A DNA stretch of 64,000 nucleotides from Erodium maritimum (Eukaryota; Streptophyta; Magnoliopsida; Geraniales; Geraniaceae). Below, one piece after another: positions 1-64,000 of this stretch. Each line of letters starts with the position of its first letter. Within the stretch, counting starts at the first letter, position 1. Location of the stretch: contig OY997593.1 in the NCBI GenBank assembly GCA_963921825.1, forward strand, positions 47,290,039-47,354,038. Direction: 5' to 3'. The position numbers and the translations under genes are program-made. The notes beneath the pieces are model-generated. The model ran no database searches. It saw only the letters and a program-made list of their open reading frames with translations, and was not told the origin of the DNA.

Positions 1-1000
1 TAAAACATGTTTTTGTACATGTCTTCTTTTCTCTTCACATGGATATGGCCACTAGCGACCAATAAGTCGTAGATCTGAGTGGAGTGGGCAGGGTGAGGCA
101 GTGGTGGAACGGTGACGACCACAACCTCGATATGTCTGATTTTCTTATTTAGTTCAACATCAAGTAGATTTGAGCTATGTGCTCGGGAAAGGTTCAGATC
201 TGGACTTCAAAGACAGATATCTGTTGAATCTCTTGGGTTCATATCTACAACAACGATGCTCGAACCCTCTCGTTCTCTTCTTCTTCTCTCTAACAAAGAG
301 CTTTACTTCCTCTTAGTCAAGATCCACGACCTACATATCCGTTGGAGCTGTTCCATGGTGGGTCTGGTCGGAGCTACATCAATGTCTTCCTCTCACTCTT
401 TCCTAACCTCGCTAGAGAACTTGACGTGCTCGCCGGAGAAGAGAAGACTTGATTTTAGACAATCGATTTCGGAGTTTTTTTTTTTCAAATTTTTCTTCTA
501 AATTTAGTTATTTAATTAATAAGTTTTAATGATAAAATTTAATCAATTAATTAATTAATATATTTTTTTGTAAATATGTAAAATATTATTATTAAAAAAT
601 GAAATTTATTTTTTTCATTTTATAAGATGAATATTATTTTTTAGAAAATAAATGAATAAAAATTAGGATAATTAAATATTAATTTTTTTATAAAAATAAA
701 TTTAAACGAATAAATTAAATATTTTTTTATAAAAATTTGAAAAAATAATAATTATTAAACTTGTTAGAAAATAAATATTAAAATTTTATTAAAGTAATCT
801 AAAAGAATAATAATAATTAAATAATAATTAATGAATAATTATGAATTAAGGAAGACATTAATGATATAATTAAGAATTAATTAAAACATCGATGAATTAT
901 TAAGAAATTAATGATGAAGGGTAAAATAGTTTTTCAACTTATATACATAAATTAATTCAAATGTGAAAGGGAAAAAATGCTCTTTTTATATCCTCCTGTT
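1..1000. other. Unassigned region, AT-rich in its right half
   Basis: I see no recognisable gene. The first 480 bases are of mixed composition and contain an open frame (112-501) without family resemblance or a convincing start. From about 480 to 960 the sequence is almost pure A/T with runs of T and A, typical of plant intergenic DNA or a decayed element. Confidence 0.4.
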
Positions 1001-1985
1001 AAGTTTTACTAATTGAAGTTTGTGATGATGTCTCTTGGGGATATGTCTACCTTAGATCTGAGTGGAAAGTCTCGTTCTAAGCAAAGGGATGGCAGACCGG
1101 TTTAAACATAGAAGGCATATAATTTCCATATGCACCCCCCCTCCGGCAAGAACAAACGGGAGGGATCCAAACCCACTATATATCCTAGGATGGGCAGAAA
1201 CACGTGATTGGGACCCGAACTAGTTGGGTAGGAGGAGTCTTCCTCTCGCCCCTACTATGGTCATGCAGACTTATATCTCCCGATGAACGTGTTGTCCATC
1301 CTTTTCCTTCTACTTAATACGTTCGTACATGCACTGGTTTCTCTTGTCCCGTTAACAGTCAAATCGGAGAAAGGTTTGACTAGTCTACCATGCTCCCCCT
1401 ACGCTCTTCATCCTGAAAACTCATATATCCCAACAGAGGTGTTGCGCACCCATCGCCTTCACTTGATACCTTCACACACTAGTTTCTCATGCCCGTCGGC
1501 AATCATATCCAAGAAAGGTATTACCAGTCTACCATGCTTCCATACCCCCCCCCCCCAACCGTTTATAACGTTTCACGTCTCCCAAGTTGATTCATTGAGG
1601 ATACATATTGTTTAAACTCCACGTCACAATGGGTCTATTAGAAATACTGAACATTTAAATGCTACGTCACCCAAATGTAAAAGAACTGAAAATAAAAATA
1701 GGCCTTGTTCATCCTGTCTATGTTTCACCTATTATAACAATTTATAATTCCAGGAATTGATCAATATAATTAATAAATTTAAAATGTTCCTTATACGTTA
1801 CAAAATCTGATTGTTGATGTTATTTGCAAGCATGAGGTGAGTTCCAATTGACGATCAGACATCCGATAATAACTAGAAAAGTAATCGACGAGAAACCAAA
1901 TATGTTTACTAGTGTAAGTTTCAGCTCTGGTTTTTATAATGAGAAAACCAGGATCTCTAGTCCGGTGCCTACTTTATTTAGGGTA
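1001..1985. other. Unassigned intergenic stretch
   Basis: No gene is recognised. A 110-codon plus-strand frame (1283-1615) contains an imperfect internal duplication (around 1365-1400 and 1507-1540, both reading roughly 'gaaaggt..tac.agtctaccatgct') and a run of 12 C. The duplication suggests repeat-derived DNA rather than a gene. Confidence 0.35.
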
Positions 1986-1989
1986 AAAC

Positions 1990-3344
1990 CAAAATGGTAC
2001 AATCAAACCTCTCAAAAAAAGCTCTGACTTGAAAACTGTGCCCCCCTGAAACCCTAGTGCCAGATCTGCTTCTTCCCTCACCGGCGACGGTACGACTCCG
2101 GCCAAACCGTTGCCGGTGAGGCTTCGCATTCCTTTCCCCCCTTTCTCCTCTCCTTTGCTCCCCCTTCGCCGGTGCCTGAACCCCTTCTCCGCCGCTCGCC
2201 TCCGGCCCGCTCCGCCTGTTCTCAAGCCCTCAACTCCGGCCATGGCCCTCGACTACGGCCATGGTCTCCGACTCTTCTTCTGGTGACTCCGGCCTTGGTC
2301 TTCTCCGCCGCTCACCGCTCCGTCCGTTCTCCGGCCATCGCCTCTTCGACTTCTTCCCGGTGAAGTGAGGGTCTGGTCCTCTTCTCAGATGGCGGCGATT
2401 TCACCAGATCCGGCGTGGGACGCCTTTCCCCTTCACTCCGAAGAGAATTGTCGCATTTCTGGTGGTTTCCTCCGTGTTGCCGACGAGGACCTCTCGCCTC
2501 TCTTTACTGGTTGTAGATCCGGCCTCCCTTGACCAGATCTACGAGTCCCTGTGCTCTACGGCCCCGACCTTCTCCTCTTCTGCATGCTCGTTGCTTTTTT
2601 GTGATGTTGGAGGGTAGTTCCATCGATCTCCTCAACCCCCTTGGACCCGATAGAAATACTGGACTCCCTTTATGCCCCTTCCCTCGGTGTTGGCCGGAAG
2701 TGGCTGGGGGGTCCGACTAAGGGTTAAGTTTGGGCTCGATTGTGGATCTGCTTTTGGAAGGTATGTATTCTGTCTCCCCCTTCTCTGTTTGTCTCTCTTG
2801 ATCTTTCCCTTGCATGCATTTCCTTAAGGAGTGGTCTTCTATCTCTCTACCACAACTGTGGCTCGAACTCGTCGGTTCAAGGCTCGGGCCGCCGGAGAGA
2901 TCTTAGGACTTTTCAGCCTACCTTTGAAGCCATTCCTTTTAGGTTTATTTCTACTCAAAGGGGTTCTGGTGGTCTCCACCGGAATATTCTCTGCCGATTG
3001 CGGTGTAGGCCGCCAGCGTAATAATCCATCCCTTTGCTCTGTTGAGACGGGGTGGTTTTATTGAGAAGGGAGATTGGTAGATTCAGCAAGGTGGGGGTGT
3101 TGATGGTTTTGGTGGAGTTCATTACTGCTCAAGACTTGTGATTCTTAGGGTTGAATACATCTGTTGTACTTAGACTTCTGTTGAGGGGTGGGTTCACTTG
3201 GTCATTCTGGTTCTCTTTTACTTTTGTTGGGGAGGGATGCTTCTTTTGTTTGTTGACAATATGTAGTGAGATTGTTTTTTTTTTGTAATCTTTTCTTCCC
3301 CGGAAGAGTTTTATCTAAATTTTCTTTCGTCGATCAAAAAAAAA
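1990..3344 (+). mobile_element. Poly(A)-tailed non-autonomous retroposon, plus-strand copy
   Basis: The element has a CT-rich, GC-rich leader with CCGGCC-type triplets and ends in 'ctttcgtcgatc' followed by an A tract (about 3336-3344). Its last 85 bases match, in inverted orientation, the end of the next element at 3443-3530. Interior landmarks are shared too, for example 'gctcgaactcgtcgg' near 2862 corresponds to a minus-strand stretch near 4085. No reverse transcriptase or other long open frame is present, so I read it as a LINE-mobilised non-autonomous retroposon. The 5' boundary is approximate; I found no convincing TSD. Confidence 0.55.
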
Positions 3345-3442
3345 GAAAGTCACTTAAAGTTCTAGTTAATTGGACAATAAGTGTCCGTAGTTGAACCATT
3401 CGACATTATGCTGCTGGAGACCTGACATCTAAATATTTGTAA

Positions 3443-4875
3443 AAAAAAAATTTGATCGGCGAAAGAAAATTTTAAATTAATCTCTTCCGAGGAAGAAAAG
3501 ATTACACAAAAAAGAACGATCTCACTACAGATGGTGAAAGACCAGAGACAGGCGACATTACCACCCCTCCTAAACAAAAGATATGTGACCAAATATGATC
3601 AAGCTAACCCCCCAAAGCAGTAAATGAGCAATTAAATGAAGAGAATACAACTTCAAGTACAGAGATGTGTGCTGGATGATGCAGTAGGAGAACTTGTGTT
3701 GTATGTTGCTGTAGAAGAGCTTTGTAGTAGTAGAACTTGTGATGTATGTTGCAGTAGAAGAGCTTTGCTTGTGGGGGAGTCCAAACAGAGAATTGAAGAG
3801 ATGAAACAGAAGTAGGGGACCAATGAAGCAAAGTAGAAGAAGGAGCCACTGAAGTCTCACTGTCCCAACACTCTGAAGAAAACTTAACTTCCCTGAATCA
3901 ATATAACCGAGACTTCCTGGCGAGGAAGCACAAGTCAACTATAGACGCCGGCGGACATCACCGCGACGACAAAAATAGGTCCGGACAGCACCAGAACTCA
4001 CTGAACCCAACCCTAAACGAAAGGCTTCAAAGAGGCATAAAGTAGGGATGCCAAGAAGACTCGTCGGAGGCCAACATCCAAGCCGGCGAGCTCGAACCAC
4101 CACACGTGGTCGAGAAGACGAGAAGCAGATCGAGAAGGTGGGCTGAGTGAGGAAGAAAAGAAAGCTAACAAAGAGGGGAAAGCCAGAGAAACTCACCAAG
4201 GTCATCACTGCCCGGGGAAACACCAAACCAACTTGGAACTCAGGCTTCTGAAACCGGATCTATGGAAGAAAAGCCCTCCCACGAACCGCACAGAGACCCA
4301 CCGATTTTTTCCCTTCACCTGAAGAAGTGCAGAGAAAAGAACTCAAAGAGCCACATCAATCTTACCACAGGAGAAGAAAGGGCTCCCACACGGATCAGGC
4401 AGGAACCACTCAATCAACGAAGGGGAAGACAAGCCGCCAAAAACCGGTCGAAGAGGGCCAAAGGAGAGGGCAGATCTGAACAGTAGAGGGATGGGGGAGA
4501 GAAAGCCGGAGCACCCAAAGGAACCGCAACAAAACGGAGGCACGAAGAGTAATCCGGGCCAAACCCACCATGATCCAAGTCAGATTGAGCATGTAAACGT
4601 GTCCCACAAGTGGATTTCACTTCGGATAGAGCCACCAGGAGGAAAGCCGGTCGACCAGGCGACACCGAGAGGTTGAAAGGCTAGAGAAAAAGGCAAATAA
4701 GAAGGGGTAAGATAAAATTGAACGAGGGGAAAGGTAGAAGGAGGACTGGGGAGGAGATCTCCGCCGGCAGCGACCACAGCCGTGGCCGTGGCCGTCACCG
4801 GCGAGATCGAGAAAGTCGGCTAGGGTTTGTGAACAGGGAGAGGTTTTGAGAGTCTTTTCGGTGAATCGGCTCCGC
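3443..4875 (-). mobile_element. Poly(A)-tailed non-autonomous retroposon with 15-bp TSD, minus-strand copy
   Basis: On the minus strand this element runs from 4875 to its A tail at about 3450-3443. It is bounded by a perfect 15-bp duplication, TCTAAATATTTGTAA, at 3428-3442 and 4876-4890. The 3' end is homologous to the plus-strand copy immediately to its left, so the two lie tail to tail about 85-100 bp apart. A long TSD plus a poly(A) tail is the signature of LINE-type target-primed integration. Open frames inside are short and overlap on both strands; I assign no product. Confidence 0.75.
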
Positions 4876-5146
4876 TCTAAATATTTGTAATCGAGTTATG
4901 AAAATTGTTTTTTAATCTCCAACAGTCGCTACACAACAGGTAAATCTTGTTAAATATTTTTATACAAAATTGGGAATCTTTCAATTCTTGTGGCAACAAT
5001 TAAAATATTTGGTGAAGAACATGTATCCCCGTACTTAAATGGATTTGAAGTGCTAGATAATTATTCTCGTCTCTGTCGACTAATTTGTCCTCTCCACCTA
5101 TGACATAAATCAAATATTTGATGAAGAACATGTATATTAAATCTTT

Positions 5147-5528
5147 GGGATAATTCCATTTTAGTACCCTAAAACTTTCGGATTTCGTTTTTAGTACCCT
5201 AAATGTTTTTTGTGCCACTTCAGTACCCTAAATCTTCGTTTATTCCAGTTTAGTACCCAACGTCTGATTTTTTATCTATAAAAATCATTTTTATTTTTCA
5301 AAAATTCAATTTGTTTAAACTACCGAAGGGTAGTTTTGGTATTATTATAAAAGATAGGGTCATGTGCAAGGCACATGACGTTTTTCCATCCAAAAATGGA
5401 TGGAAAATCAGACATTGGGTACTAAATTGGAATAAACAAAGATATAGGGTACTGAAGTGGCACAAAAAACATTTAGGGTACTAAAAACGAAATCCGAAAG
5501 TTTTAGGGTACTAAAATGGAATTATCCC
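5147..5528. mobile_element. MULE-type MITE (foldback element) with about 125-bp terminal inverted repeats
   Basis: Both ends begin GGGATAATTCCATTTTAGTA and stay nearly identical in inverted orientation for about 125 bp (5147-5272 and 5400-5528). A short non-coding centre lies between them. The flanks are TAAATCTTT (5138-5146) and TAAATATTT (5529-5537), a 9-bp TSD with one mismatch, which is the size expected for Mutator-like elements. There is no open frame, so the element is non-autonomous. Each arm repeats the phrase 'tagtaccctaaa' several times. Confidence 0.85.
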
Positions 5529-5698
5529 TAAATATTTTCAATTCACAACATGCATTTTAAATCGTATCAATTCATCCCGATCAATTTCGTCTTTGTTTCA
5601 ACTTATTATAATTTGAGCTTTAATGAAAACAAGCCCCTCACATAAATAAAGATAATTCTAAAAATATATTAATTAATTAAGAAGACTATTCTGTTATC

Positions 5699-7081
5699 GT
5701 AACTTAAGTTATAATAACACAAACCTAAAACTGTTTCCGCAAGTGCTTCTGTCCCTCGTCTCCACATCTCTGCGCCGCCAACAACCCAATCTCATACCAC
5801 CCTTGCCAACTTCCGTCGACACCACCTGCCACATACTGTCTCTCCCTCTCGCCCTATTCATCCCGCACCAACATCAACCATGCCCTAGAATGATCCACTC
5901 TGGCAAGGATTGTGAATCTCGCTCCAACCCCCCATCCACGACCAATCCTAAGAAATCCGCCCTCCATCCGCCCTCGCCAACAAGCTCTCCCTTTCTTGCA
6001 CCACGTTTTCTGCACGGCTTCAAGCCCTACTGTTTTCATCAAGAAGAAGGAGACGATCCACTTCAGGTAAGCCCATATCTACCTTTGGGGGGTTCGTTTC
6101 AGATCATCTCTGACGAATCCGTCCTTGGGATAAATATTTACAGTGAGGATATTGCCAATAATTAGGTCGAGGATGCAATTGCTGGTGGATGTCCCGAATA
6201 CTCTTTGACTGGAGAAGTTACCTTTGGTGCTCCTGCTGCAGAGAGGGTTGTCGTCGATGGTATTGCCACTGTCGAAAACGTCGCCAATGGTGGTGGTGTT
6301 GGAGGACTGATGATGATAGCCGCAGGGACCATACGAACGCCACTCAAGAAGGACTCTCTTCTGAGTCTCCACATCTCTGCTCCCACGAGAAAGAGGTTAT
6401 TCTTGCTGTTCAAGACGAGGATACCGAAAGAGCTGATCAGAATTCTCCCCCATCTGGCACCCGAAGCAATTGGGGAGTTTCAGCAACCTGGAATAATCCG
6501 AGGTTGACCTAATTAGATTGATACTGTCGACTTACATGGAGGATCTGTACCTACAGCTAACTTATCTGTGGTAATGGAAAATCAGAATGGACTCCTCAAG
6601 AACTGTAAACCCCGTATGATGGCCAAGATACAAGTCGCCCTGGGGAAAAACGAGGCGAGCTCTGCACAATAGTCTCGCCAAGGAAAATGATTGACCCATT
6701 GTGCAACGGAGTGTGTGTGGGGACGCACACTCCGCCTTGCTATGTTCGGTGGAACCCCGAACCCCTGATCCCTCCTCCATTTCCTGGAGTTCTCCTTGAT
6801 TACCCGTGCTCCCCACACGTTAGCTATATCCACGGGCCCTAGGTCAAGTTAGGAAATGTGGTGAAACCCCCTAGTATCGCCCCAGAAGCAGGAGTTTGTC
6901 TCCTTTTTAATTTCCCTAGCATAGTTGGGTACTCTGTTATAGGGTTGAGCATCTCATACCTGCTAGTTAGGGCATTGGCTCACCCTTTTATTTTTCCGTC
7001 CATTGTATCGTTCTTATTAGTATTTGTCTACGTGTAACTTGTTACTCGTATCAATAAAAATCCGACTTTATGCTAAAAAAA
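5699..7081 (+). mobile_element. Poly(A)-tailed retroposon
   Basis: The unit has a C-rich leader, short open frames (5743-6165; 6205-6507) and ends 'aataaaaatccgactttatgc' followed by eight A (to about 7081). The flanks look like a degenerate TSD: 'gactattctgttatc' near 5684-5698 and 'gattattgtgttatt' near 7084-7098, with two or three mismatches. No enzymatic domain is visible. The poly(A) tail and TSD point to LINE-mediated insertion of a non-autonomous element or processed transcript. Confidence 0.5.
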
Positions 7082-7595
7082 AGAGATTATTGTGTTATTC
7101 TTTTAATTAATTTTATGTTTTTTTATATAAGGATCATTTTTATCATTATTTTTTAAGTTAAGATAAATAAAAAACAAAAGTAGGAAGATAGTTGAAACGA
7201 TCTAAAATATAAGGTCCAATAAATTGATGATACTTTAAAATATAATGTAATGAAATGTTATTATTCCTTAATGTATTATATGTGGAAAGAAAAAAAGAAA
7301 AGAAATCTATATTTTTTTACACATAAACGATTACGATTATAAATGTAAACGGATGAGAGACGGATACAACCACCAATCACTAAAACGAAAGTACTGAAAC
7401 ATGTAGTGCAAACAATAATAACTTACAATAAAAGAAATATGACTCATTGACCGAACCGCTTCGTTGATATGTTCAGAGAGGGGCACTGCGGTAGCGTCGT
7501 GGGACACCGATATAGCTACTGTGTCCTGGAAGATAGGGTTAAGCGGACACATTTCCGGATTGGTACTACGGTGGACTGGATACTCCTCCAGGATG

Positions 7596-10117
7596 TGTCA
7601 CGCCCCAAATCCGGTTTTGACCGGACTCGAGACGTGAACTAAAATAATAAATAAATAAATAAAGCGATTTAAAAATAAATAAATTCTGAAATAATAATCT
7701 GAAAGTGATAAATCTGATACAATGAGTCAACAGCTCATAAAAACCAGCAATAAATGTTTAGTTCAAAATAGAGGGTACGTCTCTAGACCAGACTAGCCTA
7801 AGACCCTCGCTAGCTCCGAGAATCCCACTAGACCACATCCCGCTCAACACCTGTAAAACAATAAAGTAAAGGGGTGAGCTTTCGCTCAGTAGGAAAAGTA
7901 GTTAAGGTGATAAGGATCCACTCACCACCATGAGTAACCGTCCAATTAGGGCATACTAGCAAAGCACAACACTAAAGACACTCACGGAGAGCCCATAACC
8001 ACAAACACACTTACCTGACCACTATCATCCTGTACTCACATCACTTATCCGATCATTAAACATACAATACACAGTAAAACAATCACACGTCCTGTACCGT
8101 AGTCCCCGAACTCCGCCGGTTGTACACAGCCCGACTTTATCATATCATACCGGAACACACAGCATCGGCCTAGATATCTTCCCGGAACCGTATCGGGGCA
8201 CAGTCACAATACATCATACCGGAACACACAGCATCGACCTAGATATCTTTTCGGGAGTCCGTCGGGGCACAATCACAATACTGATCACGTAACCGTCGGC
8301 CTAGATACTCTACACCGACATACCCCCTCGATGTAGGTATCATACCGGAACCACACCCCGGGGGACCGCGCATATGTGGGACCACACCGTCGGCCTAGAT
8401 ATCACCCTACACCGGTGTACCCTCTCGGTGTAGGTATCATACCGGAATACAACTCCTCTTGGAACATGCATCAAGAAAGTCTCACGCATCACAATGCCAT
8501 AGTTCAACCATGGTATACCAACCGAGTCAACTTACCACAACACATCACATCGGTCTATCAATCACCCGATCATATCACGACCATTGGTTCACGTCATATC
8601 AAGCATGACACACTTGCCCAAAACATAACAACACGCTACACCGAGCATAACATAACATGATTCTCAATCTAACAATGGATGAACCACACATAAACATCAC
8701 AATCATAAATCATGGCATTTCAATCAACACACAAACCTAAGGGCTTGACCAGGCCCACATGCATTTCTACAGCACGACAACTCCCAAACTTACGGCTCGA
8801 CATGGCTCGTAAGCTATCCCTCAGTTCACTCGTTTCTCACATCCTAATATGCAATTCTAACAATTAAATCAAGTATTCACAACCTATATGCATACTAGTA
8901 ACTTTCTGCAATTAAACCGGTATTCGCTACTTTCCCTACCTCGATCGCTTTCCGAACGCTTAGTCACTTCACGAGGTCCAAAAGTCTCATCCTCCGCTAA
9001 GCTCGGGTCCAAAGTCTAGGATCACAATTAAATACTAGAATCAAGAGTAATTCACAATTGTTTTAAAGAGGAAAACATTCCCAATTAACCCCAAAAGGAC
9101 TCGGTTTTAGATAACCGTCCCAATTACTCGAAATCCAACAAAATAGGCCCAAAAGGCCCAACTCTGGTCTGCCACAGTTCAGGTCACGAACCCGTGGTCT
9201 GAACCGTCACAGTTCTCCTCACGGAGCCGTGATGTCCTCCGTCACGGTCCATGTCACGGATCCGTGACGGGTCTGGACAGTTTCGTCCTTCTTCTTCCTC
9301 CAGCTCCGATTTCACGCAAAATAACCCCCAAAACTTCCATTTTTGACCTTCCCAACCTCCAAATCAGTCCTAAAAACGTCTCTATTTCAAAACCCATGAT
9401 GGGTCTTCATCAAAACAACAACAATCCAATTAAAACCTATCATCCAACACCCTTTTTCTCTCCATAAATCATCATCTAACACCAAAACCTCAAACCCAAC
9501 CATGTTCATGTCTTTTTCCTCAATACCCATGAACTAGATTCAACAAAAACGAAAAAGGATTGAAGATTTACCTTGGGATTGGAGAATAGAAGAAGAAGAA
9601 GATGATTTTGAGAAGATTTGGGAAGAAAACCAATCCAAGACCCTCTTTTTCCTCCTTTCTTCCTCCTCACGCTTCCATGGCCCTTCTCTTTCTTTCCCCC
9701 TCTCTCTAATTTCGGCCAACACTGAAAAATGGGTGAATTTGTGTCCCAAAATGCCTTTAAACCTAACTTTGGAAAGTCTAGAATGCCCTTTTAGGTTTCC
9801 TCCCTTTCCTTGGCTCAAGTGGCCCAAGCCAACATGGACAAGTCTCCATGTGGGGACCACCTAAACCCAATTTAAATCTAAGCACATTTAATTAATTCTT
9901 TAAGACTTAAGGTTTGACCGAAATTGACATCGGGTTGACTTTTTCACAAAAGAGACCGTTTGAAAGGAAACGACCCAACTAAGCTAACCGTAACGACGAC
10001 TAAGCTTTTTGGGTCCCGAAAAGGTCCCGAATGACTCCCGGAGTCATCGGTTGACTTTTCCGGCAAAAAGTCAACTTTCGCCGAAAATCACCGGTTCGAC
10101 CGGGGGCGGTTCTTACA
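7596..10117 (+). mobile_element. Solo LTR A (2,522 bp, TGTCACGCCCC family)
   Basis: The unit starts TGTCACGCCC, ends TTCTTACA (TG...CA) and is flanked by the perfect 5-bp TSD GGATG at 7591-7595 and 10118-10122. There is no internal domain, primer binding site or coding region, so it is a solo LTR left by recombination between two LTRs. It is homologous, in reverse orientation, to solo LTR B at 16877-19443. Open frames within it are not real genes. Confidence 0.92.
9253..9268. repeat. Perfect 16-bp palindrome in solo LTR A
   Basis: GTCACGGATCCGTGAC reads the same on both strands. It ends a run of related GTCACGG/CCGTGAC half-sites from about 9183 to 9270. Similar half-sites occur in solo LTR B at about 17765-17845. 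Confidence 0.8.
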
Positions 10118-11299
10118 GGATGTCAGCGTGCGTCGTGCTCCTTATAATGATAAAAGTAGGGCTCCTACACGCGGAAATGTTGGCCCCCGAGAAGGTAAAG
10201 AGGTATCTTGCCGAATCTTGGTAGAACCTCTTCCACCATACATCCAGAGGGGCGGTGATATCGGCCAACCCCACACTAGACCACTTCAGACTCATTCGAC
10301 GAGGCGATGGTGCTTATAACGCCTCGCGACTGCATTTGAGTTCCCTTCTGATCGTGTGGATGGATCTCAACCGACCTGATTTCGAATCTGGACCCCCTAT
10401 ACCCGAATGGCCTCGGGTCGATCCACCTGGCCGATTCTGATAGCCTCTGGACCTCCCCGCCTCGCTACAGGCCGAATGCTGATTTCCTTGGGCCTGGTTT
10501 CCGACTTCCACTGGGTCCCGACCCATCAAGGGAAGTTGAGGGCCCAACTCATGAGGTCTTTGGCTCGGAACCCTAGACATCCTGTGGCCCTCACGCCTCC
10601 ACCACGTTTGGCCGCCCTTGGGTCCGACTGGTGCTCCATCTCCTCCACTGTGACGTTCCGCCACCAACGTCGAGACCACTTCCAGCGAACCACGAATCAG
10701 GCGATCAATGCCTTCTGCTTTGCGTCCCTCACCACCGACGAGCACCATCCCTTGACCCCACTTTTTGTCTCCGATCACCACCTGTAAACACTGGGCGACC
10801 AAAAGCCTCTATACCTTTATTTTGTCGCGATCCCAGCCTGCACATACCCCTCATCACACCGTTCTGTCACTGTAGTGTCGAAGAACGTAGGATCCCGACG
10901 TTCTTCCATCGCTGTAAACCCAAAGGGGATCGAAGACGATGAACGAGGAGAGGGGACCATTGCGCGTAGGAACGAGATCTGTGGCAACAGAGGAGAATCC
11001 CTGCTGCACTTTTCTCCGATCCACCGCACGCCATCGTATGACTGCTGCTAGAGAAGAACCTCGATGCGCCGTTATGTGAAGTATAGCAGAAAGTCCAAGG
11101 TTCTGCGTTTGTATCTCTTCAAGCCACTCATGTCCCTCTTTAAACTTGAAATCCCCTAACAGAAACAATATCAGGAGAGACGATGCTATGGTCTATTGAT
11201 CAAACCCTATCTAACAAGTCATAACTATGATTGTGATCAAACAAATCAACGACGACAACAAAGCCTTAACCGCCGCTGCGCTTTAACTTCCCTTTTCTT

Positions 11300-12530
11300 A
11301 TTTTATGAGTTGAAAAGAAATCTATGTAATTAAAACGAAAAAAGTGAGTTTTATATTGATTCCCAAAAAATTGGTGGTTAGTGAGGATGATAATGGACCC
11401 TACTCCGAGTGCTGGGTTTAACATAAGCATGTCTGCTCTTGTTGTTCCCATTCGAATGCACCTATTATACTATTAAGCCCTCCTCCTTCAACTTTTATGG
11501 AATCCTATGATAAAAGCTGTTTTTAGTAATTAATATATATAATATGATATTATAATATAATATAAGGGACACTTGAACATTTTTTTTTTTTGAAAGGAGG
11601 GACACTTGAACATAGTTGTTCTCGTTGAGTAATATTTATATATTCCAAAGGGCTGCACTGCACCCACTCCAACCTAGTGTACGTATATTTAACTTGTTAT
11701 GGGTGTGTAAGGGATTGGTTAAAATAAGATGGTTTTGAAGACCAATAAAGAAGTTGTTGTTTATATAATAATTGGAATACCAAACATTGAAAGACGAAGG
11801 TAATGAGATATATCATATATAGCGTTTGTTGCATTGAAAGTGAAAGTAGAGTAATTAAATGAATCAATTTGAGATTTGAAGTCTTGGTTGGTTGTAGTGT
11901 CTCAGATCCTGATAATAAGGCAACACACTCTGTCATGTGTGAGTTCAATACTCATTCGTTTTTATTGGAGACTACGGAATATAAACATTGTATTTTTTGG
12001 AGGTAGATCATTGGAAGCTATAATTATTATTGGGCATTTTGATGTGTTAGAAGAACTTATCCTTGAAGATATTTGATTTTGTTTAATGTAATAATTAATG
12101 GAGTTGTTTATAGTCTAACTTTTTATCATTGGTTTATTTAAAGAAATGATTATTTGTTTGGAATAATTTCGATAGATATCTGTTTTTGTTTACTTTTATT
12201 TGCACATTAGTATCTGTAGACTATAACTTTTTAGATGCAAACCGAAGACTAACGAAAATTGTTTTAAACCAACATATTCTGTTAGAAAATTGTCATCCGT
12301 TAAAAGAGTATCTTTTTTGCGTTCCAAACTATAATTCTAATTTCTTAGATTATATCCGTAGACAATATTATTGTTTCAGTTTATAAAAATAATGAAATAA
12401 CAAATTTTGTTTTTATTATAAAAAAAACAAATTTTGTTTTTAGTAATTCTTTTTTATAATTTATGATTATTATAATTTTCATCAACTATTGGATTCATCA
12501 TTAATTTTTAGTCATTCTTTTTAAAATCTT
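11300..12530. other. AT-rich intergenic DNA, nothing identified
   Basis: No gene, tail or terminal repeat is recognised. Composition is A/T-rich with poly(T) and poly(A) runs. A short direct repeat 'ggacacttgaacat' occurs at 11567 and 11602. Confidence 0.4.
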
Positions 12531-12985
12531 ATTGATTAGTTATTTCAATTCTGGAGATGTTTAACATGGAGCAAGAGGGATTATTGATGACCATTCGGTG
12601 TTGTAGCTCCACCGAGGTGACCAGAGGCTCAAACAGAAGAATCCGACGTCTCAACGACGAGTGAAGGTCACCCAACCACCTCCGGACGGGATGAACACCC
12701 AACTCGGATGAGGTCCAGTGGACCCGACCACACCAGATCTGAAACACAAGAAGATCTCGAAAACGAGGAAAGCTCGAGTATATTTGAAATCGAGCAGATC
12801 TCTCCCGAATCCACCACCCCTCAGCTCCAAAAAAACAAACGTTGAGGAGAAAGAAAAAGACCGACCAGACGAGATTGAGAACATGAAAACTTTCGGTACG
12901 AACTTGAAGAAGGCGAGCACGAGAGAATGAAGAAAATAGAGGATTAGGAGGGGAAGAGGGAGGAGGGAGAGAGGAGTCACACTGC
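12531..12985 (-). other. CT-rich leader-like segment with a 109-codon frame of unknown nature
   Basis: Read on the minus strand from 12980, the sequence begins with a CT-rich stretch and keeps an open frame of 109 codons to 12651, rich in Phe, Ser and Leu at its start. It resembles the leaders of the retroposons elsewhere in this window. No domain is visible and I do not claim a protein. Confidence 0.25.
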
Positions 12986-13529
12986 TTGTGTGTTGTTGAT
13001 GGTTGAAGGTGGGTAGATAAGATATGTTTTTTGTATATATTTTTTATAATTAAAATCTTAATTCAAAAAAAAAGAATTAAAATCTGATATAAAGTAATTA
13101 AATATGATTTTATAAAATAATTAGATTTATTTATTTTTTCTGGAACAATAAATATATATAATAAAAAAATTTATGAAATTTTAAAAGTTTTTTTTTTTTA
13201 TCTATTTATAAGTATTTAAAAAAATATTAATACATATATGAAAAAAGAATAAAAGATAATATTAGTAAAGGGTAAAGTTGAGTAGTTATGATTTGAGAAT
13301 GAAATTTGGAACATGTGAGGGTATCTTGACCATTTTAAAATGTTTAAACAAGCATGTGCACCTCACATGGTTTTCAACTAACGATTTCTATCAAAACTAA
13401 CAGATTTTGTTCGTTTGTAACAATTTCCATTACTCTTCCGTTACAATCTATACCAACTCAAAGTTACACGTACCTAAGTTAAAACCATAGTCATTGAACA
13501 TTTGTTTCCTCGAGAACCCCCTTTTTATA

Positions 13530-14455
13530 TACTAAAAAGGTGCAATTTCATTAGATAAAGTTCAAACGACAATAGAAGTACATCAGAGAAACCCCTGACC
13601 ACAATAAAAGAGTTATTACATGGTATTGAGCCCCGCAGGTCTGTCCACACATGAACCGACACATGTGGTTTCTTGAAAAGCCATAAAGGCCAACTGAAAC
13701 GAAAAAGAAGAAAGTGCCATAAAGGCGCACTGAAAACAAAATTAAACTAGGACAAAACCAATGACTGCTGCTCAGGCTATAGCCTTCACGCTCCATTCGT
13801 TGTATTAAACTGAACCTGTGATCCTTTATTTAAAGGCGAACTGAAAATAAAACTAAACTATGATGAAACCAATAATTGCTGCTCAAGTGTAGCCTTCATG
13901 CTCAATTCGATGTATTAAACCGAACCTGCGATCATTGATTTCAAGAGGAGAAAAAAAAACTCATTCGCTTAGCCGAATCCATAATCGATAGAGGGGTCGA
14001 GGAGGGAGCTGAGGTGTATGCCATGAGAGAGGCGGTGTCCGAGATGATGACGACGACTTCAACGACGGCGGCGACGACTTTAGAGGGTGCGGTGGTGGAG
14101 GCCAGGGAGGAGAGCGTGCCAGTGGCGGATTCAGCGACAACGGTGATTGATCAGGATCGATGACCCGATATAGTGAGGCCGCGGGACTCCAAGGAGGTGA
14201 GGTTGATCAATGCTGAGGTGAGCTAGATAAAAACTAGGATCGGTAGACACACCGTTGGTGGCGGGAGGGAGCCAACGTCGCGGCGGCTAGATACGGTTCA
14301 AAAGGAACCCTAACAAGAAAAACTTTCGCAAAACCCAAAGGAAATGTGAAAGGGAGAATATGGAGAGAAACTAGAAGCATAACCATAGCATAGGCCATAG
14401 TAATAACCATAGTCATATCCATGACTTTGTCTCCGTATGGCGGCTCCGTCTCAGA
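13530..14455 (-). mobile_element. Retroposon of the 'MxMTMxI' leader family, minus-strand copy
   Basis: On the minus strand the unit starts in a GC-rich leader near 14455 and soon encodes a hydrophobic N-terminal peptide (ATG at 14422). That peptide is clearly homologous to the one encoded at 23198 on the plus strand. The unit ends near 13535 with 'tctaatgaaattgcacctttt', a 3' end shared with the elements ending near 23995 and 27080. An imperfect duplication of about 110 bp (13722-13830 and 13834-13940) lies in its 3' half. It is probably non-autonomous and LINE-mobilised. Confidence 0.5.
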
Positions 14456-14779
14456 GCTCGAGAAACCCCTATTATTTTTATTTGAACGAAAGGTACAAGT
14501 ATTATTTAGATCTCAGATTGAATGATATAGTGTAGTGCGGCAGGTACAAGGCCCGACCACTAAAGAACACACACTAAACGAGTTTCCCATGCTAACCAGT
14601 GGAAAGCTTTGTTCGCAGTTTTTTTTTTACAAATTGAAGGGCAATCCCCTCGTGTTGAGAAAGCAAAAGACGAATGTCTCGAATAATAGTCCCCACTGGA
14701 GAAGTCGAGGGTTCCCCGTGGAGAATCATATTGATGAGGAATTGAGATTCCGACCGAACTATAATAGAATCCCCTAGCT

Positions 14780-16876
14780 TGGGCGCATTCTAAAGAGCAG
14801 TAGCCAAGGCGTAAGCCTCCACCATGATCGGAGACCAACTCCCTGGGAGCAGGGCATTAGCATCCAGGTGGATCGTCCCACGTATATCCCTTGCGATTAT
14901 GCCCCACGCCGATAAGTTCATATCTTGGAATATCGCCCCATCAACATTAATAGCTATGGTACTTGGGGGCGGCCTGATCAACTTAGCCGGCCAGGATGGG
15001 GCTTGCGGCCGGATCGGGGTAGCCACGGATTTTGCTTCTTGCCATGCCTTAAGGTGCACCGCCGCCGATGAGATCACTCGTAGAGCAGCTGGGGACACCC
15101 CTCCCTATTTCATATCATTTCTTGCATTCCATATCTCCCATAAGACATATAGCTTTTCGGTCACCTTATGTCTCGGTTTCCTAGCTTATATCCCCTCCCA
15201 CCACTGCACAAAACTTCCACCCGGGCCCTGAGGGCTTCCAAATTAGGACCAACATGTCTTTGTAAACCCACACTCCAGGAATAGATGTTCAATTTTTTCC
15301 AGGGCCCGACCACATATATCACACGTGGCCAATACCGGGACAAAGCGTTGGTTGAGGTTGGAAGCGACTTGGAACGTACCTGTTAGACATCTCTATCGAA
15401 AGATCAAGAGACAAGGTGGTGCTGGAATATTCCAAAGGTTTGACCATGCCACTAATGTCATGTTCTAACGGGAAGCATGCCCTTCACCTGTTAGTAAAGA
15501 GTAACCTTCCTTTGTAGTGTACACTCCGGCTTGCTCAGAAGCCCAATACCAGATGTCCTTAGTCCGAAGGTCAGAGAGAAGTATATGGAGGATGTGAGCC
15601 ATTTCCTCTTCTGGAAACAACTGGGCCAATAACGGTGCATCCCAGCATAACCTCCCCGAAATCATTAACCCCGCTATCCGAGCTCCGCCCAATGAAGGCG
15701 GTGTCGAAGTGATATGGGGGTAAAGGGCCAACAACCACGGGGTATCCTTAATGTAGGTGTCTAGGCCATCACCTATTGCAATACGAAGCCCCTTCCGAAG
15801 AAGATCTTGATTGGATATAGTACTGGCCCACGTAAAGCTAGGATTGGATGCAGTTGTAGCTTCTAAGAAACTAGTCTTAGTAAAATAACGTGCTTTCAGC
15901 ACACAAACCATTAGAGAATGAGGATTATGAATCAAGCTTCACACATGCTTCCCTAAAAGTGATGTGTTGACATCACTTATATGACAAAACGCTACCCCTT
16001 TCCACTTTGGGCATGCACATCTTATCCAAGTCTTGCCAAATAATAGGTCGATTTGACTTGGCCCCCACCAGAACCGGGCTAGAGCTACGTGGATCCGGGA
16101 TACAATTTTAGCGGGTGCCCTGAATACTGACATAACATAAACTGGAAGAGATGTAAAAACTGATCGGATCATAACTTCTCGACCAACCGGGGATAGAAGT
16201 TTCATGTCCAAAGAACGGATACGCTTTATGATTCGGTCCCCTATATACGTCATTGCTTCAATTCTGTTCCGACCGACCATATTGTGGACCCCGAGATACA
16301 TGGAGGTCGTTGACGTCTCCCCAATAGCCAATATCTGGCAACAACGCTGCTTGACCGTCGTCGGGGTATTCTTGCTAAATAGGACCGATGATTTATTAAG
16401 ATTTAGGACATGGCCAGACAACCGGCCAAAGAGGCCGAGAATATCCTTAACTGTTTGAGCATCCTTCGGCGTAGCACCACAAAAAATATAGCAGTCGTCG
16501 GCGAAAAATATGTGTGAGATTTTCGGAGGTCACCTCCCCACCCGAACACCATTAAGCCGGCCCTGCTCTTGGGCATGACGTAGTACAAAGGAAAGCCCTT
16601 CCATGCAAAGTAAGAACAAATAAAGGGACAACGGGTCCCCTTGGCGTAGTCCCTGAGACGGGGTAAATCGAGGTGTATCCCTCCCTCCAGAGGAGACAAT
16701 ATATTGCACGGACTTCATACAGTAGGCCGCTAATTCCCTCCATTCCGCTGAAAAGCCTAGTCGGGTCATAATACTAAGGAGAAAGTCTCATTCCACCCGG
16801 TTGTAGGCCTTACTCATGTCCAGTTTGAGTGACATGAACCACAGATTGTCGTGCTGCTTCTACCGAAGATAATGAA
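14780..16876 (-). pseudogene. LINE ORF2 remnant: reverse transcriptase centre to RNase H
   Basis: From 16876 downward the frame contains the LINE phrase LKLDMSKAYNRVE followed by a TGA where the family has Trp. Next come a GLRQGDPLS-type motif (about 16660) and an FADD catalytic box (about 16500). LNLNKS and 'thumb' regions follow, then a linker with a Trp/Tyr-rich 'TKEGYSLLT' stretch (about 15500). The end is an RNase H-like part (NVDGA..., about 14950). In plant L1-clade LINEs these are the polymerase and the C-terminal RNase H. At least two frameshifts and several stops interrupt the frame, so no active enzyme can be made. Confidence 0.8.
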
Positions 16877-19443
16877 TGTAAAAACCGCCCCCGGTCAATC
16901 CCGATCGACCCGGAGGTTTTCGGCGAAAGTTGACTTTTTGCCGAAAAAGTCAATCGATGACTCCGAAAGTCATTCGGGACCTTTCTGGGGCCCAAAAAGC
17001 TTAGTCGCCGTTACGGTTAACTTAGTTGGGCCGTTTCCTTTCAAATGACTGTAATATTGGAAAAAGTTAACCCGGGGTCAACTTCGGTCAAACCTCGAGA
17101 TTTATTTAATAATTTATTGGTGTGCTGAGTTATTTTGAATGAGGTGGTCCCCACTATGGACACATGTCCATAGTGCCTTGGAGGAGAAGAAACAAGGTCT
17201 AATGACCATTTTACCCTCAAAAGCTTGGGCATAAAAGGCATTTAAGTGAGAGGGCATATTGGACATTTCAAGGGTAGGTTAAAGCCCTCACTTGGGTCAC
17301 TTTTCAGCCATTATTCTATTGTGGCCGAATTTGGGAGAGAGAGGAAGAAGAAAATTGGTTTTGGAGAGTTGAAGAAGAAGAAAGGAGGGAAAATGGAAGC
17401 TTGAAGCCATTTTCTACCCAAAATATCTCAAAAACTCTTGATTCTTCATCTATTCTTCATCCTTAAGGTAAATCCCTCTTTTATTTTCGTTTCTATCAAT
17501 TTTGGCTCATGGTTTTTGAAGAAAATGATGAACAATGGTTAAGTTTTGGAGTTTGGTGTTTGGATGATGAAGTTTTGGAGGAAATTGATGTTGGATGATT
17601 GGTTTTGTTGAGTTTTGTGGAGTTTTTATGAATACCCATGGTGGGTTTTGAAGTAGAGACGTTTAGGGACTGTTTTTGGAGCTTTGGGAGGTCATCAATG
17701 GAGGTTTTTGGGTTATTGTCGTGAAAATCGCGGCTGGAGGAAGAAGAAGGCGGAACAGTGTTGAACCGTCATAGATCCGTGACGGGAGACGTCACGGCTC
17801 CGTGAGGAGAACTGTGACGGCGCAGCCCACGGATCCGTGACCAGATCCTTGGCGGACCTGATTTGGGCTTTTGGACCCTTTTGTTTGAATTTCGAGTAAT
17901 TGGAACAGAGTTTTCATAGCTGGGTCCTTTTGGGGTTAATTGGGAGTTTTCCTCGTTGAGCCTTTGTGAATTACTCTTAATTCGGGTGTTGTTTTGTGAT
18001 CCAAGACTTTAGACCCGCGCTCGGAGGAGGAGGAGACGTTTGGACTTCGTGACGAGACGGAGGGGAAGCTAGCCAGGTCGTCAGTAGCTAGGAGTTAAGA
18101 GTTGATCACTTTTGAGGTAGGGAAAGTAGTGAATACCAGTTTAATTGCGGAAAGTTACTAGCATGCTTTTAAAATAATAATAATAACCGGAAAGGTCCTA
18201 GTTCACATATAGGATGTGATTCACTAGAATAACCGCTTTCAACTACATAATAACCGGACGAGTCTTAGTTTGCATGTAGGATGTGATTCACTAGAATAAT
18301 CGCTTTCAATTCTTGGGAAATTGTCGTGCTGGTAGAATGGCCATGTCGAGCCTCAGGTTGTGTGCTGATTGATATGCCATGATCTTTGATTGAGATGCAT
18401 GATGTGTGACTTAGTATCGATAAGATTAAGAATCATGGTATGATAAACTCGGTGTAGCATGTTGTGGCTATGCGTGGGCAAGTGTGCCGTGATTGATGTG
18501 ATGTAAATCTTTGGTTGTGATATGATCGGGTGAGTGATAGACCGATTTGTGTGTTATGGTGAGTTGGCTCGGTTGGTGTACCGTGGTCGAACTATAGCAT
18601 TGTGAAGCGTGCTATTCTCTTGATGTGTGTTCCAAGAGGAGGTGTGTCCGGTATGATACCTACACTGAGAGAGTATGCCGGTGTAGAGTATCGAGGACGA
18701 GGACGGTTTAACCTTTACCCCGATGCTATGTGGTCCGGGAAGGCATACGACCGAGGTATGTGTCGGTCCGTTATGCATGTGGCCCCGATTCTACGTGATG
18801 GGAAGACGTCCGACTGAGGGATTTCCGGTCTGGGATGTTACCCCGAGTTTACGGACGGGAAGATGTCGAGACCGATGCTCCGTGTTCCGGTACGATATAA
18901 ATGGGACGGGCTGTGATAGTCGGTGATAATGGGAACAGTTGTACCAAATTACGTGTTGTTCTGCTGTGTGTTCTGTGCGTGTTGATTTGGCTATGTGTGT
19001 TGTATAATTTGTGATTGTGGTCTTGCGAGAGTGATTGGTGGTTGGTACCTGTCCCGTGGGCGTTGTTGATAGTTATGCTTTGCTAGTATGCCCTAATTGG
19101 ACGGTTACTCGTGGTGGTGAACTAAGGTCCATAACCTTAACTACTTTTCCTACTGAGCGAAGCCTCACCCCTTACCTTGTTGTGTTTCAAGTATTGAGCG
19201 AGATTTGTACTAGCTGGATGCTCGACGCTTGGGAGCTACCGAGGGTCCTAGGCTAGCTTGTCTAGAGACGTATTGTTGTTTTGAACTCTTTTACTACGTA
19301 CTTTTTACCGATTTGTTGACTCGTGTGGATATTTGGAAGTTTAAATCGTTATTTGAGACCCTTTTTCATTATTAAACTACTTTATTATTTGCTGTTTTAT
19401 TTCACGTCTCGAATCCGGTCAAAACTGGATTTGGGGCGTGACA
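16877..19443 (-). mobile_element. Solo LTR B (2,567 bp, same family as A, inverted)
   Basis: On the plus strand it reads TGTAAAAACC...GGGGCGTGACA; on the minus strand it starts TGTCACGCCCC like solo LTR A. A perfect 5-bp TSD, ATGAA, flanks it at 16872-16876 and 19444-19448. It interrupts the LINE reverse transcriptase, whose frame resumes on the other side. There is no internal region, so it is a solo LTR. Confidence 0.92.
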
Positions 19444-21140
19444 ATGAATGACCTCAAAAGCAATAAGAATGTTATCCTGGATACATCTACCAGGAATGAA
19501 AGCTCCTTGCGTATCAGAGATACTAGCATGAAAGAGGGGTCGCAAGCGGTTGGCCAAGAATTTAGAAAGAATCCTGAAGATCACGTTACACAAGGCGACT
19601 GGACGGAGGTCGGTCACTACATCTTGGTCTGGCTTCTTGGGGATCAAGACGATGGAGGTATCGCTCAGAGTTTGGTCAAGCCCCCTAGATGCCAGCACTT
19701 CTTAGATAAAAAGGATAACTTCTTCTACCACAACCGGCCAGTAGTGCTGATAGAAATGGGGATTAAGGCCGTCCGGACTCGAGGACTTATCTGGTCCCAT
19801 TTGAAATACTGCCAACTTGACCCCCCCTTTTCCGAGCATGGAGCCAACAGGGACTTATTGTTTTCCAGTGTAATACATTGAGGGAGAAGAATGGGGAATT
19901 CCCTAAGATCCGCCTGACTTGACTGAAATAGCTGACCAAAGTAATCCAAATTAGTAATCGCATGCCCGTGTCCCAAGTAACCAGATCTCTTGTGTAATTT
20001 CGGAGAGACAACACCACATTTATCCTACGACAATATGAACAAGCGGCCTGAAATAATTTCGTGTTACGGTCCTCCTCATCCAGCCAATGCTTCTTCGCTC
20101 GTTGACGCCAGAAAGCCACTTGTTCCCTTAAAGCCTTTTCATACTGGATCTTGATAGCCTCACGTTTATGCATTCCAGCTCTATCAGATCTACCATTTAA
20201 TTCAGCAATCCTCCGCTTGCACCATTTAATGTGGTTAATGTTCTTCTTGAAGTGATGCTAGCCCCATTCATTTAACGTTTTACCCACTGTATGAATCACC
20301 TATGTGATTGGTTTTTTTTGTCGGGTCCTTATCCCAGTGTGTTTGGATCAACCGCGCCGTAGTATGGATCCCTTACCCATTGATATTGGAATTTATATTA
20401 GGGGGCCCTCAATGAGGTATCTTCCGAGCCAGAGAGAGAAGGGCCGACCAATGATCTGAGGTCGTTACTCTAGTGTTACGGAAATCCAGATCCGAGAGGG
20501 AATAGAAATAAGGGGTAGAGATCAAGGCTCTGTCCAGGCGGGATTGGATCCTCTCGTCACGTCTGCACCCCCTAAACCAGGTATACTGATGTCCCGTCAT
20601 AGGACGTCAACTAACCGCAGATCGCCCACCATAGAGCTGAAATCATCCATGAGACTTAAATGGTAGTTACCCCCACCTGTCGTTTCATTAGGATCAAGAA
20701 TTTCATTAAAGTCTCCTATCATTATCCATTTCGGCCTCGTCGGGGTATGTAGGCGATGGCTCATCTCCCATGTACGATACTGATGTTCTCTACGATGCTC
20801 CCCATAGATACCTGTGAGTCCCAGATCCCCATGTCCCGGTGCCGAGATGTCCACGTCGATATACCTTGCAGACGATTGGAGCACTACGTCAATCCCCGAG
20901 ACCCAGAACAGAGCCAAACCCCTCTTATTCTGGGCATCCTGGCTCCCCCGAGAGGTAGATTAAGGGACATAGCAAAAGTCCTGAAACCCCATCATACGAG
21001 AAAGAAGGACACAATTTTGTTCAGTCAGAAGGGTTTCCGACATGAAAAGCAAGTGAGGGTGGTGATCCCGGAGTAGATGGCGGAGTTGCTGCTTGTGAAT
21101 TCCGGTCCCCATCCCCTGACAATTCCAAGCCAAGATCCGA
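19444..21140 (-). pseudogene. LINE ORF2 remnant: endonuclease and reverse transcriptase N-terminus
   Basis: Starting near 21140 the minus strand encodes an ILAWNCQGMG motif, the N-terminus of an AP-type endonuclease. It continues with GDFNEIL (about 20710) and SDHWS (about 20460), the metal-binding and catalytic signatures of that fold. The beginning of the reverse transcriptase follows, with VLIPKK, DLRPVALCNV and GAFIPGRCIQDN near 19650-19480. The sequence then hits the TSD of solo LTR B. Stops and frame changes are frequent. Confidence 0.8.
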
Positions 21141-21813
21141 AGATCTGGCGGTTGTCAGGGGATCCCAATACCTTGCAGACGGCGCCATTGGGAGAACCCC
21201 TAACCCTGGATCCTAGTGGCGTTGCGATTGCCCAGAATTTGGAAGAGGGTTGCGGAGAAGGTGTGGGGATCGGGTATGGGGTCGCTGGTGTGAAAGCGAA
21301 GCCTGGCCGGACGTCCCAAAATTGACCCCCCCACCCACGAAACCCTGTGAGTAAATGTTATTCAGGCCTGGGATAGGCGACGTTGGGGAAGAGGGGATTT
21401 AAGAGGTGCACTTTGACGCAAGAGGGTAAGATCGGAACACCACCGGGAGAAAGAAAAACGACGCAATCGTAAGGAGAGGAGGCGCACAGAAACCCTAGCA
21501 GACGCCGTACCTCTTAAAATTCCATATTATTAACCAACTTTAAATTGTAACTACTAATCAAACAAACCGTTAATTGTCCTATTGGTTTTTCATAGTACTA
21601 CTATTCCAGTATTGCTCTACAGCAAGATTTTTCTTCTAAATATAATTTCATCTCTCTTTGAATAAAAAAACAAATTTAAAATACGTTGGTGTGGGTACAG
21701 ACGAAGGAAAGAGCTGTAAAACAATTAAAAAACAGAGAGGCATATATAGTTGTTGTCCCAAGTTGTAGCCTCTCCTTGTCTTCCATGCCCTCTTGTGTCT
21801 CTCTCTTGGGAAA

Positions 21814-22482
21814 ATGTTGAAGCCATTACCCAAAAGATGTTGCTCTATTAACATTCCAAACCCATCGACCCCTGCAAAATCCATGGAAGATGTTTGGAGC
21901 GATCTGGTTCTCCCGGCAGCCGTGTCAGCCGCCCCCACCGGCAACCGCCCTGTGTTTCAGGGGCTGAGCCTCCACGATTTCTTATTAACAGAGAGAGACC
22001 CAGCAACTATTCCCACTCCCCCTCCGACCACCACCACCACTACTATTCCTATGGCCGATGCTCCTCCACTTGCTACTAATAAAAGGGCCCGTGGTGAGGA
22101 TACTCGCTATAAGCGGATGGTCAAGAACAGAGAGTCGGCGGCTCGCTCCAGAGCTAGGAGACAGGTACCTCACCAACTGTTTCTCAAAGTATTTGCTAAC
22201 TTAATTATATATAATAATTATATATAAATTGGCAGGCTTATACGTATGAGTTGGAACTTGAAATTGCTCATCTGCAGAAAGAGAATGCCAAGTTGACGAA
22301 GCTGCTGCAGAATAAGGTGAAACAAACAAAACAATTTATAGGTCTAAATTAGAGTGTATGTATAGGTCAAATGATGACATGTGATTGTTTGTTAAAATCA
22401 GGACTTGCTGAAAGAAGCCCCTGCTGTTGCTGTTGAGCCCCAAAAGCATTCCCTTCACAGAACCCTAACAGCACCATTTTAA
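21814..22482 (+). CDS. FD: FD-type bZIP transcription factor (florigen partner)
   Basis: There are three exons: 21814-22164, 22236-22316 and 22402-22482. The introns are 71 and 85 bp, GT-AG and all phase 0, and the protein is 170 aa. The basic region and start of the zipper (residues about 95-145) contain RYKRMVKNRESAARSRARRQ, with the invariant N-x7-R signature, followed by heptad leucines. The N-terminal MEDVW block (residue 24 on) and the C-terminal RTLTAPF motif are hallmarks of FD. In that family the motif's Ser/Thr is phosphorylated, 14-3-3 proteins bind, and FT is recruited to activate floral identity genes in the shoot apex nucleus. I start at ATG 21814; an internal ATG at 21883 (MEDVW) is an alternative. 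At 170 aa it is shorter than typical FD proteins, with the loss in the linker. Orthology rather than a paralogous FD-like gene is not proved. Confidence 0.9.
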
Positions 22483-23140
22483 CTCCATCTGGATATGGAT
22501 CTAGTTGGTGTTTTTGCCTCAAGCTTGAGTCCTTTTCAACTCCACAAAAAGGAGATGGATGGATGTGGTGGTTGCTGCTTCAGTTTTTGGTGATAATGTA
22601 TAAATATTATGCTTAGACCTTAGTGATTTAGTGTGTGTGTGACATGTATAGTGCTTCTGCTCCTTAAAAAGATGTTTCATTCTTCTCCTACTCCTAACAT
22701 ATTTCTCTCTTGCTTTCCCATCTCATTATATTGCTTAATTTTTTAGTTTTTGCTTTTTCAATTAATTTACTTGTTTTATTTTTTGGAATAAAACTATTTT
22801 GATTGTTTTGTTGGTCAATGTACAAGTTGGTAGGGTGAATATATGTGGTGGGTATTGATTTCTTCCTCCTCTTTTTGGCACAATATAAGAATGTCCTCCT
22901 ATGACCCTGTTGGGCCCAACCTCCTTTCTTATTGTTTTTAACCGTTACCTTTTATACTTGGGCCTACTGACCACGTGAATCATGACCCACTTGACCTTTT
23001 TCTTTCTTTTTCTCAACAACTTTGACACCTAAAATATTTTTAATATCTTCATCACAAGTAGAATATTTATTATATTGTTTATTCATTATAATATAATATT
23101 AAATATTTATAAATTTTTTTTTTTATTAATTAAAAAATAG
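22483..23140. other. FD 3' flank and AT-rich intergenic DNA
   Basis: The first 300 bases are probably the FD 3' UTR, T-rich with possible polyadenylation signals. The rest is AT-rich spacer. I see no further gene. Confidence 0.4.
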
Positions 23141-23144
23141 ATAA

Positions 23145-23998
23145 TAATTTTTTTCTCTCTGCTAGGGTTTGAGAGTCTTGCCGCCGCCTACAGCTTCATG
23201 GCTATGACTATGACAATTGTTATAGCTTATGTCATGCTTCTTCTTCCATCTCTTTTCCAATCTCCCCTTTGCACTTTCCCTTTGAATCCTGCGAAGTTAT
23301 TCTCTGCTAAGGCTTCTTTCAAGCCATCGCGTCGTTGGCCGCCTCCCGCCATCAACGGAGCATCTCCCGATCTGTTTCGGTCTCTGCTCTACCCCAGGGG
23401 TTACCGTCTCTACAGTCGTCGTCCCTGATGCTGCCGTTGCCGTCCTTGAAGCCGTCGTCGCCCCTACTGTTTTCGCCGCCTCGGATGTCGCTGTCGTCGC
23501 CATCCCTAGAGGTGTCCCTGAAGTTGCAACTGTCGGCTCTGTTGCAGCAGGCGCGTCCCCTTCGCTGGCCTCCACCGCCGCAACCGCCTCGTCCCCTTTC
23601 ACGATTATGGCTCTGGCTAATCGAAAGGGTTTTAGTTATTTTGTTTGAGTTTATCTTTGTAGGATCAATGCCTATCGATCAGAGAATCAATGACTTCTCC
23701 AGAGAGGGGAGTATCAGAGTCTGGCCCCAAGACGATGTTGTGCCTCCCACCATCACCATTACTGTTGAGGTCCCTCAAGATCTCCGGTACCCCGCTCTTC
23801 TTCACCGTCTTCTCTCTTTGCCCAAGAGGCAGCATCTGTCCGTGGGGCATCAAAATACTGTATGTGACAGTTCTGATATGAAAAGGCTCAGTGAACCATT
23901 ATTCATTCATATTGACCTTGCCGTGGTCGAGGAACATGTTTCTCGATGCACAACAATATAATCGATTATCAAAGTTATAAAATTACACCTTTCGCTAA
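23145..23998 (+). mobile_element. Retroposon of the 'MxMTMxI' leader family, plus-strand copy
   Basis: It begins near 'ctctgctagggtttgag' and encodes from 23198 a hydrophobic peptide homologous to the minus-strand one at 14422. A second frame (23335-23961) of Ser/Pro/Leu-rich sequence and then a better-behaved segment follows. The end is 'ttataaaattacacctttcgctaaaaa' near 23998. Possible short TSD 'agataat' flanks it (about 23131 and 24009). The two copies share leader, peptide and 3' end but differ in between, so this is a dispersed family. The function of the peptide is unknown. Confidence 0.5.
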
Positions 23999-23999
23999 A

Positions 24000-25270
24000 A
24001 AGAAAAACAGATAATTAAAATTAGTGTTGTTGTTTGGATTTTTACGTAGATGCATCATCAATTGCTAAGTCGGCGTACGTTAGTAGAAGTGGGGAGCTGT
24101 CGTGTGGACGGGAGGAGAACATAGCCTTGGTCGCGGGCCCATTTCATTATATCTGGGTTTGCTATCGTGAGAAGGAGTGATCATGGTTCCAACTTTTGAG
24201 GAGAGTCTACAAAATCAGATACCATTATTCTATTGGAGAAAACCATGTCTTAATAAGAGTGAACACAAACAAAACTCAAGATATACACGTTGGTCTAAAA
24301 TGTATATTCAAATTTATTCTAAAATGCTATGGAAACCACGAACAACGATGCCTTCATTTGGATGTATTTTTGGAGTACGCATTACATACCCAAACATCAC
24401 TGAGTATACAATGGGTCTTCTAACCGTTATAGAATAATGGTAAGTAATGGCTGCAAGTAAACCATGTGCATGAGTAGGGTATATCCGAGTTAAGTTTTCA
24501 ATGAGTTGCTCGAACTCAGTTGCATAAATATTCAATTCAAGTGTGAACTGAATTTAAGCTTACGAGCAGATGACGTAGGTTTTTTCGACGCGTCGATTCA
24601 TACCTTTAGAGATGAAGCGATCGATCTTTTTCATTTAAACAAGTTTTTTTCAACGTCGAATCAATGCACGAATTGTAGACTATCTACAATTCAGTCGACA
24701 GTGACGACTCAGAATTAGACAACGACAACTTTGACTATTTGATATGTTGCTACAATGTGTTATATTTCTGGGCGAAGAAACTGCTACTCGAAGCAAAATC
24801 TGTAACCTGACGACCGATACAACAGAGTTTTGAATTGAATAAATAAGCCATCTACATTGTTATATGACTTGTTCTTCTATAAATGGGCACCGGAGCTTCA
24901 TTTTTCTTTCATAATACCAATTCTTTCTATGTCTTCATACATTCACCTCATCGATAATGCTTTTTTCTCTTCGTTCATAGATGCTTTTAATTTTGTCGAG
25001 TTCGACTCGGTGCACATCAACTATGTGACGTCATGAAAAAAAAATGCAGATTTCGAATGTGTCACGCTCGAAAACATGACCAACAATCATAGAGATGAAT
25101 TAAGCAACAGAACAGTGAAAAGCAGCATCAACTATTAATATATCATAAGATCCACAAAAATAATAGAGTGAGAGAGGTTGGGGACGAGAACAAGTATGCA
25201 GAATTGCAGGACTTAAGTAACCTAGTAGCGTTTTAGATAAAATAAAAACAGAGATTCCGAATCCCAGAGA
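24000..25270. other. Intergenic region between retroposon and SKP1 gene
   Basis: No conserved domain is found. Short open frames at 24177-24437 and 24506-24718 show no family resemblance. A TATA-like box (CTATAAATG, about 24876) precedes a 35-codon frame listed separately. Confidence 0.35.
24929..25036 (+). CDS. Possible small ORF (35 aa) downstream of a TATA-like box
   Basis: An ATG at 24929 opens 35 codons ending TGA at 25034-25036. A CTATAAATG box lies about 50 bp upstream and a CT-rich leader follows it, as in plant promoters. The peptide is acidic and Phe-rich, with no signal peptide or known motif. It could be the first exon of a longer gene or chance. Confidence 0.15.
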   Translation: MSSYIHLIDNAFFSSFIDAFNFVEFDSVHINYVTS

Positions 25271-25280
25271 GATGGAGTGT

Positions 25281-25816
25281 TCACTCGAAAGCCCATGCGT
25301 ACTCCTTGCGAATCTCAGCTTCCTCCTCGGGCGTGAAGTCGTTCTTTATGTTAAAGGTTTTGCGGATTTCCTCTGGAGTTTTGTTCTTTATCATCTCAGC
25401 CACTGCCTGGCATGTCAAGTCCAACAACCCCTTGATGTTCAAATAGTTGGCAGCCTACCAAAACAATCATCAATGTATCAAATTATATATGCAGCACAAA
25501 CACAACAATGTATCAGATTCAGATTTAAGAGAAAAGAGAGACGAACCAGGATGATATCAAAGAGGGTGGGCTGGTCGACCTTGACGAAATCCTTGTCCCA
25601 GGCAGCCAGGTCATCTTCGGACTCTATGTGCTTCTTGCAGTACTCGATGACCTTAGAGAGGATGTTGCCGGTGACGTTGGGAAGGGGGATGCCATTGTCG
25701 GCGCAGTCGTCTTCGATCATGTGCTTGATGGTCTGGGACTCCACTGCCACCGCCTCCTCCACCTCGAACGCCTCTCCGTCACTGCTCTTCAGCGTTATTT
25801 TCTTCCCACAAGACAT
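25281..25816 (-). CDS. SKP1: SKP1-like protein (SCF ubiquitin ligase adaptor)
   Basis: Exon 1 is 25816-25547 (90 codons) and exon 2 is 25454-25281. The 92-bp GT-AG intron is phase 0 and splits ...TLFDIIL from AANYLNIK..., the usual position in plant SKP1 genes. The protein is 147 aa. The N-terminal half is the BTB/POZ-like fold that contacts cullin 1 ([15 protein letters not shown]). The C-terminal half ([28 protein letters not shown], ending WAFE) is the surface that binds F-box proteins. It acts in the nucleus and cytosol as the linker in SCF E3 ligases. The acidic loop near residues 64-78 is short, as in many plant copies. Frame, splice sites and termini look intact, so this is probably functional. 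Which family member it is cannot be told. Confidence 0.93.
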
Positions 25817-25884
25817 GGCTTGATGGAGGTACCAACTCTTTAAATTTAAACCCTACGCTCTGATCGATTGTTATGGCGGACCAA

Positions 25885-25895
25885 TAATATATAAG
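25885..25895 (-). promoter_or_regulatory. TATA box of the SKP1-like gene
   Basis: On the minus strand the sequence reads CTTATATATT about 70-80 bp upstream of the SKP1 ATG. An ATTGG (inverted CCAAT) lies beside it. Spacing fits a short leader. Confidence 0.45.
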
Positions 25896-25899
25896 CCTT

Positions 25900-26160
25900 C
25901 TAGGGATCGTCGTGTTGTTTTATATACCCCATAGGTCGGTTCTATTTCCTATTCCCTTGTTGAAATTAACTCGGTTTTATTTCCTCTTTTCTTTTGGAAA
26001 TTATGTTCTATTAGGAGACAGATATTATGTTGCGGTTATTAAGAAACCAATCTCCATCTTTTAATCCGAATACCATAGGTTACTTCATTGTTTCAAGGGA
26101 TTTGAGTTGATTCTCTATATATACTCCTTTTTGAGTCGGGTGTCTTTCTAAAAACGATCA
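25900..26160. other. SKP1 upstream flank
   Basis: AT-rich DNA upstream of the SKP1-like gene. No recognised feature beyond the TATA box. Confidence 0.3.
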
Positions 26161-26164
26161 CTTG

Positions 26165-27091
26165 GATTCGTAAAAACGAAACTTGATGTTTTAATAGGTA
26201 CTCGCTGATACAAGGAGAAATCTTCGACCCGACAGCTCAGGTCCTTTCTGGATTGAATCGGACCCAATTATGGGTACATGCACGGGGCACCGCCCTTTTT
26301 CCTGACAAAGGCCACCGGAGAGGTCATCGGTGTTATGCTAGAGGAGAGCGTAGACATCCCTTGTGACTAAAGGGGTCTGTGTTGGAGCGTAGACGTTACC
26401 TAACCCTCAATTAGGGGTCAGGTAGCGCACCGTGGTCGGTCCACCTTCCCGAGATGTCAAGCGCTTATTAGAGATAACCCTCCCACGGTCTGTCCCATCT
26501 GCAAGGCTACTCATCCTATCTGGGACGCTGTCGGGCCCATTTGCGAGTCTGGTAGAGAAGAGAGACGTCGTGGGGGAGGCACTTGAAGATCAGGCGAGGG
26601 ATGGAAAACAGCCCCGCCATGAGGAATAATAGAAGCTCATGGCTTCAAGGACCTATCTAAGAAGGGGTCCCTGGCTCAAACCTCACCTCCTGTTAAAACT
26701 ATCGCGTTCAAGTTCGGTCACCCTCCTCAAGACAAAAAAAAATCTTCTCTATAGGATCAACTAATGTTTAGGCACTACTTTAAGCAGTCCTCTTTAGTTT
26801 CTGCACTTCAATTTCATTCAACTAGCACACTTTTTAAAGTTGTTTCTTATTATAAAGTTTACGATTATTATGTTTTAGAGTTTTTTGGACAAAGTACTTT
26901 AAGCAGTCCTCTTTAGTTTCCGCACTTCAATTTCTTTCAGCTATCACACTTTTTTAAAGCCATGTTCTATTGTAAAGTTTACGATTATTATGTTTTAGAG
27001 TTTTTTGGACAAAGACTTTCTGGGACTTCAGTCGTTGTAATGACTCTTCTATTCTAGTTTAATAAAATCTGCACCTTTCATTAAAAAAAAA
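26165..27091 (+). mobile_element. 5'-truncated LINE or retroposon 3' part with poly(A) tail
   Basis: The unit ends 'tagtttaataaaatctgcacctttcatt' plus eleven A (to 27091), the same 3' end type as the retroposons ending near 13535 and 23998. Upstream sequence (26300-26640) is moderately GC-rich with a broken frame and no recognised domain. A 119-bp tandem duplication is embedded near the end. The 5' limit is a guess. Confidence 0.45.
26777..27014. repeat. Tandem duplication, two units of 119 bp
   Basis: Unit 1 (26777-26895) and unit 2 (26896-27014) both start 'actttaagcagtcctcttt' and end 'ttttttggacaaag', with roughly ten to fifteen mismatches between them. They lie in the 3' part of a LINE-type element. 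Confidence 0.85.
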
Positions 27092-27702
27092 AAGGTTGTC
27101 AATCAAATATAAGATTTACAAATGTTACACTCTTAAATCAAGTGTTGTTTTAAAAATTAACGCGCCTCACGCGCGGCGATTTTTAGGGCGTCGTCGTTAC
27201 GAGCGCGTCGCCGCCAGAGTAGGAAGAACAGGTCGCGCCGGCCGCTGAGTTGCAGGGCTTGTACCGTTTTTTTTGGCCGGTAGTCACTCAGTGGAAGAGA
27301 TCGTAGGGAGTGATTCCGTGGTCGAGCGCAGTCGGGAGTTCATTGACGCCGTCAATTGGGATTGTGGATCTGTGGTTGAAATCGCCTCCGGCCTCATACC
27401 CGCCGCAACAGAACCAGATTAGTACATGCAGGTGTGACTTAGATCAGGTGTACTGTTAAGGTTCAGTGGGTTTGTAGTCGGAGCATAAGTCGGCCAGTAT
27501 TTTTTCGAACAAGTCATTGTGCAGTCGGCTTGTTGGTGATTGTCGAACCAATGACATGCTGCTTTGGGTTTTGCGGTGTTTGGTTAGAGGAAATCAATCC
27601 TTAGAGGATCAATTTGTTTTGAACTGTGAAGGGTTGCTCGTTTCCTCATTGGACTGAATTGACATTTCCGGCCAAGGTTCAGTGGCTTTCCCAGAGTACT
27701 CT

Positions 27703-28927
27703 ATGCTCTTGAATCAATCTCTTTTGTGGATTCACAGTTTTAGGCGGAAGATTAACATGTTGAGGGACGCGAGAAAAGGGAAAGCGCCGACCCGCTCGGA
27801 TTTGGTGAAACAGAGCTCGAGACCGAAATCAGTGGTCGTCGTTCCCAGTGGGAGTTCACACAACTCAAGCCGGTTTTCACCATCCAAGGAGGGTGACTTA
27901 TCAACTAAAAAGTCAATTGATTCAAATTTGCGACCATTTCTGACTGGGAGAGTCTCGACATTGATTCAGCGTTTGGAGGGTTCTGCCCATCCTTCCACAA
28001 GTCAGAAACCAGAGGAGACTCAGGTTCCTTCCTCGATCATCGAGAAATTGTTTGTCTGTAACTTGCCTCCGGGGAGAGACGGCGCCTGGTTGAAGCATTT
28101 GTTGGGTTCAGAAGGTATTACTTCATGTTATGTCTGCAAGCGTTCCAATCGTACTGTAAAACTTTTTGGTTTCGTTCAACTTGTCTCTGCCAGAGCAAAG
28201 GAAGCCATTGAAGCTTTTAGTGGTACAATGCAAGATGGATACAAATTGTTGGTAGCTCTAGCTCATGCTAGGCCCGTTCCTCACAAAGAGAATCGACAAA
28301 AATCACCTCCTTGTCAGCAATGGGTTCCCAAAGCACAGTAGAATTATGAGATTTTAGCTCAGGGCATTCCGATCGAAGGTTCTAGGGAGATGGCTCTCTC
28401 AAGTATTCTTGTTCTGGCACAAAACAATTGGTCTACCTCTTAGTACAACTTTCTACTGAAATCTATGGGTTTGGAGGATATAGTGTTACGTTCCTTTAGC
28501 AATAGAGTTTTTCTACTCACAATCATCAATCCTACTCTGAGAGATGAACTGAAGAAGGATAACTGGAACAAGTTGAAACCATGTTTGAAGTTTTAAGCAA
28601 TTCAGGGGATTTAGTTACTCTGGGAGGTTTTATTCAATGGGTCGTGGTGGAAGGAATTCCGTTTCAAGGAAGAACAGAGGACTCTGTTTTATCGGTTGGT
28701 AAGAAACTGGGTACAGTTTTACATCATCTCGTTGACACTTCTCCTGTTTCTGCTGCGTTTGACAAATCGTTCTTATTGATTCATAGCAATACAAAAATTT
28801 CCGCCCTAGTCTTCAATTTTCAGTTAGGGAATTCTGTATTCCCCCTTTGTATTACTGGAATTGGTGCTATGGATGTGCCGGAGTTGTTTTTTCCGAGCAT
28901 CACGGTACCAGACTCCTCCTCAGACTA
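27703..28927 (+). pseudogene. LINE ORF1 remnant with RNA-recognition motif
   Basis: The frame is open to a TAG at 28339-28341; likely starts are ATG 27703 or 27757. After a basic Ser-rich N-terminus (residues 1-110) comes an RRM with RNP2-like LFVCNLPP and RNP1-like KLFGFVQLV (about residues 120-195 from 27757). RRMs of this type are found in ORF1 of plant L1-clade LINEs and bind the element's RNA. Downstream stops and a frameshift break the protein. A second open stretch (28581-28928) matches the next segment of such ORF1 proteins (WVVVEGIPF...LG..L). Confidence 0.65.
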
Positions 28928-29449
28928 GGATTGAGAATGCCAAGTTGATAAAGCTGATCCTACAGATCTATCTCCTACTAAGGTCTCCAATACATTCTCA
29001 AACTCAGATAAGGGGCTCATTTCAATTTCGCGTTCAACTGAACCTCATGAGCCCGAAGCCCAGATTGTCTCGGTCAAATCAGTTGCAGACCATCTTCCCC
29101 GTGCTGCGCAAGTTTCCCCTTCAAACTCCCGGGTCTCACCAAAACGCCTGCAGAAAGTTAAGCCTGTTGTTGCGTATCAAGATCCGGTTTTGTCTCACCT
29201 CAGTTCTCGAAGCACAGAACGTCAAGCACGACAAGGAGTTTGGGATTATGTCAAACAGGTTGGCGTAAAGGCTTTAAAAATTGATGTAGTTTAATAATCT
29301 TGATTTAGAGATACCGGAACGTCTTGATCTGGAAGCTGATGAGGAGGATTTATACGAAGATGAATGTGATGATGAGGAATTGGAGGCCTTGAACTCCAAT
29401 TCTCTTGCTTTAGCCTTGAATTAAAGAGATGAAGTTCCTCTAATGGTGT

Positions 29450-29996
29450 GCGAGAGGAACAAACTCCGTCCAGAAGAGACGGAGTATTATTGTGGGCTCG
29501 TTGGTATTTGAGAACATGCTTTCTCTCCAGCCGAAGGGGTGTCTGGGGATTTATTGTCTGTTTGGAGATCTTTATCCCTTTCTGAAGTGCTCTGCAAGTC
29601 CTGCAAAATTGTTTTTGAAGATGTTTTTCTTCATTGTAGTTTGGCATGGAATTTCTGGGCAAGAGTTTACAGGTGGTGGGGAGTTGTTTATGTTCATCAT
29701 GCATCTACTACTTTGGTCTTATACAGTTGGGAGGGTTCATGGCCTATGAGATTTTGGCTTAAATGGCTTCGTGTTGCACATATTGCCTTGTGGGTGTTAT
29801 GGCTGAGGAGGAATGTTGTGGTTTACTCAAATATTTCTGGCACTGTTGAAGCATCTTTCTTTGAAGTTGCAACATCTATCTTTCAGCCTCCTTCGGGCAA
29901 CAGGTCTATTACTTTCGGAGGCAACCTTTGTGGTTTGGAAAGGAAGTCCGAGGCTTTGTTTGTGTTATGGCCTCTTTGTGTTTTTTTAGGCTAGTA
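29450..29996 (+). pseudogene. LINE ORF2 C-terminal remnant (zf-RVT type)
   Basis: The frame ending at 29992 contains VLCKSCKIVFEDVFLHCSLA followed by a Trp-rich stretch. This is the Cys/His cluster and 'W..W' region seen after the reverse transcriptase of plant LINEs. Its junction with ORF1 at about 29400-29460 marks the internal deletion. Confidence 0.6.
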
Positions 29997-30169
29997 GTCT
30001 TGTTGTTATGCTCTATACTTTCAGACTGCATTGTCTAGTTCTGTTACTTTTTACTTGTTTTTGTTTTCTCAGAACGGGCCACTCTGGCCATGTCTTCTGC
30101 TTTTCATTGTACCTTCCCCAAAGTATAATGAAATCTTCAAATCGCTTATCAAAATATATATATATAGGA

Positions 30170-30600
30170 GAGCAATCAGGTGCGAACCACCTGATTTGGT
30201 GCGAACCTGCGCACTGCGTGATGTCCGTCCGATGTGAATTTCGCGATGGCCCAGATTTGAACGCGTCATCAGTGGCACGCGTCGTAAATAAGTCGCGCGT
30301 GGGATTCATTTCAACTGATTTGCTATGGTTCGGGGGTATAAACGTACTTTTATCTACCCGTTCGCGCATAAACGTTTTGTGCTCACCAAAACACTTGCAG
30401 AATCGAGTTTTTAGCGAAACGAACATTTCGGAATCTGATTTTTTGAGCTTCCATTGCCTTGATATTCGTCTTCTGTGCGATTTCGAAGTGAATTTCAATA
30501 GTTCATTGTGTTGAGTTACAATTTTTGGTGTTTTTAGGGTTTTGATTCAATCTTGTTCGTTTGGTTATCTAGCTTTTTGATTATAGTAATCCGTTTGTAG
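30170..30600. other. Proposed left terminal region of the MULE and leader of the Ulp1 gene
   Basis: Immediately after the LINE tail the sequence 'ggagagcaatcaggtgcgaa' begins a CpG-rich stretch (30173-30330), then an AT-richer leader to the ATG at 30604. A small inverted repeat (CAGGTgcgaaccACCTG) lies at 30178-30194. Long frames on both strands here (30008-30514 plus; 30013-30498 minus) overlap each other and are probably chance. Confidence 0.4.
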
Positions 30601-30603
30601 AGA

Positions 30604-33600
30604 ATGAAGAACAAGGTTGCTGAATCTACAACATTCTGCAACAGGGACAACGAATCAGGTAATTTGAGAATATAGTGTTTGTAGTTTGCGGATTTTTTAT
30701 AGGTGCTATGTTTTCAGAGCGCTTGTGTTTTGCTTTTAGTGTACACCATTTCAAGTGAATAATGAAATACCATGAAATTATTCAACTATGAGATGATTTT
30801 GATCTACTTTTGAGGAAAACCAAGTTGTTGGTTGAGGTTTTGGGGTTTCTGTGTTGCGAGTATCTTGTTTTGCGGACTTTGTTTTTCTGTTTTGCGAATA
30901 ATGAATTCATGTTTTGCGATTATTCTTTACCCAATTTGCGGATAAAGAATTTATGTTTTGCGAGTGTGCGCACTCTGGTTTGAGAAACAGTTTTGAATAA
31001 TCCTGCATTTGATATGTGCGTATGTTTATTGTATGCATATATGCTCATTTTGGTTTGCAGATGTGTTTTGTAGTTGATGCATACCCTGTTATTGTGTTGA
31101 CCTGTTTTGATAATATGTTTTACCTTGTTTGCGGATAGTGAATATATGTTTTGCGAATTAGATTTATGTAGTTGCGGATAGTGAATTTATGTTTTGCGAA
31201 TATATAGTATCTTGTTTGCGGGCACTGTTTTTCTTTCTCGTGAATATGCAATGTTTTTGTATATTGTCTGTTTTGCTGAAATGCTAACCCTTGTTTGCGA
31301 ATTATAGATAAAACTCCGGATACAGTGGTACCTCTTCTTTTAATGGATAGGCCATCCACAGAGGCTGATGTTGGTGAAGGAAATACGACTCTTGCTAATA
31401 TGTTGAAGGAGCAGAAGTCTATTAAGAATAAAAATAAACGAAGACTTTCAATTAAGAAGAAGAAGGTAGCTGAGGTTCGTGAATGTCTCGATGTAGCTGT
31501 CCGACCTGCTATAGTTGGAAAGAAGAGAAGTGGAGAATTAGCTGTTGAGAAGAAGAATGTTAAGCGCACCAAGGGTTGTGAGTTTGATAGAGTTGTCCCG
31601 TTATCTGATAAGGTTGGCGTGGATGCTATTTTGAAGACCAGGTCATCTCCAAAGAGATTGGTTGAGTTGGTGGAGAGTTTGAATAAACGCCAACAAGAAG
31701 CAGTGCGTGAAATTGGGTTTGGGCACATTCTTCATTTGGCTGTGAAGATCATTACAAGCAAGATTGGATATTACCTGGTGTCTAAGTATAACCATCTTAG
31801 CTCATCAATGGAATTGCCAGATGCCAAATTGCGTATCACAGAGAATGAAGTGCATGAAACTTTGGGCATTCCAAATGGTGTGCGCGACGTCATAGTCGAT
31901 AAGTGGGCCACCCTGTGCACTGATGAACTTAAATTGTGGCAGCAGCAGTTCGATACAAAAGACAAAGGCGAGTTCAAGCGTCTTATCACCAGTAAGCAGT
32001 TGGTTGATGAGATGAAGACGCAAATTGAAGGGGGAGATGATTTCAAAAGAAACTTCATGATGTTGTTTGTCACTTGCATGATCGATTCCGGGAATGATGG
32101 TTATGTGAATCAGTCATGCTTCCGTTCTATCGTTGATGTATCTCACATACAAGATTTTAATTGGTGCAAATTCTTAGTCAAGAGACTTGTGGATACAAAA
32201 CAAGCCTGGTTAAAACCCGATGGTTCAAAGAATTTTTATGGACCAATCACTTTCTTGTTGGTAAGTTTATTTATCATTTTAACGTGTTGCATTTTATATC
32301 TAATAAACTGTTATGTTATATTCATGTGACCTGTCTTTTCCTTTCAATGATGTAGTTGTTTTATCTTGATCGTGTTGAAGTCAGCACGTGTGAGGTTCCT
32401 AGGGCGTGGCCGTCTTTGATTGGATGGAATACTGCATTGGTGAACAGAAAAGTCGGTGATGAATTACAGTGTGAGTCATTTGGAATGGGTCACATACGGA
32501 GGGAGGGTCCTCCACGTGTTAGGGAGGAAGATAATGTTGCTCAGCATCCACCACCTAACGTAAATAGGAATAATGAAAGTGGTGATAGAAATGGTGGAGA
32601 TCCGCCGGCCCCGAATACCCCCCCTTTTCATAGTGAAAGGTGTTCTGCAGAGGTATTCTATTATTTAATTAAGTTTTTTGTGGGGGAATTATGTTTTTCA
32701 AATGTACAGTTAGGTTTATTGATTGACTTGTTTTTTTTGCGGATAGTGAACATATGTTCTGCGAATATGCTTTACCTGGTTTGCGGACAGTGAATTTATG
32801 TTATGCGAACAGTGAATATATGTTCTGCGAATAGTGAATATATGTTCTGCGTTTAGTGATATTGTGTTTTGCGGATAGTGCATATATGTTTTGCGAATAT
32901 GCTTTACCTAGTGATGTGGACATAAAATACATCTATTTTAGATGTCATTAGCCCACATTTGTGCTCTTTTTAGTCCCGAGTTAGTATGAAATGATGCATT
33001 TTACTCTCGTATTGTGTATTTGGTCTTGTTTCAGGGTTCATCAAGTTTTCGGGGCAAAAAGGGGCAATTCGGGAGTGAAACGGAGCAAATTTGGAAGTTG
33101 GACATAAGTGTCAGCAACATGCACCAGTTTGTTGCACGCCGTGCAACAAACTGGTGCACTCTGGACAGAGGAGTCAAGAAAATGCACCAGTTTGTTGCAC
33201 GGCGTGCAAGAAACTGGTGCAACTTAAGTGCACCAGAAACTTGCACGGCGTGCAAGCGACCGTGCAAGCGTCAAAAACGCGATTTCCAGTTGCGTTTCCT
33301 TTTTTTTTTATCAGAGTTAACCCGTCATATAAAAGGGAATTTAGGTCAGATTGGAGGGGATCACGAATTGGAGGAGAAAAACACACTTTGGAGCTTGGAG
33401 AACTTGGAGAGAAGATCGAAGCAAGAGATTAGAACATCAAGGTTTTGTGTAATTGAATTGAAACTTGATATTGGTATTACTCTTAATGTTCAATATGAAT
33501 CTCAGTGTTTTATTCATCTCTATGTGTTCTTATTCTCGCACTATGAACTAAACTCTCATGATCTAGGGCTAGGGGTGAAGATGTGATGAGTGGAATTAAC

Positions 33601-36600
33601 TTGTTTGGGTTATGCATTTGTTAACTAGCATTAGGATTTCGTTTATTTAATTCCGTTCGTAATGCTACATTGTCTTGATCACGTATATGTATGATTTAAT
33701 CTTGTTAACCAACAATTGAGAAATGAGGTTAGGAAGAGGAAAAAGGAATTAAATAGCTCGGGTTTTAATCTAAGCCAGAATATGGTTAGACTGACACGAG
33801 TGCAATAGCCATAGGAGTAAAACCCGAAAGTTAGAGGAATTCATAGAATATAATGCTATATACCGCTCTACACCTAGATTAGAGATAATTAGGTGGACCG
33901 AGTATGTTAGGGTCCTAATACGATCGAGAGATGGTTAGGACTATACTTAGAGAATTCCCGTTGCCCTCAGAATAATATTAGTTGCAAATGTATACCGAAC
34001 CCCGTTAAATCATTCATCACATTCGAACCCCGTTAATGTCCTAGATCGCTTTTTATCTCTGATTTACAATCTTGTTGTGACTTTGTGCTTATTTTCGGAT
34101 CATTCATATAATCTCGTTACTCGCATGAATTTATATTTTACAAAACCAAACCAATCACCGTTATAGGAATAGCTTGATTATCGGATTAACTAACTAAAGA
34201 GCTGGTCTAATTTCTCCCTTGGGTACGATATCTCGGACTTAAAACCCGAATACTACTTGACGACCGGTACGCTTGCCGTACCATTCTGAGGGTTAAATCT
34301 CGGAGTGTCAAGTTAATGGCGCCGTTGCCGGGGAGCAACTAAGGCAACTCTGATACGTTTATAATTCGTATTAAGACTATTTCATTTTCTATTTATTTTA
34401 TTTAATTTAATTTTGTGTATGCAATTACGGTCTCACCCCTCTCCGAGTTTGTTAACTACAGATATTTCAGAGGTCGAGAGGAACGCTAGGATTGCAACGT
34501 CAAGGGAAGAAAGCTATGAGTCATCACTCTGAAACGAGTCATCACTCGGATAATGAGGATAACCAGGATGACATTCAAAGGGAAGAAATCCAGACGAGGA
34601 ATGAAAACCCAATCAGGGAGCACAATCGGGTTCCTCCGGGCTTTAATCCATTGTTTGCTCCGGAAGAACCACCAAGGCAAAGTGTAAAACCCGCTTCGCT
34701 TCAAAAGGGTATTAAATTTGCAACCTGAAAACCGTAGGGTAGGTTTCTGAAACAAGTGGTAAAGCAAAAAAAAAAAAACAAAAAAAAACTAGCAGGCCAG
34801 GCCTGTTTCGGCCAGCCAGCCGTTTGGGCCTTGGGCCCGTTTCTCAGCTGAGGCCCGAGAGGGCCGGCCCATTGCGTTTCTGATAAAAGCTGAAACCCTA
34901 GGGTTTCAGCATCAGAAACGCAGCCTCCCTCTCCTTCGATCCTCTCAACCCTCTCGGTCCAGCCTCCCTCTTCCTTCGTCGTCCTCGCCGAACTCCGGCC
35001 GTCCACCACCGTTTCCGGCCGCCACCTCCCTCGCCACCCTCGTCCCGTCTTCTTCTCCCCCATCCCGACCCCGTCACCACCTCCGTCCAGCCACGCAACC
35101 ACCGTCCCCGACCCTCTCATCCTCCGTCGCCGGCCGTCCCCGACCACCATCTCCCTCACCTCTCGGCCATCCTTCGCCGCCGTCTTCTCCTCCGTCCGAT
35201 TCACGACCACACCGCCGCCCCCGTCCCCTTTCCCTCATCTCCGTCCAACCACGCCACCACCGAGCTCCTCTTCTCCGTCCAGCATCGACCACCATCGCCG
35301 TCTCCTTCGTTCTCCGCCCCTCACGCTCGCCACCGTCCAGATCTACCCAGCCGTCGCCCCGAGCCACCACCTCCGGCCAGCTCGGGTCCCCGACCATCCT
35401 CTCCCGTCTCCCTTCTCCTCGTCGCCGTCCGCACGGCCGGCAAGCTCAGCCGAGCCACCACCACCGCCGTTCCCACCGCCGCTCTCCACCGCCGCCACCG
35501 TTCGTTCCCACGGTTAGGCTTCGGCCGGCTACGCCCTTACCGGTGGTCAGCCGGTTGTGAAAACCGAGTCCCCGTTATTTTTCGTTATCGAGTTATTATT
35601 CCCTTTACCGCTATTTTATGTTGTTCTGGATCTGGCTCGGTTTGAACCGTTGTCATTTTGAATCTGAATTGTAAGGAAATCAAAGAAAGTGTGAAGTTGT
35701 TGTTATGTTTCAAAACTAATGAAAATTATCGATTAAAAGGGAAAGTGATTAAAAACGACTTAGATCCGTTAATTGAGAAAACGAAGTTGTTTTAAACGGA
35801 AAGAAAATCAGAGTTTAATTAAAAAGGAACTCTATTTGAAACGAAAAACAATTGTCTAAGGGAAAAAGGGGAAAAAGGAACCGGTTTCGAGTTCTTAAGA
35901 AAAAAATGATAAAACTAGATCGGGTTAAATTAAAAAGGGTTTTAAAACGAAATTCTGTCATTAAAATTAAACTTGAGTTAAGTTAAATCGAAAAGGGAAA
36001 ACGAAATCAAATCGGCTTTAGAAGTGTTTTGGACCAAAATCTCGGGTTTGGAAACGAGCAGAAAGGAAACCGTTTTGTTTTAAAAATCAAAGTCGGAATT
36101 AGATAAAACAAAGGAGTTTCAAAGACGGTTTGAGTTAAAATTGGTTTTAACTGGATTTTGGATCAACCTGAGTTCGGTGCGCGGGTGCTGGAACTCGATC
36201 CGTCGTAATACCACTTTTATCCCGCTCAAGTGGGAAGGACGACTGTCGGATTTAAACTGGACTAATCGTAACCTTTAACTTAACGGCGGAACCGTTATTA
36301 ATTTATGGCTTTCGTGTTATCTTTAGAGTCCGGCTTCGATCGAAGTGAAGCTCGGAGGTAGCAAGCCAGAACGTCAGCAGCTAGGAAGCGTAGCGGTTGC
36401 TCTTCAGTTGAGGTAGGGAAAAGTAGCCGGATCTCGGCCCTGATTAGGGAAAGTTAATAGTAGAATTGCATGTGACACCGGGGTGTCGTGGGTTGAGTAG
36501 ACTTATTTAAATATTAGAAAAGCATGATACAGGATTGTAGCGTTCAAGAGAAAAGCATGTGACACTTAGTAGTGTCGTAGGAGCAGAGAACTTAGCGTTA

Positions 36601-39600
36601 ATTGTTTTACTGGAGGCATATGACCATGCCCGGAGGTTGATTGCTTATTTTGGCGTCTTTGGTGGCCATGAGAGCCCGTGTTGTTAATCGTGTTTGGGTG
36701 GCCATGAGAGCCCGTACTTTATTGTTGGTGTTTTAGCTGGCTTACGAGTTAGAGTCTCGGTAAGTTGCAAGCGTGTTTTATTGTTGAGTTTGGGTGGCCG
36801 TGAGTGCCCGTGGGGTTGTTGAAACCGTGTCTTTACCTTTGGTGTTTTGGGTGGCCTTGAGAGCCCGTGTACTAAGGTTGGTGTCTTTGGCTGGCCTGAC
36901 CGAGTTAGAGTCTCGGGGGGTTGCAAGCTCTCTTTAGCTGGCTTACGAGTTAGAGTCTCGGTAAGTTGCAAGCGTGTTTTATGGTTGGTGTCTTGGGAGG
37001 CCGTGAGTGCCCGTGGGGCTGTTGAGTTCGAGTTTTACTGTTAGTGTCTTGGTGGCCATGAGTGCCTATGAGTGTTGAACCTGTGTTGTTACTGGTTGTG
37101 AACTTGCTTGTGATTGTGATTGTGTTTGTGATTGTGTTCGTGGTTACCGGAGGTTGGGGGCCCGCTTCCTGAAACGGGGGTCCCCGAGCACACGCGTCCG
37201 CATGTTCAGACGGGGTAGGGGGCCCGCCCGCCAATAAAGGGGTCCTGGCCGCGCGTGTGTGGTTTGGGTTCGTGAGCGTACCTTGGCTGGCTTATGGGTT
37301 AGAGTCCCAGTAAGTTGCAGCATTTTCCGGCTGGCTTATGGGTTAGAGTCCCAGTAAGTTGCAGTATTTTCCGGCTGGCTTATGGGTTAGAGTCCCGGTA
37401 AGTTGCAGCATTCTTGGGTTGGCCTGACCGGGTTAGAGTCCCGGGAGGGCGTTCTTGGCAGCTGGTTTGCGATCCTTTGCGATCTTGTTTGGGGTTACGT
37501 GGTTCCTTTGAGTCCTTGGAAGAGGTCGTGATCGTTTTGTCGTGTCTACTTACGTGTTTGAGTGTTGAGTCGTTCGAGGAAGGTCACCGTGGGTGTTTGT
37601 CAGTCAGAGTACTTGGGTTGGGGACAGTGATCCCCGGGGTCGAGTTTGTTGTTGGTGTTACCGGCATTGTCTGCTAATTATGCCGTAGTCAGTCTGTTAT
37701 TCGTGGTGGTGAGCGAACGCTCACCCCTAGCTGCTTTTCCTACAGGTACTGTTCGTGGGACGGACTAGGTGAGCTCTCGAAGCTTGTGGAGCTAGGAGCG
37801 GAGTCCGGGTTTTTACTTTGGGTCTAGCGACGGATACCTCGCCCTTTTGTCCGCTTGTGGGACGTTTTTTTTTGAATTGTAATTATCTTTTGTTGAACTA
37901 AACTGGTATTGTAAAGTGTTTTAATGGAAATGTTTTCAAAGTGCTTTCTTTTTTTAAACGTTCGCGTCCCGAGTTCGGTTTACTGAAATTGGGGCGTGAC
38001 ACAAAGGGCATTGATGGAGTATGGAACTCCATCACTCCGAGGAATTGAAGGCAGCATTGTCGCACCACCAGTCACGAACCCGACATTTGAGATCAAGACA
38101 TCAGTTATCAACCTGGTGAGAGGTGACCCATTCCATGGGAATGCACACGAGGATCCGTTGGAACACTTAACAACGTTTCTCGAGCTGTGTGACACATTCA
38201 GGTATAATGGAGTGTCAAGTGATGCAGTGCGTCTTCGGCTTTTCCCCTTCTCATTGAAGGATAAAGCAAGTAAGTGGTTGCGTGAGATGCCCACTGGGAG
38301 CATCAGAACATGGGACCAGTTAGTGGATGCTTTTATGAACCAATTCTTCCCACCTAAGAAGACAATAAAGCTGAGGCCAGACATTAACACCTTTGCCCAA
38401 CAAGGTGATGAGACATTGGTGGATGCATGGGAAAGATGCTCTGATTTGCTGAGGCAGTGTCCACATCATGGGCAACCACTATGGGTGCAGCTACAGACTT
38501 TCTATTCGAGTTTGAATGAAGTCAGTCAATGTCAGTTGGATTCAGCAGCGGGAGGCTCTTTTGTGCAGTTGACTCCAGAGAACAATGTAGCTCTTTTGAA
38601 CCTGATGGCTTCTAATAGAGTCTGGCAGTCCAGCAGAAGAGGTGCAGGAACTAAGGGGACGGTCAATGAAGTGGAGTCATCCTCAATGAACAAAGTGGTG
38701 GACCAGATTTTGCAGAGTGTGACAAGAAAGTTGGATGCCATGCAGGTACCTTCATTTATAGATCCCATTGATTACATTGAAGGTATTGGAGAACCTCAGG
38801 GAGAAACTGCAAATTTTGTGGGCAACCAGAGGAAGCCAAATTATGACCCGTTCTCCTCTACCTACAATGAAGGATGGAAAGACCACCCGAACATGGCCTG
38901 GAAACCCCAAGGGCAGAATCAGGGTTCTTCTGGGTATCAACAGAGACCTCAAGGACAGGGCTATCAACAAAGACCCCAAAACCAGCAGTATCAGCAAAAG
39001 TCTCAGAATCAGCAGCCCCAGAATGCACCACCACAAGAGTCCTCCTCCAAACTAGAGCAGATGATGCTAACTATGATGACACAGATGAAGGAGGATAGTG
39101 AGCTGCACAAGGCAGCTATGCAAGAGCAGAAGACAGTGAACCGGAACAATGATTCCCGGTTCCAAAAGTTGGAAACCCAGATGAGTCAACTGGCCAATGC
39201 AATGAATTCGAGGGCTCCTGGAAGCCTCCCGAGCAACACAGAAAGGAACCCTAGGGAGAGTGTCAATGCCATATTGTTGAGTAGTGGCCAAACGCATGAG
39301 GAACCACAAGCTGTAGTAGAAGTGGAAAAACAGGAAGTAGAGATCGAGGGGCACGCTTCAGGTAAGAAGGTAAGGGAGTCCGATGTTGAATCAGAAACTT
39401 GGACTCCACCTCCTCCTTTTCCTTCAGTTATTAAGAAAAACAAGCTTGATGATCAATATGCAAAGTTTTTGAATGTTTTTAAGAAACTTGAGATTAATAT
39501 GCTTTTCCTTGAAGCTTTAACTAGTATGCCCAAAATTGCTAAATGCCTGAAAGATTTGTTGGGTAGCAAGAGAAAATTATTAGAGGGGGAAATTGTGAAC

Positions 39601-42600
39601 TTGAATGAGGAATGCTCTGCTGTGTTGTTGAATAAACTTCCACCTAAACTCAGAGATCCAGGCACCTTCTCGATTCCCTGTAAAATAGGTAACATACAAT
39701 TTGACAAGTCCTTATGCGATTTAGGAGCAAGTATTAATTTAATGTCACTATCCATGTTTAGGAAGTTAGGACTTGGGAATGAACCTACACCAACCTCTGT
39801 GACCCTACAACTAGTGGATAGATCTATTAAGTACCCTAGGGGAATCATAGAAGATGTATTTGTGAAGGTTGGGGACTTCATCTACCCTGCAGATTTCATA
39901 GTCTTGGATATGGAGGAAGATCATAGAATTCCTCTTATTATGGGGAGACCTTTCTTGGCTACTTCTAGAGCCCTTATTGATGTAGAAAAGGGAGAAATAA
40001 TAGTGAGATATGGTGAGCAGCAGAAAGTGTTTCATGTACTGAAGGATAGGACTGACTCTAGGAAAGAAGATAAGATCTCGAAAGTTGAGTCTATAGGTAT
40101 TAGAGATGAGCAACAATCCAGAATTCACCAAATGGCTAGTGTAGATCACTCACAAGTTGAATTAGAAAAACCTATTAGAACAGATCAGAAAGTCAAACTC
40201 AAATCTCTTCCTGATAATCTGAAATATGTATATCTGAATGAGAATGACTTGTACCCTATTGTAATACCAGGTGACTTATCTAATGGCAGGGAAGGAGAAT
40301 TGTTGAATGTACTCAGGGAAAAGAGTAAAGTTTTAGGTGAAACTTTAACTCATATTCGAGGTTGTAATCCTTCTTGTTGCATGTGCAGGATCCTGGTGGA
40401 GAATGACCTGAGCTTGGTGGTTAATGTGTGGAAGAAGCCGAAAGAGATTAATGAAGGTGTTTGGGCGAGAGAAAGCCTCGCATCACTTTCCAATGAACCT
40501 TTAAGAGGATAAAACGGGGGGCTTAGGCCGCCCCTTTCGTCGAGCTAACGACGTTAAACAAATGCGCTTGTTGGGAGGCACCCCAACTATGGATTGGAGA
40601 GCGTATGGATATTGACTACACGCGAGGCGCCAGGCTCCTACGGGCTTGATCGGGCGAGGAGTTCTCCATTCATCTATGCACCACAGGATCCCCACGTCAG
40701 TGGCGTACCACACATCGGTTCTTCGAGGGGCAGTTTTCTTACCCTCTTGCTTATTATTGTTTTTTCGCTATTTTACTCCTATATGTCATCTGGTGGGTGC
40801 CGAGCACCTGAATTGTTGTGCTGATAGTATAAACATATAGGACTGTATGGTGGTTGAATCTATGCTAACTGACAAGTGTTGGGTGACATGTTCTGAATAT
40901 TTGTTGTGGGATGCATCTGGTCAATTATGTTAGAGTCGCACTGGGGACAGTGCTGTGTTTTAAAGTGTGGGGTGGGGTGCTTGCATTTCATTTCACACTT
41001 TTGGTCTGCATATTGTGCTGCATTGAAAAAAAAATCAAAAATCAAAAAAATATTTTCTGGTGATATGATTGAGTAAGAGAGTGCAGGATCTTAGGATTTC
41101 GATGATTGAACTGTTACACATGCCAATTTCTTACAGTGTTCAAATAATACATAGATTAGCATGAATCGATTAAGTAGAGTAAGCACATGCATTAAGATCG
41201 CTCTTTTGTTTGCACTCTGAGTGTTTACTTGATTAGTCGTTGTTTCCTGTGATTCATATGCATTGTAAGTTGAGTCTAGAACTACTTGTGTATCCCATTC
41301 GAGACGAAATAGAGTGAGGAACATGGTTAAATTGAGAAAATGATTTTAGGCCATCTTTGGAACGTTTGAGCCAAATCTCTAACCTTACTTTATTTTCTTA
41401 GTCACCCATTTTGAGCCTATGGCCTTTCGTTTCTAACCATTACATTACAAACCTATGTGCCCATCATTTCTTGTATATCCTCATGTTTGAACCCATATTT
41501 CGTGTCTTATGTGCTTCATGAGAGGGGGTATTGGGAATTTATTTGTGAGTTGAGTGAGTACAAAGAAAATGAAGTTCTTCATGATAATGTGCCATTTGGT
41601 TTGTAGAGAAAAAAGAAAGAGCAAATAAGATAGAAATCTCTCTTGTACCTAAGAAATTTTAATGGGTAAGAAAAAGTATACAAAATCAAGAGAAGAGAAA
41701 CGAAAAGGTGAAATAAAAGGGGCATAAAGAAAAAAAAAATTAGCCCAACAAGTAGACTCAAAAAGAGTGTCTAAGGAATCGTTTGGTGAAGACTTGTGGT
41801 GAAAGTAAGCGGGATGTGTGAAAAGTGGTTAGGGGTGTGAGATGAAGCATGTTTGACACGTTTTATTTTATGAGCTTCGTGTTTTAAATCCGTAAAAGCT
41901 TAAGTGTGGGGTGTTGATGTGGACATAAAATACATCTATTTTAGATGTCATTAGCCCACATTTGTGCTCTTTTTAGTTCCGAGTTAGTATGAAATGATGC
42001 ATTTTACTCTCGTATTGTGTATTTGGTCTTGTTTCAGGGTTCATCAAGTTTTCGGGGCAAAAAGGGGCAATTCGGGAGTGAAACGGAGCAAATTTGGAAG
42101 TTGGACATAAGTGTCAGCAACATGCACCAGTTTGTTGCACGCCGTGCAACAAACTGGTGCACTCTGGACAGAGGAGTCAAGAAAATGCACCAGTTTGTTG
42201 CACGGCATGCAAGAAACTGGTGCAACTTAAGTGCACCAGAAACTTGCACGGCGTGCAAGCGACCGTGCAAGCGTCAAAAACGCGATTTCCAGCTACGTTT
42301 CCTATTTTTTTATCAGAGTTAACCCGTCATATAAAAGGGAATTTAGGTCAGATTGGAGGGGATCACGAATTGGAGGAGAAAAACACACTTTGGAGCTTGG
42401 AGAACCTGGAGAGAAGATCGAAGAAAGAGATTAGAACATCAAGGTTTTGTGTAATTGAATTGAAACTTGATATTGGTATTACTCTTAATGTTCAATATGA
42501 ATCTCAGTGTTTTATTCATCTCTATGTGTTCTTATTCTCGCACTATGAACTAAACTCTCATGATCTAGGGCTAGGGGTGAAGATGTGATGAGTGGAATTA

Positions 42601-45600
42601 ACTTGTTTGGGTTATGCATTTGTTAACTAGCATTAGGATTTCGTTTATTTAATTCCGTTCGTAATGCTACATTGCCTTGATCACGTATATGTATGATTTA
42701 ATCTTGTTAACCAACAATTGAGAAATGAGGTTAGGAAGAGGAAAAAGGAATTAAATAGCTCGGGTTTTAATCTAAGCCAGAATATGGTTAGACTGACACG
42801 AGTGCAATAGCCATAGGAGTAAAACCCGAAAGTTAGAGGAATTCATAGAATATAATTCTATATACCGCTCTACACCTAGATTAGAGATAATTAGGTGGAC
42901 CGAGTATGTTAGGGTCCTAATACGATAGAGAGATGGTTAGGACTATACTTAGAGAATTCCCGTTGCCCTCAGAATAATATTAGTTAAAAATGTATACCGA
43001 ACCCCGTTAAATCATTCATCACATTCGAACCCCGTTAATGTCCTAGATCGCTTTTTATCTCTGATTTACAATCTTGTTGTGACTTTGTGCTTATTTTCGG
43101 ATCATTCATATAATCTCGTTACTCGCATGAATTTACATTTTACAAAACCAAACCAATCACCGTTATAGGAATAGCTTGATTATCGGATTAACTAACTAAA
43201 GAGCTTGTCTAATTGCTCCCTTGGGTACGATATCTCGGACTTAAAACCCGAATACTACTTGACGACCGGTACGCTTGTCGTACCATTCTGAGGGTTAAAT
43301 CTCGGAGTGTCACCTAGTTTGCGGATAGTGAATTTTTGCTTCGCTAATATGGTTTTAATAGTTTGCGGATAGTGATTGTATGTTTTGCGATAGTGCGTAC
43401 TCTGGTAGGAATAGTTTTAAAATATGCTCATTTTGGTCTGTAGATGTGTGTTTTAGTTGATGCATTCTCTGTTATTGATTGACCTTTTTGCTAATATGCT
43501 TTACCTAGTCCGCGGATTGTGAATATATGTTTTGCGAATATGCTTACCCTATTTGCGGATTGTGAATTTATGTTTTGCGTGTATGCTTTACCTAGTTTGC
43601 GGATAGTGATTCTTTGTTTTGCGAGTATGCGCACTCTGTTTTGCGAAACAGTTTTGAGTATTTGCTGCATGTGATTTGTGCCTAGGTTTATTGTGTGCAA
43701 ATATGCACATTTTGGTTTGAAGATGTGTTTCGTAGTTGATGGATACCCTGTGTTTTATTTGTTTGCATTTAATCACATTAACATGCTTCTTTTTATCGTA
43801 TTCAGAGGATTGCAGAAATGTTTCGAATAGCAGGGAATAAGGTTGCAGAAGGTTTTTTGGAATGGCATCAGTTGTTGGTTGAAGGGCACATCACTGATCC
43901 CAATACTGAGTGTTTCAAGACAATGTTAACCCTGTTTGATGGTTTGATCGGGAAAAAAAATCCCGAAGATGCCATGCCTGACACACAAAGTGTGTTGCTG
44001 TCACAAGACTCATGGTTTAATCTACTCGGGGTTATTGAGACCATTGAGAAATTGATTGAAGCATCAACACGCGTTGGGGAAGGGTGCAAAGGAGGAGAGA
44101 AGCCACCTGCTCGTGTCGTTACTCCACCATCGTTCAGACTTCTTTCACCATCCCAAAAATCGCCTGCCAATGTTCTTTCACCATGCCCTGCTGGATCCAC
44201 TACATTGTCAAGCCCTGAATGCGATAATGTGGTACGGAAATTGTTCGCAAGTAATGATGCAGCCCCTGTGGATAATATTGTTGCAGAACAAACTGAGCCA
44301 GAAAAGAATAACAGTGTTGGCGATGAGTTTGACGCTATTTCTGTTGCTTATGGTATTGAGAAGCAAGCTTGTGACATGGTTGTTGATAATCCAATCACGG
44401 AATGTGAAGCTCCCGATGTTGTTAACAAAGATGATTGTTGGGCTCTTGTAGTGGAATTAGACCCACTTACTATAGAATGCAGTCAAGGAAATGTCAACGG
44501 GTCTCCGTCTGTCAATGACTTTTTTCAGACACTTCAAGAGCAACCCGAGCCACTCAATATAATTGTTGTCGAAAAAAATGTCAACAATGATCCACCTGTT
44601 AATCAAGCTTGCAAGACTCAACCCCCGCCAATTGTTACTGCACGGGTTGACCAAAATATCAATCGTTCTATTGGTGGGAAAGAGGTCTCTGAGACAGTTG
44701 ACGAGAATCCTGAACTTGCAATGGAAATATTGCGTGAATCCATAGTACAACGCCCTGCTGGCATACCTCTTCGTGATAAAAAAGGGCTCATGCATCCTCC
44801 TAAGAAGTCGACTGATGGTGTTGGTCATGTGGAGCCTGGCTCAATTATTGATCCACCGAAGAAGAGAGGTCCCGCTCGTGCACTCGGTAAGAAAGGCCCC
44901 GCTGCTGTCTCTGAGAAGAAAGTACCCCGTACTGTTGCAACAAAAAAAGCTCAAGGTGGTGTTAAGAAAAATCCCCCTGTTGTTAAGAAACCTGCTGCAA
45001 GTGGCAATAGTTTTACGTCAATTGGATGTAGCAAGGCATCTTTATTAAGGGAAACCCCATACAAACAACCTTTACCTCGTTTGTTTGCACCGTCTAAATT
45101 TCTGTGTTCTCCGTACGTTGATCGTCAAACAGATTATTGGTCCGATATTCTGGAGGTTGAGGATTGTGTTGCTGATTGGGTGCTGAATAAAAGCAAAACC
45201 GAGGATTGGTAAGTAAAATATGTTTTTCCCCTTATTTTGTTTTTATATTTTATTTTTGCAAATACCGTGAATATGCTTTTTCTCTCTGTGAATGCAGGGA
45301 ATTTATGTTTCAGTGCTCTGAAAATTATATTACCAAGGGGGGTTTTTAATTCTTTCAAAAAGGATGCATGGATTGAAGTGGAAACCATTAATGGGTGGTG
45401 TCACTATCTGAATCATCTGGAAACTATCAAGAGTGATTCATCACCTAACCGGTTCTTCTTTTCAGCTACTCTTAGTGTAAGGATAGTTTGCGCAATTTTT
45501 TTGTTGATTACGTTTATAGTTTGAATTATTTTAATATGTTTTTGTTATTAATATTTTTATTTTGTAGGCTACGCTTTCGACACATAAAAAAGATGTAGCT

Positions 45601-46677
45601 TTTGACGAAACTTTCAACCTTGAAACTAAGGAGTTCCCTTCTTTTTCATGGAAGAAGTTGGACTTGGTAAGTATAATACATGGTTGGTTTTATAATATTC
45701 AATATGTTGGTTGCTGGTAAGGTTTGTATGTTTTGCGTCTATACGCACCCTTGCTTGAGAAATAACGTTTACCTGTTTGAGACACGCAATATCTGGTTTG
45801 AGGGTATGAATTTTCTTGTTTGCGAATATTTTGTATCAAGTTTGCGGAAACTGAATACATGTTTTGCTGATATGCGCACCCTGGTTTGAGAAACAGTTTC
45901 CCTGGGTTGCTGATAATGAAAATGTAGTTCGCTGATATTGAATATGTGTTTTGCTGATATGCTGATGCATTTTATATATTTTCTACAGGTTTTCATAGTT
46001 GCTTTTAAGAGCAATCACTTCATACTGTTATGCATCGATATGAAGAATGGAAATTCAAATATTATTGACAATGTGAAAGGAACGGTTGATGATGATGTTC
46101 GTTATGAAAAAATTCACTATACATTGGTACGTATTCTTTTCTCATTGAGTATGTGTTTAATTACTGTCTATCTATTCATTTCTGTTTTTATTTATTTTTC
46201 TTTGGTGTTTTTGATTTGCGTAGAGGTCTAAAATTTGCAAGGTCATATCAAAAACTGATAAAGCTCTAGCTCAGAAAATTTTCAACGGTAGGATTGATCG
46301 GTTACATGTACCATGGGAATCTAACGACAATCATATGGATTGTGGGGTCTATGCTATGTGGCACATGGAATCGTATCTTGGCAATGGGAATTGGGCAGGA
46401 GAATTGGCTGTTAATGATGTAAGTTAAACCAACAATTATTTCTTTGTCAGTATATAGCAATGAGTATAGATTTGATCTTTAAATTTTGATTTTGTAGGCT
46501 GCACAAATCGAGTTATTGAGGAAAAGATTCCTCTTTAAGTTGATCACATTTGAGAAGAACAGCCTGTGGCTAGGAATTGAGGAGAATATCAAAGATTATT
46601 TCAAAAAGAAGAAGGCCACATTCAAATTTAGTGTCAAGTATAAAGCCTTATTACCATGCGAACGTCATAAAGCTTAG
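30604..46677 (+). CDS. Ulp1-type (C48) cysteine protease encoded by the MULE
   Basis: There are nine exons: 30604-30658, 31308-32260, 32356-32652, 43806-45208, 45298-45476, 45570-45666, 45989-46126, 46224-46418 and 46498-46677. All junctions are GT-AG. The product is about 1,160 aa. Residues about 120-320 hold a helical domain (GFGHILHL..., ITENEVHETLGIP) of the kind fused to Ulp1 in plant transposon proteins. Exon 4 encodes an acidic linker, a Lys/Pro/Ala-rich basic stretch and the start of the catalytic part. Exon 7 has the catalytic His (KSNHFILLCID) and Asp (IIDN), and exon 8 the catalytic Cys (DCGVYAM). Known C48 enzymes cleave SUMO-type conjugates; the role in transposition is unproved. 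Intron 3 is 11.2 kb because it holds the Athila element. In exon 5 the frame shifts by one base at a G6T5 run, giving a premature stop, so this copy may be inactive or the run miscalled. I could not confirm the exact length of exon 6. Confidence 0.7.
30659..31307. repeat. Motif island in Ulp1 intron 1 (TTTGCGGATA / TTTTGCGAATA)
   Basis: Intron 1 holds about ten copies of a short motif, mostly TTTGCGGAT(A) and TTTTGCGAAT(A), often as alternating pairs 15-35 bp apart with 'gtgaatttatg' between them. The same words fill other non-coding parts of the MULE but not its exons. Confidence 0.8.
32653..32911. repeat. Motif island in Ulp1 intron 3, left of the Athila insertion
   Basis: From about 32728 the intron is an imperfect array of the phrase 'tttgcggatagtgaat..atgtt.tgcgaatatgctttacctag', with at least six GCGGATA, GCGAATA or GCGAACA words. 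The Athila element inserted inside one phrase at CCTAG (32907-32911). Confidence 0.85.
32912..34310 (+). repeat. Athila 5' LTR
   Basis: TGATGTGGAC...GGAGTGTCA. It carries a block of hairpins at 33120-33260. Open frames across it (33014-33586 and shadows) recur identically in the 3' LTR and are not genes. Confidence 0.95.
33120..33158. repeat. Near-perfect 19-bp hairpin in the Athila 5' LTR
   Basis: Arms 33120-33138 and 33140-33158 are exact reverse complements (TGCACCAGTTTGTTGCACG and its partner) around one C. A weaker copy follows at 33182-33221 and a third half-like unit at 33229-33256. The 3' LTR repeats the block from 42123. Confidence 0.9.
34317..34334 (+). promoter_or_regulatory. Primer binding site (tRNA-Asp type) of the Athila element
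   Basis: TGGCGCCGTTGCCGGGGA begins six bases after the 5' LTR. It complements the 3' end of plant tRNA-Asp, the primer known for Athila and Tat lineages. Confidence 0.9.
34683..38001 (-). mobile_element. Solo LTR C (3,319 bp) inside the Athila gag gene
   Basis: Plus strand: TGTAAAACCC...GGGGCGTGACA, flanked by TSD CAAAG (34678-34682 and 38002-38006). On the minus strand it begins TGTCACGCCCC, as do the other solo LTRs. Its interior has a CT/GC-rich centre (34900-35520) and degenerate tandem repeats (36640-37420). There are no internal genes. It splits the Athila gag frame, so it is younger than the Athila insertion. Confidence 0.92.
37285..37416. repeat. 44-bp tandem repeat, three units, in solo LTR C
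   Basis: Units start at 37285, 37329 and 37373 with 'ggctggcttatgggttagag' and end 'gcagcattttcc'; a diverged fourth follows. The same array occurs in solo LTR D at 63019-63150. Looser repeats ('gtggcc.tgagagcccgtg') fill 36640-37070. Confidence 0.85.
40513..41914. other. Non-coding 3' internal region of the Athila element
   Basis: It begins with a block ('cgtcgagctaacgacgttaa') typical of the region after pol in Athila-like elements, so the deletion joined protease to post-pol sequence. No envelope-like frame is seen. A purine-rich tract (about 41900-41913, 'taagtgtggggtgt') just before the 3' LTR is the likely polypurine tract. Confidence 0.6.
41915..43312 (+). repeat. Athila 3' LTR
   Basis: Same sequence as 32912-34310 apart from about fifteen substitutions and a small indel. 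It is followed by TSD CCTAG and the interrupted Ulp1 intron 3 motif array. Confidence 0.95.
43318..43805. repeat. Motif island in Ulp1 intron 3, right of the Athila insertion
   Basis: The array resumes at once with TTTGCGGATAGTGAAT and shows about eight more GCGGAT or GCGAAT words, spaced by 'gtgaatatatg' and 'gctttaccta'. It ends in the acceptor of exon 4 (43805). Confidence 0.85.
45667..45988. repeat. Motif island in Ulp1 intron 6
   Basis: The intron contains TTTGCGAATA, TTTGCGGAAA, TTTTGCTGATA and TTTGAGAAA words between an ordinary donor and acceptor. Confidence 0.7.
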
Positions 46678-46689
46678 TGAATTACTCTT

Positions 46690-47225
46690 TTTTATTACTG
46701 GTGTTTGTTTTCAAAAACAACAATTTTTTTTAATTGAGAATTTATGATATATTGTTTGAGAATAATCTGTGTACTATTTTCAGAATTTATAAGATCTTTT
46801 GTTTCTGAAAATGCTGTATTGTAGGATAAACAAGTTGTTGGTTGAGGTTATGTGTTTTCTGTTTTGCGAATGTATAGTGTTTAGTTTGCGGGTATTGTTT
46901 TTCTGTTTTGCGAAGAGGCTATCCTTGGTTTGCGAAACCTGGGTTCCTCTGTTTTTTGAGGTTATGTGTTTTTTGTTTTGCGAATATACAGTGTCTAGTT
47001 TGCGGAACTGTTTTTCTGTTTTGCGAATTGTCAATCCTTGGTTTGAGAAAGTGGGGTTCCTTGTTTCAGATTATGCAATATCGTTTGCGAGTTAAATGTA
47101 GGTGACTTTCATATTGATAAGCAGATACTAGTCATACATTCACTGAGAAACTAAGTTTTCAAAACAAAACACAAAAACATAAAAAGACGATTGACATGAT
47201 AATAGGGAAAATATAACTACATCCT
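46690..47225. repeat. Motif island between the convergent Ulp1 gene and small gene 1
   Basis: Several TTTTGCGAAT, TTTGCGGG and TTTGAGAA words occur at 46750-47090. The phrase 'gttttgcgaatatacagtg' is duplicated (about 46861 and 46976). It presumably also holds the 3' ends of both convergent transcripts. Confidence 0.7.
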
Positions 47226-47543
47226 TCATGGGTCGGATGTGCCCTGCTCCATGTCTACCTCAATTGTTTTGAAGAAGTCCTGAATCTTTTTCAGTGTCGC
47301 CATCATCTTGTCCCTATCTTCCTTGTGCTTTTCAGTCGAGTTGCTCATGTCAAGCACTTGCAGTTCATTGGCAAGGCTTTCCACCTTCTCCTGCATCAGC
47401 AAAAAATGGATCTGGCATAGTGCCAACCTTATTTTGCGTAACTGTATTTTAGACTCCAAAGCGGCTTCCTCTCTGGTACGTTCCATAGCTTCTGCGTTGC
47501 AAACGTTTCCTTCCCCTCTGGTGCGTTTCCTGTTTGAGGCCAT
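47226..47543 (-). CDS. Small gene 1: 105-aa helical protein with basic N-terminus
   Basis: The frame is intact from ATG 47543 to the stop at 47226-47228. It starts with a nuclear-localisation-like cluster (MASNRKRTR). It continues as charged helix with heptad-like Leu/Ile (LRKIRLALCQIHFLLMQEKV, then ESLANELQVLD) and a second helix (DRDKMMATLKKIQDFFKTI), so probably a helical hairpin or coiled coil. Small gene 2 is a tandem duplicate; genes 5-7 share the pattern '(L/I)(R/W)(K/H)(I/L)(R/K)...Q/K.H.L...V..L..EL'. A TATA box lies 91 bp upstream. The family is unknown to me. A nuclear accessory role for the MULE is inference. Confidence 0.65.
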   Translation of the reverse strand: MASNRKRTRGEGNVCNAEAMERTREEAALESKIQLRKIRLALCQIHFLLMQEKVESLANELQVLDMSNSTEKHKEDRDKMMATLKKIQDFFKTIEVDMEQGTSDP

Positions 47544-47633
47544 CGCTTTTGCAGACTCGTGGTTTGAAGTTATTTAAGAAGAGAATTTTAAATTGAAAGA
47601 GAGTTGTAGGGTTCAGTGATATAGGGGTGGGGG

Positions 47634-47642
47634 TATTTATAG
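47634..47642 (-). promoter_or_regulatory. TATA box of small gene 1
   Basis: CTATAAATA on the minus strand, followed by CCCC(C)ACCCCTAT, about 90 bp before the ATG. Small gene 2 has the same arrangement. Confidence 0.7.
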
Positions 47643-47699
47643 TTGAATTCTTGCGTTGGCATTATCGTTATTATGTTTAAAGTAGAGTTCTAATTATAG

Positions 47700-48250
47700 A
47701 CAGATTAGTTAACTAATAATAATTCCGCAAAACATATACCTTATTTTCGCAATCCGTATCTCATAATTCTCAAACTAAATGCTAATTTACGTGTACCGGT
47801 ATGTGATACTGTAAGATATTGTAGAGGACACGTGTCAATCGTTATGAAAATTAGACTTATCATGTAATCGATATGATTTGAAAATCAGACGGTTAAATTT
47901 TCACGGTTATATTTCATCATTAGTAAAATCCCAATCGAATGCAAGAAGATCTTATCGCATTTAATGCGTTGGTCAGTCTTATCTCACTTAGTTTTGCGTA
48001 TAAGGACTTGTAGTTTGCGGATGCAGAGATCATTATCTGCGGATACAGACTTGTTGTTTGCGGATACTGTTATTATGTTTCGCGAATTTAATTATTGTCT
48101 GTATTTTGCTGATATGCTCTAGTTGTGTAATTTTCGTTTGCGATCAATCATGTTCTCATTTACGAAATTAAAACTACGTCTTCGAGAATACATAATATGT
48201 CTTTTGCGAATTTATATAGATTACTTTAACAGTAGAATAGGTAGATACTA
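47700..48250. repeat. Motif island between small genes 1 and 2
   Basis: Words occur in both orientations: CCGCAAAACATATA and TTCGCAATC at 47725-47755, then TTTGCGGATG, TGCGGATACA and TTTGCGGATACTG at 48015-48070. The part near 48230-48340 repeats the 3' flank of small gene 1 (47130-47230), which marks the tandem duplication. Confidence 0.75.
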
Positions 48251-48345
48251 ATCATCATTTCATTGAGAAACCAAGGGTTCAAAACACAAAACAAAAACAT
48301 CAAAAGACGCTTGACATGATAATAGTGAAAATACGATTACATCCT

Positions 48346-48694
48346 TCATGGGCCGGATGTGCCTTCGTCTTCTACTATCGCCATGGTTTTGAAGAAATCC
48401 TGAATCTGTTTCAGTGCCGTCATCATCTTGTCTCTGTCTTCGTTAAGCTTTGCAGTCCCGTTCCTCATGTCAAGCACTTCCAGATCATGGATAAGGTTTA
48501 CCACCTTCTCCTCCATCAGAAAAAAAGTGGCATTGGATTAGTGCCAACTTCACTTTGCGAATCTCCATTTCCGTTTCCATAGCCGCTTGCTCCATCTCAC
48601 GCATCTTCTTAGAACGTTCCTCTATGGTACGTTCCACAGCTTCTTCGGTGCAAACGTTAACTTGAGCTCTGGTGCGTTTCCTGTTGGAGGCCAT
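48346..48694 (-). pseudogene. Small gene 2: tandem copy of small gene 1, frameshifted
   Basis: ATG at 48694 opens MASNRKRTRAQVN..., clearly related to small gene 1 but with an extra charged segment. At a run of seven T (about 48525-48531) the frame slips by one base and ends early after 69 codons. Beyond the slip the other frame continues the homology (DRDKMM.ALK.IQDFFKT) to a stop at 48346-48348. Either this copy is broken or the run is miscalled. Promoter and flanks match those of small gene 1. Confidence 0.65.
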
Positions 48695-48785
48695 CTCTTT
48701 TGCAGATCTGGTGCTTTGAAGTTATTAGAGAAGAGGTTTTCAAATTGAAGGAGAGTTCTAGGGTTAAGTATTATAGGGGTGGGGG

Positions 48786-48794
48786 TATTTATAG
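48786..48794 (-). promoter_or_regulatory. TATA box of small gene 2
   Basis: CTATAAATA on the minus strand, about 92 bp before the ATG, in the same context as for small gene 1. Confidence 0.7.
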
Positions 48795-48879
48795 TTGAAA
48801 TCTTGCGGTGGCATCATCGTTATTTCGTTAAAAGTAGAGTTCTAATTATATATAGATTAGTTTACTGGTAAGGATTCCG

Positions 48880-49600
48880 CAAAACATATATATTATTTTC
48901 GCAATCAATAACTCATAATTCTCAAACTAAATGCTGATTTACGTCTATCGGAATGTGATACGATAAGATCTTGCAGAGGACACGTGTCAATCGTTCCCCA
49001 AAATCAGATGGTATGATTTCAAAATCTGACGGTTAAGTTACCACGGTTACAGTACATCATTACTAAAATCCTCCTTGAATGCACCAAGATCTTATCTCAT
49101 TTACTGCGTTGTTATGTCTTTTCACCGCTGTTTGGTTTAGTTTAAATTAATTTTTTAACCCTACAAATCATGTCATCATAGACCTTTTTTTTTAATTATG
49201 TCATGTCACCATAATAGAAAGAGGATTGCCCTATTATCATCAGTGACGATGACGATGATGAGAAAGAGGAGGATAAAGAAAATGTGGAGGAAGACGATGA
49301 TGGGTATAATGGTCATATATGACCTTATAGTTTGCGGATACAGAGATCCTGTTTTGCTAATACTGTTATTTTTTTTCTCTAACATGTTTTTTGCGGATAC
49401 GGACTTGTAGTTTGCGGATTCATATATACTGGTTTGCTAATATTGTAAATTTGCCTATTATTATGCCTATTATTATTGACTTAAAGTTCCTAATACAGAG
49501 ATTCTGGTTTGCGGATACAAATATCATGGTTTGCTGATAGTTATATTCTTTTTCGCGTGTAACACAAATCATGGAATCATACATAACTTGAAAGCGAAAT
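48880..49600. repeat. Motif island between small genes 2 and 3
   Basis: CCGCAAAACATATA occurs near 48878, then TTTGCGGATACAG (49330), TTTTGCGGATAC (49390), TTTGCGGATTC (49410), TTTGCGGATACA (49509) and TTTGCTGATA (49530). An ATG/GAT-rich segment (49240-49310) looks low-complexity, not coding. Confidence 0.75.
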
Positions 49601-49695
49601 ATAAATGTATTTAAGGGAAAAGATTTTGTTATTGATTAATAAGATTTGGTTAATAACAGATAAAGGGAAACAAAAGACATTAGGGTTTGCTATGC

Positions 49696-50013
49696 CTATA
49701 CCACTAGTTTCATAGCTTTGTTCACCGCTAAGATGACTTCGGTTATCTTCCTGTTCAGGGCTAAGTTTGCAAGCGCTTCTTCGGAGCTCATGTCAGTGCA
49801 CAGCTGTTCGCCTACTTCCATACCCAAAATTTCAAGCTCAAGCTCAATGTCAGAAAGCTGACGCCCTATTGCCTTGAACTTCATCAAAAACTCCTCATGC
49901 TTGATGAGACGCTTTTGTTTTTTGTCCTTCTTATTCTGCTCCTCTAGCTTCCTTTCGCGTTCGTCGAATTCATCTTCATAACTTCTACGCTTCCTGCTGC
50001 TTGAGGACGACAT
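49696..50013 (-). CDS. Small gene 3: 105-aa charged coiled-coil protein
   Basis: ATG 50013 to the stop at 49696-49698 gives 105 aa. An N-terminal Ser/Arg/Lys patch (MSSSSSRKRR) suggests nuclear import. A very charged helix follows (DEFDERERKLEEQNKKDKKQ), then Leu-rich helices (RQLSDIELELEILGMEVGEQ) and a final amphipathic helix (KITEVILAVNKAMKLVV). The length equals that of small gene 1, and the Ser/basic start plus helical body suggest a distant relationship, though sequence identity is low. Small gene 4 is its tandem copy. Function unknown. Confidence 0.6.
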   Translation of the reverse strand: MSSSSSRKRRSYEDEFDERERKLEEQNKKDKKQKRLIKHEEFLMKFKAIGRQLSDIELELEILGMEVGEQLCTDMSSEEALANLALNRKITEVILAVNKAMKLVV

Positions 50014-50079
50014 TTTTTCCAGAGTAAAATTGGTTATAGGAAGAGTTGAGGGATGAGTGTAGAAGGATACAGTATTGGG

Positions 50080-50088
50080 TATATATAG
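50080..50088 (-). promoter_or_regulatory. TATA box of small gene 3
   Basis: CTATATATA followed by CCC on the minus strand, about 70 bp before the ATG at 50013. Confidence 0.7.
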
Positions 50089-50214
50089 GGGAATATCTAG
50101 GGCATCGTAGGTTAGTGGAGCAATTAATTCTCCTACACGTTTCCACGCTGTCAATATTTGATTGGTCTACCACATACCGGTCCACTTTCCTTTTTGTACG
50201 CAAAAACGAAGTTG

Positions 50215-50400
50215 TATTTTCTCTTTACTTGGTGTTTGCGTATACGATCTTGTAGTTTGCGGATAATTTGATTATGTTTCGTGACTATAACTAAGGACGG
50301 AAGTTTGTGAAAACATAGATTCTAGTTTGCGGATACAGAGATCATGGTTTGCTGATTCTAATAATCTGTTTCGCGTGTAACATAAATAACAGAATTATAT
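50215..50400. repeat. Motif island between small genes 3 and 4
   Basis: Contains TTTGCGTATA (50234), TTTGCGGATAAT (50256), TTTGCGGATACAG (50325) and TTTGCTGATT (50348). Confidence 0.75.
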
Positions 50401-50507
50401 ATAATCGAAAGTGAAATATAAACTATTTTAAGGAAAACGATTTTTTTAATTACTTTAAACTGGTTAAGAACAGACAAAAGGAATGAAGAGAATATGGTTT
50501 GCTATTC

Positions 50508-50824
50508 TTATACCACCAGTTTCATAGCCTTGTTCACAGCTATGATCACTTCGGTTATCTTCCTGGTGAAGGCTATGTTTGCAAGCACCTCTTCGGTGCT
50601 CATGTCAGTGCACAGCTCCTCGCCAACATCCTAGGCCAATATTTGAAGCTCAAGCTCGATCTCAGAAAGCTTGTGCTTGATTTCCTTGAAGCTCGTCACG
50701 AACTTCTCGTGTTTGATGAGACGCTTTTGTTTTCTGTCCTTCTTGTTCTGCTCCTTCAGCTTCCTTCTCGTTCGTCGAGTTCATCTTCATAGCTTTTACG
50801 CTTCCTGCTGCTTGACGACGCCAT
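50508..50824 (-). pseudogene. Small gene 4: tandem copy of small gene 3, broken
   Basis: Starting at ATG 50824, the copy follows small gene 3 closely at DNA level. A one-base deletion in an A run near 50765 shifts the frame. Further on an in-frame TAG replaces a sense codon in the middle (about 50632). The stop position (50508-50510) and C-terminal helix are conserved. Two independent lesions make this a likely pseudogene. Confidence 0.65.
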
Positions 50825-50890
50825 TTTTTCAGAGTAAAATTGGGTATTCGAAGAGTTGAGGGTTAAGTATAAAAGGATACTGTATTTGGG

Positions 50891-50899
50891 TATATATAG
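50891..50899 (-). promoter_or_regulatory. TATA box of small gene 4
   Basis: CTATATATA followed by CCC on the minus strand, about 67 bp before the ATG, as in small gene 3. Confidence 0.65.
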
Positions 50900-51009
50900 G
50901 GGAACATGTAGGGCATCGTGGGTTAGTGGAGCAATTAATTCTCACCCACGTTTCGACGCTGTCATTATTTGATTGGTCTACCACAAACCGTTTAAATTCT
51001 CTTCCGTAC

Positions 51010-51404
51010 GCAAAAAAAAAGTAGTAAATTCTCAAATCATTTTATATTTTTTAGTAAACGAAATTTGAAATATTCGCAAACAATTTGTTATATTGAATCC
51101 GCAAAACAGATGACCTATATCCGCAAACAGAAAAAGCCAAATCCGCAATCGATAATCTCCATCAGTCGACTTCTTCCTATTTTTACTCAGCGGGGCAGGT
51201 CCTTGTGTCCTTGTCTTGCGTTATGTGTGTACAATATATTATATTAATTTTCATATAAATAAAAACATGTGCAGAAATGAAATTTATTAATTCGGAAAAC
51301 TCAAACAAATGTATCATCAAACAGTCTTTATTTATTCGCAAAACTTATTCTCTATATTTGCAAACTGAAACAATGAAATCCGCAGTTGAAAATATACATC
51401 ATTT
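51010..51404. repeat. Motif island between small gene 4 and the transposase
   Basis: Mostly inverted words: TATTCGCAAAC (51070), ATCCGCAAAAC (51098), ATCCGCAAACAG (51120), ATCCGCAATC (51140) and TTCGCAAAAC (51335). It also serves as the 3' flank of the transposase gene. Confidence 0.7.
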
Positions 51405-54400
51405 CTACTTCTTCTTATTCTTCTTCTTCTTCTTATTCATATTCAGAGGGCAGGTCCTTTTGTCATGGTCTTGCAATGTGCGGCATGTGGCGCATAGCCG
51501 TTTTCGCTTGTTACTAGCATTGATTGCCTTTTCTTTGTTACTGATCATTCTACTCCCAGATCGCAAGCGAGAGCCCTTGGTGTTTGCGATATTTGGTGGC
51601 TGGACAGTGACTATTTCTGTTAATTTGATCCCTGTCACCGATGCTATGAAACTTGTTCTATTGAGTCTATTCTCATTCACTATGTCATCCACCGTCTTAA
51701 CTCTGTATCGATTTAGAGTGTCCAACAATCCTCGAATACTTGAAATTGCTGCATCTTCTGTCCCATTGTTAACCTGTATCATTTCAGTAAACCTGGTTTT
51801 CACTGCGTCCATAACTTCATCGTCCTTCAGACTAGGACCTTCAGGTGCAACACCATTAGAAGACAATGTAGCTGTCAAGTTTGTCTCTTTACACCATCTC
51901 GGGTTTACCAGCGTCCTAGGAATCTTCCTTAACGTTGTGTTTTGCAGCGCAAAGAATATGTGAGAACATATATAGCCCGTTGTTAGAAGCTTGTTGCAAT
52001 TGCACTCAAAGTTGTTTGTACTCATCGTCCAAGTCACCCTGAGTTCCTTACCATCTTTAATAATCGACGAATAACTGACTTTATAGACAATGGTGTCATC
52101 TGCGGTCTCATCCATGCTTGGCAAGCTGCAGCGGTTGAGAGCGTAAACTATATGCTTTTGTATGTCAGCAAACACAGTGTGTGTGTATACGGTCCAAGCA
52201 TCCGCTTCAAACCACGTGTTTGTCTTCAGCACCGGATATGAATTGTAGCTGTGCATCATAAGACTGAAATGCTCACTCCTTTGGTTCTCTATCACCACTC
52301 CACACCGCCAGATCAAGTGAACAAGGTTTAGGTACTGATCTGTGAGTTGTTGATAGGCCCGGTTGGCTGATTCAGACCTTGATGTTGTTCTCATAAACAA
52401 CCCCATTGGGAAATCCCTATGGTATGCTGGGATCCAACTGTGTCGCAGATCGAATATGCCATTGAGCCAAGTGTTGTCCTGCAAATTGAAGTCTTCAATG
52501 ATGCTAGCCCACTCTTCATCAAACTCATCAGGGCCAATAAGGTTGTTGTATACTATGGAATCCAACCTTTTCTCAAAGTCTGTATCATTTGTTATACTTC
52601 CAGGCACCTGTAACATTTTTCATAAGATTTTTAAAGTCGAACAAATAAATAATAGAAATTGACAATACTGTGGCGTATGGATATTTTGTGTTCATAGATT
52701 GAGAAAACAGACATAACAGTTTGAGAATAGATATAAACTCATCGCATAGTAGTTAACTATGAGAACCATATTAAGAATAAAACGTTTTGTGTAAACAAGC
52801 ATTACAAGATGTGGATACAGAGTATATGATTTTCTTATAGAGACTGACCTTAAGACGAATCTTATTCATAATGTGCCACATGCAGAGTTTGTGCTTAGTC
52901 TCTGTCATGACTTTCGGTATTGCAACTTTCATTGCTGGGTCTTGATCTGTCACCAGATACATTGGTTGCTTCCCATTCATCGCTTTCAGAAAAGCGTTAA
53001 ACATCCAAGTGAAAGACTCGATATCCTCATGTGTTACCAGTCCCAGCCCAAAAGTCACAGATTTGTCATAGTTGTCTACTCCTGTAAACGGACAAAATGG
53101 CATCGAGTACCTACAAAACATCAATCGTTAATAAAGAATAATGTTCAAAATTTCTTTTTCAATGGATTAGCGAATACGAGTTATACTTACTGGTTAGTCC
53201 TGTAAGTTGTGTCAAAGGAAACATTATCTCCGTAAAGCTCGTAATTCTTGATAGCTATTTCATCACACCAGAATAGTTTAGTGAGGCTTCCTCTTGGGTC
53301 AACATCGTACTCATAGTAGAACTTGTTGTTGGCTACCTTCTTGACACGGAACTGGTCAAGGATTATCTGAACATCACTTCCTCCAATATAGGCTTTCAAG
53401 TCCCTGTGGTAGTTGTAGAAATCTTGCTTCAAAGCTCCAACATGGCTGGGGCCTCCGCGTGTTTCACTGATTAGCCTGTGTGCCTTTGAGGGACCTATTC
53501 CCGATCTCTCGCAAAAGTTCATATACTCAACATGGTTGCCTTCCATGTGTCGGTTACCTCTCATCTCATGTCTGTGCTCCGCTCCAACCATAGGGTGGTT
53601 ATGACCTTCAACAAATTTTGATACTTTGTATCCCAATTCCTCTTAAACAAATGTGAACCTTATCATTGCTTCACAATTAATTCTTGTGAGCAATCTGTTC
53701 CTCTTTTTTGTAGGCTTTGAAAGTTGAGGACTGTTTTGTTCGGGGATCTCACCCTGTTTGGAGCATACCATGTACTTTAGCTTTATGTTGTTTGTTTTAT
53801 CCTTCTTCTCGGTAGACCTTCTTGTAGTGAATCCAGACAGACTAGCGTAATTTTGGTAGAAATCTATCGCCTTATTCAGTGTCTTGAATTCTTTTCCTTC
53901 AAACGGGGTTCGTTCAGGCTGGCAGGATGGCAAGTATATCCTGGTTCCTCCAGCAGAAAACAGAACAGTGTTTTGGAGATCTGATTCTGCAGTACAATCA
54001 CTGTCTGTGCCTGCAGCTGATATTCATCGAAATAAGGATCAGTTTGAGGATGTAATAATTTCGGATTGCATATACAACACACATAGAATCAGATAGTTAT
54101 AATATACTCAAATTGATACACAGGCAGTAGTATATAGTAACAGGCAAAGTAGATTACTTATGCTTTGCGGAAATAAGCAAGTTAGTTTGCGGATACTGCA
54201 GACCTAGTTTGAGAGTTTGTCATGGAGGAGATTTTATATATTGTTTGAGAAGAAAAAAATATTATATGTTGCTAAATATCGTACAACACAAACTACTGTT
54301 TTGAGTATCTAGGCATTCTAGTTTGCGGATAAAAAAACCACCATGATCATGACATTTTGGTTATCGGAAAATTAGAATTTGCAGCGATTGTAGATTAAAA

Positions 54401-54445
54401 TCAATTTTGTTGAATAGATCTATACTTACATATTGTAGATGACAT
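51405..54445 (-). CDS. FAR1-type MULE transposase, four exons, one internal stop
   Basis: Exons are 54445-54430, 54016-53191, 53110-52849 and 52607-51405; introns are GT-AG and the frame is continuous for 769 codons. A FAR1-type zinc-finger domain (residues about 50-160; FYQNYASLSGFTTRR, VEGHNHP) binds DNA in this family. The MULE catalytic core follows, with acidic residues in VSFDTTYRTN (about 272-281) and TDQDPAM (335-341) and the CMWHI box (357-361). RSESAN comes near 446, then a SWIM zinc finger (C570, C572, C582, H584) and a C-terminal CATCRTLQDHDKRTC knuckle before a Lys-rich tail. The exon-1 start (16 nt) is inferred from frame. Codon 130 is TAA (53643-53645) where relatives have Lys or similar, so this copy makes no full protein unless read through. 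Confidence 0.85.
54060..54429. repeat. Transposase intron 1 with motif words
   Basis: Contains TTTGCGGAAAT (54163), TTTGCGGATACTG (54186), TTTGAGAGTT, TTTGAGAAG and TTTGCGGATAA (54320). Confidence 0.7.
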
Positions 54446-54880
54446 CTCGATTTGTGTATTGTTTGCTGTGTTAAAATCCGACGATATCAATCAATATCTC
54501 CGGCGATCTCTGTTGCGATTTCGACGATCTCACGGTGCGATCTCTGGTGCGATCTCAGATGCGATCTCTGGTGCGATCTCAGGTGCGATATGAGATTTTG
54601 TTTTGGAATCAAGTTTCGAAGAATCGCAGTCTTTTAACCTTGTCCATGAGCTAGATTTCTTCGAGAAAACTCCGATCTAGGGTTGATACTTGGAAAATCG
54701 TAGAGAATTTTTCGAGATACTTTGTAACTCTGTGTTTAATTTGATTTCCTATTTCTTGTTTAGGAACTTTCCGTTTTTGAATTTCGAGGTTTTATAGAGA
54801 AAGTTGGGGTCAATTCGCGCGCTAATCTAGGACCGTCGATATATTATTCGCAATGGACGAACCCGATTCAATTTTGAAAG
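54446..54880 (-). promoter_or_regulatory. Leader and probable promoter of the transposase
   Basis: Upstream of the transposase ATG lies a microrepeat of 'gcgatctc(t/a)g(g/a)t' (about 54507-54590, six to eight units). A mixed-composition stretch without motif words follows. No clear TATA box. The repeat would lie in or near the 5' UTR. Confidence 0.4.
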
Positions 54881-54884
54881 TTCA

Positions 54885-55140
54885 ATCGAAACATTTTATT
54901 TTATTAGCGAATAGATTCTTTGCGTATTTCACATTTAGTTTGCGGATTTTTACTGTGAAGTTTGCGGATTTCATATCTAGGTTGCGGATTTATGAGTTAT
55001 TGTTTGCGGATACCGTCAGTCATGTTGAGAATACAGAAAGCATGGTTTGAGAAAATACAACATCTAGTTTGAGAATATTTATAGATTCATTACGAAAAGA
55101 TGGTGTGTGAAACACCAAACAAAAACATAAAAGAAGACAT
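54885..55140. repeat. Motif island upstream of the transposase
   Basis: Dense plus-strand words: TTTGCGTATTT (54909), TTTGCGGATTT (54930, 54960 and 54981-like), TTTGCGGATACCG (55005), TTTGAGAAAAT and TTTGAGAATA. It separates small gene 5 from the transposase. Confidence 0.8.
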
Positions 55141-55182
55141 GCATGAAAAATTAGATACCACAAATCTTCTTCTGGATGTGGC

Positions 55183-55452
55183 TTAGGGATCTACAGTTAT
55201 TTTCCCGAGGAATTCTTGATACTCCCTCAGTTTCTCAAGCATGCGTTCTTTCGAAGCTCTTTCTTCTGTGTTCTAGGTAAGGTTTTGGTCCGTTTCGATT
55301 TCAGCCAGGAGCTTGACCACCTGCGCATCAATCATCATCATATTGTATTGGATTTTTGTGTATTTGAGCTTCCATAAATGGTGGATGGAAGCCAAACGCC
55401 TGGCTTCATCATCGGCATTCATTCGAGCCCATTCAACATTCATTGAGGCCAT
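55183..55452 (-). pseudogene. Small gene 5: about 89-codon helical protein with internal TAG
   Basis: From ATG 55452 the frame runs 90 codons to TAA at 55183-55185 but has a TAG at codon 60 (55273-55275). The central part (HLWKLKYTKIQYNMMMIDAQ, then VVKLLAEIE) matches the core pattern of small genes 1, 2, 6 and 7. The part after the TAG (KERMLEKLREYQEFLGKI) keeps helical character, so the stop looks recent. The N-terminus lacks the basic patch. Confidence 0.5.
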
Positions 55453-55513
55453 TTTCGTTGCTTTTTTTGAGTTGAAGAGTGAAAGATGTGTGAAAGTAGT
55501 TACTCAGTAGTGG

Positions 55514-55522
55514 TATTTATAG
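55514..55522 (-). promoter_or_regulatory. TATA box of small gene 5
   Basis: CTATAAATA on the minus strand, about 65 bp before the ATG at 55452. Confidence 0.65.
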
Positions 55523-55559
55523 CAATGGTCATAGGGGGTATTACTGTAATCTTGCACAA

Positions 55560-56110
55560 AGTAATGGGGTTAGTGGGTAGTTACTTTTCAAGGTCAGAAT
55601 ATCAAGTGTTTTATCTAATATTGACGATTTGTATTTCATTGTATTAAATTCTCAAACAATTATAAAATTATCCTCAAAATAAAAATCACAGGCTCTTAGC
55701 AGTATACAATCGTGTCTTGACACGCATCACTTCCAAATCTCACCATTGTCTGATCAGTATCTTTGGTAAATCTCTCTCGAGCCACACGAAATATTTTCTC
55801 AAATATTAAACAACAACGAATTATGAAGTTTGCGTTTGGGAATTTACGAGTTTGAAAATACAAGGCATCTTGTTTGCGTAACCATTGTGTACATTTTGAA
55901 AACTAGGAATTTCTCTCGCGCCACACGAAATATTTTCTCAAATATTTAAGAAGAACGAAATATGATGTTTGTGTTTGTGGCTTTACCAGTTTGAGAAAAC
56001 AAGGTATGTTGTTTGCGGAATATTGTATACATTTTGCAAACTAGGTAGTATATTGTAATATATTGTGTCAATTTTAATGCATATTTAGTTAAACAAAAAG
56101 CTTTTCATTG
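55560..56110. repeat. Motif-bearing spacer, left copy of a tandem duplication
   Basis: Contains TTTGCGTTTG, TTTGCGTAACC, TTTGCGGAATA and TTTGAGAAAA words. Segments here (55770-55880 and 56090-56190) recur at 56990-57100 and 57175-57280, so a unit of about 1.1-1.2 kb including small gene 6 was duplicated in tandem. Confidence 0.7.
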
Positions 56111-56215
56111 ATTCATCTAGAGTCTGAAAGAACAACAAAAAATACGACATCAAACAGAAGAACCAAAAGCCAACACAAAAGACATGAAAACAGAAGAGAA
56201 AGTACAAGCAATCCC

Positions 56216-56455
56216 TTAGGAGCTCTCTTTCACAATGATTCTAAGTGCAGCCCTATACTTCAAGAGTTTGTTCGCCATGCTTTCCCTACAATCCATGTGT
56301 TCTTCATCCGCGTTGGATATGTCTTCTTCTTCCAATTCAGCCATCAGGTTGACCACCCTGTCATGTGCTATCATCAAATGGGACTTGATGATGGACATCT
56401 TCAGATGTCGAAGCTCACGTACGGACACATGATGTTCTTTGGCTAGAACTTCCAT
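56216..56455 (-). CDS. Small gene 6: 79-aa helical protein
   Basis: ATG 56455 to the stop at 56216-56218. The sequence is two helices: RELRHLKMSIIKSHLMIAHD / RVVNLMAELEEED and HMDCRESMANKLLKYRAALR, joined by an acidic ISNADEE turn. It is closely related to small gene 7 and more distantly to genes 1, 2 and 5. An upstream ATG at 56483 opens MESSSKKTQ in another frame, one base off across a run of eight A; the ancestral protein may have started there with a basic tail. Function unknown. Confidence 0.55.
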   Translation of the reverse strand: MEVLAKEHHVSVRELRHLKMSIIKSHLMIAHDRVVNLMAELEEEDISNADEEHMDCRESMANKLLKYRAALRIIVKESS

Positions 56456-56554
56456 TTTGAGTTTTTTTTGATGATGATTCCATTTTAGTGTATGTGATCT
56501 GATAATTCAGAAGAGATGTGAGTGTGAATAATTTTTTATCGGTGATAGAGGGGG

Positions 56555-56565
56555 TATATTTATAG
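56555..56565 (-). promoter_or_regulatory. TATA box of small gene 6
   Basis: CTATAAATATA on the minus strand, followed by CCCC, about 100 bp upstream of ATG 56455 (72 bp from the upstream ATG). Confidence 0.65.
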
Positions 56566-56639
56566 GGGTATTGATATAGAGTATTTGGTGGGACACGTGC
56601 CAAGCACGCACGTAATGTGATAAAAGCACATTTTTGAAA

Positions 56640-57278
56640 TAGAATGTCCATTATTCGCAAAAAGTCATTGTAATTTCCGCAAACTTGTAAACCATTTTCT
56701 GTAAAAAAGAATGATTATTTCCGCAAACAAGAATTTTGTATCTTCAGAATATTAATTTCCGAAATTCAACAGGGTAGAAGACGTGTCAAGCATGCAGTAA
56801 AAAGTAAGGTAATCATGATTTTAATTTTTGATGCGAATACACGCAACCGCCCTTTCATTTCGCGATTTCATTTCAATATCTTCTGTCATCATTGCAAAAA
56901 TCTTTTTGCGCCAAACGAAAAGATTCCCAAATTAATGGCGTCGTCCCATTTCCCCAAAATTTCTGATACCCATTTGATATTTTTATCTTTGGTAAATCTC
57001 TCTTGAGCCACACGAAATATTTTCTCAAATATTAAACAATAACGAATTATGAAGTTTGCGTTTGTGAATTTACGAGTTTGTGAATACAAGGCATTTTGTT
57101 TGCGGAACCATTGTGTACATTTTGCAATCTAGGTAGTATATTGTATTATGTTGTGTAAATTTTTGTGCATATTTACTTAAAAAAAAGCTTTTCATTGATT
57201 CATCTGTAGTCAGGAAGAACAAAAAAAATAACGACATTATACAGAAGAACCAAAAGCCAACACAAAAGACATCAAAAC
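56640..57278. repeat. Motif-bearing spacer, right copy of the tandem duplication
   Basis: TTCGCAAAAAG, TTTCCGCAAAC (56678 and 56727) in inverted sense, then TTTGCGTTTG and TTTGCGGAACC at 57055-57105. The end of this segment repeats the 3' flank of small gene 6 and leads into small gene 7, but solo LTR D was inserted at 57279. Confidence 0.7.
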
Positions 57279-58979
57279 TGTAATAACCACTCCCGGTCAA
57301 CGCCAGCCAAATCTGTGAAAAACAGGAAAATTTAAAAATTTTGAGCAGACACTGAATTGAACCGGAATTGGACCCCGAGGGTCATACCGGACTTAAGTTG
57401 ACCCCGTTATTGACCAAAGTGAGTTCCGGGGGACTCAGGGCAACTTTTTGATCAATTTGGGAAATGTTGACTTTTCGCTGGAAAAGTCAACCGAGCGACG
57501 TTTTGGTCCATTCGAGGACCGTTTTGGATCCAAAAAGCTTAGCCGTCATCACAACGATCTTAGTTGAGCCGTTTCCTTGTAGCCCATGAAGTTTCGTAAT
57601 TTTTGGGAAAAAGTGCCCGTTCGGGGCCCGAAACGTCCGAATTTCGCGAATCTGATTAGAAAATATTTAGAAGATATTTTCTAAAAAGGCATGGGACCCA
57701 CTTGCCACATGTCACCAATATGGTGGTGTTAGATTTATTGGACAAAACAAAGATGAGACATGAGTGGTAGTTTGTAAATAAGAGAGTTGGTTTGTTTTTT
57801 TCTAAACAAATTAAAAGGGAAACAAACAGTAAGTTTCGGCCACTTTGAAAAAAAAGTAGAAATTGGAGTGTTTTTAGAGAGAGAAACTAAGAGAGAAGAA
57901 ATGGAGAGAAAAGAGAAGAGAGTTGGGGTTTTGTCATTATTCACGAGCATCAAACCGTTGGATCGTCTCAAAGCTAAAGGAATCGAGCTCACATCGACTT
58001 TCTCTACGGTGAGCACCTAACCGATTTTCGTTTTGTTGAGTTCGAATTTTAGGGTTTTAGTTTAAACGATTCAAATATGGTTGGGTTTTGGTTAGAATTG
58101 GTTTAAATATGAATGGTTGAGGTTTGGGGTTCGTTAGGAACGTTTTGGGGCGAAAAGGAAATTTTCCTAATTGTGGCCGGGTGGGGCCCACATGCCCGGG
58201 TATCGGGTTTTCGTGTTCGGGTGGTTTAGGACGATCCCCAAGTAGTTAATCCACACCCGGATCGAAATTTGGAATTAAATTGTGAAAGTTGTAATTTATC
58301 GGGTTTAGAAACTTTAAACGTCATTTAATTGACTCGGGAGTCGGAATTCGATTCGGGCAAGTACATTGGGACCCTTGAATTATTCTAAGACCGTAGAAAC
58401 GAAAACGATAATTTTTGGAGCCCCGGAAGGGCATTTACTAAACCCGGGCAGATTCGCCATGTCGGGCGAATCGGGCCTTTACGGGTCCCTTATCGACAAT
58501 GTCGAGTAATTGGGAAGTTTGGGAGTGATCGACATTGTCGGGGTTACGTTTGGGCGTTAAGTTTGTTGATTTTCGGCTTATTCGTACTAGTTTAAAAGTG
58601 CTTTAAAATTGTGCTCTTTTAGATCGTGCCACGGACCGAGGCAATGGAAAGCTGGGTGAGTGACTGAAATCATCACCGGAGCTCGTGGTTGGCTTTTGGG
58701 AGATGTCACGCCCCAATTTCAGTATACCGAACTAGGGACGCGAACATTTTAAAACATAGAAACGCTTGAAAACCTGTTTTCATTAAACACTTTAAAAGTA
58801 CCATTTGTTCAACAAATTAATAAATACAGTTTAAAACACGTCCCAACAAGTGTACAAAAGTACAAGGTATCCGTCACTAGATTCAAAAGACAAGACCCGG
58901 ACTCCGCTCCTAGCTCCACAAGCTTCGAGAGCTCACATAGTCCGTCCCACGAACAGTACCTGTAGGAAAAGCAGCTAGG

Positions 58980-58997
58980 GGTGAGCGTTCGCTCACC
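58980..58997. repeat. Inverted-repeat core GGTGAGCG-TT-CGCTCACC in solo LTR E
   Basis: Eight-base arms around a TT. Counterparts sit at the equivalent place in LTR C (37708-37725), D (63499-63516), A (7875-7888, shorter) and B (19154-19167, shorter), always beside 'taggaaaag' or its complement. Confidence 0.8.
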
Positions 58998-59284
58998 ACC
59001 ACGGATAACAGACTGACTAAGGCATAATCAGTAGATAAAGCCAGTAACACTAAAACCAAACCCAACACCGAGACTACAGTCCCCAACTCAAGTACTCAAC
59101 TGACCCACAACCCATTACTTTCCTCAACAGACTCAACACTCGATAAAAACAGTGTAGACCCGACACAACTATCGACGACCTCCTCAAGGACTCGAACGAA
59201 ACGACACAACACCAAACAAGATCACAAAGGATCGCACACCAGCTGCTCAGTAACCAGTCTCAATCAGGTCAGGGTTCGACCTAT

Positions 59285-59476
59285 CGCAATTCCTCGACAC
59301 GAAGTCGGATCAGGCTGTCGACCTTTCAAACTCGCAATTCCTCGACACTAAGTCGGATCAGGCTGTCGACCTTTAAAACTCGCAATTCCTCGACACTAAG
59401 TCGGATCAGGCTGTCGACCTTTAAAACTCGCAATTCCTCGACACTAAGTCGGATCAGGCTGTCGACCTTTAGAACT
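59285..59476. repeat. 48-bp tandem repeat, four units, in solo LTR E
   Basis: Units start at 59285, 59333, 59381 and 59429 with 'cgcaattcctcgacac' and end near 'gtcgaccttt.aaact'. Only a few bases differ between units. Confidence 0.9.
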
Positions 59477-62400
59477 CACCACCCCAGGTAACCACAATCA
59501 CACGCACAATCACAGGCAAGTTCAATCACACAGGCACTCAAGGCCACTCAAGACTCCTCAATAGTCAAGACCCGGGCTCAACAACCCCACGGGCACTCAC
59601 TGCCACTCAAGACACACCAACGGTCAAGACTCGGGTTCAAAAACCCCACGGCACTCACTGCCACTCAAGACACCACATTAAAATACACGGGCTCTCATGG
59701 CCACCCAACTCAACAATAAATAACACGGGCTCTCAAGGCCACCCAAACTCAACAACAAATAACACGGACTCTCAAGGCCACTAAACGCAACAACAATTAA
59801 CGCACAACAACCTCCGGCATAATCGATGCCTCCAACAGTCCTAAGATCACTAGTTTCACAAACAACCTCCGGGCATGGTCATATGCCTCAAGTAAAACAA
59901 TTATCGCTAAGTTCTCTGTTCCTACGACACTACTAAGTGTCACATGCTTTTCTCATAATTACTAAATTCCCGTAACATGCTTTTCTGATAAACGCTACAA
60001 CCCCGTATCATGCTTTTCTAGTATTTAAATTAAACCTACTCAACCCACGACACCCCGGTGTCACATGAAAATCTATTGTTAACTTTCCCTAGTCAGGGCC
60101 GAGATCCGGCTACTTTTCCCTACCTCAACCGAAGAGCACCCGCTACGCTTCCTAGCTGCTGACGTTCTGGCTCGCTACCTCCGGGCTTCACTTCGATCGA
60201 AGCCGGACGCTAAAGATAACACGAAAGCCATAGTTAATAACGGTTCCACCGTTAAGTTAAAGATTACGATTTGTCCAATTTAAATCCGACACTTGTCCTT
60301 TAAACTCGAGCGGGCTAAAAGCGGGGTCACGGCGAATCGGGTTTGAGTACCCGAGCACCGAAACCGGTGCATGCGAGGCACGGTCCCAATGCACGAATCC
60401 CGAGGTCCGATTCAACGGTCCTCTTTTGTTCCTTTTTAAAATCGATTTTAAACGTCCAGATTAGTCGATTTACGCCCCTCGTTCAACAGTCCACAACGTC
60501 TTAAATCCAACCGGAAATAATCCGTTTGAAACCTTTTCAACTTTTCAAAATATAACCCTTCTTATTTAAAACTGAAATTTCCTTTTTTTTTTACAATTTA
60601 CAACCTTTACTTTTCTGACTCAACACAACAGTTCCAAATATTTTCTGTTTCAAAACCGTCCAGATCAATAACCATTTTTCGTCCGAAAAACAAACATCGA
60701 ATTTTCATTTCAATTCTCGTTTTATTTCCTTCACTGAAATTTCATTACAACTTTGTCGTTTTCAAGCAAAAACCCAGATCCAAAGCTCGGGAACAAAACA
60801 CGGAAAACAAAAGAACGACAATAAACCGGCCGCCGGCGAAGACGTCGCCGGCGACTAAACCCCCAGGCACGAACCTCACGTGGAGGGAAGGACGGCTGGG
60901 CGGTGCACGGCGGTGCACGGCGGCGGTGCACGACGGGGACCTTCCTCGCTTCAGATCCGGACGGCCCCGGTGGCTCTGTCCCGGATCTGTCGAACGTGCC
61001 GGCGAAGGGAGGAGAAGACGAAGGAGAGGACGCGGCGGCTCGGGAGGCCTGAGGAGGCTGAATACGGCCTCAGATCCGGACGGCTCGGTCCCGTCCCGGA
61101 TCTGGTGAGCTTGCCGGCAAGGGCGAGGTTCCGGCGATGGAGGCTCAGGACGAGGGAGGCAAGAGGAGCTCGGGGACGGCGCCGTGGCTGGACGGAGACG
61201 AGGAGGGGCTCGGTGGCCGGACTCGGGAGCGGTGGCGGCTGGAGTTGGTGAGGAAGACGAAGGAGAAGGGAGGAGCAGGGAGGTCGGGGACGGTGGTGCG
61301 TGGCTGGCCGGAGTGGTGACGACGTCGGGATGGAGGAGAAGAAGGTGGGAGGACCGGAACGGTGGCTACGGGTGTGGGAGGGCGGTGGCCGGACGGAGAA
61401 GGAAGGGAGACGGGCCGGCGTGGGGACGAGGGAACTGGTCGCCGGAGAGGATGAAGACGGGAGAGGGATGATCGGGTCGGCGAGGGTTTCGGCAGAGAGG
61501 GGGGGGGGATTCGAAGAAGACGAAGCAGGAGAGGGAAGGAGGCTGCGTTGACAATAAATTAGGGTTTTAACCCTTATAAAGTGACGCCATAATTTGGGCC
61601 CAAAACCGGACCTGAAGGAGCAGCCCAGAACGGGTTGGATCGGGCTTGGCATGCGCGCCAGGCCTGGTCAGACCTGATTTTTTTTTTTTTTTTAAAGCTC
61701 TTAAAATAAAACGAATTAAGAATTAAATCGAATTTCAACCACGTCGTTACCGAAACCGACCCAAAGTTCAACCTCGACGTTCCGATCGAATAAAATTAAA
61801 TAAATTAATCTTTTTACTGAGGCGGTCTTCACAGGAGAACACGCACGAGGTAGGGAAAAGTAGCCGGATCTCGGCCCTGACTGGGGAAAGTTAACAGTAG
61901 AATTGCATGTGACACCGGGGTGTCGTGGGTTGAATAGGTTTATGAAATTATTAGAAAAGCATGCTACGGGAACTTGGTAATTATTAGAAAAGCATGGTAC
62001 GGGATTGTAGCGTTTATCAGAAAAGCATGTTACGGGAACTTAGTAATTATTGAGAAAAGCATGTGACACTTAGTAGTGTCATAGGAGCAGAGAACTTAGC
62101 GTTAATTGTTTTACTGGAGGCATATGACCATGCCCGGAGGTTGATTGTGAACTTATCAATATTAGGAGTACTGGAGGCATATGACCATGCCCGGAGGTTG
62201 ATTGTGAAACTGTTGATATTAGGACTGTTGGAGGCTTGGGTTAAGCCGGAGGTTGACTGTTTATTTTGGTGTTTTGGGTGGCCTTGAGAGCCCGTGTTTT
62301 ATTATGGTTGAGTCTTGGGTGGCCTTGAGAGCCCGTGTATTATTATTGTTGAGTCTTGGGTGACCATGAGAGCCCGTACTTTACTGTTGGTGTTTTAGCT

Positions 62401-63018
62401 GGCTTACGAGTTAGAGTCTCGGTAAGTTGCAAGCGTGTTATTATCGTTTAGTTTTGGGTGGCCATGAGTGCCCGTGGGGTTGTTGAACCCGTGTCTTTAC
62501 CTTTGGTGTTTTGGGTGGCCTTGAGAGCCCGTGTACTAAGGTTGGTGTCTTTGGGTTGGCCTACCGAGTTAGAGTCTCGGGGGGGGGGGGGGGGGTTGCA
62601 AGCTTTCTTTAGCTGGCTTACGAGTTAGAGTCTCGGTAAGTTGCAAGCGTGTTTTATGGTTGGTGTCTTGGGAGGCCGTGAGTGCCTGTGGGGCTGTTGA
62701 GTCCGTGTCTTACTGTCGGTGTGTCTTGGGAGGCCGTGAGTGCCTGTGGGGCTGTTGAGTCCGAGTTTTACTGTTGGTGTCTTGGTGGCCATGAGTGCCT
62801 GTGAGTGTTGAACCTGTGTTGTTACTGGTTGTTGATTTTGCTTGTGATTGTGTTTGTGATTGTGATTGTGATGGTAGTTACCGGAGGTTGGGGGCCCGCT
62901 TCCTGAAACGGGGGTCCACGAGCACACGCGTCTGCATGTTCAGACGGGGTAGGGGGCCCGCCCGCCAATAAAGGGGTCCTGGCCGCGCGTGTGTGGTTTG
63001 GGTTTGTGAGTATACCTT

Positions 63019-63150
63019 GGCTGGCTTATGGGTTAGAGTCCCAGTAAGTTGCAGCATTTTCCGGCTGGCTTATGGGTTAGAGTCCCAGTAAGTTGCAGCA
63101 TTTTCCGGCTGGCTTATGGGTTAGAGTCCTGGTAAGTTGCAGCATTCTTG
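63019..63150. repeat. 44-bp tandem repeat, three units, in solo LTR D
   Basis: Same array as at 37285-37416; units start at 63019, 63063 and 63107. Looser repeats precede it (62270-62800), and a G run of 14 lies at about 62579-62595. Confidence 0.85.
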
Positions 63151-63820
63151 GGTTGGCCTGATCGGGTTAGAGTCCCGGAAGGGCGTTCTAGGCAGCTGGT
63201 TTGCGATCCTTTGTGATCTTGTTTGGTGTGCGATCCTTCGTGATCTTGTTGGTGCGTGATCCATTGTGATGCTGTTTGGTGTTGCGTAACTTTCTTTGGA
63301 GTCCTTGGAAGAGGTCGTCAATGGTTGGGTCGGGTCTACTTTACGTGTCAGGGTGTCGAGTTGGTCAGGAAAGGCAACAGTGGGTGTATGTTCAGTTAGA
63401 GTGCTTGGGTTGGGGATGGTGTTCCCCGGTGTTGAGTTGTCGTTGGTGTTACTTGTTTTGTCTGCTAATTATGCCGTAGTCAGTCTGTTATCCGTGGTGG
63501 TGAGCGAAGGCTCACCCCTAGCTGCTTTTCCTACAGGTACTGTTCGTGGGACGGACTAGGTGAGCTCTCGAAGCTTGTGGAGCTAGGAGCGGAGTCCGGG
63601 TTTTGTCTGTTGAGTCTAGTGACGGATACCTTGTACTTTTGTCCACTTGTTGGGACATGTTTTAGACTGTAATTATTATTTTGTTGAACAAATGATGATT
63701 TTAAAGTGATCTATAAAAATGGTTTCAAAGGTGTTTATTATTTTAAAACATTCGTGTCCCGAGTTCGGCTTACTGAAATTGGGGCGTGACAAAAACAGAA
63801 GGGAAAGTTCATGTAATCCC

Positions 63821-64000
63821 TTAGATGCGCTCTTCTACAACGGTTCCAATTATAGCCTTATACAACTGGAGAGTCTTCCTCATGCTCTTCACGCACTCCT
63901 TGTGTTCTTCATCCGCGTTGGATATGTCTTCTGCATACAATTCAGCCATCAGTTTGGCCACCTTGTTTTGTACTAAAATCAAATGGGATTTGATGATAGA
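63821..64000 (-). CDS. Small gene 7, partial: copy of small gene 6 cut by the window edge
   Basis: The stop is at 63821-63823 and the frame is open to the last base. The visible 59 residues include SIIKSHL, then VAKLMAELYAEDISNADEEH, closely matching small gene 6. The C-terminal helix is present (TLQLYKAIIGTVVEERI). No lesion is seen. It shows that the MULE resumes after solo LTR D and that the array continues to the right. Confidence 0.6.
   Translation of the reverse strand, partial: SIIKSHLILVQNKVAKLMAELYAEDISNADEEHKECVKSMRKTLQLYKAIIGTVVEERI

Follow-up and report, generated by a model that had tools for sequence, protein, structure and literature searches.

A short word in 22-bp arrays marks the non-coding DNA of a FAR1/Jittery-type MULE in Erodium maritimum and is probably a family-specific tag

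The non-coding DNA of a MULE in the genome of Erodium maritimum carries many copies of a short word, TTTGCGRATA, which is multiplied in arrays with a period of 22 bp. In its more general form, TTTG(C/A)G(A/G)ATA, the word is probably a family-specific binding-site tag which is read by a protein and serves in anti-silencing as in the VANDAL elements. There is strong circumstantial support for a VANC-type sequence-specific target tag, since the word is confined to non-coding DNA, recurs with a two-turn period and is retained in sibling copies and short relatives, and since private words of other families are found beside relatives of VANC21. The analysed stretch, hereafter the window, comprises 64,000 nt of assembly GCA_963921825.1 (contig OY997593.1, positions 47,290,039-47,354,038, forward strand).

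Structure and coding content of the element

The initial annotation had placed the element at 30659-57278, bounds which need correction, as the MULE starts at approximately 30167 and continues past the end of the window. Its left terminal inverted repeat (30167-30191, + strand, GGAGAGCAATCAGGTGCGAACC...) follows a (TA)n run; a sibling copy at C1:21371813 terminates in the related inverted sequence GGGACGCTATCAGGTGCGAACC, and similar ends are found in L009, L013, L014 and L015. The inverted ends are short, about 25 bp, and common to the copies. The copies seen sit within (TA)n runs, where a target duplication of the 8-11 bp expected for FAR1/Jittery-type MULEs would be indistinguishable from the repeat. 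Two insertions interrupt the element. An Athila-type LTR element (32912-43312; the name is taken over from the initial annotation, which was made from the letters alone) lies inside the array of intron 3, has LTRs that are 98.8% alike and is flanked by the 5-bp duplication CCTAG. A second LTR-type insertion (57284-63791) has the 5-bp duplication AAAAC, and the MULE resumes at 63792 with a continuation (63792-64000) that matches a sibling copy at 98% and ends with the window.

A predicted protease-type gene with nine modelled exons occupies 30604-46677 on the + strand (exons 30604-30658, 31308-32260, 32356-32652, 43806-45208, 45298-45476, 45568-45666, 45989-46126, 46224-46418 and 46498-46677), as judged from GT..AG borders, open frames and the alignment of copies, the last of which also reveals a 1-bp difference from the other copies that disrupts exon 5. 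The MULE transposase is encoded on the - strand at 51402-54023 (coding exons 53191-54023, 52849-53110 and 51402-52607), with a FAR1 DNA-binding domain (PF03101, E 1.8e-11) N-terminal of the MULE domain (PF10551, E 1e-21) and one in-frame stop near 53640, so that both large genes are broken in the window copy. The transposase C-terminus has no Pfam SWIM or CCHC match at E 0.1, and its last exon has a recognisable C-x-C ... C-x-H pattern. The - strand also carries a family of small reading frames with six members, some of them broken (47226-47543, 48345-48695, 49696-50014, 50505-50826, 55173-55454 and 56215-56455), and part of a seventh member is present in 63792-64000.

The large protein of the window has a Peptidase_C48 match (E 8.7e-4) which at 19.6 bits falls just below the cut-off of 20.7, and the His and Cys contexts of the putative domain are readable. 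When the product of exons 1-4 was searched against a large protein collection, none of the 7,405 candidates was retained at E 0.001. DUF1985 gave no Pfam match at E 1, no VANC21 similarity was found in the PDB sequences, and a comparison with the two DUF1985 families described below yielded no significant profile match (hhalign P 0.38). Structure models of exon 2 and of its core were unusable (pLDDT 44 and 43). Judged by its sequence features, the element is a FAR1/Jittery-type MULE and, by those tested (no DUF1985 or VANC21 similarity, a FAR1 transposase, a short TIR), not a VANDAL.

Distribution of the word in the window

The window contains 26 exact TTTGCGRATA sites, 22 on the + and 4 on the - strand, and all of them lie within the 9.1 kb of MULE non-coding DNA, divided between the introns of the protease gene (12) and the spacers (14). 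Dinucleotide shuffles of the same DNA contained 0.07 sites on average and never more than one. No site was found on either strand in the modelled exons (7,633 bp), the Athila element (10,401 bp), the right LTR insertion (6,508 bp) or the left flank (30,163 bp), which bears out the initial proposal of a short word confined to the non-coding DNA of one MULE and nil outside the element and in the nested retrotransposons. An enrichment scan of the MULE non-coding DNA that presupposed no motif returned as its top eight 8-mers only parts of TAGTTTGCGGATA or TGTTTTGCG; the commoner form of the word is TTTGCGGATA, at 17 of the 26 sites.

The + strand arrays occupy intron 1 (30663-31303), intron 3 to the left (32736-32911, in 22-bp rows) and right (43318-43652) of the Athila insertion, intron 6 (45732-45988) and the region 3′ of the protease gene (46755-47093). 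Further + strand sites are located in the spacers between the small reading frames (47993-50335) and 5′ of the transposase coding exons (54164-55075), and looser TTTGCG sites in the right spacer (55829-57108), with sites of opposite orientation 3′ of the transposase gene (51009-51342) and again in the right spacer (56656-56727). The sites are thus spread through introns and spacers over 26 kb, or about 16 kb without the Athila insertion. The earlier description of introns and spacers filled with the word holds for the protease gene and the spacers but not for the transposase intron: the two modelled transposase introns (321 bp) contain no TTTGCGRATA and a single TTTGAGAA, and the sites at 54164-54322 lie 5′ of the coding exons.

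TTTGAGAA, 17 copies of which are present in the MULE non-coding DNA (0.97 expected from dinucleotide shuffles), had been regarded as a separate second motif. This was rejected, as 10 of the 17 stand 22, 44 or 66 bp (±1) from TTTGC[GT], and in sequence TTTGAGAA looks like a variant of the TTTGCGRATA word. The stretch 'gtgaatatatg', noted earlier between many of the paired words, is only one of several spacers, with five exact copies, one of them outside the element.

The arrays are periodic, with a period of 22 bp, or two turns of the helix. Same-strand TTTGCG pairs number 21 at a distance of 22 bp, 13 at 44 bp and nine at 66 bp, and 5-mers in the MULE non-coding DNA recur at lag 22 in 188 cases against a mean of 28.4 per lag. 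No such excess is seen in the exons (7, mean 11.7), the Athila element (23, mean 29.2) or the flank (74, mean 71.7). In 280 comparisons of columns 22 and 44 bp from TTTGCG, the ten motif positions agree at 0.52 and the twelve spacer positions at 0.34. Between paralogous segments of the window (nine pairs, each read both ways, with an 8-bp loose form of the word), motif positions are identical in 377 of 408 cases and other non-coding positions in 3316 of 4030. Large blocks are common to introns 1 and 3 and also recur between spacers, and segmental duplication accounts for at least part of the spread of the arrays.

Retention of the word in sibling copies

One exon of this family is matched at least 92 times in the genome. 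In 30 aligned copies, 205 sites occur in 38.8 kb of non-coding DNA and none in 70.5 kb of coding DNA, and every copy has some. The word is found beside exon 4 in 38 of 40 copies and inside exon 4 in none of the 40, so the expectation that siblings keep the motif was borne out. In a comparison of distant copies, motif columns were better kept in five of six, with L051 showing the opposite. Intron 3 is free of arrays in two older copies (70-71%); a motif switch within the window's own family was considered and rejected, these copies being simply without that array.

The sequences give a mixed picture of selection on the word. Among the 30 close copies, variability at the motif sites taken together (8 consensus sites) is no lower than in random windows (fraction 0.35), and codon positions 1 and 2 are as variable as position 3, so that no selection on the protein is visible. 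Strong preservation of the CpGs as a footprint of hypomethylation was likewise entertained and rejected: the counts within the window, 26 intact against 3 decayed, are suggestive, but the 30-copy alignment is unsupportive, with a variation of 0.055 at motif CpGs and 0.032 at other non-coding CpGs. By this measure the CpGs of the word are not specially kept.

These observations bear on the possibility that the arrays are functionless, neutral minisatellites, in which replication slippage and segmental duplication multiplied a 22-bp unit wherever no coding constraint applied. The large shared blocks and the unreduced motif variability overall among close copies would fit such an origin, and coding constraint would equally exclude the word from exons. 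We nevertheless consider it unlikely, as the word and the period persist from unit to unit and from one family member to the next while the spacers change, the motif columns are better kept in the paralogous segments and in most of the distant copies, and the same architecture, with a period of 20-22 bp and private words, is seen in three families.

Short relatives and genome-wide occurrence

Of the five short relatives that share the TIR, four have the word, set among other spacers; L009b, a short relative with the TIR, has no exact site. Genome-wide, the word occurs at 7,778 sites, compared with 957 for the reversed word. From the first 100 of the 7,778 places, four cluster regions and eight isolated sites were fetched, and none of the eight isolated sites has an array or the family's TIR; on this sample the word is private to the element family.

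The retention of TIR and word together in the short relatives would also be expected if the word were a binding site of the FAR1-type transposase, with sites of the subterminal type spread through the element to promote transposition, and the left end indeed has two copies of GGTGCGAACC, whose core TGCGAA is common with one form of the word. This reading seems rather improbable, as the sites extend along the 26 kb of introns and spacers, and neither TTTGCG nor TTTGAGAA occurs within 490 bp of the left end. Furthermore, the commoner form of the word is without TGCGAA, and two other families have unrelated words of near-equal period with VANC21-type proteins adjoining.

Two other families with private words

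These two Ulp1-bearing families, L056 and L057, have their own words, CAATCCTCSGCCGA and CAATMTGCGCAGATTG, in arrays of 20-21 bp. CAATCCTCSGCCGA occurs 774 times genome-wide against 1 for its control, and CAATMTGCGCAGATTG 200 times against 0, with palindromic places counted on both strands. The proteins of both families contain DUF1985 and match VANC21 (E 2.1e-8 and 6.4e-10). On C1, a listed C48 place is found no further than 15 kb away for 10 of 12 clusters of the first word and 17 of 21 of the second, against random means of 0.07 and 0.12. The words are almost never present in one another's families. Two stretches of L057 without stop codons (110 aa at 410-739 and 97 aa at 4913-5203) overlap its arrays and were not taken as genes. 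Of a third C48 group besides these two, one place (L058) was covered, and it showed no array of this kind.

Arrays that lie within introns or close to the start or end of a gene could alternatively contain sites for host factors or a signal in DNA structure (an enhancer, a splicing aid, nucleosome phasing or an insulator) that assists the expression of genes with long introns. This appears very improbable: a common factor would favour one word everywhere, whereas each family has its own, and the word is also kept in the majority of the short relatives. Nucleosome phasing would favour AT steps at intervals of roughly 10 bp, not a long word every 22 bp.

Discussion

The closest parallel to a family-specific tag is provided by VANC21 and VANC6, the targets of which are short tandem motifs in non-coding VANDAL DNA that are specific to the family (PMC5735166). 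As described for VANDAL21 and VANDAL6, the tandem short word is found in introns, spacers and terminal non-coding DNA, it differs by family with two variants within a family, and arrays are gained and lost by repeat formation (PMC5735166, PMC10398659), all of which resembles the present case. In contrast, the window element, known here from its sequence, has a FAR1-type transposase, another word, and inverted ends of about 25 bp where VANDAL TIRs are absent or degenerate. Its large protein, unlike VANC, is without detectable DUF1985 or VANC21 similarity, whereas L056 and L057 have both. The tag reading put forward in the initial annotation is partly supported: the confinement and the retention in siblings are upheld, and the window protein is without detectable VANC similarity.

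The Ulp1-type protease end and the orientation of the protease gene opposite to the transposase are shared with the KI-MULEs and the Ulp1-bearing VANC (KIU) elements as these are described (PMC13317346, PMC2528002), although their transposase is of the MuDR type, that of the window of the Jittery/FAR1 type, and the C48 match of the window is borderline. Jittery-like MULEs with ULP from grapevine and melon combine the same transposase type with an Ulp1-like sequence, and the available portion of that report makes no mention of motif arrays in them (PMC2528002). Element-encoded proteins linked to the loss of methylation of their own family are also described in Spm/En (TnpA) and MuDR (MURA), although MURA acts on the TIRs (PMC10398659) and the word of the window is spread through introns and spacers. 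A distribution of the latter kind also distinguishes the word from the sites of TnpA. Those sites are subterminal, not found throughout introns and spacers.

In the proposed model, a FAR1/Jittery-type MULE family has multiplied the word as 22-bp arrays in its non-coding DNA, and the two-turn period would present the sites on one face of the helix to a protein from autonomous copies, which could bind them in cis and, on the short relatives, in trans. The bound protein would then prevent silencing of the element, in the manner of VANC in Arabidopsis VANDALs. By analogy, the most likely reader is the large protein that ends in the Ulp1-like part and would by position correspond to VANC, with the small helical proteins as second candidate. 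We infer that the FAR1-type element evolved a tag system of its own. A broader proposal, quite possible but more tentative, is that anti-silencing by two-turn arrays originated, or was put together anew, in a lineage other than VANDAL/DUF1985, with a non-DUF1985 Ulp1-fusion or the small helical proteins of the FAR1/Jittery-type MULE reading the private TTTGCGRATA array and at least two DUF1985 families reading other words, which would make for several mutually blind systems in one plant.

The three families provide ready pairs of a protein and a predicted word within one genome, and, if the model is correct, binding by each protein should be limited to the array of its own family among the three. 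The arrays would be long enough for testing the importance of the two-turn spacing, and the words would offer new short orthogonal DNA addresses for epigenome editing. Such a model would further imply that anti-silencing by tag and reader is not peculiar to the Arabidopsis VANDALs but recurs in MULEs of different transposase lineages, and that plant MULEs of this kind protect only themselves.

Word content and periodicity of the non-coding MULE DNA

Across the 64-kb window there are 26 copies of the word TTTGCGRATA, 12 of them in the 2,174 bp of the protease introns and 14 in the 6,591 bp of the MULE spacers; dinucleotide shuffling of the MULE's non-coding DNA gave a mean of 0.07 and a maximum of 1. 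No site falls in the exons (7,633 bp), the left flank (30,163 bp), the Athila element in intron 3 (32912..43312; 10,401 bp) or the right LTR-type insertion (57284-63791; 6,508 bp), the compartments being defined by models of the nine-exon protease gene, the exons of the transposase, the six small frames and both insertions. The motif array proposed in the initial annotation, and its scarcity in exons and inserted elements, are thus borne out, and equal density outside the element or in its nested insertions is not seen. The description of introns and spacers as filled with the motif holds for the protease introns and the spacers, but not for the two modelled transposase introns, which have no site in 321 bp in total. 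A motif-free search of the same non-coding DNA likewise returned, as its top eight enriched 8-mers, only fragments of TAGTTTGCGGATA or TGTTTTGCG.

The array is more regular than first described. Same-strand TTTGCG pairs lie 22 bp (21 pairs), 21 bp (5), 44 bp (13) and 66 bp (9) apart, and 5-mers recur 188 times at lag 22 in the non-coding MULE DNA versus a mean of 28.4 per lag. Elsewhere the lag-22 signal is near or under the mean of lags, given in brackets: 7 (11.7) in exons, 23 (29.2) in Athila, 11 (25.3) in the right insertion and 74 (71.7) in the flank. Within the 22-bp unit the spacers vary (GTGAATATATGT, TGCTTTACCTAG, CAGAGATCATGG and others), and TTTGAGAA keeps the register of the word in 10 of 17 places. 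Athila is inserted within an array, and the 22-bp register runs on across its flanks when the 5-bp duplication is counted once.

The element and its genes

A (TA)n run precedes the left end of the MULE, which lies near 30167 and reads GGAGAGCAATCAGGTGCGAACC; the element continues at 63792 past the right insertion and extends beyond the window end. A sibling copy (C1:21345640-21371813), about 96% alike and with a different insertion of its own, terminates in the inverted partner GGGACGCTATCAGGTGCGAACC. Microsatellites of (TA)n hold or adjoin the ends of both the window MULE (30130-30166) and short relatives at three loci (L009, L013, L015), which suggests a target preference of this MULE.

The transposase (51402..54023, minus strand) matches the FAR1 domain at 1.8e-11 and the MULE domain at 1e-21 and contains one in-frame stop. 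The protease-type protein (30604..46677, plus strand) has a borderline Peptidase_C48 match (8.7e-4, 19.6 bits, cut-off 20.7), and its exon 5 differs by 1 bp from that of other copies, which breaks the gene. On account of these two lesions the window copy is probably dead, and the idea of a sequence tag then concerns the family. On the minus strand, 47226-56455 holds six small reading frames of about 60-105 aa, helix-rich and of one diverged family, some of them broken, with part of a seventh at 63792-64000; several of them stand as tandem copies in the interval from the protease gene to the transposase gene. Two that were scanned gave no Pfam match over the cut-off. As candidate readers of the word, the small proteins might work alongside the large protein or take its place.

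Conservation among family copies

In the 763-Mb genome (40 contigs) at least 92 matches to exon 4 are found, with identities of 70-100%. Forty flanked copies were compared, the window's included, 30 returned by the exon-4 search and 10 chosen at 70-85%. Siblings lacking the motif are few: 38 of the 40 have TTTGCGRATA in the 1.5-2.3 kb flanking exon 4 on each side, with introns and short exons pooled, and none has it in exon 4 itself. The window and 29 aligned copies together have 205 sites in 38,847 bp of non-coding DNA, some in every copy, and none in 70,546 bp of coding DNA. Four copies inspected at 76-85% identity display 22-bp rows, in one (L055) downstream only. The two copies without the word, L046 and L047, are the most distant (70-71%), and their short, arrayless intron 3 may represent either the state before array growth or array loss.

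Five short stretches bounded by the TIR word (0.8-3.8 kb; two at L009, one each at L013, L014 and L015) were also examined. Four contain 4, 5, 8 and 5 exact sites and the fifth, the second at L009, has 0 exact and 10 looser ones; their spacers are unlike those of the window, and a search with six segments of the two large window proteins matched them only over 32 aa, in L014. The L009 pair (3184-4191 and 4224-5570) lies side by side, adjoining an autonomous copy, and is full of inverted array copies, with exact sites in the first only. The whole genome contains 7,778 copies of the word versus 957 of its reverse; the TIR word was present in all four cluster regions fetched, and none of eight isolated sites had an array or TIR.

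Tests of constraint on the word gave mixed results. In favour of constraint, units at 22 or 44 bp agree at 0.52 in columns 1-10 versus 0.34 in columns 11-22. Paralogous window segments, scored with a relaxed 8-bp version of the word, are 0.924 identical in the motif versus 0.823 in other non-coding DNA. Six distant copies give 0.876 versus 0.827, one of the six being opposite, and in 30 close copies non-CpG motif positions are less variable (0.0076 versus 0.0203). Against constraint, in the alignment of those 30 copies the whole motif at eight consensus sites shows no reduction in variability compared with random windows (fraction 0.35), CpG variability is higher in the motif (0.055) than in other non-coding DNA (0.032), and codon positions 1 and 2 vary as much as position 3. 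On these results no claim is made for a footprint of methylation or for purifying selection acting on the protein.

Private words in other C48 families

Peptidase_C48 is listed at 148 places in the genome, and one representative was fetched from each of three other groups (L056, L057, L058). In 6 kb of L057, CAATCCTC recurs 22 times, never inside the five reading frames taken as genes, and 10 of 17 close same-strand steps measure 20 or 21 bp; at two more L057-type loci, 7 and 4 sites follow one another at steps of exactly 21 bp. The L056 array has 21/42-bp spacing and contains 13 CAA[TA][CA]TGCGC half-sites, partly palindromic. At L056 5505-5702 the partly palindromic word (CAATCTGCGCAGATTG) repeats every 21 or 42 bp, as might be expected of a dimeric binding site. 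The single L058 locus has no array of this kind. The families hardly share words: none of the three loci has the window word, neither the window MULE nor its sibling has the L056 word, and the L057 word is found twice in 16.7 kb of the window MULE, where 0.2 is expected, and once in the sibling's 20 kb.

Since the L056 and L057 words were derived from their own loci, they were tested outside them, genome-wide. Longer forms occur 774 times versus 1 for the reversed word (L057) and 200 versus 0 (L056, palindromic places counted twice). The first 100 L057-word places listed all fall on C1 and form 12 clusters, of which 10 have one of the 33 listed C1 C48 places no more than 15 kb away (random mean 0.07). 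The same holds for 17 of 21 L056-word clusters on C1 (random mean 0.12), and another two of these 21 are within 4 kb of places in the Peptidase_C48 list of 148. The C48 groups beside the clusters differ by word, at 54-89% identity to L057 for the L057 word versus 48-52% for the L056 word. With the best 150 MULE-domain matches, 11 of the 21 L056-word clusters have such a domain no more than 10 kb away (random mean 0.07), as against none of the 12 L057-word clusters on C1. A MULE domain also lies 5 kb from L056's own C48 exon (C8:11390652). For the L057 type, MULE domains 5-9 kb from C48 exons are found, among the same best 150, at two off-C1 places only (C7:22398250, C3:23056282), so this type is likely a MULE. 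Small reading frames of 130-144 aa stand beside the arrays (L056 4328-4759 and 5019-5408; L057 4456-4857); the first L056 copy and that of L057 are 82% alike, and no relation to the window's frames was detected.

Relation to VANC and VANDAL elements

The L057 and L056 proteins match DUF1985 (2.5e-16 and 1.8e-13) and the solved VANC21 chain 9lnj (2.1e-8 and 6.4e-10), which makes them relatives of the anti-silencing protein of Arabidopsis; their DUF1985 domains are 45% identical to each other, and their words differ. The window protease-type protein has no DUF1985 or VANC21 match (hhalign to DUF1985 families, P 0.38). Sasaki et al. (EMBO J, 2022) reportedly described helical periodicity, together with DUF1985, DUF287 and Ulp1 being gained and lost.

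According to PMC5735166, VANC21 binds YAGTATTAY in VANDAL21 non-coding DNA, where the motifs form tandem repeats in VANC21 and VANB21 introns and upstream of VANA21, and VANC6 has motifs other than those of VANC21. RdDM targets the same non-coding VANDAL DNA (PMC10398659), Ulp1-bearing VANC (KIU) elements are reviewed in PMC13317346, and VANC structures are mentioned as unpublished in PMC12859917 and PMC8756742. Grapevine and melon Jittery-like MULEs carry ULP sequences, according to PMC2528002, so the combination of a Jittery-type MULE with ULP is not new; PMC6446971 gives FAR1 for the dicot and monocot members of its Jittery group and places VANDAL in another. Among the titles and abstracts listed on FAR1/Jittery with VANC or Ulp1, and on VANC/Ulp1 MULEs generally, in a largely open-access library, none mentions such arrays in a FAR1-type MULE.

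The window element has a layout similar to that of L056 and L057, with a C48-end gene, small reading frames, arrays between them and a transposase on the other strand. They differ in the small frames, which share the strand of the C48 gene in L056 and L057 but run opposite to it in the window. Judged by the two features tested, the window element is not a VANDAL/VANC element; its array likely works like a VANC target array.
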